Source: Ureibacillus thermophilus (GTDB lineage Bacteria > Bacillota > Bacilli > Bacillales_A > Planococcaceae). From it: DNA of 64,000 bases. Under the pieces are notes generated by a model. That model saw only the letters and a list, made by a program, of their open reading frames with translations, did not search any database and was not told where the DNA came from. The stretch covers positions 1,745,145 through 1,809,144 of the forward strand of contig NZ_CP036528.1 in assembly GCF_004331915.1 (NCBI RefSeq), read 5' to 3'. Position 1 is the stretch's first letter. Every line of letters starts with the position of its first letter. Below are positions 1-64,000 of the stretch, piece after piece. Made by a program: the position numbers and the translations under genes.

Positions 1-285
1 GGAGCAGTATCCGCACGAAATGAGGAGGTAAACGCACGAAACGGAGCAGTATCCGCACGAAATGAGGAGGTAAACGCACGAAACGGAGCAGTATCCGCAC
101 GAAATGAGGAGGTAAACGCACGAAACGGAGCAGTATCCGCACCAATTGGAGGAATAAACGCACAAAAGGTGGAAGTATCCGCACTAATTGGGGGAGTAAA
201 CGCACAAAAGGTGGAAGTATCCGCACTAATTGGAGGAGTAAACGCACAAAATGGAAATTCATCCGCACTAAATGAAAATCCACCC
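1..285 (+). repeat. 21-bp tandem repeat array 1 (right part)
   Basis: About thirteen head-to-tail 21-bp units, arranged as 42-bp dimers in which one half carries GTATCCGCAC and the other GTAAACGCAC. The left units end in CGAAA and contain GGAGCA or GAGGAG. The right units end in CAAAA or CTAAT and contain GGTGGAAG or GGGGGAG. The last units decay just before the terminator at 295. The array is cut by the window start. No gene is seen in positions 1-371 apart from the array and the terminator. Confidence 0.9.
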
Positions 286-294
286 CACCAAATA

Positions 295-346
295 AGAAAA
301 AAGACCGAATAGTGAAACTCATTGTTTTCTCCATTCGATCTTTTTT
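295..346. terminator. Bidirectional rho-independent terminator
   Basis: An A-rich run, then GACCGAAT, pairs with ATTCGATC followed by six T. It would end transcription of the MFS gene from the right and anything reading out of the repeat array from the left. Confidence 0.7.
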
Positions 347-371
347 AAAACTTTTAGACATCTCGTTCTTT

Positions 372-1763
372 TTAAGTGTTTGGCATTTTCTTCTTAGAAA
401 GGAAGAAGGATAGGATGAAGCCAATGAATGCAAATATAAATGCTACGAAGAAGGCCGTTTTAATTCCGTTTGAAATTTCATAGCCAGCTACTTGTTGAGC
501 ATTTCCAGCACTCATCACTGTTACAAGGAGCGCTGTGAAGATGGAGGCGCCGACTGTCCGGATCGTGTTGTGCATAGCCGTACCATGGGCAATCAATTCG
601 CGGTTCAATGAATTGATTCCAGCGGTCATCAACGGCATGGAAAGCAATGCAAAGCCGAGCATTTGGATTGTAAACATGATAGACACGGCAACAAATGGAG
701 TATTTTGGTCGATGAAGTTATACAAAACGCAGGCCAATACGATACAACCAAATCCGCTGATGGCTAATCCCTTTATTCCGAATCTGTCAAATAATTTTCC
801 TGAAACCGGCGACATGGCACCTGTGATGATGGCACCCGGCAAAAGCATAACCCCAGAAGTGAGGGCAGAACCTTGTTGAATCTTCTGTACGAAAATAGGC
901 AAGATGGTTTCAATGCCGATCAGCAACCCGAATACAACGATGGAAAGAATCGTCGTCAACGTAAATTCCTTGGATTGGAACACGGTGAAATTCAACATCG
1001 GCTGCTGCAGCTTAAATTGTCTTCTGATGAAGAATATTAATGAAAAACTACCGATGACGATGGAAAGAATCACGTTTGTACTTGCCCATCCATATGATCC
1101 TACCAAACTCGTTGCATAAAGGATGCCGCCCCAACCAAAGGAAGACAATATCACCGACAATACATCCAGTTTTCTTTCATGTTGTGTGGTCACATTTTTC
1201 ATTAAAAAGATGGAAAGAATGAACACAATCAGCGTAAATGGCAAGACGGTAAAGAATAAAAATCTCCACGAAAAGTGATCAATAATCCATCCTGCAAGAG
1301 TCGGTCCAATAGCTGGAGCAAAACCAACTACAAGGCCGCTCATTCCCATGGCAGCCCCGCGTTTTTCCACAGGATAGATGGAGAAAATAACTGTTTGCAT
1401 CAACGGCATTAACATTCCTGCACCAATCGCCTGAATAATGCGGGCAGCTATGAGTAGCCAGAAATTCGGGGTTATGGCTCCGATGAATGTACCGATGGCA
1501 AAGACGCCGAGGGCAAAAATTAATAATGCTTTACTGCTATATTTTTCAATGAGAAATGCAGTAATTGGAATCATCACTCCATTGGCCATCATAAACCCGG
1601 TCGTCACCCATTGGGCAAGTGATGGACTGATGGAGAATTCCTCCATAATTGACGGCAATGCCACAATAAGAAGCGTTTGGTTCAGCAAAGAAACAAAGGA
1701 TGCCGCAAGCAAAATGCTGACGATTACATTGCGGTTATATGAAACTTTATTTACCATATCCAA
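372..1763 (-). CDS. MFS drug:H+ antiporter, DHA2 (EmrB/QacA-like) family
   Basis: A 463-residue polytopic membrane protein whose length and hydrophobic pattern fit a 14-helix DHA2 exporter. It would use the proton gradient to expel lipophilic drugs or metabolites. The antiporter signature (motif C) appears as GFAPAIGPTLAGW near residue 150. The start is TTG at 1763: AAAGGAG lies seven bases upstream, whereas the next ATG (1757) is too far from it. The gene stands alone and diverges from the germination operon. The family is clear, but the substrate cannot be read from the sequence. Confidence 0.85.
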   Translation of the reverse strand: MDMVNKVSYNRNVIVSILLAASFVSLLNQTLLIVALPSIMEEFSISPSLAQWVTTGFMMANGVMIPITAFLIEKYSSKALLIFALGVFAIGTFIGAITPNFWLLIAARIIQAIGAGMLMPLMQTVIFSIYPVEKRGAAMGMSGLVVGFAPAIGPTLAGWIIDHFSWRFLFFTVLPFTLIVFILSIFLMKNVTTQHERKLDVLSVILSSFGWGGILYATSLVGSYGWASTNVILSIVIGSFSLIFFIRRQFKLQQPMLNFTVFQSKEFTLTTILSIVVFGLLIGIETILPIFVQKIQQGSALTSGVMLLPGAIITGAMSPVSGKLFDRFGIKGLAISGFGCIVLACVLYNFIDQNTPFVAVSIMFTIQMLGFALLSMPLMTAGINSLNRELIAHGTAMHNTIRTVGASIFTALLVTVMSAGNAQQVAGYEISNGIKTAFFVAFIFAFIGFILSFFLSKKKMPNT

Positions 1764-1851
1764 ATCAATTCTCCTTTGCTATAGAAAGGAAATAATAAAG
1801 AAAGCTTAAAATATTTCAGAAAAGAAATCAAGAAAAGAGAAATGAATCACA

Positions 1852-1881
1852 TGTATGGAATATCTTTCTTCGAACATAATA
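1852..1881 (+). promoter_or_regulatory. Sigma-G-like promoter of the ger operon
   Basis: TGTATG, a 17-base spacer, then CATAATA. This resembles the forespore sigma-G pattern (TGAATA-17/18-CATACTA). It sits 38 bases before the gerAA start, and germinant receptor operons are usually sigma-G controlled. Assigned by eye. Confidence 0.5.
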
Positions 1882-1919
1882 ACAGCAAAAACTATAAACA
1901 GATAGGCAGGTGATTTTGA

Positions 1920-3524
1920 ATGTCACCATTTTTTAAGAAGAGCAATCACAATACAGATAAAACAGATGTATTTCTGGAAAGCAAGATTGTCAATGAATAT
2001 AAAGAGAAACCACTCTCACCCCGACTTGAAGAGAATATCCAGATTTTGAAAAAAATTTTCGAAAAGGACATGGATTATTCCATTCGACGATTTGAACTTT
2101 TTCAAAAAACCCCATCAGCCATTGTGTATCTCAATTCATTGGTTGATAAAAAAGTCATCAATCAGGACATTCTCAAACAATTGCAAGAACATGTGATGAC
2201 AGAGGAACAACACGCCAATTTACCACAGTATATTATGGAAAATATACTTTATTATAACGACGTGGTAACGGTTCAAAATCTATCCCAAGTGATTGGTGCT
2301 ATTGTACAAGGGAAAGCCATTGTGATAATTGATGGTATCCAAGAAGCACTGGAACTCGATGTTTTAATAAAGGAAAAACGAAGCATCGAGGAACCGGAAA
2401 CGGAGCGGGTTGTACGGGGGCCAAGAGATGGATTTATTGAACAAATACAAACAAATATTGCATTGTTGCGGTATCGTCTTCCCATTCCGGAATTTCGTGT
2501 GGAGGAAACGGAAGTGGGCGTTCGTACGAAAACGAAAGTGGTTGTTTGTTATATAGAAGATATAGCCAACCCCACTTTAGTACAAGAAGTGAAGAAAAGA
2601 ATTGATGCCATTGAAATTGATGGCGTTTTGGATTCTGTCTATATCGAGCACTTTCTAGAAGATAATCCTATTTCTCCATTCCCTCAGCTGATTAACACAG
2701 AAAGGCCAAATCGGGTGATAGGGAATCTATTGGAAGGCCGTGTTGCCGTTTTAGTCGATGGAAGTCCATCAGCATTAATTGCTCCTGCAACGTTCAACGA
2801 ATTTTATCATACAGAGGAAGATTACAATCAACACTGGGTGTTTTCCTCTTTAGTCCGGATATTTCGGATTATGGCGCTTTCATTTTCATTAACCTTTTCT
2901 GCCATATATGTAACCGTCTTTTCGTACCATCCGGAGTTGATTCCGGCCAAATATGTCGTTGCGGCTTCCACCGGCGCCCTCACCATTCCATTTCCAATCG
3001 TGTTTGAAGTACTAGTGCTGGAGTTTTCGATGGAAGTGTTGCGGGAAGCGAGTGTGCGAATGCCGCAACAAGTCGGCGGCGCTTTATCGATTGTAGGAGT
3101 GCTTGTTGTTGGGCAAGCTGCCGTACAAGCAGGGTTTGTAAGTCCCATCACCGTTGTTATTATCGGGATGTCAACGATTGCTTCCTTTGCTGTCCCTGCA
3201 TATAATGCAGCCAATACGTTCCGCATGCTACGATTTCTTCTAATTATTTTAGCAGGTGTATTAGGGTTACTGGGAATTGCATTGGGACTCATCCTTGTAG
3301 CGAATCACATGCTCTCATTACGTTCTTTTGGCGTTCCATACATGTCACCTTATGCACCATTAGATATAAAGTCTTTAAAAGATTCCATTATTCGAGCTCC
3401 ATATAGAAAAATGATGCAACGTCCAGCGAAAATTCATCCGCAAGATAAAACGCGAATAGGAGATGTACCAAAAGACTATACAAATTACAACTTTCTCAAT
3501 AAAGAAGAAAGGGAAAAACTATGA
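1920..3524 (+). CDS. gerAA: Spore germinant receptor subunit A (GerA family)
   Basis: 534 residues. A long hydrophilic N-terminal region (about 1-310) is followed by several hydrophobic segments (about 312-480) and a short polar tail, the layout of GerAA/GerKA proteins. The A subunit sits in the inner spore membrane and with B and C forms the nutrient receptor that triggers germination. It is first in an A-B-C operon, the order of B. subtilis gerA; its stop overlaps the gerAB start (ATGA-type overlap). GGCAGGTG precedes the ATG. It has the length typical of the family and no defects. The germinant is unknown. Confidence 0.92.
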   Translation: MSPFFKKSNHNTDKTDVFLESKIVNEYKEKPLSPRLEENIQILKKIFEKDMDYSIRRFELFQKTPSAIVYLNSLVDKKVINQDILKQLQEHVMTEEQHANLPQYIMENILYYNDVVTVQNLSQVIGAIVQGKAIVIIDGIQEALELDVLIKEKRSIEEPETERVVRGPRDGFIEQIQTNIALLRYRLPIPEFRVEETEVGVRTKTKVVVCYIEDIANPTLVQEVKKRIDAIEIDGVLDSVYIEHFLEDNPISPFPQLINTERPNRVIGNLLEGRVAVLVDGSPSALIAPATFNEFYHTEEDYNQHWVFSSLVRIFRIMALSFSLTFSAIYVTVFSYHPELIPAKYVVAASTGALTIPFPIVFEVLVLEFSMEVLREASVRMPQQVGGALSIVGVLVVGQAAVQAGFVSPITVVIIGMSTIASFAVPAYNAANTFRMLRFLLIILAGVLGLLGIALGLILVANHMLSLRSFGVPYMSPYAPLDIKSLKDSIIRAPYRKMMQRPAKIHPQDKTRIGDVPKDYTNYNFLNKEEREKL

Positions 3525-4624
3525 AGCATTCGAAGCATACGGATTTAATTAGTTCAATTCAGTTTGCAGGTATTATTGCAAGTACAATTATCGGTGTTAC
3601 TTTATTGGTTTTGCCGAGAATTATTGTGACAGAAGTAGGAGAAGCAGCCATTATAGTCAGTATTACTGGTTTAATGATTTCATTTATCAGCCTTATGGCG
3701 TTAATTCTGTTAGGAAAAAAATACCCAAATCATACGATTATGGGATGCAATCGGATGTTATTGGGCAAATTTATTGGAACGTTTTTCAATTGTTTGATTG
3801 TCATCTTGGCGATTATAATCATGAGCTTTGAAGTGAGGGAATTTGCGGAAGTTCTGGCAAACGGTTTATTGCCGAATACACCGATTGAAATTTCCATCAT
3901 CTTAATGATTATCGTTTGTGCATTAGCTGGTTTTCACAATGTTTCTACCTTTGCCTATATTCACTTTTTTTATTTACCGTTTATATTGATTCCAATGATT
4001 TTATTTTTCCTTGCCTTTGAAGACATCAAAGTGTATCATTTTTTGCCTATTTTAGGCCATAATTTGTCGTTCAAAGAGTTTATGCATGGAGCTTTAAACA
4101 TGGCAAGTGCGATTACAAATTTTTATGTGATTGCCATGTTGTCTCCATATATAAAGGATTATAACAAAAGTTTGAAACATGGAATTTGGGGATTCTTTTT
4201 GGGAGGAGTAACCATCATTTATACCATTGTAGTATCTCTAGGTGTTTTTGGGGTAGTAGAATTACACAAAATCTATTGGCCTGTTTTATCCCTTAGCCGA
4301 ATCATCGAAATACCGGGAGAAGTGTTGTCGAGAGTGGATGCGATCGTTCTCATTAATTGGATTTTTGCGGTTTTTACAACATTGCTTTCTTATTATTTTG
4401 TCATTGTTCGGGGAACGGCAGAGATATTTCGTACAGACAAATATCACTTCATCGCAACTCTTATGGTTCCGGTTGTATTTATCGTAGCATTGGTTCCGAA
4501 TAATATTTACGAAATATATCGCTATGGCATTAAAGTCGCTGGTTTCGCGATGATTTTATATATAATACTTCCAATTTCTTTATTAATCATCGGCCGTTTT
4601 CGTAAAAAGGTGGGAATGCAATGA
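3521..4624 (+). CDS. gerAB: Spore germinant receptor subunit B (GerAB family, APC superfamily)
   Basis: 367 residues, almost entirely hydrophobic with about ten membrane segments, as in GerAB/GerKB proteins, which are related to amino-acid permeases and bind the germinant in the inner spore membrane. It overlaps gerAA by four bases at its start and gerAC by four bases at its end, so the three subunits are probably translationally coupled. No truncation is seen. Confidence 0.92.
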   Translation: MKHSKHTDLISSIQFAGIIASTIIGVTLLVLPRIIVTEVGEAAIIVSITGLMISFISLMALILLGKKYPNHTIMGCNRMLLGKFIGTFFNCLIVILAIIIMSFEVREFAEVLANGLLPNTPIEISIILMIIVCALAGFHNVSTFAYIHFFYLPFILIPMILFFLAFEDIKVYHFLPILGHNLSFKEFMHGALNMASAITNFYVIAMLSPYIKDYNKSLKHGIWGFFLGGVTIIYTIVVSLGVFGVVELHKIYWPVLSLSRIIEIPGEVLSRVDAIVLINWIFAVFTTLLSYYFVIVRGTAEIFRTDKYHFIATLMVPVVFIVALVPNNIYEIYRYGIKVAGFAMILYIILPISLLIIGRFRKKVGMQ

Positions 4625-5823
4625 AAAAGTTCCTTTTATCATTTGCATTGATGAATACCGTTTTGTTGTTATGCGGATGCTGGGACCGTTATGAAATAGA
4701 AGAACGGGCAAATATTTTGGCACTTTCCATTGATATTGCCGATGAAGGTGATGATATTGTGATGCATGAAGTAACCCATGCAAAAGGAGAATTTCCTGTA
4801 ACAGAAGATCAAGTCGTTTATAAAATGACTGCTCAACTGGCAGTGCCAGGGAAAGTCATGCTAGGCCCTTCAGGAGGAGAAACGAATTCTGAAGAGACCG
4901 ATTGGCTGTTGGTAGCTTACGGGTATTCGATGAAAGATGCGCTCTCCAATTTGCAACAAGAGCTGGCTGAAAGAATTTATTTGGGCCATATTCAAATCAT
5001 CGTCGTAAGCGATAAAATTGCCAAAAGTGGTCTAAAAGATATTATGGATTTTTTAAGAAGGGATTTTGAAGTGAGAAGAACGTCTTGGCTAATGGTTACA
5101 GAAGGAGATGCACAAGAGATATTAAAAGCCACTCCTCCAGTTCAAACTGTTCCTTCTTTGTATTTGGCAAGTACGTTACAAGATGCCGTTCGATATGGAA
5201 AATTGCCGAGCGAGTATCTAGGGAAAATATGGATCGATTTTTCAGATATCGGCGTGGACGCCATGGTTCCACTCGTCAAATCGAAGGGAGATCATATTTT
5301 AGTGGACGGGCTCGCTTATTTTAGAGGATACAAGATGGTAGGAAAGCTGTCCCCAACCGAAACAGGAGCGGTGTTGGCATTGCAAGGAGAAAATCCCGCA
5401 GGTTATACGAATGTCGTGAAACCCGAGAATCAAAAAGGAGTTTACCTTGTAAAGCCATTACGAAGAAAATCCAAAATTTCAATAGACCTGGTGAATGGAC
5501 AACCTAAAGTATCCATTCATATGAAAATAGAAGGTTTTATAGAAGAAGAACTTTATACAAAAGATTTAAATGAAAAAAAATTGGAGGAAATTGAAAAAAC
5601 TATTTCCAAATTTGGTGAAAAGTCGTTATTGGCGCTGATGAAAAAATTGCAGGAAGATGAGTCCGATCCCCTTGGCCTTGGGGCAATGGTAAGAGCATAT
5701 TATCCTAAATACTGGAATGAAAAAGTTAAAGACAATGAAGGATGGTATAAAGTGTATAAAGATTTAGACATTACCATCCATTTGGATTATAAAATCCGAA
5801 GAACTGGTTTGGAATGGGGTTAA
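4621..5823 (+). CDS. gerAC: Spore germinant receptor subunit C lipoprotein (GerAC family)
   Basis: 400 residues. A signal peptide ends in a lipobox (LLCGC, lipidated Cys near residue 20) followed by WDR, the characteristic start of mature GerAC proteins. GerAC lipoproteins lie on the outer face of the inner spore membrane and are needed for receptor function. It is the last gene of the operon and is followed by a strong terminator at 5839-5880. The C-terminal half shows the mixed polar pattern of the Ger(x)C domain. Confidence 0.92.
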   Translation: MKKFLLSFALMNTVLLLCGCWDRYEIEERANILALSIDIADEGDDIVMHEVTHAKGEFPVTEDQVVYKMTAQLAVPGKVMLGPSGGETNSEETDWLLVAYGYSMKDALSNLQQELAERIYLGHIQIIVVSDKIAKSGLKDIMDFLRRDFEVRRTSWLMVTEGDAQEILKATPPVQTVPSLYLASTLQDAVRYGKLPSEYLGKIWIDFSDIGVDAMVPLVKSKGDHILVDGLAYFRGYKMVGKLSPTETGAVLALQGENPAGYTNVVKPENQKGVYLVKPLRRKSKISIDLVNGQPKVSIHMKIEGFIEEELYTKDLNEKKLEEIEKTISKFGEKSLLALMKKLQEDESDPLGLGAMVRAYYPKYWNEKVKDNEGWYKVYKDLDITIHLDYKIRRTGLEWG

Positions 5824-5838
5824 TCAGTTTAATTGTAG

Positions 5839-5880
5839 CTGCCTATAAATGATATACTCATTGTTAGGCAGTTTTTTTTT
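5839..5880 (+). terminator. Terminator of the ger operon
   Basis: CTGCCTA pairs with TAGGCAG with further pairing AATGA/TCATT inside, followed by nine T. Confidence 0.9.
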
Positions 5881-6023
5881 GAAGAGGCCCTGTGGGATTA
5901 ATTGGAGGTAGCACGATAAACAGGAGCTGCCTATATTGTCGAGATACCTTTCAGATGAAAATCAGTTGAAAGAATTTTTCTTGGATGAAGGTGCTCTCGA
6001 TAACAAAAAAAGGAGGGAGCAAT

Positions 6024-6578
6024 TTGGGCAAAATCATTTTTATTACCGGTGGAGTTCGGAGCGGAAAAAGCGCATTTGCAGAACATTATGCAACAAACCT
6101 TTTTGAACAATATCAAAAAGGTTTATATTATATTGCTTCCGGCGTTCCTTTCGATGAAGAAATGAAAAAGCGCATTCTTCGCCATCAAAAAGATCGGGAA
6201 CAATCGAACATGCCGTGGATAACAATGGAAGTTGAGGATGACTTACCAGCAATCACTTTTGAAAAGCATGATATTATATTATGGGATTGTATCACCACAT
6301 GGATTAATAACATCTTGTATAAAACGGAAAAATTGAAAGATGAAAGATACTTGAAAATTCAGCAATACATTGAAAGCTTTCAAAAAAGAATCATGAAATG
6401 GAAAGAGGACGGATCGATTCTCATACTCGTATCGAATGAAGTGCTCGATGAAGCAGCTTCTCCCTTTGAGGAAGTTAATTTATATCGGGAACTGATTGGA
6501 AAGCTTCATCAATGGATTGTGGCGATTTCTGATGAAGCATATGAATTGGATTATGGATTAAGTGTACGTAAAAAATAG
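6024..6578 (+). CDS. cobU: Adenosylcobinamide kinase / adenosylcobinamide-phosphate guanylyltransferase
   Basis: CobU phosphorylates adenosylcobinamide and then transfers GMP to it, a late step of cobalamin assembly and salvage. The P-loop is GGVRSGKS at residues 9-16. I chose the TTG at 6024 (184 residues) because AGGAGG lies seven bases upstream; an earlier in-frame ATG at 5985 has no ribosome site. It is the first gene of a tightly spaced cobU-cobS-cobC-cobU-like cluster. A second CobU-like gene lies at 7887, so the two may share the work. No cobalamin riboswitch is visible in the 140 bases upstream. Confidence 0.85.
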   Translation: MGKIIFITGGVRSGKSAFAEHYATNLFEQYQKGLYYIASGVPFDEEMKKRILRHQKDREQSNMPWITMEVEDDLPAITFEKHDIILWDCITTWINNILYKTEKLKDERYLKIQQYIESFQKRIMKWKEDGSILILVSNEVLDEAASPFEEVNLYRELIGKLHQWIVAISDEAYELDYGLSVRKK

Positions 6579-6589
6579 GCGGTGTTTGT

Positions 6590-7366
6590 GTGAAAAATTT
6601 AGTGACTGGGTTTTTATTAGCCTTGCAATTTTTTACGTCTTTCCCTATTCGAAAGACTTTACCGATGACGAATAAGAGCGTTACAGCCATGTTTGGTGCT
6701 ATGCCTTTCGTCAGCTTGTTGATGGGACTAATCATTGTTTTTGTTCTAACGGTGAATAATTATTATTTTGAATTCTCCCCTTTGTTTTTGGCAATCCTTG
6801 TCGTTGTATTGAACATTGTGATGACAGGCGGTTTGCATCTCGACGGATGGATTGATTTGGGGGATGCGTATTTTTCCTATCGGGATCGACAACGACGGTT
6901 GGAAATATTGAGTGATTCCCGTGTAGGTGCTTTTGGGGCTATCGCTTTAGTCATCCTGTTGTTATTGAAAATCGGCATTTTTTATGACATGTTCCTTAAA
7001 CGTCCATCGAATTTATATTACTATTTTCTTTTTGTGCCCGTACTATGCCGAATGGCGATGCTGATCTACTTTAATTTGTCGGTCAATGTGAAGGAATCGG
7101 GTTTGGCGTCTTTCTTTAAAAATCAAGTGATGCCGAAACGTTTATGGATATTTATTGAATGTTATTTAGTCTTTATCATAATCGCTGCATATTTGTTAAA
7201 AGATATCTTTTTGGTTGTTTTGCTTTTCAGCATGTTCATTGTTACTTTGTTATATCGTAAATGGACGTATGTGCATTTCGGCGGCATGACGGGCGATTTG
7301 CTCGGTGCATTATATGAAGGGATGGAACTGGTGTTATGGGGGGTTCTTCTGTTATTGTTCATTTGA
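6590..7366 (+). CDS. cobS: Adenosylcobinamide-GDP ribazoletransferase (cobalamin synthase)
   Basis: 258 residues, with about six or seven membrane segments. CobS joins adenosylcobinamide-GDP to alpha-ribazole (phosphate) in the membrane. Family hallmarks are visible: TGGLHLDGWIDLGDA near residue 80 and GGMTGDLLGA near residue 225, plus the RVGAFGAI segment. The start is GTG at 6590 after AGGCGGTG, eleven bases after the cobU stop. The end overlaps the cobC start by about 30 bases. Confidence 0.92.
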   Translation: MKNLVTGFLLALQFFTSFPIRKTLPMTNKSVTAMFGAMPFVSLLMGLIIVFVLTVNNYYFEFSPLFLAILVVVLNIVMTGGLHLDGWIDLGDAYFSYRDRQRRLEILSDSRVGAFGAIALVILLLLKIGIFYDMFLKRPSNLYYYFLFVPVLCRMAMLIYFNLSVNVKESGLASFFKNQVMPKRLWIFIECYLVFIIIAAYLLKDIFLVVLLFSMFIVTLLYRKWTYVHFGGMTGDLLGALYEGMELVLWGVLLLLFI

Positions 7367-7935
7367 TTCGACATGAAAAAACGAAAGCGAATTTAGAGAG
7401 AAAATATATCGGATGGACGGATGAATCCATCGTTTATGATAAGGTGAATTGTATAGTTCCGATACATACCGATGTTGTCTATGGCAGCGACTTAAAACGC
7501 TGCTTGGAAACGGCTCGACTCTATTTTCCCAATGCCGTTTTTCATCCATTTTTCGAGTTGAGAGAATTGAATTTTGGAGATTTTGAAATGAAAACCTATG
7601 AAGATTTAAAAGATGATGAACGGTATCGGCAATGGATTGATGTTCCACAAAAGGTGACTCCTCCAAATGGTGAAGCTTTTACAGCTTTTCAAAAGAGGGT
7701 GTTGGATTGCTTTCAACAAATTGTAGAGCACCCTGGGATATATGTGTTTGTTGTTCACGGTGGTGTAATCCGATTGATTCTATCTAAATTTTGCGAGGAA
7801 AAAAACTTTCAGGAAGTGGTGGTGCAGCATCGAAATATATATACACTTTTCTGGGATGATATAGAGTCATTGAAAGGGGGAGAAGTATGCAATCGATTAT
7901 CGGTGGCGCCTATAATGGTAAACGAAAATTTGTAA
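7336..7935 (+). CDS. cobC: Histidine phosphatase, probable alpha-ribazole phosphatase
   Basis: 199 residues of the histidine phosphatase (phosphoglycerate mutase-like) fold. The catalytic motif is LIRHEKT near residue 12 (RHE in place of the commoner RHG), and the second histidine is in VVHGGVIR near residue 140. Position after cobS supports a role in removing phosphate from alpha-ribazole-5-phosphate or adenosylcobalamin-phosphate. The ATG at 7336 overlaps cobS; its ribosome site is weak, so the start is uncertain. Confidence 0.8.
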   Translation: MGGSSVIVHLIRHEKTKANLERKYIGWTDESIVYDKVNCIVPIHTDVVYGSDLKRCLETARLYFPNAVFHPFFELRELNFGDFEMKTYEDLKDDERYRQWIDVPQKVTPPNGEAFTAFQKRVLDCFQQIVEHPGIYVFVVHGGVIRLILSKFCEEKNFQEVVVQHRNIYTLFWDDIESLKGGEVCNRLSVAPIMVNENL

Positions 7936-8294
7936 AACAATTATTAGAGGGGCAGCGGGTGCATTTCTTTGAAGGGGAAATTCCAGACAGACCTTTTACA
8001 AAAGAGGAATATGTCGTTATTGGCGGTTTTGAAAAAATGATTCCGATGTTTGGAGATTTGACGGAAGATGAAATTGTGAATCAACTGATGGACAAGTTAA
8101 GGAAATTGGATGAAGAGACGAATTTGATTTGCATTTGCACAGAGATCGGCCGCGGCATCGTCCCCCTTTCCAAGGATGACCGCCATTTGAGGGATACTTG
8201 CGGCAGATTGTACCAGCAGCTTTTTAAGCGAAGCGAAAAAGTCATTCGAGTATGGTACGGAATTCCAGAAATATTAAAAGAAAATAGGGAGTGA
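7887..8294 (+). CDS. Short CobU-like protein (bifunctional cobinamide kinase/guanylyltransferase family)
   Basis: 135 residues. It begins with a P-loop-like GGAYNGK, and its C-terminal half (ICTEIGRGIVPLSKDDRHLRD, then GRLYQQL and VWYGIPEIL) matches the C-terminal part of CobU proteins, which typically read NEVGMGIVP...FRDLAGR...GIP. It lacks the middle of a full CobU (about 180 residues). GGGGGAG lies six bases before the ATG, and the gene overlaps cobC by 49 bases. It may be a divergent CobU paralogue complementing the 6024 gene, or have a narrower role; I cannot tell which. Confidence 0.65.
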   Translation: MQSIIGGAYNGKRKFVKQLLEGQRVHFFEGEIPDRPFTKEEYVVIGGFEKMIPMFGDLTEDEIVNQLMDKLRKLDEETNLICICTEIGRGIVPLSKDDRHLRDTCGRLYQQLFKRSEKVIRVWYGIPEILKENRE

Positions 8295-8482
8295 CCAGCA
8301 TTTCATGGTGGATGATAGGGTCGTTGAAAAAGTTAAAATATTAAAAAATATTAATTAATATAGAAAAATATGAATAAAGCAGAAATAAACCGCAAAAATG
8401 ACTACTTATATTCCCTGGATAAAAAAATTTCTTCTATAATTATATGTATTTTTTCATATATAACAGAAGCAACAAAAAAATA

Positions 8483-8496
8483 TTGTTATATAACAA
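8483..8496. promoter_or_regulatory. 14-bp palindrome upstream of cstA
   Basis: TTGTTATATAACAA is a perfect palindrome 97 bases before the cstA start, within an AT-rich 300-base gap (8295-8593) that holds no convincing gene. The identical 14 bases occur at 51300-51313 upstream of the dicarboxylate symporter. It is probably a regulator-binding site; the regulator is unknown. Confidence 0.5.
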
Positions 8497-8593
8497 AAAT
8501 AATGCTAGGATATGTTTATATTAAAAAACTTTCTAGAAATAATTTTCAAGGGGATTTCTAAGGAAGTGGAGAAAGAAGAAGGGGGATGTAAGG

Positions 8594-10390
8594 ATGAATG
8601 CGATTTCACTTGTAATTGGTGCAATCTGTATTCTAGTGATTGCCTATCGCTTCTACGGCATTTTCTTTACAAAGAAAGTGTTGAAAATCAATGATAATCA
8701 ACCGACCCCAGCACATGTAAATAACGATGGGAGAGATTTTGTTCCAACCAATAAATGGATCGCCTTTGGACATCATTTTGCAGCGATTGCAGCGGCAGGT
8801 CCGTTGGTAGGTCCGGTGTTGGCAGCGCAATTTGGCTATCTTCCAGGATATTTATGGTTATTGATTGGTGCTGTTATTGGGGGAGCAGTACATGATGCAG
8901 TCGTATTATTTGCATCGATGATGAAAGGCGGAAAATCCCTTTCTGAAGTAATGAAAGAAGAATTAGGACCAGTTGCTGGTTTTTGTACAGGACTAGCCAT
9001 GCTTTTCATCATTACGATTACAATGGCTGGACTTTCCATGGTGGTTTTAGGAGCATTGGCAGAGAATCCTTGGGGAACATTCGCGGTTGCTTCTACTATT
9101 CCAATCGCCATGCTGATGGGCTTAATCAATAAGTTTACTGGAAATATCAAATTATCCACTATCCTTGGTGTAATTTTGTTAGTTGCAGCCGTATTTTACG
9201 GACCAAATCTGCAAGGTACTTGGTTAGGGGAAGTATTGACATTAGATAAAGAAACTTTAGCGATGATCTTGCCGATTTACGCATTCTTTGCAGCAGCGTT
9301 ACCGGTATGGTTTTTGCTTGCACCGCGTGACTACTTGTCCAGTTTCATGAAAATTGGAGTATTTATTGCGTTAATCATTGGTGTATTTATTATCAATCCA
9401 GCGATTCAATTCCCTGCTATTATTCCGGATTTTCTAAACGGCGGAGGTCCAATTGTCGCAGGTCCTGTGTGGCCGTTCGTATCCATAACGATTGCATGCG
9501 GTGCGATTTCAGGTTTCCACGCATTCGTAGGATCTGGTACGACTCCGAAAATGTTAAACCGATGGGAAGATATCCGACTTGTTGGATTCGGTGCCATGTT
9601 GGTGGAATGTGTTGTTGGGGTAATGGCTTTGGTCGCTGCAACTGTATTACATCCAGCCGACTATTTTGCAATCAATACTTCACCTGAAAGATTTGCTCAA
9701 TTAGGTATGACTATCGTTGATTTGCCAGTGCTCTCAGAAGCGATTGGCATGGAACTTGAAGGACGTACTGGCGGTGCTGTGACATTGGCGGTAGGTATGG
9801 CATCCATTTTCTCAGGAATCAAATGGTTCAGCCATTTGACGGGCTATTTCTATCAATTCGTGATCATGTTTGAAGCTGTATTCATTCTAACTGCAATTGA
9901 TGCAGGTACTCGTACAGCACGTTATTTAATCCAAGATTTCTTAGGAAATGTAATTAAACCGTTGAAGAAAACGGATTCGATGTTCGGTGCAATCGTAGCA
10001 AGCGCCTTGGCCTGCTTAATGTGGGGATATTTATTGAATTCCGGCGACATCGCATCCGTATGGGCACTGTTTGGTGTTTCCAACCAATTGATGGCCTCTA
10101 TCGGTTTAGTATGCGGCGTTACATTTGTCTTGAAAATTGCCGACAAACGCATTTATGCTTTAACTTGCTTCATTCCACTCGCCTACTTATATGTATCAGT
10201 AAACGTGGCAGGCATCTGGATGATTAAAAACGTTTATTGGAACGAAGCGGCTGGAGGATATAATGTAGTCAATGGGGTTCTATCCGTAATTATGTTAATA
10301 CTTGGCGTGGTCATTGTAATCACATCGATTATAAAGTGGAAAGAGCTTTGGTCAAGCCCACGCTTCAGCAAAGTGGCTGTAAATTCTTAA
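8594..10390 (+). CDS. cstA: Carbon starvation protein A (CstA family transporter)
   Basis: 598 residues with many membrane segments (about 16). CstA-family proteins import peptides and/or pyruvate, and are induced when preferred carbon runs out. Family features include the N-terminal RFYG motif, FGHHFAAIAAAGPLVGP near residue 60, and HDAVVLFASMM near residue 100. GGGGGATG precedes the ATG by eight bases. The gene is monocistronic, with a terminator at 10465. A shared palindrome at 8483-8496 suggests control with other carboxylate uptake genes. Confidence 0.92.
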   Translation: MNAISLVIGAICILVIAYRFYGIFFTKKVLKINDNQPTPAHVNNDGRDFVPTNKWIAFGHHFAAIAAAGPLVGPVLAAQFGYLPGYLWLLIGAVIGGAVHDAVVLFASMMKGGKSLSEVMKEELGPVAGFCTGLAMLFIITITMAGLSMVVLGALAENPWGTFAVASTIPIAMLMGLINKFTGNIKLSTILGVILLVAAVFYGPNLQGTWLGEVLTLDKETLAMILPIYAFFAAALPVWFLLAPRDYLSSFMKIGVFIALIIGVFIINPAIQFPAIIPDFLNGGGPIVAGPVWPFVSITIACGAISGFHAFVGSGTTPKMLNRWEDIRLVGFGAMLVECVVGVMALVAATVLHPADYFAINTSPERFAQLGMTIVDLPVLSEAIGMELEGRTGGAVTLAVGMASIFSGIKWFSHLTGYFYQFVIMFEAVFILTAIDAGTRTARYLIQDFLGNVIKPLKKTDSMFGAIVASALACLMWGYLLNSGDIASVWALFGVSNQLMASIGLVCGVTFVLKIADKRIYALTCFIPLAYLYVSVNVAGIWMIKNVYWNEAAGGYNVVNGVLSVIMLILGVVIVITSIIKWKELWSSPRFSKVAVNS

Positions 10391-10464
10391 TTCTATAGAT
10401 TTAGGATGGGGAAATCAAGTTCAATTAAGGGGAAAAAATAGATATTGAAGATTGTTTAACATGA

Positions 10465-10492
10465 AACGCACAGGCATTCTGTGCGTTTTTTT
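10465..10492 (+). terminator. Terminator of cstA
   Basis: AACGCACAG, a five-base loop, CTGTGCGTT, then a T run. The remaining gap to 10643 is AT-rich and shows no other clear element. Confidence 0.9.
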
Positions 10493-10643
10493 AATTTTTA
10501 GAATGATGCCTATTATTATCATAAATTTATTATTGAATTTTTAAGAAAAAATGGAAAAATTATAATAAAATAAGAAATAATCATATTATTTCGAATTTTT
10601 TACCTTTTAAAATAATTAAACCTTATAGATTGGGGTTGGATAT

Positions 10644-11681
10644 ATGAAGGTAAGGGAATTAGGTATTAAGATTGGCAAATTGCCGGTTGGAAGAAAAAAC
10701 TGCATTACAGATGTGGAGGGGGTAAGAGTAGGTCATGTAACCCTGGATTTTTCCATTGATGATAAAGGTGAATATGCATGCACAGGCGTAACGGCCATAT
10801 TGCCCCATGGCGGAAATTTATTTAAAGAAAAAGTAACGGCAGCAAGCTATGTGATTAATGGTTTTGGAAAAACGACTGGCCTTGTTCAAGTAAATGAATT
10901 AGGCGTTATCGAATCCCCGATTATGTTGACAAATACCTTTGGCGTTCCTAATGTGACTCAAGGCACTTTGGAGTATATGCTGGAAGAAAATCCGGAAATT
11001 GGAATTTCCACGGGAACCATTAATATCGTTGTCGGCGAATGCAATGACAGCTATTTAAATTCGATTCGCAAATGTCCAGTAAAGCCTGAACATGCCATTG
11101 AAGCCATTCGAAACGCGTCGCAGGATACAGCGGAAGAAGGGGCGGTTGGGGCTGGAAAAGGAATGATTTGTTTTGGATATAAGGGAGGGATTGGCTCTTC
11201 TTCTCGAATCGTTGAAAACGGGGGGCTTACATACACAGTTGGTTGTTTAGTATTAAGCAATTTTGGGGAAAGCCATGAATTTCGAAGCGAGCAATACAAA
11301 GTGGAGAAATCACAAGAAAATGCCACTGTGAAACCTACAGACGGTTCCATCATCATGGTGCTTGCCACAGATGCGCCATTATCTAGCCACCAGTTGCTTC
11401 GCGTTATAAAACGGTGTGGAATTGGACTGGCGAGAACCGGAAGCCATTATTCCCACGGCAGCGGAGATATTGTTATTGGATTTACAACAGCCCACAAAAT
11501 TCCTCATTTCACTGATAATATGGTGGAATCCAGAAATCAGCTCAGAGAAGATCATGAAGTAATGAATTTATTATTTACTGCTGCTATAGAAGCAACAGAA
11601 GAAGCTATTTTAAATTCTTTATCCCAGGCAGTGACAACAACTGGAAGAAACGGGCATGTTGTTCATGCGTTTAAATGGTAA
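10644..11681 (+). CDS. P1/S58 family peptidase, DmpA-like (L-aminopeptidase/D-esterase)
   Basis: 345 residues. Family features are ITDVEGVRVGHVT near residue 21, GKTTGL near 75 and ATDAPL near 241. DmpA enzymes self-cleave before a serine that becomes the N-terminal nucleophile; here the matching Gly-Ser is G234-S235, in DGSIIMVLATDAPL. These cytoplasmic aminopeptidases release N-terminal L or D residues from small peptides. It heads the peptide-utilization cluster, but a 148-base gap separates it from the next gene, so it may have its own transcript. Confidence 0.85.
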   Translation: MKVRELGIKIGKLPVGRKNCITDVEGVRVGHVTLDFSIDDKGEYACTGVTAILPHGGNLFKEKVTAASYVINGFGKTTGLVQVNELGVIESPIMLTNTFGVPNVTQGTLEYMLEENPEIGISTGTINIVVGECNDSYLNSIRKCPVKPEHAIEAIRNASQDTAEEGAVGAGKGMICFGYKGGIGSSSRIVENGGLTYTVGCLVLSNFGESHEFRSEQYKVEKSQENATVKPTDGSIIMVLATDAPLSSHQLLRVIKRCGIGLARTGSHYSHGSGDIVIGFTTAHKIPHFTDNMVESRNQLREDHEVMNLLFTAAIEATEEAILNSLSQAVTTTGRNGHVVHAFKW

Positions 11682-11829
11682 GGAAGATGGATTGTGTAAT
11701 CCTTAATATTACTTATTTTCCATAAAAAACAAATGAATAACTAGCAAAAATAAAAAAAGTATGCTATATTTCAGTTTAAATATTAATTATTCTAAAAATT
11801 TTGTGATTTTATAATATTGAAAAAATGTA

Positions 11830-12585
11830 ATGTTTGAGGTGGTTTTCATACAGGATTTTTTACTTGCACCCATAGACGTTTATCAAACTCCATTACAACA
11901 AAGAATGTCGCAGATTATTGAATGCAAGGAACCGCTCATCAAAGTGCAACAAGAACCCAACAGATTATTTATTAAACCCATATATTTCCAACAAAATATA
12001 CCATCTAGTATAAATTCCATTTATTTGCGCGAGGAGGTATATCTTCGTTTAAAAAAAGCTTTAGACCTTTTGGCGTGCCAATATAGTTTTATCCTCTATG
12101 ATGGATTTCGCCCATATCAAGTACAAAAAGCTTTATTTGATTTGTTTTATGCGACAATCCAAAAGCAAAACAAAGAGCTTTCGGATGAAGAAATATTGCA
12201 AGAAACTTTAAAATATGTCGCCTTGCCGAGCATGGATCCATTCAAAACTTCTCCGCATATCACAGGGGGGGCCATTGATCTTACATTGGGTGACGAGAAT
12301 GGAAATGAGCTCGACTTAGGAACACAATTTGATGAAATAAGCGAGAAATCCGCAACGAGATATTTTGAAAACCACCCTGAAGAAAATGCTGAAGCACTCC
12401 GAAATAGAAGAATTTTATACAACTGTTTGACAAAAGTTGGATTTAATAATTATTCGGAAGAATGGTGGCATTATGATTTTGGAAATATCTCCTGGGCAAG
12501 ACGGGCAAAGGAAAAAATCGTGCGGTATGGTCCGATAATAGCAGAAATAAACAACCACGATGTAAAGGAGTATAGGTATTTATGA
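11830..12585 (+). CDS. ddpX: D-Ala-D-Ala dipeptidase (VanX/DdpX, M15D family)
   Basis: 251 residues. The zinc-site motif S-x-H-x-x-G-x-A-x-D is present as SPHITGGAIDL, the second half as EWWHYDFG near residue 214 (E catalytic, H zinc ligand), and a substrate-binding Arg in DGFRPYQ. Such enzymes hydrolyse D-Ala-D-Ala. With no signal peptide and a place beside dppA, it is more likely a cytoplasmic murein-dipeptide recycling enzyme than a glycopeptide resistance gene. The start is uncertain: GAGGTGG lies inside the first codons. A CodY-like sequence (ATTATTCTAAAAATT, 11786-11800, 12 of 15 matches to the consensus) lies upstream. Confidence 0.85.
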   Translation: MFEVVFIQDFLLAPIDVYQTPLQQRMSQIIECKEPLIKVQQEPNRLFIKPIYFQQNIPSSINSIYLREEVYLRLKKALDLLACQYSFILYDGFRPYQVQKALFDLFYATIQKQNKELSDEEILQETLKYVALPSMDPFKTSPHITGGAIDLTLGDENGNELDLGTQFDEISEKSATRYFENHPEENAEALRNRRILYNCLTKVGFNNYSEEWWHYDFGNISWARRAKEKIVRYGPIIAEINNHDVKEYRYL

Positions 12586-13376
12586 AAGTATTTATTAGTG
12601 CAGATTTAGAAGGGGTTGCGGGTTCAACCACTTGGATTGAGACGGAAAAAAATGCGCTGGATTATGTACCTTTTCAAAAGCAGATGACAAAAGAAGTGGA
12701 AGCTGCAATTGAAGGAGCCATCGCTGGCGGCGCAACGGAAATCGTTTTAAAAGATGCCCATGACTCTGCAAGAAATATTGATATTTCAAACTTGCCGGAA
12801 AATGTGAAAATTATCCGCGGCTGGACTGGCGATCCAATGTGTATGGTTGCCGGTTTAGATGAAAGTTTTGACCGCGCTATTTTTATCGGCTACCACAGTA
12901 AAGGCGGAAGCCATCGTAATCCATTGGCGCATACGTTAGTGGTCAGTGCCGATGTAAAAATCAATGGAGAATATGCAAGTGAATTTTTAATTAATACTTA
13001 TGCAGCTGCACTGCATGGAGTTCCGGTCGCCTTTGTCAGCGGGGATGTTGGACTGACTGAGGAAGTGAAATCTTTAAACGAAAATATTGTAACTCTACCA
13101 ATCAAAGAAGGCATTGGCGGTGCAACCGTCAGCATCAGCCCGAAACTAGCGTTGAAAGAGACTAAAAGATTAGTAGAGGAAGCGATGAAAGTGGATCGGA
13201 AATCTCTCCAAATAATGCTTCCAAAGCATTTCGTTGTGGAGATTATTTACAGAGATCATACGCGTGCTTATCGAAACTCCTTTTATCCTGGGGCTCAATA
13301 TAAACCACATAATACCGTGATATTTGAAACAGACAATTATTTCGATGTGTTACGTGCATTGCAATTTTTAACATAA
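12582..13376 (+). CDS. dppA: D-aminopeptidase DppA (M55 family)
   Basis: 264 residues. The M55 signature opens the protein (FISADLEGVAG, metal-binding Asp and Glu), with further conserved KDAHDSARN near residue 57 and GYHSKGG near 104. DppA is a zinc-dependent decameric D-aminopeptidase that cleaves D-Ala-D-Ala and D-Ala-Gly-Gly. It overlaps ddpX by four bases (ATGA). In B. subtilis the homologue begins the dpp-ykf operon, which carries the same functions as this cluster. Confidence 0.93.
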   Translation: MKVFISADLEGVAGSTTWIETEKNALDYVPFQKQMTKEVEAAIEGAIAGGATEIVLKDAHDSARNIDISNLPENVKIIRGWTGDPMCMVAGLDESFDRAIFIGYHSKGGSHRNPLAHTLVVSADVKINGEYASEFLINTYAAALHGVPVAFVSGDVGLTEEVKSLNENIVTLPIKEGIGGATVSISPKLALKETKRLVEEAMKVDRKSLQIMLPKHFVVEIIYRDHTRAYRNSFYPGAQYKPHNTVIFETDNYFDVLRALQFLT

Positions 13377-13388
13377 AGGTGGATTAGC

Positions 13389-14456
13389 ATGAAAATTACA
13401 GACATCCAATGTTTTGATGTGGAAGTCCCTCTCATTACACCATTTAAAACGGCATTAAGAACAGTAGATAAAATCAAAAATATTGGGGTTTATATCTATA
13501 CAGATGAAGGGCAGGTCGGCATAGGAGAAGCGGCTCCTACTGCTGTCATTACAGGTGAAACCCGCGAATCCATTATCGGGGCAATTCAACTATATATAAA
13601 ACCTGCAATTATAGGCATGGAAATTGAAGAAATTGCTCTAATTATGGAGCGCATCGACCAATGCCTCCATAAAAATACAGGCGCAAAAGCAGCGGTGGAT
13701 ATGGCCATTTATGATTTATTTGCCAAGCGCTATAACGCGCCTTTATATAAAGTGTTGGGCGGCTACCGCAAAGAGCTTGTAACGGACATCACAATCAGCG
13801 TCAATGATGTCCAGACGATGGTGGATGACAGTTTAAAAGCAGTGGATCGGGGATATGAAATTTTGAAAGTTAAAGTAGGAAAAAATCAGGAAAAAGATGT
13901 TGACCGGGTCATTGCCATAAGAAAAGCTGTAGGACCAAAAGTAAAAATCCGTGTAGATGCAAACCAAGGATGGTCTCCTAAAGAAGCTGTCAGAATTATT
14001 CGTAAATTAGAAGATGCCGATGTCAACATAGAGTTAGTAGAACAGCCTGTTCACTATGCTAATTTGGAAGGCTTGCAATATGTCACAGCCCATACCGAAA
14101 CCAACATATTAGCCGATGAAAGTGTGTTTTCTCCAAAAGATGCATTGAAACTTATCGAGATGCGCGCCTGCGACTGCATCAATATTAAATTGATGAAAAC
14201 AGGCGGGATTTACCAAGCCCAGAAAATTGTTCACATTGCTGAAGCATATGGCATAGAGTGCATGATCGGCTGCATGTTGGAAACAAAAATCAGCGTAAGT
14301 GCTGCAGCGCATTTTGCTGCATCACAAAAGAACACTACAATGGTGGATTTAGATGGGCCAAGCCTTTGTTTGAAAGATCCTGTAACAGGTGGTCCAACAT
14401 TCGAAAACCAATGGATAAGAATGTCTGATGCCCCTGGAATAGGATTTTCAATATAA
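13389..14456 (+). CDS. ykfB: L-Ala-D/L-Glu epimerase (enolase superfamily)
   Basis: 355 residues of the muconate lactonizing subgroup. Catalytic lysines are in LKVKVG (near 161-165) and NIKLMKTGG (near 265), and the metal ligands are in RVDANQGW, ELVEQPV and LADES. YkfB epimerises L-Ala-D-Glu from murein to L-Ala-L-Glu so that ordinary peptidases can finish it. Placement between dppA and the peptide transporter strongly supports this reaction over other enolase-superfamily options. The start follows AAAGGTGG. Confidence 0.9.
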   Translation: MKITDIQCFDVEVPLITPFKTALRTVDKIKNIGVYIYTDEGQVGIGEAAPTAVITGETRESIIGAIQLYIKPAIIGMEIEEIALIMERIDQCLHKNTGAKAAVDMAIYDLFAKRYNAPLYKVLGGYRKELVTDITISVNDVQTMVDDSLKAVDRGYEILKVKVGKNQEKDVDRVIAIRKAVGPKVKIRVDANQGWSPKEAVRIIRKLEDADVNIELVEQPVHYANLEGLQYVTAHTETNILADESVFSPKDALKLIEMRACDCINIKLMKTGGIYQAQKIVHIAEAYGIECMIGCMLETKISVSAAAHFAASQKNTTMVDLDGPSLCLKDPVTGGPTFENQWIRMSDAPGIGFSI

Positions 14457-14484
14457 AATTTTTTAGAAATATAGGGGGGTCAAA

Positions 14485-16323
14485 ATGAAGAAAAGCTTGA
14501 AAATGTACTTACTCTTTTTGCTGGCTTGCATTTCTCTTATTCTAGCAGCATGCAGCGAAGATGAGGAAGAAACAAAAGAAAAAGAATCTGTATACCGCAT
14601 CGTGTACTCAGGTGAAATTAAAACGCTGAACTATTTAAAAACATCTGAGACAAATGAGTTTGCTGTTGCTGCAAACTTGGTGGATGGCTTAATCGAGTAT
14701 GACAAATACGGGGTTCCTCAACCAGGTTTAGCTGAATCTTGGGAATCAAATGAAGATGCTTCCGTATGGACATTTAATCTTCGAAAAGGCGTTAAATGGG
14801 TGGATTATGAAGGCAATGAAGTTGCTGAAGTAACTGCTCATGACTTCGTGGATGGTTTGAAATATGTGCTTGATGCGAAAAATGAATCTTCCACAGCTTG
14901 GATTGCAACAGTCGTGAAGAATGGTAGTGCCTTTTACGACGGAGAAATTACAGATTTTTCACAAGTAGGTGTAAAAGCTCTTGACGATTATACGCTCGAG
15001 TACACATTGGAAGGGCCAACTCCTTATTTCCTTTCCATGTTGAACTATGTATGTTTCTTCCCGGTTTATGGAGAGTTTTTAGAAGAAAAAGGAGATGCCT
15101 TTGGTACTTCCAAAGAAAACTTCTTGTACAACGGAGCTTATTTATTAACTGATTTTGAACCGCAAAATAAACGGGTATTGACGAAAAACCCTACTTACTG
15201 GGATAAAGACAATGTATTTATCGACAAAATCGAGTACAAGTATAACAAAGAAGCAGCGAACGTAGCGCCGGAATTATTCTTGCGCGGAGAAGTGGATGAA
15301 GCTGCTATCCCAACGGCAATTTTAGATGATTGGTTCAACGATCCTAAGAAAAAAGATTTAATTCGTCAAAGTACAACAAGCTTCTACTCTTATTTCTATG
15401 CATTCAACTTCGATCCGCAATTTGATGCAGAATATGAGCCAGAAAACTGGAAAGTGGCAGTGAATAACAAAAACTTCCGTAAATCTTTATTCCATGCCCT
15501 TGACCGCGTTTCTGCCATGTTGACAGAAGAACCTTATGAACCAGAATCATTATTAAACAATACCATCACACCTAAAAACTTTGTGGATGTAGATGGTGTC
15601 GACTATACACAATTAGAACCGTTGGCGAAATTTACAAATAATGATTCCTTTGATAAAGACCTAGCGCTTGAATATAAAGAAAAAGCGATGGCTGAGCTTC
15701 AAGGAAAAGCAACTTTTCCTGTGAAAGTCTTAATGCCTTACAACTCTGGAATGCCAGACTGGGCAAACCGTGCGCAAGTGATTGAACAACAAATGGAAAA
15801 TCTATTAGGCAAAGATTATATTGACATTATTGTGTATGCAGGACCTTCAACAGGATTCCTTGGCGAAATCCGCCGTCCAGGTAAGTTTGCCTTTATGGAA
15901 GTGAACTGGGGTCCAGACTATGCGGATCCATCCACTTACACAGACCCATTTACTACAGGCGGAACATATAACAAACCAGAATTAGCAGAAGGATATACAG
16001 ATACAAATGGCCAACCAATCTATGACAATATGGTCAACAAAGCAAAAGCAGCTATTGACCCGAAAGAGCGTTATCCATTATTTGCTGAAGCGGAAGCATT
16101 CTTAATTGAAGAAGCATTCGTTGTTCCATACAAAGTAGGTGGTTCAGGATATATTGCATCAAGATTGAATCCATTTGATGCACAATACTCTCAATTCGGC
16201 GTTTCCAACGAGAAATTCAAAGGCCGCAAATTGTTGGACAAACCAATGAACAACGAACAATTCAAAGAAGCAAAAGCACAGTGGGAAAAAGAACGTGCTC
16301 AAGCTTTAGCTGAAGCGAAATAA
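14485..16323 (+). CDS. dppE: Peptide ABC transporter substrate-binding lipoprotein (OppA/DppE family)
   Basis: 612 residues. A lipoprotein signal peptide ends LAAC with lipidated Cys23, followed by an acidic linker and a cluster-C (SBP_bac_5) binding domain. It captures oligopeptides, here probably including murein peptides, on the outer face of the membrane for the permease encoded next. GGGGGG precedes the ATG. A stable hairpin follows in the gap to the permease gene (16362-16397), which may let more binding protein than permease be made. Confidence 0.9.
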   Translation: MKKSLKMYLLFLLACISLILAACSEDEEETKEKESVYRIVYSGEIKTLNYLKTSETNEFAVAANLVDGLIEYDKYGVPQPGLAESWESNEDASVWTFNLRKGVKWVDYEGNEVAEVTAHDFVDGLKYVLDAKNESSTAWIATVVKNGSAFYDGEITDFSQVGVKALDDYTLEYTLEGPTPYFLSMLNYVCFFPVYGEFLEEKGDAFGTSKENFLYNGAYLLTDFEPQNKRVLTKNPTYWDKDNVFIDKIEYKYNKEAANVAPELFLRGEVDEAAIPTAILDDWFNDPKKKDLIRQSTTSFYSYFYAFNFDPQFDAEYEPENWKVAVNNKNFRKSLFHALDRVSAMLTEEPYEPESLLNNTITPKNFVDVDGVDYTQLEPLAKFTNNDSFDKDLALEYKEKAMAELQGKATFPVKVLMPYNSGMPDWANRAQVIEQQMENLLGKDYIDIIVYAGPSTGFLGEIRRPGKFAFMEVNWGPDYADPSTYTDPFTTGGTYNKPELAEGYTDTNGQPIYDNMVNKAKAAIDPKERYPLFAEAEAFLIEEAFVVPYKVGGSGYIASRLNPFDAQYSQFGVSNEKFKGRKLLDKPMNNEQFKEAKAQWEKERAQALAEAK

Positions 16324-16361
16324 AACATTTATTCAATGAATTGATTCATAGAATTGCGTTT

Positions 16362-16397
16362 GAAGAAGGAGATGGCCTAGTATCATCTCCTTTCTTC
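16362..16397 (+). terminator. Intra-operon hairpin between binding protein and permease genes
   Basis: GAAGAAGGAGAT pairs with ATCTCCTTTCTTC (one bulged T). No long T run follows, so it looks more like an mRNA-stabilising stem or partial terminator than a full stop. Confidence 0.6.
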
Positions 16398-16426
16398 ACT
16401 TCTATAGGCAGCAAGGGGGGACGAAA

Positions 16427-17371
16427 ATGATAGAGTATATCTGGAAAAGGCTTTTGCAGTCGGTAGTGACGCTATTTATTATTGTGACCGCGGTGTTTTT
16501 ATTACTGCGTTTATTGCCTGAAGAAGGCTATTTAGGTGCTGCTGCTGATAAAATGACGCCGGAACAACAAGAAATTTATTTAACGAATTTAGGGCTGCGG
16601 GATCCAATACTCGTTCAATTAGGAAACTTTTACATAGATTTATTGAGAGGTGATTTTGGAAAATCCATTACCTACCGTACGGATGTACCTGTGATGGATA
16701 TTATTTCAGATAAAATCATGTATTCTTTAACTTTTGGAGTGGCTGCGGTCATCGTTTCCATTCTCATTGGGGTTCCATTAGGGATTTTAATGGCCCAATT
16801 TAAAGGAAGATGGCTAGATCGACTAGGGACAGGCTATATTGTTTTTATTGTGGCAGTGCCTTCCATGGTTTATTTCTTGCTTATCCAAGTCTATATCACA
16901 GATTTTTTCAATTTGCCTATGTTGTTTGATGAAGATAGGCCAATTACTTGGGTTTTGCCGCTCATTTCATTATCTTTGGGGCCTATCGCTTCTTATGCCA
17001 TGTGGATGAGACGTTATATGGTGGATGAATTAAATAAAGACTACATTAAATTGGCAAGAGCAAAAGGTGTTAAAGAGCGTACAATCATGTTTCGCCATGT
17101 ATTAAGAAATGCCTTTATACCACTTTCTCAATATTTGCCAGCGACAATTTTATTAACAATAACGGGTTCAATTTATATTGAATCTCTATATTCCATTCCA
17201 GGAATGGGTGGCTTGCTTGTAGATGCCATCCAGCGTCAAGATAATCCCCTTGTTCAAGCACTTGTCTTGATCTTCTCATCTTTAGGGATCATCGGCCTAT
17301 TTTTAGGTGATGTTTTAATGGCCCTCGTTGATCCTCGCATTAAATTTGGAAAAGGGGAGAGTGTTCGCTGA
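16427..17371 (+). CDS. dppB: Peptide ABC transporter permease (DppB/OppB family)
   Basis: 314 residues, six membrane helices, with the cytoplasmic EAA-loop segment LARAKGVKERTIMFRHVLRNA near residue 205 that docks to the ATPase. It begins WKRLLQSVVTLF, typical of OppB/DppB. A GGGGGGACG ribosome site precedes the ATG. The stop codon TGA overlaps the ATG of the next permease gene by one base. Confidence 0.92.
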   Translation: MIEYIWKRLLQSVVTLFIIVTAVFLLLRLLPEEGYLGAAADKMTPEQQEIYLTNLGLRDPILVQLGNFYIDLLRGDFGKSITYRTDVPVMDIISDKIMYSLTFGVAAVIVSILIGVPLGILMAQFKGRWLDRLGTGYIVFIVAVPSMVYFLLIQVYITDFFNLPMLFDEDRPITWVLPLISLSLGPIASYAMWMRRYMVDELNKDYIKLARAKGVKERTIMFRHVLRNAFIPLSQYLPATILLTITGSIYIESLYSIPGMGGLLVDAIQRQDNPLVQALVLIFSSLGIIGLFLGDVLMALVDPRIKFGKGESVR

Positions 17372-18345
17372 TGGGCTTATATTCAGAAGAAATTCGCAAT
17401 ATTACAGACAAATCGACGGAACAATTATTTGAATTTGCTGCGCAAGATGAAGATCAGGCAGAAAAAATAGGCTATTCCAATTATTCTTATTGGCGGTCTA
17501 CTTGGCAGTCTTTTTTAAAAAATAAAGTGGCCGTAACTTTGCTCATTTTAGTTCTTGCCCTAGTATTGTTTGTTTTAATTCAACCTTATTTGCCAAACCA
17601 AAAATCGCCAACAGAAATCTACTTGGATCCGGATACAGGCTATCAAGCTCGAAATGTCAAACCGAACGAAGATTTTTGGTTCGGGACAAACTCCATTGGC
17701 CAAGACTTATGGTCGCGCATTTGGGCAGGAACTAGAACTTCATTATTTATCGGTGTCGTTGTCGCCGTTGTGGAAGCCATCATTGGCATTGCGGTTGGCG
17801 CCCTTTGGGGATATTCCAGAAAATTAGAAGGTACCATTACCCATGTTTATAACGTGTTCGAAAATATCCCAACGATTATCGTATTAATCTTAATGTCTTT
17901 AATATTACGCCCTAGTATCTCAACCATTATTATTGCGATGTGCATCACCGGTTGGGTGGAGATGGCAAGATTTATCCGAAACCAAATCGTCATTTTGAGA
18001 GATCGGGAATATAACTTAGCATCAAGAACATTGGGAACACCAACATCCCGCATTATTTTGAAAAACTTATTGCCGTATTTAATTTCGATTATTATGCTGC
18101 GAATGAGTTTAGCGATTCCTTTCGCCATAGGTTCAGAAGTATTTTTAACTTACATCGGCCTAGGGCTACCGGTAAGCGAACCATCTTTAGGAAATTTAAT
18201 CAATGAAGGTCGAGTATTGATGATGTCTCCGGATTTGCGATATCAGCTTCTATTCCCAAGTATCGTATTAAGCTTTATAACGATTTCCTTCTATATTATA
18301 GGAAATGCCTTTGCTGACGCAGCTGATCCGAAAAATCACGTATAG
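17371..18345 (+). CDS. dppC: Peptide ABC transporter permease (DppC/OppC family)
   Basis: 324 residues. A cytoplasmic N-terminal tail of about 50 residues precedes the first helix. Motifs include WFGTNSIGQDLWSRIWAGTRTSL near residue 95, seen in nearly all OppC/DppC proteins, and the EAA-like loop NLASRTLGTPTSRIILKNLLP. It is the partner of the preceding permease in one membrane channel. A short gap of eleven bases leads to the ATPase genes. Confidence 0.92.
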   Translation: MGLYSEEIRNITDKSTEQLFEFAAQDEDQAEKIGYSNYSYWRSTWQSFLKNKVAVTLLILVLALVLFVLIQPYLPNQKSPTEIYLDPDTGYQARNVKPNEDFWFGTNSIGQDLWSRIWAGTRTSLFIGVVVAVVEAIIGIAVGALWGYSRKLEGTITHVYNVFENIPTIIVLILMSLILRPSISTIIIAMCITGWVEMARFIRNQIVILRDREYNLASRTLGTPTSRIILKNLLPYLISIIMLRMSLAIPFAIGSEVFLTYIGLGLPVSEPSLGNLINEGRVLMMSPDLRYQLLFPSIVLSFITISFYIIGNAFADAADPKNHV

Positions 18346-18356
18346 GAGGCATTCAG

Positions 18357-19412
18357 ATGAAAGAGACAAAGGAAAAAATCTTATCTATAGAAAATTTAGT
18401 CATTAAGTTTTCATTGCGCGGTAAAGTCCTGACAGCGATTCGCGACGTATCTTTAGATTTGTATAAAGGCGAAAGTTTAGCCATCGTAGGTGAATCTGGG
18501 TCGGGAAAATCGGTTCTAATGAAATCTATAATGGGATTATTAGATAAAAACGGCTACATTGCGCAAGGTAAAATTCTCTATCAAGAAAAAGATTTAGCCC
18601 AATTCAAAACGGAAAAGGATTGGTTAAAAATCCGTGGGAAAGAAATTGCCATGGTAACCCAAGACCCGATGACTTCCCTCAACCCTCTAAAAAACATCGG
18701 GAAGCAAATAGAAGAGGCGGTTGTTTTGCATCAAGGATTAAAAGGTAAAGAAGCCTATGAAAAGGTGCTTCAATTGCTTCGAGATGTGGGCATCCAAGAT
18801 CCGGAAAGGCGATACAAACAATATCCCCATGAATTTTCTGGTGGAATGCGTCAACGAATTGTTATCGCCATCGCCATTGCCTGCAATCCAAAAATATTAA
18901 TATGCGATGAACCAACTACGGCTTTGGATGTAACGATTCAGGCTCAAATTTTAAACTTGCTGAAAACGCTTCAGGAAAAATATCAGTTAACTACGATTTA
19001 TATTACCCATGACTTGGGGGTCGTTGCAAAAGTAGCCGATCGGGTTGCGGTCATGTATGCAGGCGATGTCATTGAATTTGGAAAAACGGATGAAATCTTT
19101 TTTAATGCAAAACATCCGTATACCTGGGCTTTAATTTCCGCCCTTCCACAATTGGGTGAAAAAGGAAAAGAATTATATTCCATTAAAGGAACGCCTCCAA
19201 ATCTATTTAAAGAAATCAAGGGTGATGCTTTTGCCCCTCGCAATCCGTATGCGTTGAAAATTGATTTTGTAGAAACCCCACCCTACTTTAAAGTAAGTGA
19301 TACGCATTTTGCGAAAACTTGGCTGATGCATCCCAATGCCCCAAAAGTAGAGCCTCCTGAAGTGTTAAAAAAATTCTTTGAAGAAGGGAGACTGTATGCC
19401 CATGGGGGATAG
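18357..19412 (+). CDS. dppD: Peptide ABC transporter ATPase (DppD/OppD family)
   Basis: 351 residues. Walker A is GESGSGKS (near 43), the ABC signature SGGMRQR (near 161), Walker [12 protein letters not shown] and the switch His is in THDLGVVA. The C-terminal oligopeptide-transporter extension is present, but I do not see the cysteine cluster that some OppD proteins carry there. It works as a heterodimer with the next ATPase. AGGAGG lies upstream of the ATG. Confidence 0.92.
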
Positions 19413-20349
19413 AGAAGTATTGCTGGAAGTGAAAAAATTAAATGTGACTTTTGGAAAAGGCAAGAAAAAATTTGAAGCCATAAAAAATGTAAGTTTTCAA
19501 ATCTACAAAGGCGAAACCTTTGGATTAGTAGGGGAATCAGGCTCTGGAAAAACTACGATTGGCAGAGCCATCATGCGTTTAAATGAGGTAACCAGCGGCG
19601 AAATTTTGTTTAAAGGCAAGCGCATTAATGGAAAAATACCAAAAGATTGGGATCGTGAAATCACCCAAAAAATCCAAATGATTTTCCAAGACCCAATGGC
19701 TTCTTTAAATGAACGGGCAAAAGTAGAGTATATTATTAGCGAAGGTTTAATCAATACAAAGAAATATTCCAATGCAAATGAACGGCAAGAGAAGGTGCGG
19801 GATGCATTGCTGCAAGTTGGGCTTTTGCCGGAGTTTGCTTCCCGCTTTCCCCATGAATTTTCCGGCGGCCAGCGCCAGCGGATTGGGATAGCCCGTGCTT
19901 TAGTCATGGAACCAGAGTTTATTATTGCCGATGAGCCCATTTCTGCACTGGATGTTTCTATTCGGGCGCAAGTTTTAAATCTATTAACTAAACTGCAGCA
20001 ACAAAAAAATTTGACTTATCTTTTCATTGCCCACGATTTATCCATTGTCCGCTTCTTCACTGATCGGACAGCTGTGATTTATAAAGGAAACATTGTGGAA
20101 TTGGCAGAGACCGAGAAAATATTTTCCAATCCTCTTCATCCATATACTCGTGCATTGTTGTCCGCTGTTCCTGAACCGAATCCATACAAGGAACGCAGCA
20201 AAAAAATGGAAATATACGATCCTTCTCAACATCACTACGATAAAATGCCTCCTTCTTTTGTTGAAATTGAAGAAGGTCATTTTGTCCTTGCCAATGAAGA
20301 AGAAGTGGAACGATACTGTGAAATTCTAAAAATGGGGGTAAGCATGTGA
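19396..20349 (+). CDS. dppF: Peptide ABC transporter ATPase (DppF/OppF family)
   Basis: Walker [10 protein letters not shown], signature [14 protein letters not shown], Walker [12 protein letters not shown] and HDLSIVRF are all intact. I take ATG 19396 as the start (GGGAG six bases upstream); an in-frame TTG at 19378 lacks this spacing. It overlaps dppD by 17 bases. The final TGA overlaps the GTG of the next gene, so the peptidase genes downstream are likely translated from the same message. Confidence 0.92.
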
Positions 20350-21278
20350 GAATTCCAAAATCGTTAAAAAAAGGAGATACCATTGGTTTAATCAGCGCGT
20401 CAAGCCCAACGCCGCCAGAAAATTTGCCAAAAGCCATTAAATCGGTGGAAGACCTTGGCTTTAACGTCGTTGTAGGGGAAACATGCAAGGAAAGACATGG
20501 GTATTTAGCCGGGAAAGATGAATTGAGAGCAAATGAAGTCAATGAAATGTTCCGCAATCCTGAAATTGACGGGATTTTCTGTATACGTGGAGGATATGGC
20601 GCTGCAAGAATTTTGCCACTATTAGACTTAGAAATGATTAAACAAAAGCCGAAAGTCTTTGCAGGCTATAGCGATGTAACAGCGCTTCATATTGTATTCA
20701 ATCAAAAATGCGATTTTGTTACATTCCATTCGCCGATGCCTTCCACAGAATTTATCAAAGAAGAAATGGATGAATATACGTGGAATTCCTTTTTATCATG
20801 TGTAATGGATACGGAACGGTCTGATTATGTGTTGGAAAATGCGGATGGAAAACCGATGACGGTTCTTGTTCCTGGCGAAGCAACTGGGGAACTGGTTGGC
20901 GGAAATTTAACATTAGTGGCTTCCTCATTAGGCACTCCTTACGAAATTGATACAAAAGGAAAAATTTTGTTCTTGGAAGATATTGATGAATATGAACGAA
21001 GTGTAGACCGGATGCTGACGCAGCTGAAACAAGCAGGCAAGTTTGATGATGCAGCGGGCATTTTGTTAGGCGGCTGGACAAATTGCGGTCCGCAAAATCC
21101 GGAAAAGCCTGAACAAAGCTTGCGATTACTAACAATCTTTGAGGAAATTTTAGTACCGACAGGCAAACCGATATTAATGGACATTACATGTGGTCATGTG
21201 TTGCCTACGATGACGCTGCCATTAGGCAAGAAGATTACATTTAATACCGAAACGAAAACGATTAAAGTGATTGGATAG
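20346..21278 (+). CDS. ykfA: LD-carboxypeptidase (S66 family, YkfA/LdcA-like)
   Basis: 310 residues. S66 features are SASSP near the N-terminus, [11 protein letters not shown] near residue 80, the nucleophile region [10 protein letters not shown] near 105, and the catalytic His in [13 protein letters not shown] near 285. The enzyme removes the terminal D-Ala of murein tetrapeptides at the L,D bond in the cytoplasm. The start codon is GTG at 20346. In B. subtilis ykfA lies in the same type of operon beside ykfB and ykfC. Confidence 0.9.
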
Positions 21279-21286
21279 GTGGCAAG

Positions 21287-22069
21287 ATGGAACAAATCCG
21301 AACCTTGTTGAAACAAGTGGATTGTAAAACACATCTTTTTGTGAAAGATTTAAAAACGAACGAATACCTAATCGCTGAAAAGATGGATGAAGTTTTCTCG
21401 AGCGCAAGTATTATTAAAGTTCCGATTTTATGCGCCGTCCTTCATTACGTACAGGAGCATCAGCTTTCCTTAAATCATTCAGTCGATATTTCACCTGAAA
21501 ATAAAGTGGACTTCAGCGTCATTACAGAACAGGATTTAACCACAAGCACCATTTATGAGTTGCTCTATTGGATGACTGTTGTAAGCGACAACTCTGCCAC
21601 TAATGTATTGATTGATTTACTTGGCTTTGATTATTTGAACACATATTTCCATAATATCGGCTTGAAAAATACAAAGCTGCAACGGAAGATGATGGATTTT
21701 GACCGGTTGAATCAAGGATATGATAATGTCACAACAGCAAGGGATATGGCAGATTTATTTACAATGATTTCCCAACAAACATTATTGCCTGAAAAGCTAA
21801 ATCGATTAGCAATTGACATATTATGCAAACAAACAGACTATGAACGTTTAAAGAGATATATTAAAGATGCCCGAATCGCCCACAAAACGGGCAGTCTGGA
21901 TACAGTATGCCATGATGTGGGAATTGTGTATCATCGAAATGGGAACTATATCATCGGTGTATTTTTGACAGAAGTGAGAGACTTTGAAATGGGAAAACGA
22001 TGGATTGGACGCATTTCAAAAATGGTGTATGACTATTATGAATCAGATAAAGGGGGAGAAACCCTATGA
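21287..22069 (+). CDS. Class A beta-lactamase-like serine hydrolase without signal peptide
   Basis: 260 residues. The three penicillin-recognising motifs are visible: SIIK at residues 41-44 (SxxK), SDN in VVSDNSATN near 106, and KTG in AHKTGSLDT near 206. There is no signal peptide or membrane anchor, so it should stay in the cytoplasm, unlike true beta-lactamases. In this operon an amidase or peptidase activity on murein-derived peptides is the simplest idea. Resistance cannot be claimed from the sequence. Confidence 0.8.
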   Translation: MEQIRTLLKQVDCKTHLFVKDLKTNEYLIAEKMDEVFSSASIIKVPILCAVLHYVQEHQLSLNHSVDISPENKVDFSVITEQDLTTSTIYELLYWMTVVSDNSATNVLIDLLGFDYLNTYFHNIGLKNTKLQRKMMDFDRLNQGYDNVTTARDMADLFTMISQQTLLPEKLNRLAIDILCKQTDYERLKRYIKDARIAHKTGSLDTVCHDVGIVYHRNGNYIIGVFLTEVRDFEMGKRWIGRISKMVYDYYESDKGGETL

Positions 22070-22875
22070 AAGCCATCGCGAACGAGATGATTGTGACGCT
22101 GTATAAAGAACCAGATGCAGCTTCTGAATGCATTGATGAAGTATTATATGGAATGGTCGTTGACATTTTAGAAGATGTCAATGAAACATGGGTATATGTC
22201 CAAACAGCCTATCGATACGAAGGTTATTGTTTAAAAGAACAACTGCTGGTAGATGATAAGAAGGCAAATCAATGGAATGAGGACGCAAAGCATATTATTA
22301 TCCAAAACTTTGCGGATGTTTTAAAAGAACCGAAAATTCAAAGCAGCAAACTAGCGACCTTGGCAAGAGGCTCTCTTATTACAATGATCGAAGACCCGGA
22401 ATCGGAAGAGTGGTCAAAAATACAATTGGCGGATGGAAAAATTGGATATACTCGAACTTATTGGATTCGCAATAGAATCGTAGAAAATCTTTCTGAAGAA
22501 GAATTCAGGGAAAAGGTAGTCCAAACAGCATTGAGTTATTTAAAGACGCCTTACCGTTGGGGAGGAAAAACACCCCTTGGCATTGATTGTTCAGGATTAT
22601 GTTCCATGGCTTATATGTTAAATGGGGTGTATATTTACCGGGATGCTCAAATTGTGAAAGGGTTTCCAATTAAGGAAATTTCCTTTGAGCAAATCCAAAA
22701 GGGAGACTTGCTCTATTTCCCTGGACACATCGCCATGTATATGGGAGATGGACTCTATGTGCATTCTTCCCTCGGCGGAAATGAAGTAAGTATCAATAGT
22801 CTTGATGCCAATCATCCACAATATCGCAAAGATTTAGCAACTTCCATTACGGCGGTTGGAAGTCTTTTTGGATAG
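22066..22875 (+). CDS. ykfC: Gamma-D-glutamyl-L-diamino acid endopeptidase (NlpC/P60, YkfC-like)
   Basis: 269 residues. Two SH3-like regions (about 1-140) precede an NlpC/P60 domain with catalytic Cys in GIDCSGLCSMAY near residue 171 and His in FPGHIAMYMGDGLYVHSS near 222. YkfC cuts between D-Glu and the diamino acid of free murein tripeptides having an N-terminal L-Ala. It lacks a secretion signal, as expected for a recycling enzyme. It overlaps the preceding gene by four bases and ends the cluster. Confidence 0.9.
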   Translation: MKAIANEMIVTLYKEPDAASECIDEVLYGMVVDILEDVNETWVYVQTAYRYEGYCLKEQLLVDDKKANQWNEDAKHIIIQNFADVLKEPKIQSSKLATLARGSLITMIEDPESEEWSKIQLADGKIGYTRTYWIRNRIVENLSEEEFREKVVQTALSYLKTPYRWGGKTPLGIDCSGLCSMAYMLNGVYIYRDAQIVKGFPIKEISFEQIQKGDLLYFPGHIAMYMGDGLYVHSSLGGNEVSINSLDANHPQYRKDLATSITAVGSLFG

Positions 22876-22887
22876 ATAATCGAAATG

Positions 22888-22935
22888 ATAATGGACTGGT
22901 TAGAATCATTTAGATTTTCTAATCAGTGCATTATC
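22888..22935 (+). terminator. Terminator-like hairpin after the murein-peptide cluster
   Basis: ATAATG and CTGGTTAGAA pair with TTCTAATCAG and CATTAT. The T run is weak, so termination efficiency is uncertain. Confidence 0.55.
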
Positions 22936-23093
22936 TATTCAAAAAAATTCGAATAAAACAGAAAAAATCTTCATATAAAACAAATTTGTTGTTTCAAATG
23001 AGAAAAAAGAATTGTATAATGTTACTATTAAATTTTGGCTAAATTGTGAACGGGATGGGGTTCACCTTTGATGACTCAAGGGGGTAGGGCATA

Positions 23094-23297
23094 ATGAAAT
23101 ATTTTATCAATATGTTCGCATTAATATTAATTTTAGGGTTGATATTGCTAGGAATAAGCTTTGTTTCCAATCTTTCCTTCTGGTATGGAGTTAGTTTCGT
23201 CCATGGCAGCTTTTATGTATTGCTTACGGGGCTTTTTCTTCTTTTAATCGAGGAATATGAAATGAAGACAAAAAAGAAGAGGTTTGGACAAATCTAA
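23094..23297 (+). CDS. Small hypothetical membrane protein
   Basis: 67 residues with two predicted membrane helices (about 5-27 and 33-52) and a basic tail ending KTKKKRFGQI. AAGGGGGT lies close upstream of the ATG, and a good terminator follows at once, so it looks like a real single-gene unit. I do not recognise a family. Confidence 0.6.
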   Translation: MKYFINMFALILILGLILLGISFVSNLSFWYGVSFVHGSFYVLLTGLFLLLIEEYEMKTKKKRFGQI

Positions 23298-23336
23298 AAA
23301 ACATCATTTTCTCCAAAGAGAAACTGATGTTTTTTA
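23295..23336. terminator. Bidirectional terminator
   Basis: AAAAAACATCA with TTTCTC pairs with GAGAAA and TGATGTTTTTT. It lies between the convergent small membrane gene and qoxD. A GTCCCAGCCTC motif, also present near 45605, 47462 and 47778, follows at 23355. Confidence 0.85.
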
Positions 23337-23377
23337 ATATGTTATTTGGTTTATGTCCCAGCCTCTTCTAAACTTGA

Positions 23378-23659
23378 TTACATATCCCAAACGAAGATTA
23401 ATAGAGAACCGATAATTGTGACAACAGCAATTATAATCCCATAAAGTATATTCGTATAAATGGCTGTTCCATCCTCTGTTTCACCGGCATGCATAAACAG
23501 CACGAGCTGCACTGTCGCTTGGACAAAAGCCGTTACAAGCAGAATCGTCATCGCTACCGGGAAAGAGAAATCCATAATATACACAAGCAAAGCTACAATC
23601 GTCAACACTAATGAAAAGATATAGCCGCCGACTTGTTTTGCTGGAAACAATTCTTTCAT
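23378..23659 (-). CDS. qoxD: Cytochrome aa3 quinol oxidase subunit IV
   Basis: 93 residues with three hydrophobic helices, the size and pattern of the cytochrome c oxidase subunit IV (prokaryotic) family. It is the last gene of the qoxABCD operon, directly after qoxC. Subunit IV helps assemble the terminal oxidase in the membrane. Confidence 0.9.
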   Translation of the reverse strand: MKELFPAKQVGGYIFSLVLTIVALLVYIMDFSFPVAMTILLVTAFVQATVQLVLFMHAGETEDGTAIYTNILYGIIIAVVTIIGSLLIFVWDM

Positions 23660-23660
23660 C

Positions 23661-24257
23661 TTACATCATTCCTTTCAAATAGATGAAGCTGAAGATGAAA
23701 ATCCAGACAACATCTAAGAAGTGCCAGTATAGAGAAAAGATAAAGGATTTATTCGCTGTTCTTGGATTGATGCCATCTTTTGCAACTTGGATCAGGATGC
23801 ATAATCCCCAGAAAAATCCTAGAGTTACGTGTGCTCCATGGGTGCCGAGCGTCGTCAAAAGAGCTGCGGTAAATCCGCTCGTTTGATAAGTTGCACCCAC
23901 ATGATAGTAGTGAATAAATTCATTGATTTCTGCTGAAAGGAATGCGACGCCAAGCGCAAGGGTAATTCCTAGGAAGGCAAGCATCGCTTTTTTATGCCCA
24001 ATGCGCATCGCATGTACCGCAAGACCAATCGTGAAACTGCTTGTTAACAAGATAAAAGTTTCAAAGAGGACTGGAGAAATTTCGAAAATTTCCGGTCCAG
24101 TTGGTCCATTGCCAGTTCGATTTTCCATAATGAAATAAGCTGTGAATAATGTGGCAAACAACATAATTTCCGCGCCAAGGAAAATCCAGAAACCGAGGAT
24201 ATTCAATTGGTTTTGCTGTGTACTATATTCAAGAGGCTGCGTGTGATCGATTTTCAT
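23661..24257 (-). CDS. qoxC: Cytochrome aa3 quinol oxidase subunit III
   Basis: 198 residues, five membrane helices, belonging to the heme-copper oxidase subunit III family (for example [15 protein letters not shown] near residue 40 and [14 protein letters not shown] near 136). It overlaps qoxB by four bases and ends one base before qoxD. It stabilises the catalytic core and shapes the proton path. Confidence 0.93.
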
Positions 24258-26203
24258 GAATGAGCACCTCCATACGTGCTTTCAGTCGCTTTAATTTCCT
24301 CTACAGAAATGTGGCGTCCGTCATCTTTTTCAAAGGAACGCAGAACCATGCAAGCAAAGATGCCGATTAGTGCGACAACTGCTGGCACCCATAAGGCGAA
24401 GACGAAGGAGAAGCCAGCTATGAAGAAGATTACCCCCATAATAAACGGAACACCGCTATTATTTGGCATGTGGATTTCTTCAATTTCGCCTTTAAATAGT
24501 TCATGTCCACGTTTTTTCGCATCCCAGAATGCTTCGCTGGATGCTACATGTGGTGTGCGGGCAAAGTTGTATTCAGGCACTGGATTGTGTGTCGCCCATT
24601 CTAAAGTGCGGGCATTCCATGGATCTTCTCCTACATTTCTTGGAGAGTTTTTAAAGCTATAAATAATGTTAAAGACAATGATGCAGAAGGATATCGCCAT
24701 TAACCCTGCGCCGATAAATGCCACAAAGTTTAAAGTTCCAAAACCTGTTGCTTCAGAGTAAGTGTACATGCGGCGTGCTTGTCCATTTAAACCAGTGATG
24801 TACATTGGGAAAAAGGCAAGTACAAATCCGATTGAAAGGAACCAGAATCCCCATTTCCCAATACGTTCATTCAACATAAAGCCAAACATTTTTGGCCAGT
24901 AGTATGTGAGTCCAGCCAACATCGCAAAGACTACGCCTGGAATAATCGTGTTATGGAAGTGGGCGACTAAGAACATCGTATTATGATATTGGTAGTCTGC
25001 TGCTGACATGGCAAGCATAACCCCAGTTACCCCGCCGACTGTAAAGAGTGGAATAAATCCAATTGAGTAAAGCATTGGAACGGTAAATCGAATTTTCCCT
25101 TTCCACATTGTCAAAAGCCAGTTGAAAATTTTCACCCCAGTTGGCACCGCAATAGCCATCGTTGAAATGGAGAAGATGCTGTTTGTTAATGCACCTTGGC
25201 CCATTGTAAAGAAGTGGTGGGTCCAAACAAGGAATGATAGTAGGGAAATAATGACCATGGAACCGACCATGGATTTATAGCCGTAAAGATTTCGGCCAGA
25301 GAAAGTGGAAATCACTTCACTGTAAATACCAAAAGCTGGCAAGATCAAGATATAGACTTCAGGGTGTCCCCAAACCCAGAAGAAGTTTGCCCAAAGCATA
25401 TCCATACCGCCGTTTGTTGACGTAAAGAAGTTTGTTGCAAATAAACGGTCAGTCGTTCCCATTAATAACGCAATAGTTAATACCGGGAAGGCAAAAATGA
25501 TAATGACGCAAGCCATAAAGCTGGCCCATGTGAACATTGGCATTTTCATCAATGTCATGCCAGGGGCGCGCATTTTTAATATGGTTGTAATCATATTGAT
25601 TCCGGTCATTAAGGAGCCAATCCCGGAAATCTGAATGGCAATCATGTAATAGTTCGTTCCGACAGATTCACTAAATTCCGTTCCGGCAAGCGGGAAGTAA
25701 GATGTCCATCCTGCATCCGGTGAACCGCCGATGACGAAGGAAATGTTAAATAGCATCGCCCCAGCAGCAAATAACCAGAAGCTGATGGCATTAAGTCTAG
25801 GAAACGCCACATCCCGCGCCCCGATTTGCAATGGAACAACGAGGTTCATAAAAGCGAAGATGAACGGCATTGCCATAAAGATAATCATAATAATTCCGTG
25901 GGTTGAAAACACTTCATTGTAGTGCTGAGGGTCGAGCAGTTTATTATCCGGTACGGCAAGCTGAGCCCGCAACATCAGGGCATCCACTCCACCACGGAAC
26001 AGCATTAGTATTGCAGAGATTAAATACATCATCCCAATTTTTTTATGGTCCACTGTTGTCAGCCATTCCCGCCATAGGTAGCCCCATTTTTTAAAATAGG
26101 TTAAACCAAAGATAATAGCGAGGGAAACCACAACGATTGCGACCATTGAAGCATAGATGGCTGGATTTGGATTTGGCACTGCAAATCGTTCAAAAAATTC
26201 CAT
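24254..26203 (-). CDS. qoxB: Cytochrome aa3 quinol oxidase subunit I
   Basis: 649 residues from the ATG at 26203, preceded by GAGAGGAG; a longer TTG reading (26221) runs over that ribosome site and is rejected. Heme-copper hallmarks are present: the CuB/Tyr region [10 protein letters not shown], the HH pair in WTHHFFTMG, and the heme ligands in [11 protein letters not shown]. It holds heme a and the heme a3-CuB centre that reduces O2 to water with quinol electrons while pumping protons. An extra N-terminal helix and C-terminal extension are normal for QoxB. Confidence 0.95.
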
Positions 26204-26250
26204 CGATTTTTCTCCTCTCAAACGTTCATAAAAATGAACAAGATTTATCG

Positions 26251-27141
26251 TTACTCATGTGCAGCGTGTTCAGAATGCATTTCGTGTTCAGCATCCATTT
26301 CATCATCAGCAGTATGCTCATGTTCTGGCGCGGGTGAGAAATCAAGATGCGTTCCAGTAAACGTCATGCGTCCGAGATGGCCAGGTTCTAATAATTGATT
26401 GAATTCATCTTCTGTTAACGGTTCCGCTGTTTCATGTACTTCATCCACCCATTCATCAAATTCCGTTTGAGTCATGGCTGTGACGGTAAATGTATTTTCA
26501 GCAAAGCCTTTGCCGTTGAAGTTAGCATTTCGTCCTGTATATTCTCCTGGGGTTTCTGCCGCTAAGTGAAGCGTTGTTACCATGTCTGCCATGGCATATT
26601 TTTGTCCACCTAATTGGGGAATCCAGAAACTTGTAATAGGGCCGAAAGAATAAAGTTTGAATTCAATTGGTCGATTGGTTGGAATATACAAATAATTCAC
26701 CGTTTCGATTTCTTGTTCAGGGTAGCTGAAATGCCATTTCCAGTTGGAAGTTGAAGCATAAATCACCAGTGGCTCCTGGTCTTCATATCCTTCTGGGATG
26801 TTTTCTACAATATAGTTGCTTTTCACTGTAACTATGGATAGAAAAGCGACAATAATGATTGGAACTCCAATAAGAATACCTTCTAAAATAGGATTTCCTT
26901 CGATATGAGGAGGCTCATAATCTTCTGGAAGTTTAGAAGCCCGATATTTAACGAGCATGTATACAAGCAAAACTAAAACGACAATAACAATAAACGCCAT
27001 AATCCAAATGGAAATCATGATGTCGTGTGCTTGTCTTTCCGCTTGTGGGCCTTTTGGATCTAACACAAGTAAAGGTTCACAACCGCTAAGGAAAACTACA
27101 AGCATGGATAGCAATAACAGCAGTGCTCCTTTGAGTTTCAT
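26251..27141 (-). CDS. qoxA: Quinol oxidase subunit II, lipoprotein, with His-rich tail
   Basis: 296 residues from ATG 27141, with AAAGGAG upstream (a longer reading to 27177 is rejected). A lipoprotein signal (LSGC, Cys near 21) is followed by two membrane helices and a periplasmic-type cupredoxin domain. The CuA cysteine ligands of cytochrome c oxidases are absent, as in quinol oxidases. The last 30 residues contain six His among many Asp/Glu, an unusual acidic-histidine tail that could bind metal. First gene of qoxABCD. Confidence 0.92.
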
Positions 27142-27505
27142 TGAAGTGCTCCTTTCGAAGGTCAAAAAGAAAATCACTTTTCGACGTTCATAAAATATGT
27201 TTGAGTCAATAATATATCAAAATAAAAAAATTAAAAGTGTTTTCACTGTGTGAATAGTAAAAATTCACATTTCGGACATGCTTTTATTCACAATTTGTCA
27301 ATATTTGTTCCAAATCATAACCTTTTTTATTAGGCACTATCTAAATATGGGATATATTGTTATTTGTTTTTCTAGAATAATTTTTTAATTCTAAGGTGCT
27401 AACCATAATTGCAGAAAAAAGAGCGAAAAGACTTCATGATGTACGTCTATTAAAATTTCTATATAATATAGAAAGGAATTTTATATTGAAAGAGAAGATG
27501 GGATT
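27142..27505. promoter_or_regulatory. qoxA / ABC-F divergent intergenic region with ResD-like boxes
   Basis: This 364-base AT-rich region carries upstream signals for two divergent genes. Three nonamers resemble the B. subtilis ResD box TTTGTGAAT: TGTGTGAAT at 27247-27255 (plus), AATGTGAAT at 27271-27263 (minus) and ATTGTGAAT at 27294-27286 (minus). The first two form TGTGAAT-N7-ATTCACA. A TATAAT hexamer for the ABC-F gene lies near 27464. No gene is seen. Confidence 0.45.
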
Positions 27506-29395
27506 ATGAGTCATTTAATTGTTTCGAATTTAACTAAAAGTGTTGGAGATAAAACCCTTTTTAAAAATGTGGAATTTACAATTTATGAAGGGGAGCGGGT
27601 TGGACTGATTGGCATAAACGGAACCGGCAAGTCCACATTGCTTGCCATTTTGGCAGGAGAGTTGGAAGCCGATTCAATTGAAATGGACCACCCAAACAAA
27701 TACCGCATTGCCTATTTGCCGCAAAAACCGGTATTTGAAGAAGAGGTGACGGTGCTGCAAGCCGTCTTTTCTGGAAATTCCCCGATTATGGAATTAAACC
27801 GGGAGTATGAAGAGGTAGTCAAAGCTTTAAGTCTTCATCCTGAATCAGAAAAATTGCAAAATCAATTGTTCCAGCTGCAACAGCGGATGGATGCAGAAAA
27901 AGCATGGGATGTCAATGCCCTTGCGAAGCAGGCATTAACGAAGCTCGGCATTGACCAATTTAATGAAAAAGTATCCAATTTATCCGGCGGCCAGCAAAAA
28001 CGTGTAGCTTTGGCTAAGGTGCTTATAGAACCGGCAGACCTTTATCTCTTAGACGAGCCGACAAACCATCTTGATGCTGAATCAACAGAATGGCTTCAAG
28101 AGATGATTTTGCGGTTAAAAGGGGCAATCATTTTCATTACCCATGACCGATACTTTTTGGATGAAATCGCAACACATATTTATGAATTGGCTGACCAAAC
28201 CCTTTACCGCCATAACGGCAATTACGCAGCCTTTTTGGAAGCCCGGGCAATTCGGGAAGAAAATAAACAGGCGACGCAAGAAAAACTTCGCAACCGCTAC
28301 CGCAATGAATTAAAGTGGATTCGCCGAGGGGCAAAGGCGAGAACAACAAAGCAAAAGGCGAGAATTCAGCGGTTTGAAGAGCTGGAAAAGAAACTTGAAC
28401 GCCATGTGGAAGATGCGAAACTGGAAATGTCTTTAGCTTCTACCCGATTAGGAAAAAAAGTTTTGGAGGGAATTGCTTTATCTAAATCATTCGGCGATCG
28501 GGTGATTTTAAAAGATTTTAATTTTTTAATCCAACAAGGCGACCGCATCGGCATTGTCGGGGCAAATGGCTACGGAAAATCTACTTTATTAAAAATCTTG
28601 GCAGGCGAATTAAAACCGGATGATGGAGAATTGATTGTCGGCCCTACGGTGAAAATTGCTCACTTTCATCAAGTGCTTCCTGAGATGAATGAAAATCAGC
28701 GGATGATTGAATATATTCGGGAAGCTTCCAATGACATTACCGACTCTGAAGGGATCCGCTATTCTGCGGCGCAAATGTTGGAAAGATTTTTATTCCCGTT
28801 ACATACCCATGGAACGCCTATCGGGAAATTGTCCGGCGGCGAACGGAAACGGCTTCATCTGTTAAGACTGTTGATGGAGCAGCCGAACGTCTTATTGTTG
28901 GACGAGCCGACCAATGATTTAGATATTGAAACCCTCGGCGTATTGGAAGATTTCATTGAACATTTTCCAGGTGTTGTAATTACGATCTCCCATGACCGTT
29001 TCTTTTTGGACCGGATTGCAAAAAAATTGTGGATTTTAGATGGAAAAGGTAATGTAGAGGTGAGCTACGATTTATATACAGAGTATTTGGCAAAGAAAGC
29101 TGTAGCAGAGAAAGTGGAGAACAAAACAGAGAAACCAAAGCAAGAAAAGCCGAAAACGGAAAAACGAAAACTGACTTATAAAGAACAGAAAGAATGGGAA
29201 ACCATCGAAGAAACCATTACCCAAGTGGAGCAGCAAATCGCAGAAATGGAAGAACAGATGGCAGAGTGCGGCTCTGATTATGTGAAACTGCAAGAGTACA
29301 CAGAAAAATTAAACGAACTCAATGCAGAATATGAGCGGCTCATTGAAAGATGGACCTATTTAGATGAAATTGTAAATGGAGGGAAAGACGCTTGA
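27506..29395 (+). CDS. yfmR: ABC-F family ATPase (YfmR/Uup type)
   Basis: 629 residues, equal to the length I recall for B. subtilis YfmR. Two ABC domains: Walker A GINGTGKST (near 36) and GANGYGKST (near 351), signatures LSGGQQKR and LSGGERKR, Walker B LLDEPTNHLD and LLDEPTNDLD. The charged ABC-F linker lies between them (around 240-310). A Lys/Glu-rich coiled-coil C-terminal domain (about 530-625) is typical of Uup. No membrane segments. Uup/YfmR proteins bind the ribosome and relieve stalling. The stop overlaps the next gene's TTG. Confidence 0.88.
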   Translation: MSHLIVSNLTKSVGDKTLFKNVEFTIYEGERVGLIGINGTGKSTLLAILAGELEADSIEMDHPNKYRIAYLPQKPVFEEEVTVLQAVFSGNSPIMELNREYEEVVKALSLHPESEKLQNQLFQLQQRMDAEKAWDVNALAKQALTKLGIDQFNEKVSNLSGGQQKRVALAKVLIEPADLYLLDEPTNHLDAESTEWLQEMILRLKGAIIFITHDRYFLDEIATHIYELADQTLYRHNGNYAAFLEARAIREENKQATQEKLRNRYRNELKWIRRGAKARTTKQKARIQRFEELEKKLERHVEDAKLEMSLASTRLGKKVLEGIALSKSFGDRVILKDFNFLIQQGDRIGIVGANGYGKSTLLKILAGELKPDDGELIVGPTVKIAHFHQVLPEMNENQRMIEYIREASNDITDSEGIRYSAAQMLERFLFPLHTHGTPIGKLSGGERKRLHLLRLLMEQPNVLLLDEPTNDLDIETLGVLEDFIEHFPGVVITISHDRFFLDRIAKKLWILDGKGNVEVSYDLYTEYLAKKAVAEKVENKTEKPKQEKPKTEKRKLTYKEQKEWETIEETITQVEQQIAEMEEQMAECGSDYVKLQEYTEKLNELNAEYERLIERWTYLDEIVNGGKDA

Positions 29396-30510
29396 AAATT
29401 GTTACGATTGAACCAACACCAAGCCCAAACTCAATGAAAGTTGTAGTGGATGAAGAGCTGCCTTTTGGTAAAAGTTTTAATTATACAAAAGAAAATAAGC
29501 AAGAAGCGCCAAAGGAAATCCAAGATATTTTAAACATTGAAGGGGTAAAAGGCGTTTACCGTGTAGCGGACTTTTTAGCAGTGGAACGGAATCCAAAATA
29601 CCAATGGGAATCAATTCTATCCCAAGTCCGTAATGCCCTTGGAGAACAAACAGAGCAAATGGAAAAAGAGGAGCAGGCAGTTGACCATTATGGAGAAGTG
29701 TTTGTCCATGTACAAATGTTTCGGGGATTGCCGCTTCAAATTAAAGTTTTTGATGCCAACGGGGAACATCGTATTTCTACAGGAGAGCGCTTTGTCAATG
29801 CCTTTCATCAAATCAAAATTGACAAAACCGATGAAAACTACATTTTGGAGCGGACATGGGCCGACTTTGGCGTTCGCTATGGAGATAAAGAAGAAATTGC
29901 CCAAAGCGTTTTAAAGGAAATTGAAGCAACTTATCCCGATGAACGCATTGCCCGCATTGTGGAAGCGGCCAATGCCAAAAAGCAGGAAACGGTGAAGCGC
30001 AGAAAAATTACGGTGGAAGAATTTAGCGTCGATGATTGGAAGGAACGCTTCCAAATGCTGGACCAAATCCCGGACCCGGATTTAGACGACTTGCCGCTTT
30101 TAGAAAAAGCCCTTGAAGATGAGCAAATGTCCATCCGGAGACTTGCCACAGTATATTTAGGTATGATTAAAGATAAAGCGGTTGTGCCATTATTGATTCG
30201 TGCGCTGAAGGATAAAAGCCCAGCTGTTCGCCGTACAGCAGGGGACTGCATGAGCGACCTTGGCTTTGTGGAATTTGAACCGGCTATGATGGAAGCGTTG
30301 AAAGATCAAAATAAATTGGTGCGTTGGCGCGCGGCGATGTTTTTATATGAATCAGGTACAGAACGATGCCTGCCTGCCTTAAGAGAAGCAGAAAATGACC
30401 CTGAATTTGAAGTAAGGCTGCAAATAAAAATGGCCATTGCCCGAATAGAACAAGGAGAGGAAGCGAAAGGCTCCGTCTGGAAGCAGATGATGGAGAGAAA
30501 TAATCAATAA
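29392..30510 (+). CDS. ypgR: YpgR-like protein: Nfu N-terminal domain plus HEAT-like repeats
   Basis: 372 residues. The first 85 residues match an Nfu/NifU scaffold N-terminal domain (EPTPSPNSMKVVVD and GVYRVADFLAVERNP). The C-terminal part (about 225-360) is a set of HEAT-like repeats (LATVYLGMIKDKAVVPLLIRAL, then VRRTAGDCMSDLG and VRWRAAMFLYESG). Such proteins are often annotated as conserved virulence factor C. The start codon is TTG at 29392 behind GGAGGGAAAG. It is translationally coupled to the ABC-F gene. Its biochemical role is unknown; an iron-sulfur or protein-maturation link is an inference from the Nfu domain. Confidence 0.75.
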   Translation: MKIVTIEPTPSPNSMKVVVDEELPFGKSFNYTKENKQEAPKEIQDILNIEGVKGVYRVADFLAVERNPKYQWESILSQVRNALGEQTEQMEKEEQAVDHYGEVFVHVQMFRGLPLQIKVFDANGEHRISTGERFVNAFHQIKIDKTDENYILERTWADFGVRYGDKEEIAQSVLKEIEATYPDERIARIVEAANAKKQETVKRRKITVEEFSVDDWKERFQMLDQIPDPDLDDLPLLEKALEDEQMSIRRLATVYLGMIKDKAVVPLLIRALKDKSPAVRRTAGDCMSDLGFVEFEPAMMEALKDQNKLVRWRAAMFLYESGTERCLPALREAENDPEFEVRLQIKMAIARIEQGEEAKGSVWKQMMERNNQ

Positions 30511-30519
30511 AATGATGCT

Positions 30520-30602
30520 GGGTTTATCTAGAAAAAGGTTTCATTCTAGGTAAACCCAATTTAATTGAATAAAAAGCGGGATTGTCGGAAATTCCGCTTT
30601 TT
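30520..30602. terminator. Two terminator hairpins between convergent genes
   Basis: Hairpin one (30520-30557): GGGTTTATCTAGAA pairs with TTCTAGGTAAACCC. Hairpin two (30571-30602): AAAAAGCGG pairs with CCGCTTTTT and can act in both directions. Confidence 0.8.
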
Positions 30603-30643
30603 CTAAAAAATCAATAACCTGCTATGTATTCGCCAATAAAAAA

Positions 30644-31540
30644 TTATTGTGCCAGCTTCTTTTGCTTGCGAGTTTCTGCAGAACTTGCTGGCTTCAAAAC
30701 GGTATATAAAATACCCCCGAAAATAAATAAAATTCCTACGCACTGAAGCCATGTCGGCCTGAAACTGAGAATGGTTATATCTAGTAAAATCGCCACCACT
30801 GGATCGACGAAAGTCAATACCGAAACTATAATCGTCGGCAAATGGCGGATGCTGTCAAAGAATAAATAATAAACAAAGCCGGTATGGATAATGCCGGTGC
30901 CTAAAATAAAGAAAATATTTTTTGCCGATAAACCGTGGAATACCGAAAAATCACACATGGATAGAAGCATCACAATGCCGACAATTGTCTGCAAAAAGGT
31001 TGTGGCATAGGGCGATAAATTTTTCAGCGTTTTGCTTAAAAACATAGTCATCGCATAACAAAATGCAGAAAGCAACGCCCATAGAAAACCTGAATTCATA
31101 AAGGCTTCTATTGAATGTAAATGCTCAATCCCGGTAATGAAAATCGCTCCCATAAAACATACAATAATGGCCGCTACATTTCCAATCGTAACCCGTTCCC
31201 TCAAAAAGACTGCACCTAAAATCAACACAATAATCGGCGCTAGATTATAAATGGAAATGGCGATGGAAATGGACATTTCTTCAAATGCCTTAAATAAAAA
31301 CACCCAGTTCAAAACGAGAAATACCCCGCAGCATAGTATTTGAATGGCCTCTTTCCGATTCCAGGCTTCTGTTTTATGTCCACCCGTCACAAACCAAAGA
31401 CCGCCTAAAAACAATGTTGCACAAATGCAACGGACAAATACCAGCTCTATTGCTGGGATTCCTGCATTGACGGTAAATAAACCAATGGAACCGAAAATGG
31501 CCATACTTGCTGCCAATTTCAAAATAGCTGATACGTTCAC
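30644..31540 (-). CDS. EamA/DMT-family transporter
   Basis: 298 residues with ten membrane helices in two repeats, as in EamA (drug/metabolite transporter) exporters. PIIVLILGAVFLRERVTIGNVAAI near residue 100 is the usual end of the first EamA domain, and the second repeat ends in a Lys-rich tail. These export amino acids or other metabolites, but the substrate is not readable here. It stands alone, convergent to ypgR and divergent from aspA. Confidence 0.85.
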   Translation of the reverse strand: MNVSAILKLAASMAIFGSIGLFTVNAGIPAIELVFVRCICATLFLGGLWFVTGGHKTEAWNRKEAIQILCCGVFLVLNWVFLFKAFEEMSISIAISIYNLAPIIVLILGAVFLRERVTIGNVAAIIVCFMGAIFITGIEHLHSIEAFMNSGFLWALLSAFCYAMTMFLSKTLKNLSPYATTFLQTIVGIVMLLSMCDFSVFHGLSAKNIFFILGTGIIHTGFVYYLFFDSIRHLPTIIVSVLTFVDPVVAILLDITILSFRPTWLQCVGILFIFGGILYTVLKPASSAETRKQKKLAQ

Positions 31541-31730
31541 AAAGTATTCCCCTTATCACAAATTTTGCGAAAAATCGGAAATAAAGCAATATAAAATCTA
31601 TTAAATTACATTTATATCAATTTGGCAATACTATTATAAATTACTATGAAGAAATAAAGCAGAATTAATATCTTTTATCCTAAGAATAGTGTAGACTTAG
31701 GTTATCAGCAGATAAGTACAATTTCAACAA

Positions 31731-31744
31731 TGTAAACGTTTACT
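31731..31744 (+). promoter_or_regulatory. Catabolite-responsive element (cre) before aspA
   Basis: TGTAAACGTTTACT, with TTT following, fits the CcpA consensus (WTGNAANCGNWNNCW). It lies 37 bases before the aspA start, so binding there would block transcription when glucose is present. Confidence 0.65.
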
Positions 31745-31780
31745 TTAAGTTTTTTATAGTTGAAAAGGAGACTGTTTTTT

Positions 31781-33187
31781 ATGGAAAAAAATGTTCGCAT
31801 TGAAAAAGATTTTTTAGGTGAAAAAGAAATCCCGATAGATGCTTATTACGGAGTGCAAACAATGCGCGCCACTGAAAACTTCCCAATTACAGGATATCGT
31901 ATTCATCCTGAATTAATTAAGTCGCTTGGGATTGTAAAAAAAGCAGCCGCACTAGCGAACATGGAAGTAGGTTTATTAGATAAAACAATAGGGGAATATA
32001 TTGTAAAAGCAGCTGATGAAGTCATCGAAGGTAAATGGGATGACCAGTTTATTGTGGACCCGATTCAAGGGGGAGCTGGTACTTCCATCAACATGAACGC
32101 TAATGAAGTCATCGCCAACCGTGCGTTGGAATTAATGGGAGCAGAAAAAGGGAACTATTCCCTTATCAGTCCAAACAGCCACGTGAATATGTCCCAATCT
32201 ACAAACGATGCTTTCCCAACGGCTACACATATTGCCGTGTTAAGTTTATTAAATCAATTAATTGACACGACCAAAACAATGCAACAAGTATTTTTGAATA
32301 AAGCTGATGAGTTTGCTGGAATCATTAAAATGGGCAGAACGCACTTGCAAGATGCTGTTCCGATTTTGCTAGGGCAAGAATTTGAAGCCTATGCACGCGT
32401 CATTGCCCGGGATGTTGAACGCATTTCCAATACAAAAAATAATTTATATGAAGTGAATATGGGGGCAACAGCCGTAGGAACAGGTTTAAATGCAGAGCCT
32501 GAATATATTAAAATCGTAACTGAACATTTAGTGAAATTGAGCGGCCATCCATTAAGAAGCGCAAAACATTTAGTCGATGCAACGCAAAATACGGATTGCT
32601 ATACAGAAGTATCTGCTGCATTGAAAATTTGCATGATTAATATGTCCAAAATCGCCAATGACTTGCGCTTAATGGCATCTGGTCCACGGGCAGGATTATC
32701 AGAAATTATCCTTCCAGCCCGCCAACCAGGTTCTTCTATCATGCCGGGTAAAGTAAATCCAGTAATGCCAGAAGTGGTGAACCAAGTGGCATTCCAAGTC
32801 ATCGGTAATGATTTAACAATTTCAGCCGCTTCCGAAGCAGGACAATTTGAGTTGAATGTAATGGAACCGGTATTATTCTTTAATTTAATCCAATCTATTT
32901 CCATCATGAACAATGTGTTTAAAACATTCACAGAAAACTGCTTAAAAGGTATTCAAGCTAATGAAGAACGGATGAAAGAATACGTTGAAAGAAGCATCGG
33001 CATCATTACAGCCATCAACCCGCATGTTGGATATGAAACAGCAGCAAAATTAGCACGCGAAGCATACCTCACTGGCGAATCCATCCGTGATCTTTGCATT
33101 AAATATGATGTATTAACGGAAGAACAATTAAATGAAATTTTAAATCCTTATGAAATGACACACCCTGGCATTGCAGGAAAACATTGA
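31781..33187 (+). CDS. aspA: Aspartate ammonia-lyase (aspartase)
   Basis: 468 residues from ATG 31781, with AAGGAG eleven bases upstream; an earlier in-frame start at 31760 runs over that site. The fumarase/aspartase superfamily signature GSSIMPGKVNP lies near residue 320, along with SPNSHVNMSQSTNDAFPT near 132 and GRTHLQDAVP near 187. It converts aspartate to fumarate and ammonia in the cytoplasm. Fumarase C shares this fold, but the sequence reads as aspartase (AnsB/AspA). A cre box upstream suggests glucose repression. A terminator follows, and then a group II intron. Confidence 0.92.
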   Translation: MEKNVRIEKDFLGEKEIPIDAYYGVQTMRATENFPITGYRIHPELIKSLGIVKKAAALANMEVGLLDKTIGEYIVKAADEVIEGKWDDQFIVDPIQGGAGTSINMNANEVIANRALELMGAEKGNYSLISPNSHVNMSQSTNDAFPTATHIAVLSLLNQLIDTTKTMQQVFLNKADEFAGIIKMGRTHLQDAVPILLGQEFEAYARVIARDVERISNTKNNLYEVNMGATAVGTGLNAEPEYIKIVTEHLVKLSGHPLRSAKHLVDATQNTDCYTEVSAALKICMINMSKIANDLRLMASGPRAGLSEIILPARQPGSSIMPGKVNPVMPEVVNQVAFQVIGNDLTISAASEAGQFELNVMEPVLFFNLIQSISIMNNVFKTFTENCLKGIQANEERMKEYVERSIGIITAINPHVGYETAAKLAREAYLTGESIRDLCIKYDVLTEEQLNEILNPYEMTHPGIAGKH

Positions 33188-33196
33188 TATGAATTG

Positions 33197-33230
33197 GCAA
33201 AGGGCACAATAAATGGCCCTTTGCTTTTTT
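33197..33230 (+). terminator. Terminator of aspA; insertion site of the intron
   Basis: GCAAAGGGC pairs perfectly with GCCCTTTGC, then TTTTTT. The group II intron starts at the very next base (33231). Confidence 0.92.
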
Positions 33231-33870
33231 GTGCGCCCGGCATGTACATGAACGATAGGGTGTAAGTCCCGAACGCGGAAGACAGAAGTAGAGGTTAGCT
33301 CAACGCAAGGGTGTCCGTGGTGACGCGGAATCTGAAGGAAGAAAGCGGCAAACTTCCGGTCCGAGGAACACGAACCTCATATAAGGCTAGGTATGATTGA
33401 GTGAGTTTGCAAAACAAAACAAAGCTCTTTCTGTCGAAGGTCATATCGAGTAAATGAGGCGGATAGATGGTGTGAAAGTGCATGTACTTACCCGGGGAGG
33501 TCTGGCGGATAGGTGAAGTACGCTTCATAACCTACTTAGTGATAAGTAGCTGAACCGTCAGAAGTCAGCAGAGGTCATCGTATTAGTTGGTTTAGAACTA
33601 CTAAGAAGGACCGAACAATGAAGAGAGAAAAGCCCTTGGCATTCAGTGAGTCATGATGAACACAGAAAACGCAGTACCTCACTTGAGGGAGGAGGCGGTG
33701 AATCCCGTGGGGGACCTCTTGGAGGGTGGAGTGACCACTGGCATAAAGAGAACAGCTATTCACGGAAGTTATAAAAACTTGCGTCAATGATCTTAATTGA
33801 ACCGCCGTATACGGAACCGTACGTACGGTGGTGTGAGAGGACGGGAGTTCATCGCTCCCTCCTACTCGAT
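33231..33870 (+). mobile_element. Group IIC (bacterial class C) intron lacking its reverse transcriptase
   Basis: It begins GTGCGCCCGGCATG and continues with AGTCCCGAAC, GTTAGCTCAACGCAAGGGTG, GAGGAACACGAAC and CATATAAGGCTAGGTAT, closely following my memory of domain I of the Oceanobacillus iheyensis IIC intron. Domain V is at about 33797-33834 with the CGC triad typical of class C, and the 3' end is near 33870 (CTCGAT). It sits directly behind a terminator T run, the preferred IIC target. Total length is about 640 bases; a full element with its maturase is about 1.9 kb. Only a 45-codon ORF (33653-33790) remains in the domain IV position, with no reverse-transcriptase motifs. Confidence 0.88.
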
Positions 33871-33900
33871 TTGGAAGGATGGATGGAGTACAAAATGGGG

Positions 33901-34935
33901 GAATATGCGAACCAATGGGAGGAGCAAACGCACGAATCGTGGCAGTATCCGCACGAAATGAGGAGGTAAACGCACGAAATGAGGAGGCAACCGCGCGAAA
34001 TGGAGCAGTATCCGCACGAAATGAGGAGGCAACCGCCCGAAACGAGGCAGTATCCGCACAAAAGGAGAAGGTAAACGCACGAAATGGAGTAGTAAACGCA
34101 CGAAATGGAGCAGTATCCGCACGAAATGAGGAGGCAAACGCGCGAAATGAGGCAGTATCCGCACGAAATGAGGAGGCAACCGCCCGAAACGAGGCAGTAT
34201 CCGCACGAAATGAGGAGGCAACCGCCCGAAACGAGGCAGTATCCGCCCGAAATGAGGAGGCAAACGCGCGAAATGGAGCAGTATCCGCACGAAATGAGGA
34301 GGTAAACGCACGAAACGAGGCAGTATCCGCACGAAATATGGAAGTATCCGCACGAATGGAGAAGGCAACCGCACGAAACAATGCAGTATCCGCACCAAAT
34401 GAGGAGGTAAACGCACGAAATGAGGCAGTATCCGCACGAAATGAGGAGGCAAACGCGCGAAATGGAGCAGTATCCGCACGAATGGAGAAGGCAACCGCAC
34501 GAAACGAGGCAGTATCCGCCCGAAATGAGGAGGCAAACGCACGAAATATGGAAGTAAACGCACGAATTGGAGTAGTAAACGCACGAAACGAGGCAGTATC
34601 CGCACAAAAGGAGAAGGTAAACGCACGAAACGAGGCAGTATCCGCACGAAATATGGAAGTATCCGCCCGAAATGAGGAGGTAAACGCACGAAACGAGGCA
34701 GTATCCGCACAAAATATGGAAGTATCCGCACGAATGGAGAAGGCAACCGCACGAAAGAGAGGAGCAACCGCCCGAAACGAGGCAGTATCCGCACAAAAGG
34801 AGAAGGTAAACGCCCGAAACGTGGCAGTATCCGCCCGAAATGAGGAGGTAAACGCACGAAACGAGGCAGTATCCGCCCGAAATGAGGAGGTAAACGCACG
34901 AAACAATGCAGTATACGCACGAAAGGAGCCAACAA
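33901..34935 (+). repeat. 21-bp tandem repeat array 2 (long)
   Basis: About 49 units of 21 bp over 1.03 kb. Units alternate irregularly between a GTATCCGCAC form and a GTAAACGCAC (or GCAACCGC) form, followed by GAAATGAGGAG, GAAACGAGGCA and variants. The period stays exactly 21 throughout, so several reading frames on both strands stay open (for example 33879-35057 plus and 33575-35017 minus). I treat these as repeat artefacts. It begins about 30 bases after the intron end and fades by 34940. Confidence 0.92.
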
Positions 34936-35031
34936 CCACACCAAATAAACCAACTGAAGCAGCAACCAACACCTTAAAAAATAAACAGGGAACCAGATTG
35001 ATTCCCCATGCACACATATCTATATTTCTTT

Positions 35032-35442
35032 TTAAGGAGCAGCTATTTCCGTTTTAGATAAAAGTTCCTTTAAAAACTGATCCCGCAGTTCAGGGGATTG
35101 CTGCTCTCCATCAAGAAGCATAGCACCTACCGTAAAATCCGATAAATCCTTCTCCACAATAAATTGCAAGTTCACATTTGCTTTCTTCTCTCCATTTACC
35201 GGGCAAGCACCTTTAAACTCTACTACATTCTGGCGATTATTGGTTCTAAAATAGACCCATTCTTCCTCGTCACATTGCCCATTCAAAGCATTTTCCAAAT
35301 TCACTGATCCATTTTCCAAAGTCGCGCTTTTTATATAAGATATATATTCTTTCCCTTCATCAGGTTTAGTCATATACCACAATATAAATATGATGAGAAG
35401 TGGAACAATCCATAAAATCGTTCTTTTAGATACATTCTGCAT
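35032..35442 (-). CDS. Hypothetical membrane-anchored protein
   Basis: 136 residues. A single N-terminal helix (about 8-23, ILWIVPLLIIFILWY) is followed by a polar extracellular-type domain with two cysteines (in NGQCDEE and KGACPVNG) that could form a disulfide. There is no lipobox. I do not recognise the family. It lies between the repeat array and topB and faces away from topB. Confidence 0.6.
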   Translation of the reverse strand: MQNVSKRTILWIVPLLIIFILWYMTKPDEGKEYISYIKSATLENGSVNLENALNGQCDEEEWVYFRTNNRQNVVEFKGACPVNGEKKANVNLQFIVEKDLSDFTVGAMLLDGEQQSPELRDQFLKELLSKTEIAAP

Positions 35443-35606
35443 AGCTTAAAATTCCCCCCACCTTTGTAATGAAATTATAACATTACAAAAATACTATTTC
35501 TATAAAAAGTTATATTCTTGCTCTTAAAAACAGAAAATATCTGGAACAACACAAATAAGCCTTATTTGTAAAAAAGCATTATAATAAAAACAGGTGATGC
35601 TAGACA

Positions 35607-37739
35607 ATGAAACTTATTTTGACCGAAAAACCATCTGTAGCGAAAAACATTGCAGATGCATTAAACATTAAATCAAAAAAAGACGGATATTATGAAGGAA
35701 ATGGCTATATTATTACGTGGGCGTTTGGGCATCTACTTGAACTATATGATGCCAAAGACTATGACCCGAAAATGAAAACGTGGAGAATGGAATATTTTCC
35801 TTTTATCCCATCCCAATTTCAATACAAAGTAAAAGGGGATGTTGGCACAAAAAAACAACTGAAAATCATTCAAGAGCTCATCCATCGCCAAGACGTAGAA
35901 ATGATTATCTCCGCCTGCGATTACGATCGGGAAGGGCAGTTGATTGGGGATACAATCATATACAAGATGAAACCAACAAAACCCGTATACCGTATGCTGC
36001 AAAATGAATGGACACAGGAAGAAGTGCTGAAAGGACTCCAAAATATAATTCCCAATACCAAAATGCGACCGCTTCTAGATGCAGGCATATGCCGCCAATG
36101 GGCAGATTGGGTCATTGGCATTAATTTAACTTCTGTTGCCACATTGAAATATCAGAAAGGCTCTGGCAGCGCGTTAAACATTGGAAGAGTGCTGCTTCCG
36201 ACATTAAAAATCATTTATGACCGGGACAAGGAAATCGAATCATTTGTTCCAGAAGAGTATTTCAAATTAGAAGCCGCTTTTAAAACAAAAGAGGGCAAAG
36301 AATATAAAGGAATCTATGTTGAAGAGAAAGAAGAAAAATTCAAAGAGCGGTCTCCCCTTGAACGCATACAACAGGCGCTGGATGGCCAAAAGGCTCGAAT
36401 CATTGAAAAAACAGTTGAAAGGAAAAAAGAATATCCGCCCTATTTATTCAACTTGACGAATTTGCAAGGGTACATAACAAGCAAATATAAAGGTTGGACT
36501 TCTGATAAAGTACTAAAAGTTGCCCAATCTCTTTATGAAAAGAAATATATTACATACCCACGCACAGCAAGCGTCGTGTTGGAAGAAAGTTTAGTAGAAA
36601 AAGCGAAAAAAGTGCTCCATATCGTCAAACAAGGCTTGCCTTATGAAGATGAAATCGTGTTTGCGAAAACAAAGCGGGTTTTTGACAATTCCAAAGTGGA
36701 AAGCCATAGCGCTATCATTCCGACCTATGTGAAACCGTCCTCCCTCTCGAAAGATGAAGCCATTGTGTATGATGCTATAAAGAACCGCTTTATTATGCAA
36801 TTTATGCCTGTTGCTGAGCATGAAGAAACAAAAATCGCTACAAAAGTGGAACATAAAGAAATTTCTGGAATATTTATATCAAGGGGAAGAGTTCAAGTGG
36901 TGGAAGGATGGCGGAAAGTTGAAAAAGTCGAAACAAAAGATACAATCCTTCCCCATGTTACCATTGGTGAACAAGCGGAAATTGTGGACCATGAACTTAC
37001 TGCCCATGTAACAAAACCGCCGAAGCACCATACGGAAAAAACTTTATTAAAAGTGATGGAAACGTGCGGAAAAGGAAAAGAACAAGATGAGGATAACGAT
37101 GCCATGATGGCAAGTGTACTTTCAGGCTTTAGCATCGGTACACCTGCAACAAGAGCTGAAACCATCCAAAAATTAAAAACAGTCGGCTACATTACAACAA
37201 AGAATAAATATTTAATGTGTACGGAACTTGGCAAAAGATTAGTCGAAACATTTCCAGTGAAAGAACTATTTGATTTGGACTTTACCGGCAGACTTGAAAA
37301 AACCCTGGCAGACATTGAGAAGCAAAAATTCCATCGGGATCAATTTCTGCAATTGATTTTTGAATTTACAAAAAATGCAGTACATCTCATAAAACAAGAA
37401 GAAGAAATCATATTAAATCAAGTGGAAAAGAATAAATTTGAATCCCTTGGAAAATGTCCTATCTGCGGTCATGATGTCATTGAAGGGAAAAGAGGCTTTG
37501 GCTGCAGCAACTGGAAAAAAGGCTGCAAATTTGTTATTTGGAAAGAAGATAAATTTCTCGCTTCCATGAAAAAGAAACCAACCAAAACGATGGTGAAGCA
37601 GCTGTTGAAAAAGGGGAACGTGCTCGTAAAAGGGCTTGTCAGCAAAAAAGGAAATAAATTTGATGCCATATTGCGTTATGAAAAACATCCTGAACAAGAT
37701 ACATTCAGTTGGAAAATGGAATTTCCGAAGAAACAATAA
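35607..37739 (+). CDS. topB: DNA topoisomerase III
   Basis: 710 residues. The N-terminal TOPRIM domain shows LTEKPSVAKNIADAL (catalytic Glu) and SACDYDREGQ (metal-binding Asp). The active tyrosine is in KKYITYPRTAS near residue 317. A C-terminal zinc finger follows CPICGHDV-GFGCSNWKKGCKF near 613-640. Type IA enzymes relax negative supercoils and decatenate DNA. The length agrees with B. subtilis TopB. It stands as its own unit, and the ATG follows ACAGGTGATG. Confidence 0.95.
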   Translation: MKLILTEKPSVAKNIADALNIKSKKDGYYEGNGYIITWAFGHLLELYDAKDYDPKMKTWRMEYFPFIPSQFQYKVKGDVGTKKQLKIIQELIHRQDVEMIISACDYDREGQLIGDTIIYKMKPTKPVYRMLQNEWTQEEVLKGLQNIIPNTKMRPLLDAGICRQWADWVIGINLTSVATLKYQKGSGSALNIGRVLLPTLKIIYDRDKEIESFVPEEYFKLEAAFKTKEGKEYKGIYVEEKEEKFKERSPLERIQQALDGQKARIIEKTVERKKEYPPYLFNLTNLQGYITSKYKGWTSDKVLKVAQSLYEKKYITYPRTASVVLEESLVEKAKKVLHIVKQGLPYEDEIVFAKTKRVFDNSKVESHSAIIPTYVKPSSLSKDEAIVYDAIKNRFIMQFMPVAEHEETKIATKVEHKEISGIFISRGRVQVVEGWRKVEKVETKDTILPHVTIGEQAEIVDHELTAHVTKPPKHHTEKTLLKVMETCGKGKEQDEDNDAMMASVLSGFSIGTPATRAETIQKLKTVGYITTKNKYLMCTELGKRLVETFPVKELFDLDFTGRLEKTLADIEKQKFHRDQFLQLIFEFTKNAVHLIKQEEEIILNQVEKNKFESLGKCPICGHDVIEGKRGFGCSNWKKGCKFVIWKEDKFLASMKKKPTKTMVKQLLKKGNVLVKGLVSKKGNKFDAILRYEKHPEQDTFSWKMEFPKKQ

Positions 37740-37879
37740 ACTTATAACATCTATTCATGAAATTAATAAAATTTATCCATAAAAAACTATTTATTTATTT
37801 TCGATTTTATCTAGAAAAATCAAGATAATATTATATAATAAAACTAAAATTCAAAGATGGTGTGTAATGCAAAATAAAA

Positions 37880-38047
37880 GTGCAGAGTATTGCCATACAC
37901 TTGGCGTTGGGACTTTACATGGAGCGCCGAGCATGATAGCCTCGTTCAGGCAAAAGCCAGCCCTTGATATTGCTGGCTTCGAGGCTTTTTAATCATGCTC
38001 GCAGAGGCTCCATGTCAAGTTGCAACACTATGCATTTGCAATTGCAC
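37880..38047. ncRNA. Candidate structured RNA: 168-nt nested hairpin
   Basis: Nine paired segments nest in order with small internal loops: GTGCA/TGCAC, ATTG/CAAT, CATA/TATG, GTTG/CAAC, ACTT/AAGT, ACATGGAGC (37917)/GCTCCATGT (38007), GAGCATGAT (37929)/ATCATGCTC (37992), AGCCTCG (37938)/CGAGGCT (37980), AGCCAGC (37955)/GCTGGCT (37972). A TATAAT at 37834-37839 could start a plus-strand transcript. The rod shape recalls 6S or SRP RNA, but I recognise neither, and a palindromic mobile repeat is also possible. No L-box lysine riboswitch is visible before lysC. Confidence 0.5.
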
Positions 38048-38116
38048 AACTGTGTACTTTTTCATTGCAAAACACAGATGGTCTTTGCATTAAACTTTTG
38101 CCATGTTAAGAACAAT

Positions 38117-38158
38117 CGTGTACATCTATTTTTCAATAGGTGTGCACGGTTTTCTTTT
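38117..38158 (+). terminator. Terminator between the hairpin element and lysC
   Basis: CGTG, CA and CTATT pair with AATAG, TG and CACG around a four-base loop (38117-38148), followed by GTTTTCTTTT. It would end the candidate RNA or topB read-through. Confidence 0.65.
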
Positions 38159-38270
38159 CAAAAATGGTAGGCAATAACGCAGCCTGTTTTATCCATCTAC
38201 ATATAATAGGTAAAATTAGTTGTACTGTATAAAATTTTGCAAAAATTTTAATCTTTTTGATTAAATAGTC

Positions 38271-38299
38271 TTGACGTTTTTTTAAAAAATTTGTACACT
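38271..38299 (+). promoter_or_regulatory. Sigma-A promoter of lysC
   Basis: TTGACG, a 17-base spacer, then TACACT. It lies 62 bases before the lysC start and downstream of both structured elements, so lysC need not carry them in its leader. Confidence 0.7.
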
Positions 38300-38360
38300 G
38301 TGGAAAGTCAAATGTTTTTATGGAAAATACAATCTTGGAAAGTAAGGATTTGATGATGAG

Positions 38361-39716
38361 ATGATAGTGTGTAAATTTGGTGGAACTTCAGTTGCAAGTG
38401 CAGAACAAATTCAAAAAGTGGCAAATATTGTGAAAGAAAATCCAAAAAGAAAAATTGTTGTGGTATCTGCACCTGGAAAACGTTTCAGCGATGATATTAA
38501 AGTGACGGATTTATTGATTGATTTAGCAGAGGCAGTGCTTCAAAATAGTGAAGTGGAAGAAAAATTGCAAATCGTTATTAATCGATATAAGGACATTGCT
38601 GAAGGGCTCGGCCTCGACCATAAAATTTCTGAAGTAATCGAAAAAGACTTGCGTGAACGCATTTCATCAAAATTAGATAAAGATATATTTATTGATAATT
38701 TAAAAGCAAGTGGAGAAGACAATAATGCTAAATTGGTGGCTGAGTACTTCAACTCCATTGGATTGAAAGCAAAATATGTCAGTCCAAAAGAAGGGTTGAT
38801 TGTAAACGATCCGCCTGAAAGAACGTTTGCACTGCCAGAAACTTATGAAAATTTAAAAGACCTTGGAAAAGGCGAAGAAATCGTTGTTTTCCCTGGATTC
38901 TTCGGATATACAAAAGATGGTGTTTTGCGCACATTTGACCGCGGCGGTTCCGACATTACAGGCTCCATTTTAGCTGCTGCAGTAAGAGCGGAACTGTATG
39001 AAAACTTCACAGATGTGGATTGCGTTTTTTCCGCCAATCCAAAAGTGGTAAATGACCCAATCGGCATCGAAGAAATTACCTATCGTGAAATGCGCGAACT
39101 TTCTTATGCAGGCTTTTCTGTATTCCATGACGAAGCCTTAATCCCAGTATTCAAATTTGGAATTCCAGTTAATATCAAAAATACTAACAATCCTGCTGCA
39201 CCAGGAACACGAATCATGCCAACGCGCAAACCAAATGGCCGTCCAGTCATAGGCATTGCCGCTGACCATGGATTCTCTACTTTATATGTTTCCAAATATT
39301 TAATGAACCGTGAAATCGGCTTTGGAAGAAAACTATTGCAAATTATCGAAGAAGAGTATATTTCCTATGAACATACGCCATCTGGAGTGGATGATATTTC
39401 GGTTATTATCCGTTCCAATCAATTAACGCCGGAAAAAGAAGAACGCATTGTGAAACGAGTGAAGGAAGAACTTCATGCGGATGATGTATATTTCCGCCAC
39501 GGTTTTTCCATGATTGTCATTGTCGGGGAAGGCATGCGCAAAAACAAAGGGTTGGCAGCGCGGGCCGCTTCAGCTATCTCCAGAACAGGCGCAAACATCG
39601 AAATGATCAACCAAGGTTCTTCTGAAGTGAGCCTTGTATTCGGCGTTCTTCAACAATATGAAGATCAATGTTTACGAGCATTATATGAGGAATTTTTTAC
39701 ACCCGTAACCATCTAA
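38361..39716 (+). CDS. lysC: Aspartate kinase (YclM/ThrD type)
   Basis: 451 residues. The kinase domain opens VCKFGGTSVAS, then ASGEDNNAKL, FPGFFGYTKDG and DRGGSDITGSIL. Two C-terminal ACT domains run from about residue 310 (GVDDISVII and EMINQGSSEVSLVFGV). It makes aspartyl phosphate, the first step toward lysine, threonine, methionine and diaminopimelate. The sequence follows B. subtilis YclM (aspartokinase III) more closely than the LysC alpha/beta type, so thrD or yclM would also be fair symbols. Monocistronic between its own promoter and terminator. Confidence 0.93.
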   Translation: MIVCKFGGTSVASAEQIQKVANIVKENPKRKIVVVSAPGKRFSDDIKVTDLLIDLAEAVLQNSEVEEKLQIVINRYKDIAEGLGLDHKISEVIEKDLRERISSKLDKDIFIDNLKASGEDNNAKLVAEYFNSIGLKAKYVSPKEGLIVNDPPERTFALPETYENLKDLGKGEEIVVFPGFFGYTKDGVLRTFDRGGSDITGSILAAAVRAELYENFTDVDCVFSANPKVVNDPIGIEEITYREMRELSYAGFSVFHDEALIPVFKFGIPVNIKNTNNPAAPGTRIMPTRKPNGRPVIGIAADHGFSTLYVSKYLMNREIGFGRKLLQIIEEEYISYEHTPSGVDDISVIIRSNQLTPEKEERIVKRVKEELHADDVYFRHGFSMIVIVGEGMRKNKGLAARAASAISRTGANIEMINQGSSEVSLVFGVLQQYEDQCLRALYEEFFTPVTI

Positions 39717-39722
39717 CAAAAT

Positions 39723-39764
39723 GAGCGGATTGGAAAGCAATGAGTTTTCCGGTTCGCTCTTTTT
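39723..39764 (+). terminator. Terminator of lysC
   Basis: GAGCG and GGAAA pair with TTTCC and CGCTC, then five T. The rest of the gap to 40007 is AT-rich; TATAAT at 39980-39985 is a likely -10 box for the DoxX gene. Confidence 0.8.
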
Positions 39765-40007
39765 AATAACCCATTCCTTTTCTCCATTTCTATAGTCCTC
39801 TGCAGCATCGAATTTTTCTGTTTTCAAATGTATATCAAAGCTGAAGAAACAAGTAAAATATAAAATTTAAAGAGAAAAAATGCAAATATTAGAAAAGTTT
39901 ATGAATTTTTCTGAATAATGAATTATTAGTAGAAAAAATATTATATATTAATAAAGATAGTAGAAAGTAATAAAAAAATGTATAATAAGTTTAGGAGGAG
40001 TGAAATC

Positions 40008-40580
40008 ATGGAAAAAAAGGGGATTTTTTTATATCCAGAAAATCCTGTAACTCGCTTTTTGTTCAATGATACGCGTTCTGCGGCCATTTGGCTCATTATC
40101 CGAATTTATTTAGGGTGGGCTTGGCTTCAAGCGGGATTCCATAAAATCTTTGATGATGCATGGACAGGAAAGAATGCTGGAGCAGCGGTAAGTGGCTATT
40201 TGAAAGGAGCAATTGAAAAAGCCTCAACAACCAATGATGTACCAGGGTGGTATGCATTATTTCTGGAATACGTTTGCTTGCCAAATGCAAAAATCATCAG
40301 CTTTTTAGTGGCATTTGGTGAAGTGCTTGTTGGTCTAGGGCTTATTGTTGGATTATTTACAGCCATTGCAGCCTTTTTCGGCGCATTTATGAACGTTGCT
40401 TTCTTATTTGCAGGAACTGTCAGCACTAATCCTCGTTTATTGCTGCTAGAAATACTTATCTTGCTTGCTTGGAAAGTAGCGGGATGGTATGGTTTGGATC
40501 GCTGGGCATTATTGAAGCTAGGCACACCTTGGGGAAAAATCAGAGGCGAAAAAAATCAAACAACTATATCCAATACATAG
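40008..40580 (+). CDS. DoxX family membrane protein
   Basis: 190 residues with four membrane helices. DoxX-type features include LGWAWLQAGFHKIFDDAW near residue 40, VAFGEVLVGLGLIVGLFT and LAWKVAGWYGLDRW. I chose ATG 40008 because AGGAGGAG lies eight bases upstream; a longer reading from 39978 crosses that site. DoxX proteins are related to thiosulfate:quinone oxidoreductase subunits and to redox-protective membrane complexes. The exact role here is unknown. Confidence 0.85.
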   Translation: MEKKGIFLYPENPVTRFLFNDTRSAAIWLIIRIYLGWAWLQAGFHKIFDDAWTGKNAGAAVSGYLKGAIEKASTTNDVPGWYALFLEYVCLPNAKIISFLVAFGEVLVGLGLIVGLFTAIAAFFGAFMNVAFLFAGTVSTNPRLLLLEILILLAWKVAGWYGLDRWALLKLGTPWGKIRGEKNQTTISNT

Positions 40581-40620
40581 CACTTATGGTAGAATATTTT
40601 TACATAATAACATCAAAAAA

Positions 40621-40647
40621 AACGTTGCTTTCTTGGCAACGTTTTTT
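40621..40647 (+). terminator. Terminator of the DoxX gene
   Basis: AACGTTGC, a seven-base loop, GCAACGTT, then a T run. Confidence 0.92.
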
Positions 40648-40667
40648 TATGGAAAAGGTGAAAAAGG

Positions 40668-40913
40668 ATGAACGTCGTATTTGTATTAACTTCAACAGGA
40701 CAGGAATTGCTTCAAATGGTAAGCCACGATGTAGCCGGCCTTCTTGCAGCGGTGAAGGGGGAGTATGTGACATTTCCTTTTGGCACATATAAATACGATT
40801 TCCACTCCCTCGACTTTTATTTAGAAAATAACGAATATCGTCAAGAATTAGTCATTTATTTAAAAGAAGATGAAAAAGAGCCTGTAAACGATTTTGTAAT
40901 TGATGCTGAATAG
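40668..40913 (+). CDS. Small hypothetical cytoplasmic protein
   Basis: 81 residues, acidic, no membrane segment, mixed alpha/beta-looking pattern with an Asp/Glu-rich C-terminus. AAAGGTG plus AAAAGG precedes the ATG. I do not recognise a family. It lies just behind the DoxX terminator and about 120 bases before the phosphate-transporter-like gene. Confidence 0.6.
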   Translation: MNVVFVLTSTGQELLQMVSHDVAGLLAAVKGEYVTFPFGTYKYDFHSLDFYLENNEYRQELVIYLKEDEKEPVNDFVIDAE

Positions 40914-41033
40914 ACAGCTTTAATATGATTGAAAAATTTTTAATCCTTTTGTATTTGTTGAGGAACCCAATTTGTTTTCTTTTGTAAAATCATGCTAGAA
41001 CTGTATGCCTTCATCACAAATGAGGTGTTTTCA

Positions 41034-42641
41034 TTGATTAATGCTATTGGTGGAATTGGGATTTTTTTATTGGGCATGTCGATGTTGACAAACGGCCTGA
41101 AAGGAATTGCAGGAGAAACGTTGAAAAAATGGCTCCATACCTTCACTAAAGGCACCTTCACTTCTCTGTTAACGGGATTTTTGATGACTATTTTAGTGCA
41201 ATCTTCCACCGCCACGACCATTTTAACTGTCGGGTTTGTAAGTGCGGGATTATTAACGTTTATGCAGTCTATAGGAATCATTATCGGTGCCAATATTGGA
41301 AGCACAAGCACCGGTTGGATCATCTCCTTATTAGGTTTTAAAATCAGTCTGCAAGCAATGTCGCTGCCCATGATTGCATTTGGGGTATTCATCCAATATG
41401 TGGCCCCGAGCGACTTTAAAAAATATGGAGGCGTATTCACCGGCTTTGGGCTTTTGTTTTTAGGTATTGATTTATTGCAGAAAGGTATGGAGTCCGCTCA
41501 AAATTGGATTAATTTTGATTCGTTGAATACGGATTCGTGGCTTTCTGTCTTTTTATTAATTGGCATTGGGATTGTTATGACCATCATTATGCAAGCTTCC
41601 AGCGCAGCGATGGCAGCGACCCTTACCGCCTTATTTGCAGGGGCAATTGATTTTGAACAGGCAGCGTTTTTGGTGGTGGGGCAAAATATTGGAACAACAG
41701 CAACAGCCATTGTGGCATCCATCGGTTCTTCCATTGCAGCAAAGCGGACGGCAGCGACCCATTTATTGTTTAATGTTGTGACGGCTGTCATCGTGACAAT
41801 TTTTATAGGTTATATTTTGCAGTTTGTGAAATTCTTGACGGTTGCGCTGGTGGGCAGCTTCGATGAAACGGTGGGGCTTGCGCTGTTCCATACCCTTTTC
41901 AGCGTGTTCGGCGCTATCATTTTCGTGCCGTTTACGAAGCAGTTCTCCATGCTGCTTTTGAAGCTGCTGCCGGAAAAGGCCAATGCGCTGACCCGCAACC
42001 TCGACGATCAATTGGTATCCATTCCATCGGCCGCCTTGGAAGTGGCTTATCAAACGCTGCTTCAAATCATGGAGCAATTGACCGATGCGATTTTGGAATT
42101 GTTAGATGCGAAAAAGGTCACGAGCAGTTTTGAGAAAAAGGTGAGGGATGTGGAGGAAGCGATTCTTTCCGTTCGTAAATTCCTTAATGAAGTGCAGTCC
42201 GATTCAACGAAGTTACGCAATCAACATGTCGCCATCATTCATGTATTGGATCATATCACACGGCTAGTGAGTGTATTGAGGGAGCAGCAAAAGGTGGAAG
42301 GCATTTTCCATCACGAAAAATTGATGAAGAAATGGCATAAAACACTGGAGCAGATTAATGAAAGTTATGCCAGCGAAGAAAAATTGATCGAAATGGAGCA
42401 GGTGTTGGAAAAAACGGCCCATAAAATTGCGGAGGAAAGACGCACCCGCAGAAGAAAATATTATGAACGCACGGCTGTAAGAGAGACAAAATTGGATGTG
42501 GCCATGTCCAAAGTACAGGCGCTGTTGTGGATTGACCGCCTTGTCTATCACTATTGGCGCGCTTTTTCCAGATTGGTGGAGTTTAAAAAAGGTGCGGAAA
42601 TCGAGGAGTCGACAAATTTCCGTGATGTGGAGACGATGTAG
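41034..42641 (+). CDS. Na/Pi cotransporter family protein with PhoU-like tail
   Basis: 535 residues from TTG 41034. The N-terminal 310 residues contain the two QSSTATT-type repeats of the Na+/phosphate cotransporter II family (LVQSSTATTILTVGFV and IMQASSAAMAATLTALFAG). The C-terminal 220 residues form a helical, charged PhoU-like domain. GAGGTG lies seven bases before the TTG, while the ATG at 40992 has no ribosome site, so I prefer the TTG. Likely imports phosphate or a similar anion with sodium; family certain, substrate inferred. Confidence 0.85.
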   Translation: MINAIGGIGIFLLGMSMLTNGLKGIAGETLKKWLHTFTKGTFTSLLTGFLMTILVQSSTATTILTVGFVSAGLLTFMQSIGIIIGANIGSTSTGWIISLLGFKISLQAMSLPMIAFGVFIQYVAPSDFKKYGGVFTGFGLLFLGIDLLQKGMESAQNWINFDSLNTDSWLSVFLLIGIGIVMTIIMQASSAAMAATLTALFAGAIDFEQAAFLVVGQNIGTTATAIVASIGSSIAAKRTAATHLLFNVVTAVIVTIFIGYILQFVKFLTVALVGSFDETVGLALFHTLFSVFGAIIFVPFTKQFSMLLLKLLPEKANALTRNLDDQLVSIPSAALEVAYQTLLQIMEQLTDAILELLDAKKVTSSFEKKVRDVEEAILSVRKFLNEVQSDSTKLRNQHVAIIHVLDHITRLVSVLREQQKVEGIFHHEKLMKKWHKTLEQINESYASEEKLIEMEQVLEKTAHKIAEERRTRRRKYYERTAVRETKLDVAMSKVQALLWIDRLVYHYWRAFSRLVEFKKGAEIEESTNFRDVETM

Positions 42642-42669
42642 GGGAATGAAATATGGTTTCATTTTAAAC

Positions 42670-42702
42670 GCTCGGGTGTCTAGGACATCCGGGCTGTTTT
42701 TT
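42670..42702 (+). terminator. Terminator of the Na/Pi transporter gene
   Basis: GCTCGGGTGTC pairs with GACATCCGGGC, then a T run. Confidence 0.8.
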
Positions 42703-42837
42703 GTAAAAGAAGATATTCTGAGTTGGAAAATATGATAAAATATTCCTAAATCCATTCTATTTTTTCGGCTGGTTGTCAAGATCATCCAGTTTCAAAGTTG
42801 TTTAGTAGATAATGATTTGGAAAGGTTGGTAGTTTGT

Positions 42838-43026
42838 ATGGGTATTTTGACAAAATTATTTAACCGCAATAAAAATCAAAAAAGGAAACCATCGAAAAAG
42901 GCATGTTATTTTTGTAAACGTCAAACCAATGATATGAGAACTTACAAAAATGAGTATAATCAGACAATCAAAGTATGCCCATTATGTGTGGAGTATGCTG
43001 AGAGAAGAGCGTATATAAAACCGTAA
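42838..43026 (+). CDS. Small zinc-ribbon-like hypothetical protein
   Basis: 62 residues, strongly basic at the N-terminus, with two C-x-x-C pairs (CYFC and CPLC, 29 residues between them) that could hold one zinc ion. The start ATG 42838 follows GGAAAGG at a long spacing; a TTG at 42817 is an alternative. No family recognised. Possibly nucleic-acid binding, inferred from composition only. Confidence 0.55.
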   Translation: MGILTKLFNRNKNQKRKPSKKACYFCKRQTNDMRTYKNEYNQTIKVCPLCVEYAERRAYIKP

Positions 43027-43362
43027 CAAATAACACATAGCAATGTGGTGTACATACGTAATGAATGAAGTGGCCTTTGATGCCCCTTTGTTCTTGTCGA
43101 GTAAGTAATTGTTCAAGTGGCTTAGAAAAGCAAATATATTATCATGGCAATAATGGGGGATTTTCAGTTTTTATCAACTTGTAAAATATGAAGGACATTT
43201 TGATAGGCTTATTCTAAAATTGAAGCAGAACCAAATGTAAAGCAGATTGCAGATTATAAAGAACAATCACCCCATTAAAAGTGGGGGCAAGGGGGAAAAG
43301 TCATAACACTTTTACTTGAATCAAATTCATAAATCATAGTATTTCTGAAGTATAGAGTACCC
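43027..43362. other. Intergenic stretch left of the IS4 element
   Basis: 336 bases with no supported gene. The only visible structure is a short hairpin (CCCCA with TGGGG, 43270-43286). It may contain decayed sequence from earlier insertions. Confidence 0.4.
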
Positions 43363-44768
43363 CACTACCGTCGCATAAATGATGTCTGAATTTTCAGTTT
43401 TATTTTTTTCTGGACTTTAGAGAAAAAACGAAAACACCTAAGCGAGGGTAGTAAACATCCATTTTTTTACTATAACCTATGACTTGTGCAACAACGACTG
43501 GCAAACCTTTATGGGACGCCGTTTCCTTCGATTTTTCGTAACCAAATGTGAGCGGATTTCCACAAAGAAGCCTTCAAATAGCGACTAATTTGTAAGTAAC
43601 TGCGTTCGCTATTCGTGTTCAACTGAGCTAAAACATTCAGACAGTACACTATCATGGCTACGTACACTTGATGATGTACAGCTTGTTCACTGTGACCAAA
43701 AAACTTTTTAATGTTCAGATGTTGTTTCATCCATTTGAAAAAAAGTTCGATTGCCCAACGTGATTGGTAGATTTCTGCAATTTCATCTGCGTCAATGTCA
43801 AACCGATTTGTCAGTAAATGAAGCTCATTTCCTTTTGTATCATGCAATTTGAGTAAGCGAAACACGTTTTCAGAACGATTTTGTGGTGTTCCAATGACAA
43901 CCATTTCATCAGAGAATACGGGTGAATCTTTTGGTAACGAAAAGGATTCTAACACTCGGACAACAGCGTTTTTACGCAAACGGGTCACAAAGAAATAGCC
44001 ATCTTCCGTCATTTGATCAAAGCGCCTATAATCCAAGTAACCACGATCAAACACGTACATGCATTGTTTGTCATCCACGAATACTTCTAGTTGACCCCGA
44101 TCATGTTCGTTGGCGTTCGTGAGTACGGCTTTATCTGGATAGGAGAGTCCTTTTTCCATAAAAACAAGTCGTAAGTGAAGCTTTACTCCTGATTTTGTTT
44201 TTCGAAACTCTGCCCACTTATGATTGGTCAAATGAAGCGGTAATGTACTCGAATCAATGATTTTCAAAGGCGTTGTCACTTTTCTTCTTGTTTGGAAATT
44301 GGTTTTCCGGTGAATTTGTGCCACTAAATCGAGAAAAATCGTTTGAAAGAACTCAGTTGGGATGGTATTGATTCGTCTCCCTAACTGTGAAAAACTAATC
44401 GATTCCAATCCCGTTGCTCGTTGTAATTCTTCTAAAAAGACAGCGTCACTCAACGCCCGTAAACTCTCGGTTTCATGGAGTTGGGCATATAAAAGCAGTT
44501 TCATAAATGAAGCCATATAAAGCTTCTTGGTATAGTGATTTAATTGATGTGTTCTCACTAGGTCGTCAAATAATGGACGATGAATCGGTGAAAACCATTG
44601 TTCAAATGATGTTTTTCGTGTAAACTTATCCATGCTTTTGTCCTTTGTATTGGATTTGGATGGTTTACTACCACCCAACCATTATAAAGGATTTTTTTGT
44701 ATTTAGATTATATTTCAGAAAATTCGGTTTATTTAAAGGTGTTAAATTATTTTAATGCGACGCTAGTG
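43363..44768 (-). mobile_element. IS4-family insertion sequence
   Basis: About 1.4 kb bounded by imperfect inverted repeats: left end CACTACCGTCGCATAAA, right end the complement of CACTAGCGTCGCATTAAA. It holds one intact transposase gene on the minus strand. The flanking bases (left TATAGAGTACC, right ATTATTTTTA) do not match, so no target duplication is visible. Confidence 0.85.
43509..44633 (-). CDS. IS4-family transposase
   Basis: 374 residues from ATG 44633, with AAAGGAC upstream (a longer reading from 44678 is less likely). The DDE catalytic residues are visible: D in LKIIDSSTLPL near residue 128, D in YVFDRGYLDYRRF near 196, and E in the Y-R-E-K signature YQSRWAIELFFKWMKQ near 290. It resembles IS4Bsu1-like transposases. 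The reading frame is full length, so the element may still be active. Confidence 0.9.
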   Translation of the reverse strand: MDKFTRKTSFEQWFSPIHRPLFDDLVRTHQLNHYTKKLYMASFMKLLLYAQLHETESLRALSDAVFLEELQRATGLESISFSQLGRRINTIPTEFFQTIFLDLVAQIHRKTNFQTRRKVTTPLKIIDSSTLPLHLTNHKWAEFRKTKSGVKLHLRLVFMEKGLSYPDKAVLTNANEHDRGQLEVFVDDKQCMYVFDRGYLDYRRFDQMTEDGYFFVTRLRKNAVVRVLESFSLPKDSPVFSDEMVVIGTPQNRSENVFRLLKLHDTKGNELHLLTNRFDIDADEIAEIYQSRWAIELFFKWMKQHLNIKKFFGHSEQAVHHQVYVAMIVYCLNVLAQLNTNSERSYLQISRYLKASLWKSAHIWLRKIEGNGVP

Positions 44769-44832
44769 ATTATTTTTATATGTTATATTGGTATAGTCGT
44801 TAACAATTGTATAGGAAGGTTGCTGAATATTC

Positions 44833-45600
44833 ATGTTAGATATGGAATTATCATTAATTATTACATTATTTCTTTTTGGTTTTTTAGCGGCCTTCATCGA
44901 TTCGGTAGTTGGGGGCGGTGGACTGATTTCATTACCTGCTTTAATGTTTACTGGCTTAAGTCCATCAGCAGCGGTCGCCACAAATAAATTGGCAGGAACT
45001 CTCGGTTCCCTTACGAGCACAATCTCTTTTTATCGATCTGGAAAGATGGATTTACATACAGTAAAACACCTTTTTCCTTTTGTCTTTATAGCAGCAATGA
45101 TTGGTGCATGGACCGTTCACTTAATGGATCCTAATATTTTAAAACCATTAATGCTAGTCATGTTAGCTGCTGTCGCTATCTATACTATTTTCAAAAAAGA
45201 TTGGGGCAGTATCTCAACTTATCAGAAGTTATCTACAAAAAAGTATATTGGTTTCTTCTTGTTAGTTTTTGCTATCGGATTTTATGATGGATTCCTTGGC
45301 CCTGGGACCGGTTCCTTTTTAATTTTTGCCTTTTTATTAATTGGTTTTGATTTTTTAAAAGCGGCTGGAAATGCAAAATTTTTAAATTTCGCAAGCAATA
45401 TCGGTGCTTTGATCATGTTCATTTTTCTAGATCAAATCAATTATAGTTATGGGATTATTATGGGGTTTGGTCAAATTATCGGTGCTATTATTGGTTCAAG
45501 TTTTGCAATCAAACGAGGTTCTGGTTATGTACGAGTTTTATTTATCGTTGTTACAGTTGCGTTACTTGCAAAAAATACATACGACTATTTTATAGGATAG
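44833..45600 (+). CDS. TSUP family permease (TauE/SafE)
   Basis: 255 residues, about eight membrane helices, opening with AAFIDSVVGGGGLISLPALM, the hallmark of sulfite/organic-anion exporters of the TauE/SafE family, with the second repeat YDGFLGPGTGSFLIFAF near residue 152. These transport sulfonates, sulfite or other small anions. The gene starts only 65 bases from the IS4 right end, so the insertion may have changed its promoter. Strong terminator at 45637. Confidence 0.88.
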   Translation: MLDMELSLIITLFLFGFLAAFIDSVVGGGGLISLPALMFTGLSPSAAVATNKLAGTLGSLTSTISFYRSGKMDLHTVKHLFPFVFIAAMIGAWTVHLMDPNILKPLMLVMLAAVAIYTIFKKDWGSISTYQKLSTKKYIGFFLLVFAIGFYDGFLGPGTGSFLIFAFLLIGFDFLKAAGNAKFLNFASNIGALIMFIFLDQINYSYGIIMGFGQIIGAIIGSSFAIKRGSGYVRVLFIVVTVALLAKNTYDYFIG

Positions 45601-45636
45601 AAAAAGAGGCTGGGACAAAACTAGCTTCTAGATAGG

Positions 45637-45675
45637 AAAAAGGAGAATTTGAGCCAACTCAAATTCTCCTTTTTT
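45637..45675 (+). terminator. Strong terminator of the TSUP gene
   Basis: AAAAAGGAGAATTTGAG, loop CCAA, CTCAAATTCTCCTTTTT: a 17-bp perfect stem. GAGGCTGGGACAAAA lies just upstream at 45606. Confidence 0.92.
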
Positions 45676-45799
45676 CCATTTATCCCCATTGTTTTTGGTT
45701 ATTTTCAATTGCCAAACAAAAACACCTCCTCTGTAATCGATAACTCTATCTTACAGGGAGGTGCGATTGGTTGAAATGCGTCGTTTGAATTCGGGTTTA

Positions 45800-45881
45800 C
45801 TTTCCGCTGGCCCGGCTAGACTCTCCTCTGAGTTATCCCTTCGCTCCTCGTGGTCTTGAGAGGGCTCGTCGCAGGAAAGCT
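45800..45881 (+). repeat. 82-bp intergenic repeat, copy A
   Basis: Starts CTTTCCGCTGGCCCGGC and ends CGTCGCAGGAAAGCT. By eye it is the exact reverse complement of 47613-47694. It can fold (CTTTCC/GGAAAG at its ends, CCTCT/AGAGG inside). The 413-base gap 45601-46013 holds this repeat, the terminator and no gene; a poorly supported upstream extension of yqfQ (from 45930) is rejected. Confidence 0.9.
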
Positions 45882-46013
45882 ATAACACTACGAAATCCCT
45901 GTCAACGAAAAGCCGTCCAAATATGGCAGATGGGAACGTATGGTGCTGTACCATTCATTCACAGTTTGCATATGATAGCTAATAGAAGGCTTATGTCAAG
46001 AAAGGAGATTTCC

Positions 46014-46406
46014 ATGCGACCACCTCATTATCCTTACCAGATGCCGCCGGGAAGACCGAATTATTTCGCACCAAGACCTCCACAATACGGTTTTAGACCA
46101 GGACCATACCCGCCACCAATGCCACCAGGTTTCCAAGCGCCAAAAGGAACAGCCAAAATCGATTCCATTTTGGAAACAGCCAATCGATTTTTAGCGACAG
46201 CCCAAAGCTTCCAGCCATATATCCAACAGGCTGCACCGATGCTTCGGAATTTGCCTGCATTGTGGAAATTATATAAAGGATTTCAAGGAATCCCCTCGCC
46301 AGGCAGCCCATTGAATGAAGAAAAAAGAAAACCATCCAGAACATCTAATGAAAGCAAGCCATCCATGCCAAAAATCTATCAACCTCCTTACGATAATCTA
46401 GAATAG
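46014..46406 (+). CDS. yqfQ: YqfQ/VrrA-like Pro-rich protein
   Basis: 130 residues from ATG 46014, with AAAGGAG eight bases upstream. The N-terminal 45 residues are very rich in Pro, Tyr, Arg and Gly (for example PYPPPMPPGF). A short helical region (about 46-90: TAKIDSILETANRFLATAQ and APMLRNLPALWKLYKGF) follows, then a charged tail. This fits the YqfQ family, found beside ispH in B. subtilis; coat association is often suggested but not shown by the sequence. Confidence 0.75.
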   Translation: MRPPHYPYQMPPGRPNYFAPRPPQYGFRPGPYPPPMPPGFQAPKGTAKIDSILETANRFLATAQSFQPYIQQAAPMLRNLPALWKLYKGFQGIPSPGSPLNEEKRKPSRTSNESKPSMPKIYQPPYDNLE

Positions 46407-46469
46407 ATGCTTTGTAATCATAGGTCAGCTCCGGTATAATAATACTATGTACCAACAGAAGGAGTTGAC

Positions 46470-47444
46470 ATGATGGAAGTCATCAAAATAAATCCTCGAG
46501 GCTATTGCTATGGCGTAGTGGATGCAATGGTTATCGCAAGAAATGCTTCATTGGATAAAACATTACCAAGACCAATTTATATATTAGGAATGATTGTTCA
46601 TAATAAACACGTTGTAGATGCTTTTGAAAAGGAAGGAATTATTACCCTTGACGGTGAAAATCGAAAAGAAATCATCGAGAAAGTGGATAAAGGGACCGTC
46701 ATCTTCACGGCTCATGGGGTTTCCCCGGAAGTACGTGAAATTGCGAAACGAAAAGGTCTTGTTGCGATAGATGCAACTTGCCCGGACGTGACTGTAACCC
46801 ATGATTTAATTCGGGAAAAATCGAGCCAAGGTTATGATATTATATATATCGGCAAAAAGAATCATCCGGAGCCTGAAGGGGCAATTGGAGTTGCGCCAGA
46901 ACACGTGCATATAGTGGAGAAGAAAGAAGATATTGACAAATTGAATTTGCAAAATGAAAAATTGCTCGTGACTAATCAAACAACGATGAGCCAATGGGAT
47001 GTTAAACATTTAATGGACTATATTAAAGAAAAATATCCAACTATCGAAGTCCATAAAGAAATTTGCATGGCTACACAAGTGCGCCAGGAAGCAGTTGCGA
47101 ATCAGGCAAAAGATGCAGATTTGCTCATTGTTGTAGGCGATCCTCGCTCCAACAATACTAACCGGTTAAAACAAGTGTCGGAAGAAATTGCGGGAACACC
47201 CGCATACCGAATCGCCGATCTATCCGAATTGAAAATCGAATGGTTAATGGATACGGAGAAGGTGGCGGTGACGGCAGGAGCTTCCACACCAACGCCGATT
47301 GTCAAGGAAGTCATTGCATTTTTGGAGAAGTTCGACAAAAATGACCCATCGACCCATGAAATTAAACGCACAGTTACTCTTGATAAAATCCTTCCGAAAA
47401 TCAAAGAACCGAAACCGGTGAAGAAAATTCTGCCCGAAGAATAA
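46470..47444 (+). CDS. ispH: 4-hydroxy-3-methylbut-2-enyl diphosphate reductase
   Basis: 324 residues. The three [4Fe-4S] cysteines are C13 (PRGYCYGV), C104 (DATCPDV) and C199 ([10 protein letters not shown]). Substrate-binding motifs AHGVSPEV and TNQTTMS are present. IspH carries out the last step of the MEP pathway, giving IPP and DMAPP. AGAAGGAG precedes the tandem ATGATG, so either ATG may be used. A C-terminal basic Pro-rich tail of about 40 residues is common in Bacillales IspH. Confidence 0.95.
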
Positions 47445-47612
47445 TGGGAGAAAATATAAAAGAGGCTGGGACATAACTAATAAAATGAACGAGCTGCAAA
47501 AAGAATTTTTTGTAAAAATTGATATCGTAGAAAATTGATAGGAGTGACGGGGCGAGTTTCTGTCGCGCACGCTTAGTCGCAAAGCGGAGCAAGTTTAAGG
47601 AAGTAAATTCAA

Positions 47613-47694
47613 AGCTTTCCTGCGACGAGCCCTCTCAAGACCACGAGGAGCGAAGGGATAACTCAGAGGAGAGTCTAGCCGGGCCAGCGGAAAG
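47613..47694 (-). repeat. 82-bp intergenic repeat, copy B (inverted)
   Basis: Exact reverse complement of 45800-45881. It lies in the 355-base gap 47445-47799 between ispH and the response regulator, flanked by GAGGCTGGGACA at 47462 and TTTTGTCCCAGCC at 47775. No gene is seen in the gap. Confidence 0.9.
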
Positions 47695-47732
47695 CGTCCC
47701 CGGAACGGAAATCAATTTTCTTCAATTATCAA

Positions 47733-47770
47733 AAAAACACCATTTTCTCAAGTGAGAAAATGGTGTTTTT
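47733..47770. terminator. Bidirectional terminator between ispH and the response regulator
   Basis: AAAAACACCATTTTCTCA pairs with TGAGAAAATGGTGTTTTT around a two-base loop. Confidence 0.9.
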
Positions 47771-47799
47771 TATCTTTTGTCCCAGCCTTTTTTTTGTGC

Positions 47800-48507
47800 T
47801 TAATTTCCCTTCTGAATAAAGTATTGGTTGATGGGTCTTCCGATGCCGCCATAATGCACATCGACACTCACCATATTTTGCTTTTCCAAAAAATCCAGAT
47901 ACCGTCTTGCCGTGACTCTTGCCACCCCGATGGCTGCCGCCACATCATCGGCGGAGGCCCCATTTTCTGCTTCTTTCAGATAGTGGAGGACTTTATTGAG
48001 CGTTGAACGGTTGAACCCCTTCGGAAGTTCCTCGGGCAAATGGCCGCTCTTTGTTTCCCGATTTTCCATGTTCCCATGGGGATGAATAAGGTTGTCCAAC
48101 TCTTCCTGATTCAAAATCCGTGTTTCGGCGCTGACATGTTTAAACTTTTTATAATTCAACAACGTTTGCTGCATCCGTTCGAAGGTGAAGGGTTTCATAA
48201 TATAGTCGTACACGCCCAAGTGCAAAATTTGCTGAATGGTTTGCAAATCATTCGCCGCTGTGACGGCAATGCAATCCACAGGCAAATATTCCGACCGGAT
48301 TTTTCTTAAAGTGGAGAGTCCGTCCTGTTCGGGCATGAATATATCCATGAATACCAAATCCGGTTTACATTCCAGGATTTTTTGAAAACCTTCGACGCCA
48401 TTTTTGCACATGGCAATGACTTCAAAGTCTTCCACTTTTTCAATAAATTGCCGATTGACTTCCCTAACCATTGGATCGTCTTCGATCAATAACACTTTAA
48501 TTGCCAT
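47800..48507 (-). CDS. dctR: Response regulator of the CitB/DctR family (C4-dicarboxylate type)
   Basis: 235 residues. Receiver domain: acidic pocket E9-D10-D11, phospho-acceptor D55 (VFMDIFMPEQDG) and K105 (YIMKPF). The C-terminal part has a helix-turn-helix (GVARVTARRYLDFLEKQN) and ends in the typical GGIGRPINQY. These regulators switch on carboxylate uptake genes. It is the partner of the kinase encoded nine bases upstream and in the same operon. Name by analogy with B. subtilis DctR; CitT and MalR are close relatives. Confidence 0.85.
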   Translation of the reverse strand: MAIKVLLIEDDPMVREVNRQFIEKVEDFEVIAMCKNGVEGFQKILECKPDLVFMDIFMPEQDGLSTLRKIRSEYLPVDCIAVTAANDLQTIQQILHLGVYDYIMKPFTFERMQQTLLNYKKFKHVSAETRILNQEELDNLIHPHGNMENRETKSGHLPEELPKGFNRSTLNKVLHYLKEAENGASADDVAAAIGVARVTARRYLDFLEKQNMVSVDVHYGGIGRPINQYFIQKGN

Positions 48508-48516
48508 GAAATCCTC

Positions 48517-50112
48517 CTAAAAATTGAATGTTATCAAGAATGTGGTTCCTTTGTCAGGTTCGCTGTACACTTCGATGACACCATTTCCTTTTTTCACAAT
48601 TTCTTTCACCAGGTACAACCCGATTCCACGATTTTCTTTTTCTTTTGTAGAAAAACCTCTTTCAAAAATTTGCGACTTCACTTCTTCCGTCATGCCGATG
48701 CCGTTGTCACTCACTTCGATCGCGAGGACTTCATCCCGGTCATCGATTGAAATGTGGATTTCTTTTTCGTCTTTATTGGCCATGATCAACGCATCAAAGG
48801 CGTTTTCAATCAAATTGCCCAATAATACCACAAAATCATGATAATCCAGCTTTTCAGGAAATCTGGTAAAATGGCTTTCTTTATCGATGGTAACCTTAAT
48901 CCCCAATTCCTGTCCACGGATGATTTTGCCTAACAATAGGCCGGAGATATTCTCATTATAAATCCTTTCATTCAGAAATTTTGTGACATTATCATGTTGG
49001 CTCGATACTTGGGATAAGTATTCGAGCGCTTGTTTTGTCCGTCCTAAATGCAACAGCCCCGCAATGGTATGGAGTTTGTTTTTGTATTCATGGGTTTGGA
49101 CACGCAATGCTTGTACATAAGCTTTGACGCCCGTCAATTCTTCCGCCATTTTTTTGAAGGCCGTCAAGTCTTTGAATACCGCCACGGCTCCCACCACTTG
49201 CCCATCTACGGAAATGGGGATGCGGTTGCTTAAAATGCTGTGGTTGTTCACAAAAATTTCCTGGTCATACACCGGTTTTTTGGAGTACACAATTTCCGGC
49301 AGCCTTGTGTCAGGAATCACGTCTTCGATCCTTTTTCCGATGCATTGGGAAGGTTCCAGATCCACGCCCAAGATTTCGCAAGCCTTTTGATTAAAAATGG
49401 TGATTTTCAAATCCTGGTCGATGGCAATGATTCCGTCATGCATGGAATTGAAGGTTTCCGTCCGCTCTACATAGAGTTTTGCAATTTCATGGGGTTCAAG
49501 TCCAAAAATTTGTTTTTTGATATGCATGCCAAGGGCTTTCGCTCCAAATGCGCTAAACAACATTGACAGGGCAAAAGTGATTAAAATCTCATTTGAATAC
49601 TCAGAAAAAAAGTCTGAGAAAGTGGGCAGCGAGTAACCGACCACTGTTACGCCAATTTGTTTATTTTCATCCATGATTGGAACAAATGCCCGCAACATGA
49701 TTCCTTTTTCACCTTTTGCCTTTGAAAGATAATAATGTTCCGCAAAGGCTGCATTGATATCGGTGGACTTGCTTATTTGTCCGATTTGATTTTTGGACGG
49801 ATGGGAATATTTGATCCGGTTCATATCCATCACAACAATATACTCTGCGCGGTTAATGGTGCGGATTTCGTCAACGATTTGATTGATTTTCTTTGACGCC
49901 TCACCGAAGTTTTCGTTTTGGAGAGAGGTTTTCAATTCGGGCAGATTGGCCACCGTTCGTGCAACGAGCATGGCCCTTTGCCCAATTTCTTTTTCCCTTT
50001 CCTTTATCATACTACCAAGGACAAAACTGCCCGCAATAAAAAAGGAGAAGGCAATAATGAAAAAGGTGAGGAACATGATTTTCGAATTCATTGATAATTT
50101 TCTTCTTTTCAA
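48517..50112 (-). CDS. dctS: Sensor histidine kinase of the CitA/DcuS/DctS family
   Basis: 531 residues from TTG 50112, which has GGAGGG seven bases upstream; a longer ATG reading (50157) has no ribosome site. Layout: membrane helix (about 10-33), extracytoplasmic sensor (about 35-165), second helix, PAS domain (around 210-310, IAIDQDLKITIFNQKACEIL), then a SpoB-type dimerisation helix with the phospho-His in THEYKNKLHTIAG, N box LIENAFDAL and G boxes DNGIGMTEE and NRGIGLYLV. It senses C4-dicarboxylates, probably with the binding protein encoded divergently. Confidence 0.87.
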   Translation of the reverse strand: MKRRKLSMNSKIMFLTFFIIAFSFFIAGSFVLGSMIKEREKEIGQRAMLVARTVANLPELKTSLQNENFGEASKKINQIVDEIRTINRAEYIVVMDMNRIKYSHPSKNQIGQISKSTDINAAFAEHYYLSKAKGEKGIMLRAFVPIMDENKQIGVTVVGYSLPTFSDFFSEYSNEILITFALSMLFSAFGAKALGMHIKKQIFGLEPHEIAKLYVERTETFNSMHDGIIAIDQDLKITIFNQKACEILGVDLEPSQCIGKRIEDVIPDTRLPEIVYSKKPVYDQEIFVNNHSILSNRIPISVDGQVVGAVAVFKDLTAFKKMAEELTGVKAYVQALRVQTHEYKNKLHTIAGLLHLGRTKQALEYLSQVSSQHDNVTKFLNERIYNENISGLLLGKIIRGQELGIKVTIDKESHFTRFPEKLDYHDFVVLLGNLIENAFDALIMANKDEKEIHISIDDRDEVLAIEVSDNGIGMTEEVKSQIFERGFSTKEKENRGIGLYLVKEIVKKGNGVIEVYSEPDKGTTFLITFNF

Positions 50113-50186
50113 TTCATTGCCCTCCGAATGCATTTTTGCCATAATGGCTATAATCATATTATATTACAGTGGCTATGGTGAAACGT

Positions 50187-51242
50187 ATGAAATATTTTTT
50201 GGGTAGTGCAGTTTTGACGATTCTGCTTGTCATAGGATTGATCGCATATCAGCAAGGGGCATTTTCAAAAGAAAAAATAGCCTATGATGATGAACAAGTG
50301 GGATTGGATGATCAAATCATCATCAATTTCAGCCATGTTGTGGCGGAAAATACGCCAAAAGGGATGGCGGCCAAAAAATTTGCGGAACTGGTGGAAGAAA
50401 AAAGCGGGGGTCGGATCATGGTGAAAGTGTATCCTGACGGCATGTTGTACAGCGATTATGATGAATTGGAAGCCTTGTTGGATAATGAAGTGCAAATGAT
50501 CGCCCCGACCACTTCCAAAATGACCGAACGTTTGCCAAGTTGGCAGGTGCTGGATTTGCCCTTTGTCATCGAAACCAACGAACAGTTGAAGGCCGTTTTG
50601 ACCGGGGAGTTGAGCGGCAAGCTGTTGGAAGAATTGTCAAAGCTTCATATCAAAGGGCTCACTTTTTGGAGCAACGGATTCAAGCAAATCTCTTCCAACC
50701 AACCGATTATCCGTGCGGAAGATTTCAAAGGGAAACAGATCCGGACGATGGGCAGCGATATCATTAAAGAACAATATCGCAAGCTAAATGGGGAGCCGAT
50801 CCCTTTAAATTTTGATGATGTCTATTATGAAATTCAAAACCAGTTGATTGATGCCCAGGAAAACACGATTTCGAATATTTATTCGAAAAAATTTTATACA
50901 ATGGAAAATCACATCACCCTTTCCAATCATTGCATCATGGCCTATGCGGTGATGATGAATGAAAATTTTTGGAATAGTTTAACGGAAGAGGATCAACAAA
51001 TCATCATCGAATCATTGGAAGAAATGCAAGAATGGCAATTTGAGTTGGCTGAACGGATCAACGGGGAATTTTTGGAGAAGCTTTATAAAGAACCGAATGT
51101 GGAAATAATCCAATTGAATGAACAAAATAAAAAGCAATGGATGCAATCTGTCAGCCCCCTTTACGAATACTTTAATCAAAAGGTGAATGGCACATATTTC
51201 AATCTGCTTCTGCAAGATATCGATAAAGTGGAAGATTTTTGA
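50187..51242 (+). CDS. dctB: TRAP-type C4-dicarboxylate binding protein (DctB-like)
   Basis: 351 residues from ATG 50187, with GGTGA close upstream (the longer GTG reading at 50169 is less likely). One N-terminal helix (about 4-24) has no lipobox and no clear cleavage site, so the protein is probably anchored. DctP family features include FSHVVAENTPKGMAAKKFAELV and FKGKQIRTMGSD. No TRAP permease genes are nearby; instead it stands divergent from the kinase and upstream of a symporter, as in B. subtilis dctB-dctS-dctR-dctP, where it acts as a co-sensor. Confidence 0.85.
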   Translation: MKYFLGSAVLTILLVIGLIAYQQGAFSKEKIAYDDEQVGLDDQIIINFSHVVAENTPKGMAAKKFAELVEEKSGGRIMVKVYPDGMLYSDYDELEALLDNEVQMIAPTTSKMTERLPSWQVLDLPFVIETNEQLKAVLTGELSGKLLEELSKLHIKGLTFWSNGFKQISSNQPIIRAEDFKGKQIRTMGSDIIKEQYRKLNGEPIPLNFDDVYYEIQNQLIDAQENTISNIYSKKFYTMENHITLSNHCIMAYAVMMNENFWNSLTEEDQQIIIESLEEMQEWQFELAERINGEFLEKLYKEPNVEIIQLNEQNKKQWMQSVSPLYEYFNQKVNGTYFNLLLQDIDKVEDF

Positions 51243-51265
51243 AATTGAACAAAATGAACAAAATG

Positions 51266-51295
51266 AAGGTTTCCTTGAAAAAGGGGACCTTTTTT
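51266..51295 (+). terminator. Terminator of dctB
   Basis: AAGGTTTCC pairs with GGGGACCTT (with wobble), followed by T-rich sequence. Confidence 0.75.
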
Positions 51296-51299
51296 ATTT

Positions 51300-51313
51300 T
51301 TGTTATATAACAA
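51300..51313. promoter_or_regulatory. 14-bp palindrome upstream of the dicarboxylate symporter
   Basis: TTGTTATATAACAA, identical to 8483-8496 upstream of cstA. A partial copy, CATATAACA, follows at 51336. It lies 188 bases before the symporter start. DctR is a candidate binder by position only. Confidence 0.5.
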
Positions 51314-51346
51314 AAGAATTACTTTAAAGATCAGTCATATAACACG

Positions 51347-51372
51347 AAAACCCTTGAAACATCAGGGTTTTT
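51347..51372 (+). terminator. Second hairpin in the dctB-dctP gap
   Basis: AAAACCCT pairs with AGGGTTTT and T follows. It may be a second terminator for dctB or lie in the symporter leader. Confidence 0.55.
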
Positions 51373-51501
51373 AAGGATTCTTCCGGATAATGAACAAAAC
51401 AAACGAAATAACCTTTATAAACGAAAAACTAATTTTCAAATAATTTTTATTATTATAGATTCAAGCATAACAACAAATCAATTTTTGACGGGGATGATGA
51501 T

Positions 51502-52761
51502 ATGAAAATATTGAAAAATCTTACAGTTCAAGTGATTATAGCAATCATCTTGGGGATTATTGTAGGGGCGGTTTGGCCTGAATTTGGGGCAAAGTTGAAG
51601 ATACTTGCGGATTTATTTATTAAATTGATCAAGATGTTGATTGCCCCAATCATCTTTTTGACGGTGGTCGTTGGAATCGGCAGCATGGGGGATGTAAAGA
51701 AGGTCGGAAAAATCGGCGGCAAAGCGCTGATCTATTTTGAAATCGTTTCCACTATTGCCCTTGCCATGGGAATCATCGTTGCACTAGTCATTCAACCAGG
51801 TAAAGGATTGGATACCTCTGCTGCAGGAAATGTCGACATTTCAAAATACACTTCGGCGGCTTCCGAATCGGAGCATGGGCTTGCACATTTTATTTCCAGT
51901 ATTATACCTGACAACTTTGTAGGGGCATTGGCCAATGGCGAATTATTACCGACGTTGTTTGCGGCGGTGTTGTTTGGACTTGCGGCGGCGGCTGTCGGAG
52001 AGCGGGCGAAACCTGTGATTACCTTTTTTGAAAACGTTTCAGAAATCTTTTTCAAAATGGTCGGCATGGTGATGATCTTTTCACCGATTGGGGCATTTGG
52101 TGCAATGGCCTATACGATCGGCAACTTCGGAATCAAGTCTTTGGCAAACTTGGGGCTTTTAATGGTTTCCGTTTATACGACCATGTTTATATTTATCGTG
52201 TTCATTTTAGGTTCCATCGCCAGATTTTATGGCATCAATATCTTAAAATTTATTGCCTATATCAAAGAAGAAATTTTCATCGTCATCGGGACATCTTCAT
52301 CTGAATCGGCATTGCCTTCTTTGATCAGAAAGTTGGAACAGTTTGGTTGTTCCAAACAAACAGTCGGATTGGTCGTTCCAACCGGCTACTCCTTCAACTT
52401 GGATGGAACAGCGATCTATTTGTCGATGGCAACTTTATTTATAGCGCAAGCCTATGGCATTCATTTAACATGGGTTCAAATTGTTACCATCCTGGCCGTG
52501 TTGATGATTACGTCCAAAGGGGCTGCCGGGGTGACGGGCTCCGGATTTATCACACTTGCGGCGACACTCTCGGCATTCCCGATGATTCCGATTGAAGGGA
52601 TCGCCCTGTTGATCGGTGTGGACCGCTTTATGTCAGAAGCCCGTTCCGTGACGAATTTGATAGGGAATGCGTTATCAGCGGTCGTGATTTCAAAATCGGA
52701 AAAAGAATTTGATGTGGCGAAATACGAAGAATTGAAACAGCACAAATTGGAAGCCCACTAA
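51502..52761 (+). CDS. dctP: Dicarboxylate/amino acid:cation symporter (DAACS family)
   Basis: 419 residues, eight membrane helices plus two re-entrant loops. Serine-rich hairpin GTSSSESALPSLI near residue 264 and the NMD-like NLDGTAIYLSMA near 299 are the substrate and cation sites. It imports C4-dicarboxylates or Glu/Asp with H+ or Na+. Its position beside dctS/dctR/dctB supports succinate, fumarate or malate. A GGGGATGATG ribosome region precedes the ATG. Confidence 0.92.
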   Translation: MKILKNLTVQVIIAIILGIIVGAVWPEFGAKLKILADLFIKLIKMLIAPIIFLTVVVGIGSMGDVKKVGKIGGKALIYFEIVSTIALAMGIIVALVIQPGKGLDTSAAGNVDISKYTSAASESEHGLAHFISSIIPDNFVGALANGELLPTLFAAVLFGLAAAAVGERAKPVITFFENVSEIFFKMVGMVMIFSPIGAFGAMAYTIGNFGIKSLANLGLLMVSVYTTMFIFIVFILGSIARFYGINILKFIAYIKEEIFIVIGTSSSESALPSLIRKLEQFGCSKQTVGLVVPTGYSFNLDGTAIYLSMATLFIAQAYGIHLTWVQIVTILAVLMITSKGAAGVTGSGFITLAATLSAFPMIPIEGIALLIGVDRFMSEARSVTNLIGNALSAVVISKSEKEFDVAKYEELKQHKLEAH

Positions 52762-52765
52762 TAAG

Positions 52766-52811
52766 AAAAAGGCTTTTAAGAAGGTAAAGAACTTTCTTGA
52801 AAGCCTTTTTT
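52766..52811. terminator. Bidirectional terminator
   Basis: AAAAAGGCTTT and AAGAA pair with TTCTT and AAAGCCTTTTTT, between the convergent symporter and CotB-like genes. Confidence 0.9.
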
Positions 52812-52814
52812 CCA

Positions 52815-53483
52815 TTAAACTAGTTGAAGGGTTTGAATGTGGGAGAGATTAAAATAAGTGAGTTTCGATTTTCCGTTTTCTATACTGATCAACTGATTGT
52901 TTACATTGATGACTTTCCCGATGTGGGAAAAATCTTTCCCCAAATTCAATATAGCCATTTGATTTTTCAATTCAGCCAGCTGGGAAACGAAAGTGCTTTG
53001 AAAGGTTTCATCGTTTGCCGATGCGAAATGCTGAAATTCTTTCTCGCTAAGGCCATAAGGTAATTGGTTCAAATGTGGTATCAGCCATTTCAAATGGTAC
53101 TGGGCAATGAACATCCTTTTGTAAACAGGCGACTCGAATACAAAATAGTCGTCTTTGATGGTTGTGATCACACCATGCAGGGGTTCGTTTTTGGCGACCA
53201 TGATTTCCACGTGGATGCCCTTCGCCAATGTGAGAATATTTTTAAGCGTCAAATTTTGGTTGACCCGCGAAATAAATGCCGGGATTTCTGATGGAGTTTG
53301 AATATTATTTTCGTTTTCGAAATCTTTATAGAATGATTGGATATGTTCAAATGGTATATAGACAAATTTATTCCCATCATATAGCACGATGAGTTCATCA
53401 CTGGAATCGACAACGGAGCCGTTTAAGCGTTTTCCGCCAGATATTTCAATGACGATAATCTCTTTTTGCAGACTTTGGAATAT
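52815..53483 (-). CDS. CotB-like protein with three Sm-like (DUF2642-type) repeats, unusual start
   Basis: Three related beta-rich repeats are visible: IVIEISGGKRLNGSVVD to YIPFEHIQSF, then IHVEIMVAKNEPLHGVITT to FIAQYHLKWL, then MAILNLGKDFSHIGKVINV to YFNLSHIQTL. B. subtilis spore coat protein CotB has a similar triplet, so a coat role is possible. The first ATG/GTG/TTG codon (GTG 53387) would cut the first repeat in half. The open frame runs upstream to an AUA at 53483 placed seven bases after a perfect AAAGGAGG, which suggests AUA as start (222 residues). Start lost by mutation is the alternative. Confidence 0.6.
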   Translation of the reverse strand: MFQSLQKEIIVIEISGGKRLNGSVVDSSDELIVLYDGNKFVYIPFEHIQSFYKDFENENNIQTPSEIPAFISRVNQNLTLKNILTLAKGIHVEIMVAKNEPLHGVITTIKDDYFVFESPVYKRMFIAQYHLKWLIPHLNQLPYGLSEKEFQHFASANDETFQSTFVSQLAELKNQMAILNLGKDFSHIGKVINVNNQLISIENGKSKLTYFNLSHIQTLQLV

Positions 53484-53689
53484 GTTCCTTCCTCCTTTCC
53501 AATACTGATCTTTCTCTTGTTATCCCGCATTCCAGAAATGTTTAGTACTAGACATTATATTATGAGTCGTCTTTTTATATTCCAGTTCAGAAAGGCGGCA
53601 ATTGATAAAATTCGCACGCAAAAGCTGTAATCATTGTTCTATGACATAGGGTGATGTTACAATATAACTTATGTTAGGAGGGACGAAGG

Positions 53690-54982
53690 ATGTCGAACTT
53701 TACAGAATTTCAATTGAAACCTTTTATTATGGACGCCATTCAAAAACTCGGCTTTAAAGAACCAACTCCGATTCAAAAAGAAATGATTCCGTTGATTCTG
53801 GAAGGGAAAAGCGCCATTGGACAAGCCCATACCGGAACTGGGAAAACCCACGCCTTTTTATTGCCGATCGTTCAACGGATTGATGTAAATAAACAGGAAG
53901 TACAAGCTGTCATTACTTCTCCAACAAGAGAATTGGCGACACAAATTTACGAACGTTTAAAAGAAATCATTGAAGGCACAGAAATTACGTCGAAATTATT
54001 GATCGGCGGTACGGATAAGCAGAGATTGATGGAAAAACTGAAAACTCAGCCTCATATCGTGGTGGGGACACCTGGGCGTATTCATGATTTAGTGAAGGAA
54101 AATGCGCTCTTAGTCCATAAAGCGCCGATTTTAGTCGTGGATGAAGCAGACCTAGCTTTCGACATGGGATTTATTGAAGAAATTGACGGGTTCGCTGCCA
54201 GAATGCCTGAGAAATTAGAAATGTATGTGTTTTCAGCGACCATTCCTGTAAAATTGCAGCCATTTCTGAAAAAATATATGGAATCTCCTGTCCACATTAA
54301 AATAAATGATCGGAGACCGGTCGCAGAAGGCATCGAATTTTTCCTTGTGCCAATTCGCTCAAAAAACCGGAAGGACAAATTGTTGGAAGTATGCAACACC
54401 ATCAATCCATTTTTGTGCCTCATTTTCTGCAATACGAGAAAAACAGCGGATGAAGTGGCAAGCTTCTTATCCGAAAATGGAATCCGCACCGGAGAAATTC
54501 ATGGGGATTTAACGCCAAGAGAACGCAAAAAAATGATGAAGCAGATTCGCGATTTGGAATTCCCATATATTGTTGCCACTGATTTGGCAGCAAGGGGCAT
54601 TGATATTGAAGGCGTTTCCCATGTAATCAATTATGAGCTTCCGGAAGATTTGGAGTTTTTTGTACACCGCGTTGGAAGAACGGCGCGTGCAGGTTTGGAA
54701 GGAACAGCGATCACTTTATATGGTCCGGATGATGAGGACGATTTGGACCGCATTGATGAAAAGCTGGGCATTCCATTCAAACATCGGGATATTAAGGATG
54801 GAGAATGGGTCGAATTAAAAGACCGCCAAGCACGCAAGAAACGTATTAAACAAGAAAATGAATTAGATAAAATTGCCAAAGCGATTGTCCGAAAACCGAA
54901 AAAAGTAAAACCTGGATATAAGAAACAAATGCGCATGGAAATGCAAAAAATTAAGAAAAAGTTGAAAAAGAGTCATCGATAG
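53690..54982 (+). CDS. cshB: DEAD-box RNA helicase
   Basis: 430 residues. Motifs in order: Q motif region EPTPIQKEMIP, I AHTGTGKT, Ia PTRELATQ, II DEAD (VVDEADLAF), III SAT, IV FCNTRKTA, V ATDLAARGIDIEG, VI HRVGRTARAG. A very basic C-terminal tail (about 370-430) likely binds RNA. Its place beside nfo matches B. subtilis cshB (yqfR). It remodels structured RNA, often in cold shock and ribosome assembly. A TTAGGAGGGACG site precedes the ATG. Confidence 0.93.
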   Translation: MSNFTEFQLKPFIMDAIQKLGFKEPTPIQKEMIPLILEGKSAIGQAHTGTGKTHAFLLPIVQRIDVNKQEVQAVITSPTRELATQIYERLKEIIEGTEITSKLLIGGTDKQRLMEKLKTQPHIVVGTPGRIHDLVKENALLVHKAPILVVDEADLAFDMGFIEEIDGFAARMPEKLEMYVFSATIPVKLQPFLKKYMESPVHIKINDRRPVAEGIEFFLVPIRSKNRKDKLLEVCNTINPFLCLIFCNTRKTADEVASFLSENGIRTGEIHGDLTPRERKKMMKQIRDLEFPYIVATDLAARGIDIEGVSHVINYELPEDLEFFVHRVGRTARAGLEGTAITLYGPDDEDDLDRIDEKLGIPFKHRDIKDGEWVELKDRQARKKRIKQENELDKIAKAIVRKPKKVKPGYKKQMRMEMQKIKKKLKKSHR

Positions 54983-54997
54983 AAAGGGAAATTGGGA

Positions 54998-55885
54998 ATG
55001 TTAATTGGTTCACACGTATCCATGAGCGGCAAGAAAATGCTCCTTGCTGCCAGTGAAGAAGCCGCATCTTACGGAGCAACAACCTTTATGATTTATACAG
55101 GTGCTCCCCAAAATACTAGACGAAAAGCCATTGAAGAATTGAATATTGAAGCGGGGCTAAATCATATGAAGGAAAACGGCATCTCCAATATTGTTGTACA
55201 TGCCCCATATATCATCAACATCGCCAATACGGTAAAACCGGAAGTCTTTGCTTTAGGTGTAGAATTTTTGCAAAAGGAAATGGAGCGCACAGAAGCAATC
55301 GGCGCCACACAAATCGTTCTCCATCCCGGTTCCCATGTGGGCGAAGGAGAAGAAAAAGGCATTAAAAAAATTATTGAAGGGTTGAATGAAGTGCTTTCGG
55401 TGGATTCCGAAGTGCAAATTGCCCTTGAAACGATGGCTGGAAAAGGTTCGGAATGCGGAAAAACCTTTGAAGAAATTGCGCAAATCATCGAGGGCGTAAC
55501 GAACAATGAGCGCCTTTCCGTTTGCTTTGATACATGCCATACCCATGATGCGGGCTATAACATCGTTGAAGATTTCGATGGCGTGTTGGAAGAGTTCGAT
55601 AAGATCATCGGTCTTGACCGCATTAAAGTGGTTCATATCAACGACAGCAAAAACGAACGCGGCGCAAGAAAAGACCGCCATGAGAATCTAGGTTTCGGCC
55701 ATATTGGATTTGACGCGCTAAACTACATCGTTCATCATGAGGTATTTAAAGATATCCCAAAAATTCTTGAAACGCCTTGGGTTGGTTCAGATTCTAAAAA
55801 TAAAAAGGCTCCATATAAAGAGGAAATTGAAATGTTGAAAACAGGAGAGTTTCATCCGGAATGGATTGATGCTTTGAGAAAGTAA
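54998..55885 (+). CDS. nfo: Endonuclease IV (AP endonuclease)
   Basis: 295 residues. AP endonuclease 2 family motifs with zinc ligands: [72 protein letters not shown] and ETPW. It cuts the DNA backbone 5' of abasic sites. ATG 54998 is ten bases after AAAGGG; a TTG at 54992 is too close to it. It follows cshB by 15 bases and is probably co-transcribed. Confidence 0.95.
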
Positions 55886-55914
55886 GAGCGGGAAAAATTC
55901 TCGCTCTTTTTTTT
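55885..55914 (+). terminator. Terminator of cshB-nfo
   Basis: AGAGCG and GAA pair with TTC and CGCTCT, then seven or eight T. Confidence 0.88.
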
Positions 55915-56010
55915 CGTTTTATTTTATAGACGAACTAGTTCATTACCATATAAAAAAAGGAAATGTTGGCCAAACTAGAAGGGTAAGGAAATTGAATGAA
56001 GGTGGCTGGC

Positions 56011-57432
56011 ATGAAGAAAAGATATATTTTGGCGTTTTTAGCATTATTCATTTTTTTCTATATTCATCCAGTACAAGGAAAATCGTTGGATGAAACAGTG
56101 AAAACAAATTTAGGGACTTCGAATATAAGCGTTTCGATTCGGGATATGGAAAGCGGAAAAATAGTATATGAAAAAAATGGAGATGTGGGAATGAAGCCAG
56201 CATCTACATTGAAATTGCTGACCGCATCTAGTGCATTACATACATTAGGGGAAGATTTCCGTTTCCAGACAGATGTGTACCTTGATGGCCAAATCGAAAA
56301 CGGAGAATTAATTGGGAATCTTTATTTGAAAGGGCAAGGTGACCCGACGTTTCAAAAGAAGCATTTCTTGCAAATTGCGGATTTTTTTAGATTGTTGGGC
56401 ATCCATTCCATTCGTGGCAATTTATATGGCGATGATTTTTATTTTGATGGTGAGCAACTCTCTCCAGGCATTGCAAAAGAGGATGAGAGCTATTATTATG
56501 CTGCAAGAATCAGCGCCCTCACCATGTCGCCGGATGACGATTACGATGCCGGGACAATTATTGTTCATGTCAAACCGACAACAATAGGTGAAAAACCAAC
56601 GATTGAATTTGAACCAAATGATAGCGGCATGATTTTTGTGAATGAAGCAAAGACCGTATCTTCAAACGAACGAAACACAATCGAAATCATCCGGAAATAT
56701 CGTTCTAACAAGATTGTCATTTCTGGAAATATTCCGATGGGAGAACCTTATAAAGATTGGGTGACGTTGTATAATCCAACGGTGAATACCCTTATAGCCT
56801 TCAAGAAAACATTGGAGGAAGAAGGTTTTGTTTTTTATAACACATCCATCGAAAGAAAACCTGTGACCGAAAATGCAGTGCTGGTTTATTCCAAACCATC
56901 CCAGCCTTTAGAAGACCTCGTCCATCCATTTTTGAAATTGAGCAACAACAGCATTGCGGATATTTTAGTGAAAACAATGGGACAAAAAGTATATGGAGAG
57001 GGCAATTTTGAAAGCGGGTTGAAGGTGATTCGAAATTATGGAGAGCAGCTTGGCTTAAATATGTCAGATTGGCAGTTTGAAGACGGTTCTGGTATATCCC
57101 ATCAAAATCGAACAACTGCCAATGAGTTGACGAATTTATTAGTAAAGGTTCGAAGCGAGTCGTTTTTCCCTATCTTTTTTGAAAGTTTGCCTGTAGGGGG
57201 AGAGAAAGACCGCACAATCGGCGGATCGCTCCGGGAAAGATTTTTGGAAGACCATTTGAAAGAACGAATTTTTGCAAAAACTGGCCATATTACAGGAGTG
57301 TATACATTAGCCGGATATGTGAAGGCAAATAGCGGGAAAACGTACGCTTTTGCAGTCATGACTCAAAATCAGACGAGAAATAAAATCCATGAGATAGATA
57401 AAGTAGTCGAAACGATAATCGAGCAGTTTTAA
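56011..57432 (+). CDS. dacC: D-Ala-D-Ala carboxypeptidase/endopeptidase (S13, PBP4a/DacC type)
   Basis: 473 residues from ATG 56011, after GGTGGCTGGC. A signal peptide runs to about residue 23 (VQG/KS). Penicillin-binding motifs are S65-T-L-K68 (PASTLKLL), SNN in LKLSNNSIADIL near 308 and KTG in FAKTGHITG near 420. The long insert between SxxK and SxN is typical of class C low-mass PBPs. It trims or cleaves murein peptides outside the membrane. Monocistronic with its own terminator. Confidence 0.9.
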   Translation: MKKRYILAFLALFIFFYIHPVQGKSLDETVKTNLGTSNISVSIRDMESGKIVYEKNGDVGMKPASTLKLLTASSALHTLGEDFRFQTDVYLDGQIENGELIGNLYLKGQGDPTFQKKHFLQIADFFRLLGIHSIRGNLYGDDFYFDGEQLSPGIAKEDESYYYAARISALTMSPDDDYDAGTIIVHVKPTTIGEKPTIEFEPNDSGMIFVNEAKTVSSNERNTIEIIRKYRSNKIVISGNIPMGEPYKDWVTLYNPTVNTLIAFKKTLEEEGFVFYNTSIERKPVTENAVLVYSKPSQPLEDLVHPFLKLSNNSIADILVKTMGQKVYGEGNFESGLKVIRNYGEQLGLNMSDWQFEDGSGISHQNRTTANELTNLLVKVRSESFFPIFFESLPVGGEKDRTIGGSLRERFLEDHLKERIFAKTGHITGVYTLAGYVKANSGKTYAFAVMTQNQTRNKIHEIDKVVETIIEQF

Positions 57433-57486
57433 CCCAGCGTTTGGACAGAGGGATTATAGATTTTTGCAAATCATTCCATTCATAAA

Positions 57487-57530
57487 AAAAGAGCGATGGG
57501 TTCGAAAAATTTCCATTCGCTCTTCTTTTC
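57487..57530. terminator. Bidirectional terminator between dacC and yqfT
   Basis: AAAAAAAGAGCGA and TGG pair with CCA and TCGCTCTT, followed by a T-rich stretch. Confidence 0.8.
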
Positions 57531-57535
57531 ATGCA

Positions 57536-57784
57536 TTATCTCCATTCATCGAGCATTTTTTTATATTTTTTATATTTCTTTGAACCTAAAATTTTTTCCG
57601 CTTCCTTCAACACCCGTTCAGGGATTCCCGTTACAAGCCAAGTGATATTAGCCTTTTGGGCAAGGGACCGAAGCTTTTGGATTTCTTCAATTGTTAAATC
57701 CATCCCATATTGTTTAGCCATTTTTCGAATTTCTATATCGGATTTCGATAATAAAGATTCCCAAAATTCAATAATTTGATTCAT
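57536..57784 (-). CDS. yqfT: DUF2624 family protein (YqfT)
   Basis: 82 residues from ATG 57784, with AAAGGATG eight bases upstream; the longer reading to 57835 is rejected. Helical and charged, with MAKQYGMDLTIEEIQKLRSLA in the middle and a Lys/Tyr-rich tail. It matches the DUF2624 proteins beside nfo in B. subtilis. The function is unknown. Confidence 0.8.
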   Translation of the reverse strand: MNQIIEFWESLLSKSDIEIRKMAKQYGMDLTIEEIQKLRSLAQKANITWLVTGIPERVLKEAEKILGSKKYKKYKKMLDEWR

Positions 57785-57818
57785 TTCGTCATCCTTTCTT
57801 TTTATCAAGCAAGAAAAC

Positions 57819-57875
57819 TTTACAAAGAAATGCAAATCCCTTATACTTACAAAATGTAAATCGTAATGATTTTGA
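57819..57875 (+). promoter_or_regulatory. zurA promoter and Zur box
   Basis: TTTACA (57819-57824), 17-base spacer, TATACT (57842-57847). TCGTAATGATTTTGA (57861-57875), just past the start site, matches the B. subtilis Zur operator (TCGTAATNATTACGA) perfectly in the left half and partly in the right. Autoregulation by zinc-loaded Zur is expected. Confidence 0.7.
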
Positions 57876-57894
57876 ATTAGAAAGAAGAGAAAAG

Positions 57895-58635
57895 ATGAAA
57901 AAACCTTTTGTCGAGTTAGAAAATATTTCTTTTAAATATGGTTCGAATCTCGTTTTAAATAACGTTTCTTTAAAAGTAGAAGAAGGGGATTTTTTAGCTC
58001 TGATTGGACCCAATGGTTCAGGAAAATCGACTTTATTAAAAATCATTTTAGGTTTGCTTAAAGCAAAAGGAGAAATCAAGCTTTTTGACGAGCCGATTTC
58101 TTCATTTCAACATTGGGAATGGGTTGGGTATGTTTCCCAAAAGTCTAATGCCTTCAACACCGCTTTTCCCGCAACGGTAAAAGAAGTGGTGCAAAGCGGG
58201 CTGACGAAAAAAGTTGGTTTATTTAAACGAATGCCAAAAGATGCGAAAAAACGGGTGTATGACGCTTTAGCCGCCGTGGGAATGGAACAATTTCTTCACC
58301 GAAATATCGGTGAACTTTCTGGCGGTCAGCAGCAGCGGGTGTTTATCGCCCGAGCATTGATTGCAGAGCCGAAATTGCTCGTTTTAGATGAACCAACAGT
58401 AGGCGTGGATATCAAGAATGTTCAATCATTTTATGATATGTTGGAGGAATTAAATAAGAAACATCATTTAACCATCATTTTAGTAACCCATGACATTGAA
58501 ACGCCTTCCCATCAGATTAGCCATGTGGCGTTTTTAAATCAACGCATTTTGTTTTATGGGGAAATGGAGAAATATAATCAACTTCCTAAAGAACAAATTT
58601 ACGAATGGTACGGCCATTCCGTACGTGCAGTGTAA
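57895..58635 (+). CDS. zurA: Zinc ABC transporter ATPase
   Basis: 246 residues. Walker A GPNGSGKST (near 40), signature LSGGQQQR (near 141), Walker B LLVLDEPTVGVD, switch His in VTHDIE. It powers zinc import with ZurM and a separate binding protein that is not in this window. Order ATPase-permease-regulator matches zurA-zurM-zur of Listeria and Bacillus (AdcC/ZnuC family). A Zur box lies upstream. Confidence 0.9.
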   Translation: MKKPFVELENISFKYGSNLVLNNVSLKVEEGDFLALIGPNGSGKSTLLKIILGLLKAKGEIKLFDEPISSFQHWEWVGYVSQKSNAFNTAFPATVKEVVQSGLTKKVGLFKRMPKDAKKRVYDALAAVGMEQFLHRNIGELSGGQQQRVFIARALIAEPKLLVLDEPTVGVDIKNVQSFYDMLEELNKKHHLTIILVTHDIETPSHQISHVAFLNQRILFYGEMEKYNQLPKEQIYEWYGHSVRAV

Positions 58636-58646
58636 GGAGAGCGGTT

Positions 58647-59492
58647 ATGTTAGATGCAATTGTACATTATGAATTCTTACAAAATGCCTTTCTTTCAGGA
58701 ATGATCATTGGTTTTTTTGCGCCGCTCCTCGGTGTTTTTATTGTCGTTCGTCGAATGTCTTTAATTGCTGATGCGCTCTCTCACGTTACTTTAGCTGGGA
58801 TTACGGGGGGGCTTCTTCTAAATCAGCAGTTTGTGGCCTTCAGTCTCTTCAATCCAATTTATTTCGGGATCGTTGCCAGCGTGCTTGGTTCCGTTCTAAT
58901 CGAGAGGTTAAGAGCTTTATATAAACATTACGAGGAATTGGCGATTCCGATTATTATGTCGTGCGGCATCGGGTTAAGCGCCATTTTTATTTCCCTTGCC
59001 AATGGGTTTACGACAGATGTGATGGGGTATCTCTTTGGCACGGTTTCTGCTGTTTCAAGGCAGGATTTATGGATTATAATCGCCATTGCATTGATTGTCT
59101 TATTTTTTTTGGTACTCTTTTTTAAAGAAATGTTCGTTTTATCCTTTGATGAAGAATATGCCAAAGCATCCGGGCTTCCGGCGAAATTAATACATTTTTT
59201 ATTTATGGTGGTCGTTGCATTAACTATCGCAGCCAGCATGCGAATTGTCGGTATTTTGCTCGTTTCTTCAATGATAACATTGCCGGTTGCCAGCGCCATG
59301 CGATTGGCGAAAGGGTTTAAAGGAACGATGATCTATGCAGTTATATTTGGCGAATTAGCGGTTATTGTAGGTTTAATTTTTGCTTTCTACTTAGATATAG
59401 CGCCAGGCGGAACAATTGTCGTAACCTCTATCCTTATTTTAATGATCGTTATTTTGTTCAAAAAAGCGATTCGGAAGGAGGCGCAGCAATGA
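58647..59492 (+). CDS. zurM: Zinc ABC transporter permease
   Basis: 281 residues from ATG 58647, with AAGGAGAG upstream; the longer reading from 58605 overlaps zurA and is rejected. ABC-3 family permease with about eight helices. Conserved segments are VVRRMSLIADALSHVTLAG near residue 37 and a second repeat-like stretch MRIVGILLVSSMITLPVA. It overlaps zur by four bases. Confidence 0.92.
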   Translation: MLDAIVHYEFLQNAFLSGMIIGFFAPLLGVFIVVRRMSLIADALSHVTLAGITGGLLLNQQFVAFSLFNPIYFGIVASVLGSVLIERLRALYKHYEELAIPIIMSCGIGLSAIFISLANGFTTDVMGYLFGTVSAVSRQDLWIIIAIALIVLFFLVLFFKEMFVLSFDEEYAKASGLPAKLIHFLFMVVVALTIAASMRIVGILLVSSMITLPVASAMRLAKGFKGTMIYAVIFGELAVIVGLIFAFYLDIAPGGTIVVTSILILMIVILFKKAIRKEAQQ

Positions 59493-59902
59493 ATCGGGAA
59501 AAAGCTTGGGAAATATTAAAAGCCCATGGGTATAAAAAAACGGATAAACGGGAGCTCATTTTATCGATGTTTGAAGCGACCGATAAATATTTGACTGCCC
59601 GGGATTTATTGGAAGTGTTGAAAAAGGACTACCCTGGCATGAGCTATGATACGATTTATCGGAATCTAGCAACCTTTGTAGAGTTGGGTATTTTAGAAGA
59701 AACTGAATTGAATGGAGAAAAAAATTTCCGCATGCATTGTGAAGTGGATCACCATCATCACCATTTTATTTGTATGAAATGCGGAATGGTGAAAGAAGTT
59801 TCGTTATGTCCTTTGGAAATGATGGAATCCTTGCTACCAGGTTATTCCATTGAATCTCATAAATTTGAAATCTATGGAAAATGTCCGGCATGTAATGTAT
59901 AA
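59489..59902 (+). CDS. zur: Zinc uptake regulator (Fur family)
   Basis: 137 residues. An N-terminal winged helix (GYKKTDKRELILSMFEATDKYLTA, DTIYRNLATFVELGILEE) is followed by the metal-binding HHHHHFICMKCG region and a closing CPACN; the two C-x-x-C pairs hold the structural zinc. Zn-Zur represses zinc import genes. Its position after zurA-zurM distinguishes it from Fur and PerR. The motif at 57861 is its likely target. Confidence 0.92.
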   Translation: MNREKAWEILKAHGYKKTDKRELILSMFEATDKYLTARDLLEVLKKDYPGMSYDTIYRNLATFVELGILEETELNGEKNFRMHCEVDHHHHHFICMKCGMVKEVSLCPLEMMESLLPGYSIESHKFEIYGKCPACNV

Positions 59903-59993
59903 TTTTTCTTATGATGCAAACAAAGGGGCAGAAGAAATACCATTTATAAGCAAATCTGTTCCTGGAAAATAAAGAAATAAAGAGGGGTAAGAA

Positions 59994-60932
59994 ATGAAGC
60001 TGAAGAGAATCTATTTTTTACTTGCACTTATACTTGCCTTGGCATTAGCAGGCTGCGGCAAGGATGATGAAGCGGCGCCAAAAGAAACAGATGCCAAAAA
60101 ATCCGGCGATTCCTATACGGTGGTGGATGACCGCGGGGTAGAAATTACATTTGATAAAGTGCCTGAAACCGTCATTTCGTTGCAGCCAAGCAATACGGAA
60201 ATTTTGTTTGAATTAGGCGTGGGAGACAAAGTTATTGGTGTTACGGAATATGACGTATGGCCGGAAGAAGTGCAAAACATTGAAAAAGTATCAGACACAA
60301 TCAATGTGAACTTGGAAAGGGTTATTGAATTGAATCCGGATGTGGTATTTGCCTACACAATGGGCGGAGAGGAACAAGTGGAGCAGTTGGAAAGCGCGGG
60401 ATTGAAAGTGTTTGTCATCCAATCCGCCAGCTCCATCGAGGATGTGTACGGCGACATCGGACAAATTGCCCAAGTGATGGGCGTTGAAAACAAAGGTAAA
60501 GAATTGGTTGAAAAAATCAAAGGTCAATTTGCTGAACTGAAAGAAAAAACAGATAAAATAGAGCAGAAGAAAAAAGTTTATTTTGAAATCGCTCCTGCAC
60601 CGGATATTTGGTCCATTGGTTCAGGCACATTCCAGCAAGAGTTAATTGAAGCAGCGGGGATTGAAAATATTTATAGAGATCAAAATGGTTGGTTTTCAAT
60701 ATCTGAGGAAGACATTATCAACCGCAATCCAGATGCAATTATTACAACGGTGAATTATGGCAAAGATCCAACAGTAGAAATTAAATCTCGCCAAGGTTGG
60801 GAATCTGTTACGGCTATTCAAAATGGGGCCGTTTATGAACTGGATGCGAATATTTTGGACAGACCTGGTCCACGCATTGCAGAAGCAGCCGAATTAATGG
60901 CCAAAACAATTTATCCGGAAATATTTGAATAA
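59994..60932 (+). CDS. Cobalamin/iron-complex ABC transporter binding lipoprotein (BtuF/YvrC-like)
   Basis: 312 residues. Signal peptide with lipobox LAGC (Cys near 20), Lys/Glu/Asp linker, then a helical-backbone class III binding fold: VVDDRGVEITFDKVPETVISLQPS opening and ELNPDVVFAY. The sequence looks closer to BtuF-type cobalamin binders (YvrC) than to siderophore binders, and the cob genes at 6-8 kb would use imported corrinoids. No permease or ATPase genes are adjacent, so it must use a transporter encoded elsewhere. GAGGGGTAAG precedes the ATG. Confidence 0.8.
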   Translation: MKLKRIYFLLALILALALAGCGKDDEAAPKETDAKKSGDSYTVVDDRGVEITFDKVPETVISLQPSNTEILFELGVGDKVIGVTEYDVWPEEVQNIEKVSDTINVNLERVIELNPDVVFAYTMGGEEQVEQLESAGLKVFVIQSASSIEDVYGDIGQIAQVMGVENKGKELVEKIKGQFAELKEKTDKIEQKKKVYFEIAPAPDIWSIGSGTFQQELIEAAGIENIYRDQNGWFSISEEDIINRNPDAIITTVNYGKDPTVEIKSRQGWESVTAIQNGAVYELDANILDRPGPRIAEAAELMAKTIYPEIFE

Positions 60933-60944
60933 TAAAACTAGAAG

Positions 60945-60985
60945 GGTGTCGTCTCAAAAGTACTTTTGAAACGACACCTTTTTTA
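60945..60985 (+). terminator. Terminator of the BtuF-like gene
   Basis: GGTGTCGT and TCAAAA pair with TTTTGA and ACGACACC, then six T. A repeat array starts right after it. Confidence 0.92.
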
Positions 60986-60989
60986 TTTT

Positions 60990-61280
60990 TGAAAGTATCT
61001 GTACTAAATGGAGAAGTAAACGCGCAAAAGGTGGAAGTATCCGCACCAAATGGGGGAGTAAACGCACAAAAGGTGGAAGTATCCGCACTAATTGGGGGAG
61101 TAAACGCACAAAAGGTGGAAGTATCCGCACCAATTGGAGGAGTAAACGCACAAAAGGTGGAAGTATCCGCACTAATTGGGGGAGTAAACGCACGAAACGG
61201 AGCAGTATCCGCACGAAATGAGGAGGTAAACGCACGAAACGGAGCAGTATCCGCACGAAATGAGGAGGTAAACGCACGAA
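60990..61280 (+). repeat. 21-bp tandem repeat array 3
   Basis: About 14 units. It starts with degenerate units just after the terminator, continues with the GGTGGAAG/GGGGGAG dimer type, and ends with the GGAGCA/GAGGAG dimer type, the reverse order of types seen in array 1. At 61280/61281 it changes abruptly into the coding sequence of a transposon ATPase that has lost its 5' half. Confidence 0.92.
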
Positions 61281-61770
61281 ATTTTATCAAATTCAGCAAG
61301 GAATCGAACGATTGTACACCGAACGAAGAATCACTCCTGTCTTGATTTTGGATGAGATGCATCTGGCTAAAGATGCCTTTCTGCAAGATCTTGCGATTTT
61401 GTTTAATTTTCAAATGGATTCGACGAATCCATTTGTCTTGATTTTAGCTGGCCTTCCGCATTTACAAACGCGGCTTCGGCTCAACCAGCATCGGCCGTTG
61501 AATCAACGTATCATCATGCGATATCAAATGGGGCCATTGACGAAAGAAGAAGTTGGTCAATATATAGAACAGCGAATGAAAATGGCGGGAGCGAAGATTC
61601 CGATTTTTACTCCAGCAGCGCTAGAGGCCATCGCTTTACAATCTCAAGGATGGCCAAGAGTGATCAATATCCTAGCCACGACTTGCCTCTTGTATGGATA
61701 CCAAATGAAAAAAGAACAGATCGATGAAGAAATCGTTCGAATGGCGGCAGAGGAACATCATCTTTACTAA
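61281..61770 (+). pseudogene. ExeA/TniB-like transposon ATPase, 5'-truncated
   Basis: An open frame of about 162 codons starts inside the array edge and reads IERLYTERRITPVLILDEMH (Walker B with Asp-Glu), LAGLPHLQTRLRLNQHRPLNQR (sensor and arginine-finger region) and WPRVINILATTCLLYG (C-terminal helices), as in the AAA+ ATPases of ExeA type carried by transposons. The N-terminal half with Walker A is missing: the sequence upstream is repeat array. No transposase gene is adjacent. It cannot hydrolyse ATP and is a remnant. Confidence 0.75.
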
Positions 61771-61776
61771 GCGATC

Positions 61777-61808
61777 GGAGCTCTTTGTACGGAGGGCTCC
61801 ATTTTTTT
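61777..61808 (+). terminator. Terminator-like hairpin after the ATPase remnant
   Basis: GGAGC pairs with GCTCC across a 14-base loop, followed by seven T. Confidence 0.55.
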
Positions 61809-61904
61809 CGAAGAGGGGCGGAAAAATCATCGAAAAACGACCGGAAAAATGTGCAAAGAACCTGGGGAAAATCGCAAAATCTAAAATAATCCGCAAAAAA
61901 ATTG

Positions 61905-61962
61905 CACATTATTTCAGAAAACGAACCAAAATAATTTGAAAAAGTCAGCCTGAAATAATGTG
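61905..61962. repeat. Inverted 13-mers, probable transposon end
   Basis: CACATTATTTCAG (61905-61917) and CTGAAATAATGTG (61950-61962) are perfect inverted copies 32 bases apart, with related AAAATAAT motifs at 61883 and 61929. Clustered copies of a short motif behind an ATPase gene are what transposase-binding ends of Tn7/Tn5053-like elements look like. Confidence 0.5.
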
Positions 61963-62054
61963 AAAATTTACAGTATTTCAAATAGTCCATTATTACACAG
62001 AACCCTTGGTAACTCCTATTGGAGAAACCAAGGGCTGAAAAGTCTTGAAGCTCG

Positions 62055-62156
62055 TTATGAAAACTTGTGTCAATCATCTTAATTGAACCGCCGTATACGG
62101 AACCGTATGTACGGTGGTGTGAGAGGACGGGAGTTAATCGCTCCCTCCTACTCGAT
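62055..62156 (+). mobile_element. Group IIC intron fragment (domains V-VI, 3' end)
   Basis: Nearly identical to the 3' end of the intron at 33231-33870, from AAAACTTG through domain V (ACCGCCGTATACGG, then GTACGGTGGTG) to CTCCCTCCTACTCGAT. Domains I-III and any reverse transcriptase are absent. Both copies are followed by TTGGAAG and then by a 21-bp repeat array. Confidence 0.85.
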
Positions 62157-62204
62157 TTGGAAGAATAAAACATTGAGTGGGGATGAATAACTATTTAGTG
62201 CGGA

Positions 62205-62500
62205 TAGGCTATTAATTAGTTTATATAGAAGAATGTTTGGTTCGGGTATCTCCTTAATTGGTGCGAATGGAATCTCATTTAGTGTGGATGCCCCTTCTAT
62301 TGGTGCGAATGGACACACATTTAGTTCGGATACTCCTTTAATTAGTGTGGATGGAATCTCAATTAGTTCGGATACCCCTTCAATTGATGCGGATGGAACC
62401 TCAATTAGTTCGGATACCCCTTCAATTAGTGCGGATGGAACCTCATTTAGTTCGGATACTTCTTCAATGGGTGCAGATGGACCTCTATTAGTTCGACTCC
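62205..62500 (-). repeat. 21-bp tandem repeat array 4, inverted and diverged
   Basis: On the minus strand the units read GTATCCGAACTAA and CCATCCGCACTAA in alternation, clearly the same family as the other arrays but more diverged and in the opposite orientation. The plus-strand ORF across it (62233-62556) is a repeat artefact. The 61771-62673 gap holds only this array, the transposon end, the intron fragment and terminators. Confidence 0.85.
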
Positions 62501-62524
62501 TCCTAAATACTTTTCAAGTCATTA

Positions 62525-62567
62525 GAAAAAGACTGCTAGAAAGATCACCTTTCTAACAGTCTTTTTA
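62525..62567. terminator. Bidirectional terminator
   Basis: AAAAAGACTG and TAGAAAG pair with CTTTCTA and CAGTCTTTTT. Confidence 0.88.
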
Positions 62568-62673
62568 AAATGTGGTGAGGGAATAATATAATTATAGGGA
62601 ATTGCATTGCCTATCAAAAATAATTCTTTTCTTAATATACCTCTCTATTTATATCAAGAAGGGGATTTATCTG

Positions 62674-63573
62674 TTAAGAATGTTTTTCTGTCGCATTATT
62701 CAAGATATCAATTAATGTTGAATAATGTTCTGGAGCTTGGTTATTTAAAATTTCTCGTACTTTTAAATCCACAAGCATCTGCAATTTTTCTTTAATTGCT
62801 TTAGACATAGTTGCATCTACATTTAACATTTCAAGGGTACTGATGACTTCGCTCATTTCAGAAACGCGGCGCTCTACATGTATGGATGTACGGTTCAATA
62901 ATAAATTGGCCGTTTCTTCCAAAGGGCGTTTTGTCACAGAATTATTAAGCGACTCCAGCACGATGTCAGATACTCCATAGATGCTGCTAGATTGAATCGT
63001 TTCAATGAGCAGCGCGGAAAAACCTTTCATGAAAATGCTTCTAAACATTTTTATGGCCGATGAACTGCCGGCTTTTTCGCTAATAAAAGTAACCTTCATA
63101 TTATACGAAGAAGCAAATTCTTCAAAAACTTTTGCTCCTGTACCGCTGATAAACATCGGCACTTGGTGCTTCCATAACGGCACGCTGTCCATTACCGCCA
63201 CATCAACAAAGGCTGCACCAGTATTTTCTAAAACTTCTGCAATTGCTTCCTTCACCATAGGGGAGGAAGCATTGATGTCAATATATACATGCTTTTCTGT
63301 CAAATAAGGAGCCACTTCCTTTGCTATCGGAAGCGCCACTTTAGCACTAGTTGCACAAAACACATAATTGCTTTTTTCCATTAACTCTTTCAAAGAATTC
63401 ACCAATTCAACACCATTTTCTTTAGCCCGTTGTTGGATGACGGCGCCTAAAGATGGATGATTGGCATTGACATCAAACGCATAAATGGATTCAATTCCTT
63501 CTTGTTTTAATCCTTGGGAAATCAAGTAGGCAGCTTCGCCATATCCAATAAAACCGACGGATGGTGTTGTCAT
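62674..63573 (-). CDS. NAD(P)-dependent oxidoreductase, 6PGDH-like with DUF1932-type C-terminus
   Basis: 299 residues from ATG 63573, with GGAGGAAG seven bases upstream (a longer reading from 63588 is rejected). N-terminal Rossmann fold GFIGYGEAA (GxGxxA variant). DINASSP near residue 103 fits the substrate loop of beta-hydroxyacid dehydrogenases; the catalytic-lysine region is GSSSAIKMFRSIFMKG near 170. The C-terminal half is helical. It probably oxidises a hydroxy acid. It follows the RraA-like aldolase in the same direction, so the two may act in one catabolic path. Confidence 0.75.
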   Translation of the reverse strand: MTTPSVGFIGYGEAAYLISQGLKQEGIESIYAFDVNANHPSLGAVIQQRAKENGVELVNSLKELMEKSNYVFCATSAKVALPIAKEVAPYLTEKHVYIDINASSPMVKEAIAEVLENTGAAFVDVAVMDSVPLWKHQVPMFISGTGAKVFEEFASSYNMKVTFISEKAGSSSAIKMFRSIFMKGFSALLIETIQSSSIYGVSDIVLESLNNSVTKRPLEETANLLLNRTSIHVERRVSEMSEVISTLEMLNVDATMSKAIKEKLQMLVDLKVREILNNQAPEHYSTLIDILNNATEKHS

Positions 63574-63600
63574 TTTTTCTTCCTCCAATAAAACTTAAGA

Positions 63601-64000
63601 TTATTTGACATCGTGAATATGATCGTAATATATTACATTTTCTTTTTGAAGTACTTCTCTCAATTGATAGAAATCTAGGCTTAATTCACCCTTAGCAATT
63701 TTTTCTTTTGTACCTTGTTCTTTTTCAATTCGTTTTTGCGTTGCTTCTAATGTGGAATCAATATCTTCTTTTTTCACAACGACAACGCCATCATCATCCG
63801 CCAAAATAATATCACCTGGATTTACTTCTACTCCGCCACAGATGGCAGGTGCATTCACCCAGCCGCCGCGATTTTTTGTTGTACCTTCTGAGTAAACGGA
63901 TTTTGACCAGACAGGGAATTCTAATTCACGAATGGCTCTTAAATCGCGAATGCCAGCTTCAATAATAAGCCCTTGTACACCGCGGTACATTAATGCGCGT
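63601..64000 (-). CDS. RraA-family aldolase/decarboxylase, partial at window edge
   Basis: The frame stays open to the end of the window, so the N-terminus lies outside; about 132 C-terminal residues are visible. IEAGIRDLRAI carries the RraA/HMG-CHA aldolase R-D pair, followed by VNPGDIILADDDGVVVV, the family's second hallmark. Class II members cleave 4-hydroxy-4-methyl- or 4-carboxy-4-hydroxy-2-oxoadipate and decarboxylate oxaloacetate. Pairing with the 6PGDH-like gene suggests organic-acid catabolism rather than RNase E inhibition, as Bacillales lack the classic RraA partner. Confidence 0.8.
   Translation of the reverse strand, partial: RALMYRGVQGLIIEAGIRDLRAIRELEFPVWSKSVYSEGTTKNRGGWVNAPAICGGVEVNPGDIILADDDGVVVVKKEDIDSTLEATQKRIEKEQGTKEKIAKGELSLDFYQLREVLQKENVIYYDHIHDVK

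What the first reader, a model, noticed from the sequence alone, without database searches (positions are those of the whole stretch)
1..62500. A dispersed family of 21-bp tandem repeats in four arrays
Arrays at 1-285, 33901-34935, 60990-61280 and (inverted) 62205-62500 share the cores GTATCCGCAC and GTAAACGCAC in alternating 21-bp units. Together they fill about 1.9 kb of the window. They are direct repeats without unique spacers, so they are not CRISPR. I do not recognise a named family. Arrays 1 and 3 use the same two dimer sub-types but in opposite order, as if exchanged or rearranged.
Basis: seen in the sequence. Interest (0 to 1): 0.72.

Follow-up and report, generated by a model that had tools for sequence, protein, structure and literature searches.

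The report
Family-wide 21-bp satellite-like repeat arrays
This bacterium carries dozens of arrays of a 21-letter DNA repeat between its genes; related bacteria have arrays of the same design, some at the same places but with different repeat copies, which looks like a fast-evolving bacterial counterpart of satellite DNA whose short core may be a protein landing site.

Summary
The four arrays are real (13, 49, 14 and 11 units, nearly all 21 bp apart) and far beyond chance. Array 4 is a diverged member without the exact cores.

They belong to a genome-wide family: 24 arrays, 590 units in the fetched stretches, more elsewhere. The genus is Ureibacillus. Arrays with a TATCCGC-like core and 21-bp period recur in other genera of the family; the bare paired-core pattern is rare in other Bacilli.

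Six array loci are shared with a sister species (four by both flanks, two by one), yet no 21-mer is identical. At tdk-prfA arrays occur in opposite orientations in different species.

Arrays 1 and 3 are most simply two halves of one array: their flanking genes are neighbours in two relatives. An assembly gap beside array 1 leaves the cause open.

New point mutations are rarer at conserved core positions (28 of 2105 against 141 of 4146), suggesting recognition by a protein or enzyme; none is known. Coding, RNA structure, CRISPR and DnaA-box readings fit badly.

Verdict: new variant of a known kind (interspersed intergenic repeats such as STAR); function not shown.

The parts
1..285 (+). Array 1: 13 units of 21 bp; right half of a split array, next to the 3' end of an MFS gene (372-1763, - strand); left end cut by an assembly gap
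33901..34952 (+). Array 2: 49 units, between the 3' end of a group II intron (itself downstream of a fumarase-type gene, 31760-33187) and a convergent ORF at 35032-35442 (no Pfam match)
60990..61288 (+). Array 3: 14 units, starts just after a terminator-like hairpin (60945-60978) behind a periplasmic binding protein gene (59994-60932); left half of the split array; right end runs into a truncated AAA ATPase gene
62187..62500 (-). Array 4: 11 diverged units on the - strand, beside a group II intron 3' end
33314..33870 (+). Group II intron matches (D1-D4 models and the 3' domain model) just left of array 2
62086..62156 (+). Group II intron 3' domain just left of array 4
61312..61770 (+). C-terminal part of an AAA_22 ATPase gene (mobile-element type is my inference); the match covers profile positions 82-130 of 130, so the N-terminal part is missing at the junction with array 3

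Best explanation
The arrays are members of a satellite-like DNA family spread through Planococcaceae (Caryophanaceae in NCBI's present list). Shown here: head-to-tail 21-bp units (two helical turns), two alternating unit types, usually with at least one neighbouring gene pointing into the array; presence, absence and very different lengths at one locus in different species; homogenisation within the own genome; and a core of the form A..CGC(A/T)C.AA in which new changes among recent copies are rarer. Inferred: the core is recognised by a sequence-specific protein, each 21-bp step putting the next site on the same face of the helix. Either a host architectural or chromosome-organising protein keeps the core by selection, or an enzyme that copies and spreads units does so through its own specificity. 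Array length changes by slippage or unequal recombination, and copies reach new intergenic sites by recombination; these steps too are inferred.
For: 24 arrays, 590 units in the fetched stretches of the own genome. Exactly 21 bp in 542 of 562 steps of the 23 G000 arrays with 5 or more units and in 542 of 556 steps of 15 G021 arrays. Same kind of core and period in other genera: tandem arrays seen by TRF in fetched loci of g1, g3, g8, g13, g39 and g40; three or more matches of TATCCGC-N14-TATCCGC in 12 of 39 genomes of the family and 2 of 359 other Bacilli genomes (counted); profile R1 in 33 of 261 family genomes, 7 of 19 genera. Loci shared with G021. Opposite orientations at tdk-prfA in different species argue for action as DNA. 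New mutations among higher-order copies of ten G021 arrays and one each of G092 and G093: 28/2105 at six positions chosen from the G000 matrix, 141/4146 elsewhere, odds ratio 0.38. AA/TT signal in G000 strongest at 10.5 bp of ten harmonics. Neighbours: 22 of 24 arrays have at least one neighbouring ORF of 90 or more aa pointing in (crude ORF caller, no chance expectation computed).
Against: No binding protein or enzyme identified. For the whole 11-bp core the depletion of new mutations (76/3650 against 93/2601) is seen in 8 of 12 arrays and not in L094, L095, L096 and L112; copies are not independent, so P-values are only a guide, and I chose the six positions in the same script as the test (with positions 1 and 3, also conserved in G000, the figures would be 44/2738 against 125/3513 from the same table). 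Some species have 41-bp periods, i.e. mixed 20/21-bp units (G017, G024), so exact phasing is not absolute. In G021 the 10.5-bp signal is not above the 21-bp one. 14 of 24 species lack an array at tdk-prfA and 22 of 24 behind tyrS, so no single array looks essential. Of the 15 family genomes with the paired core several have only isolated pairs (no TRF array around L178, L179, L180).
Confidence: 0.5

Rival explanations
1. Neutral or selfish tandem repeats without any recognition factor: chance duplications, expanded by slippage, homogenised by recombination and tolerated at gene 3' ends; the shared core is only common ancestry.
For: Rapid turnover (0 shared among 298 and 257 distinct 21-mers of G000 and G021), presence in some species and absence in others at one locus, decayed units at array edges (by eye), heterogeneous neighbours. 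Four of 12 arrays show no depletion of new mutations in the core.
Against: Core positions collect fewer new mutations overall; a similar core and the 21-bp period persist across genera while the rest of the unit differs.
Confidence: 0.35
2. The arrays act in RNA, as read-through regulators, terminator backups or structured transcripts.
For: Several arrays begin within about 60 bp of a terminator-like hairpin with a T-run (by eye; for array 3); in G003 and G017 the short array lies between a promoter-like sequence and the prfA start (by eye).
Against: Folding of the first 147 nt of each array is no better than mononucleotide-shuffled sequence on either strand (mean z 0.86 and -0.47 in G000, -0.45 and -0.48 in G021); no inverted repeats of 10 bp or more within 60 bp in array 2; orientation flips between species at one locus.
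Confidence: 0.07
3. The arrays are DnaA-box clusters that titrate the replication initiator.
For: TATCCGCAC resembles TTATCCACA (box recalled, not from a call); G022 carries exact TTATCCACA units at tdk-prfA; G021 arrays hold 7 exact boxes and 3.36 near-boxes per kb against 1.11 per kb in flanks.
Against: In the own genome the arrays hold no exact box in 12.5 kb and near-boxes are depleted (0.08 per kb); the fetched arrays are not gathered at dnaA, although one unfetched array lies about 87 kb from it.
Confidence: 0.05
4. The arrays encode repetitive proteins with a seven-residue repeat.
For: 21 is a multiple of 3; 11 of 24 arrays have an open frame from end to end on the sense strand and 16 of 24 on the other (counted); one collagen-like open frame runs into an array.
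Against: Frame-changing steps in 12 of 23 G000 and 6 of 15 G021 arrays; stops in every sense frame in 13 of 24; 41-bp periods in other species. The T-poor unit (14% T in G000) makes open antisense frames expected.
Confidence: 0.03

Closest known systems
STAR elements of staphylococci (PMC3532100; abstract, section list and passages seen)
   Same: Interspersed intergenic direct repeats in Bacilli, tens of loci per genome in S. aureus (32-39), expanding and contracting, species differing in number, function and spreading mechanism unknown.
   Different: STAR is a 14-bp motif with at least 40 bp of recurring sequence between copies, mostly one and up to 7 copies per locus, and at different loci in each species; here contiguous 21-bp units, 4 to 64 per array in the own genome, higher-order repeats, and some loci shared between species. 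The STAR motif is not in the window with fewer than 2 mismatches.
BIME/REP arrays of enterobacteria (recalled)
   Same: Repeats at gene 3' ends, proposed to bind DNA gyrase or nucleoid proteins.
   Different: REP units are palindromic; no inverted repeats found in array 2.
Plasmid iterons and parC/tubC centromere repeats (recalled)
   Same: Head-to-tail non-palindromic sites of about one or two helical turns, read by a DNA-binding protein.
   Different: Those are single loci beside their binder gene; here many chromosomal loci, and no gene common to the neighbours examined.
Eukaryotic satellite DNA with higher-order repeats (recalled)
   Same: Alternating monomers, locus-specific higher-order repeats, concerted evolution, a short conserved box.
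   Different: Bacterial, short arrays, no known binder.

Membership tests
STAR elements | 14-bp consensus T(G/A/T)TGTTG(G/T)GGCCC(C/A) | tested here: not met
   Window search with up to 2 mismatches: one match, with 2 mismatches, outside the arrays; 3.55 expected by chance
STAR elements | Motifs separated by at least 40 bp of recurring sequence | tested here: not met
   Units contiguous, 21-bp steps
CRISPR | Identical repeats separated by unique spacers | tested here: not met
   No spacers; units head to tail
REP/BIME | Palindromic (hairpin-forming) unit | tested here: not met
   No inverted repeats of 10 bp or more in array 2, the only array tested; folding no better than shuffled
DnaA-box cluster | Multiple TTATNCACA boxes | tested here: not met
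   0 exact boxes in 12.5 kb of G000 arrays; against this, 7 exact boxes in 12.2 kb of G021 arrays
Protein-binding tandem site array (generic) | Position-specific constraint on a core | tested here: met
   28/2105 vs 141/4146 novel mutations; for the 11-bp core 8 of 12 arrays in the expected direction
Protein-binding tandem site array (generic) | A protein that binds the unit | not testable with these tools
   Needs pull-down, EMSA or ChIP

The most novel reading that the evidence does not exclude
A family-wide chromosomal system of helically phased protein-binding arrays, a bacterial counterpart of centromeric or heterochromatic satellite DNA: a conserved DNA-binding protein of Planococcaceae recognises the TATCCGC-type core on one face of the helix at dozens of gene-end loci and organises or insulates the chromosome, while the rest of the unit evolves by satellite-type concerted evolution.
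Probability: 0.25. Interest if true: 0.85.

Novelty: new variant of a known kind. Interest (0 to 1): 0.6.

Why it matters
Long satellite-type arrays with higher-order repeats and concerted evolution are best known from eukaryotes. Here a bacterial family shows them, at partly shared loci in several species, so the forces that drive satellite evolution (expansion, homogenisation, selection on a binding box) become testable in organisms with small genomes. The arrays may also underlie assembly breaks and rearrangement breakpoints in these genomes.

Tried and rejected
CRISPR (no spacers), STAR (motif absent), REP/BIME (no inverted repeats in array 2), RNA structure, DnaA boxes and coding were tested and fit badly. 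Chi (AGCGG, recalled) was noticed as a partial resemblance in some genera and not tested. A mobile element carrying the arrays: flanks of the G000 array loci share insertion-sequence, intron and other repeat stretches in pairs, but no sequence common to the loci. Association with group II introns: intron 3' ends lie beside arrays 2 and 4; in 12 other fetched stretches one more was found, some 800 bp from an array, so it is not a rule. Orientation against replication: no bias. A first mutation test (core 130/4444, rest 355/4273, all 14 arrays lower in the core, L098 only just) is confounded by conversion between units, so I rely on the corrected test, which is weaker. A rare-variant count was uninformative. 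Literature: nine searches of the open-access library; I looked at the listed titles and abstract starts only and saw no paper on this repeat; subscription papers are mostly not held, and only PMC3532100 was opened.

The genome-contig scan gave 10 stretches: three from Ureibacillus xyleni and Lysinibacillus (Ureibacillus) composti, seven from unrelated groups that I did not inspect and take as chance. Equating the tools' family f1 with Planococcaceae (Caryophanaceae) is an inference from this.

The array inventory of the own genome is incomplete: one search did not list all of its 208 matches and one search listed only + strand places, up to about 1.745 Mb, of 461; one search shows further + strand arrays or single pairs near 97.3, 268.7, 583.5, 1086.0-1086.6 and 1352.8 kb that I did not fetch. 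Inventories of the other genomes are partial too (candidate caps).

Full report
WHAT IS THERE. The window is bases 1745145-1809144 of a 3.02-Mb assembly. Arrays: 7-279 (13 units), 33924-34952 (49), 60995-61288 (14) on +, and 62187-62459 (11) on -. Both exact cores are enormously over-represented in the window, but array 4 holds neither; it is a diverged member.

GENOME-WIDE. In the fetched stretches (15, one of them masked) a 21-bp matrix finds 24 arrays with 590 units, 4 to 64 units each, on both strands. Of 562 steps between units in the 23 arrays with 5 or more units, 542 are exactly 21 bp. The most conserved positions include CGC.C.AA; positions 4-5 tend to alternate between TC and AA types. 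More arrays exist outside the fetched stretches. Among the flanking genes tested with Pfam are tdk and prfA, tyrS, ssb and a SNF2 helicase, flagellin and UDP-glucose dehydrogenase types, a glycosyl transferase 4 and a LytR-type gene, MFS, fumarase and SLH proteins (30 proteins). I found no common carrier sequence. With ORFs of 90 or more aa, 22 of 24 arrays have at least one neighbour pointing in, 9 lie between convergent, 13 between co-directional and 2 between divergent ORFs (crude ORF caller; no chance expectation computed). With dnaA at about 497 kb and the terminus assumed opposite, 13 of 24 arrays are co-directional with replication.

RELATIVES. A profile of three units hits 33 of 261 family genomes in 7 of 19 genera (filters strict, 20 candidates scored per genome). 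The genus is Ureibacillus, judged from two named records (for names). In a class-wide survey of 398 genomes the bare pattern TATCCGC-N14-TATCCGC has at least one match in 15 of 39 genomes of the own family and 40 of 359 others, and three or more in 12 of 39 and 2 of 359; one of those two (G610) is a single identical sequence dispersed five times (counts made by me from its table). Not every hit is an array: TRF shows none around L178, L179 and L180, but does in loci of g1, g3, g8, g13, g39 and g40. Unit sequences differ, for example TATCCGCTACTTT, TATCCGCGGCTA, TATCCGCTCTAT, AGCCGCTCTAAA, while a similar core and the 21-bp period stay. A few species use mixed 20/21-bp units.

FATE OF ONE LOCUS. 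Between tdk and prfA, found in 24 of 25 genomes of the genus, arrays are visible in 10: G000, G021, G015, G022 in one orientation and G023, G003, G017, G007, G011, G013 in the other, with as few as 2 units in G017 and G007; 14 have a plain spacer (read by eye). In the 620 bases behind tyrS arrays are seen in 2 of 24. A locus with 4 units in G000 has 71 in G021 and about 5 in G015. So arrays are gained or lost, expand and contract.

CONCERTED EVOLUTION. Six loci are shared by G000 and G021: four by both flanking genes (tdk-prfA; ssb-SNF2; L042/L107; flagellin-UDPG dehydrogenase) and two by one flank only (tyrS; L041:8545/L095). Not all are: the G000 array behind the UDPG dehydrogenase gene (L043:14970) has no counterpart in L105. 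The tdk and tyrS proteins are 95% and 97% identical. Yet none of 298 and 257 distinct units is identical between the species, and the six compared G000 arrays resemble other G000 arrays (mean best-dimer identity 0.73-0.83) more than their G021 orthologues (0.60-0.72). In G000 one unit occurs in 11 arrays; in G021 no 42-mer occurs in two arrays, and several arrays have their own higher-order repeat. The reverse comparison is less clear: G021 arrays are as close to their G000 orthologues (0.66-0.77) as to other G021 arrays (0.68-0.71), the tdk-prfA array closer.

SPLIT ARRAYS. The binding-protein gene beside array 3 and the MFS gene beside array 1 are adjacent and convergent in G015 and G022, with no array between; in the other 15 relatives examined MFS is not seen within the up to 1.5 kb held (18 of 20 returned loci, G000 included). 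Array 3 ends after GTAAACGCACGAAA and array 1 starts with GGAGCA, the next bases of the same unit but for one C. They are therefore most simply two halves of one array, which gives the opposite order of sub-types. A run of 100 N lies beside array 1 and array 3 runs into a truncated ATPase gene, so real rearrangement and assembly error are both possible. A second case is cleaner: the G021 array between ssb and the SNF2 gene corresponds to two G000 arrays 119 kb apart, each ending on a terminus of the same type of insertion element (TGTAAATT.TCAC.TTATTTC).

CONSTRAINT. In 12 arrays (ten of G021, one each of G092 and G093) a change from the higher-order consensus counts as new if its base does not occur at the same unit position elsewhere in that consensus. 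New changes are rarer at six positions taken from the G000 matrix (6, 7, 8, 10, 12, 13: 28 of 2105 opportunities) than elsewhere (141 of 4146), odds ratio 0.38, Fisher P 6e-7. For the whole 11-bp core the figures are 76/3650 and 93/2601 (P 5e-4), with 8 of 12 arrays in this direction; L094, L095, L096 and L112 are not. Copies are related and the positions were set in the same script, so P is a guide only. This fits recognition of the core, either by selection on a binding site or through an enzyme that spreads units.

EXCLUDED OR WEAK. RNA folding is no better than shuffled; DnaA boxes are absent from G000 arrays but near-boxes are enriched in G021; frames are broken in 12 of 23 arrays, though 16 of 24 have an open antisense frame; array 2 has no inverted repeats.

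NOVELTY. The nearest published kind I could read is STAR (PMC3532100: abstract and passages), which differs in motif, spacing and array length. Nine literature searches listed no paper on this repeat. I file it as a new variant of interspersed intergenic repeats. The description is firm; the mechanism is inferred.

Noticed in passing
L051:3861-4841 (own genome about 2,993.4-2,994.3 kb): A collagen-like open frame (GPTGPTGPQG repeats) runs in frame straight into the antisense strand of an array, giving a Cys-rich heptad tail (SCGY/SCVY); an array may have replaced the gene's 3' end.
   Followed up: partly
L107:1290-2885, L108:1938-3698, L104:4108-6044, L098:3891-5159: In G021 a second unit family (TATCCGAGCAAG, 21 bp) lies directly beside the CGCAC/CGCTC family in four loci.
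   Followed up: no
window 61873-61972; L041:4938-5035; L043:3840-3939; L052:9192-9289: Ends of an insertion element with termini TGTAAATT.TCAC.TTATTTC abut or lie near arrays; arrays may be favoured insertion sites.
   Followed up: partly
L043:8239-8718 and L065:866-1484: Other tandem repeats with 53-bp steps (own genome) and 52-bp steps (G003), not compared with each other.
   Followed up: no
own genome near 583.5 kb and L049:3808-4079: Two distant arrays share the same distinctive units (GAATTGGGATTGTATCC / GAATTATGGGGGC), suggesting copying between loci.
   Followed up: no
L044:3778-3959 and L041:7386-7485: A shared stretch of about 82-100 bp (in L044 CGATTACAGAGGAGGTGTTTTG...), present twice beside an array and once elsewhere.
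   Followed up: no
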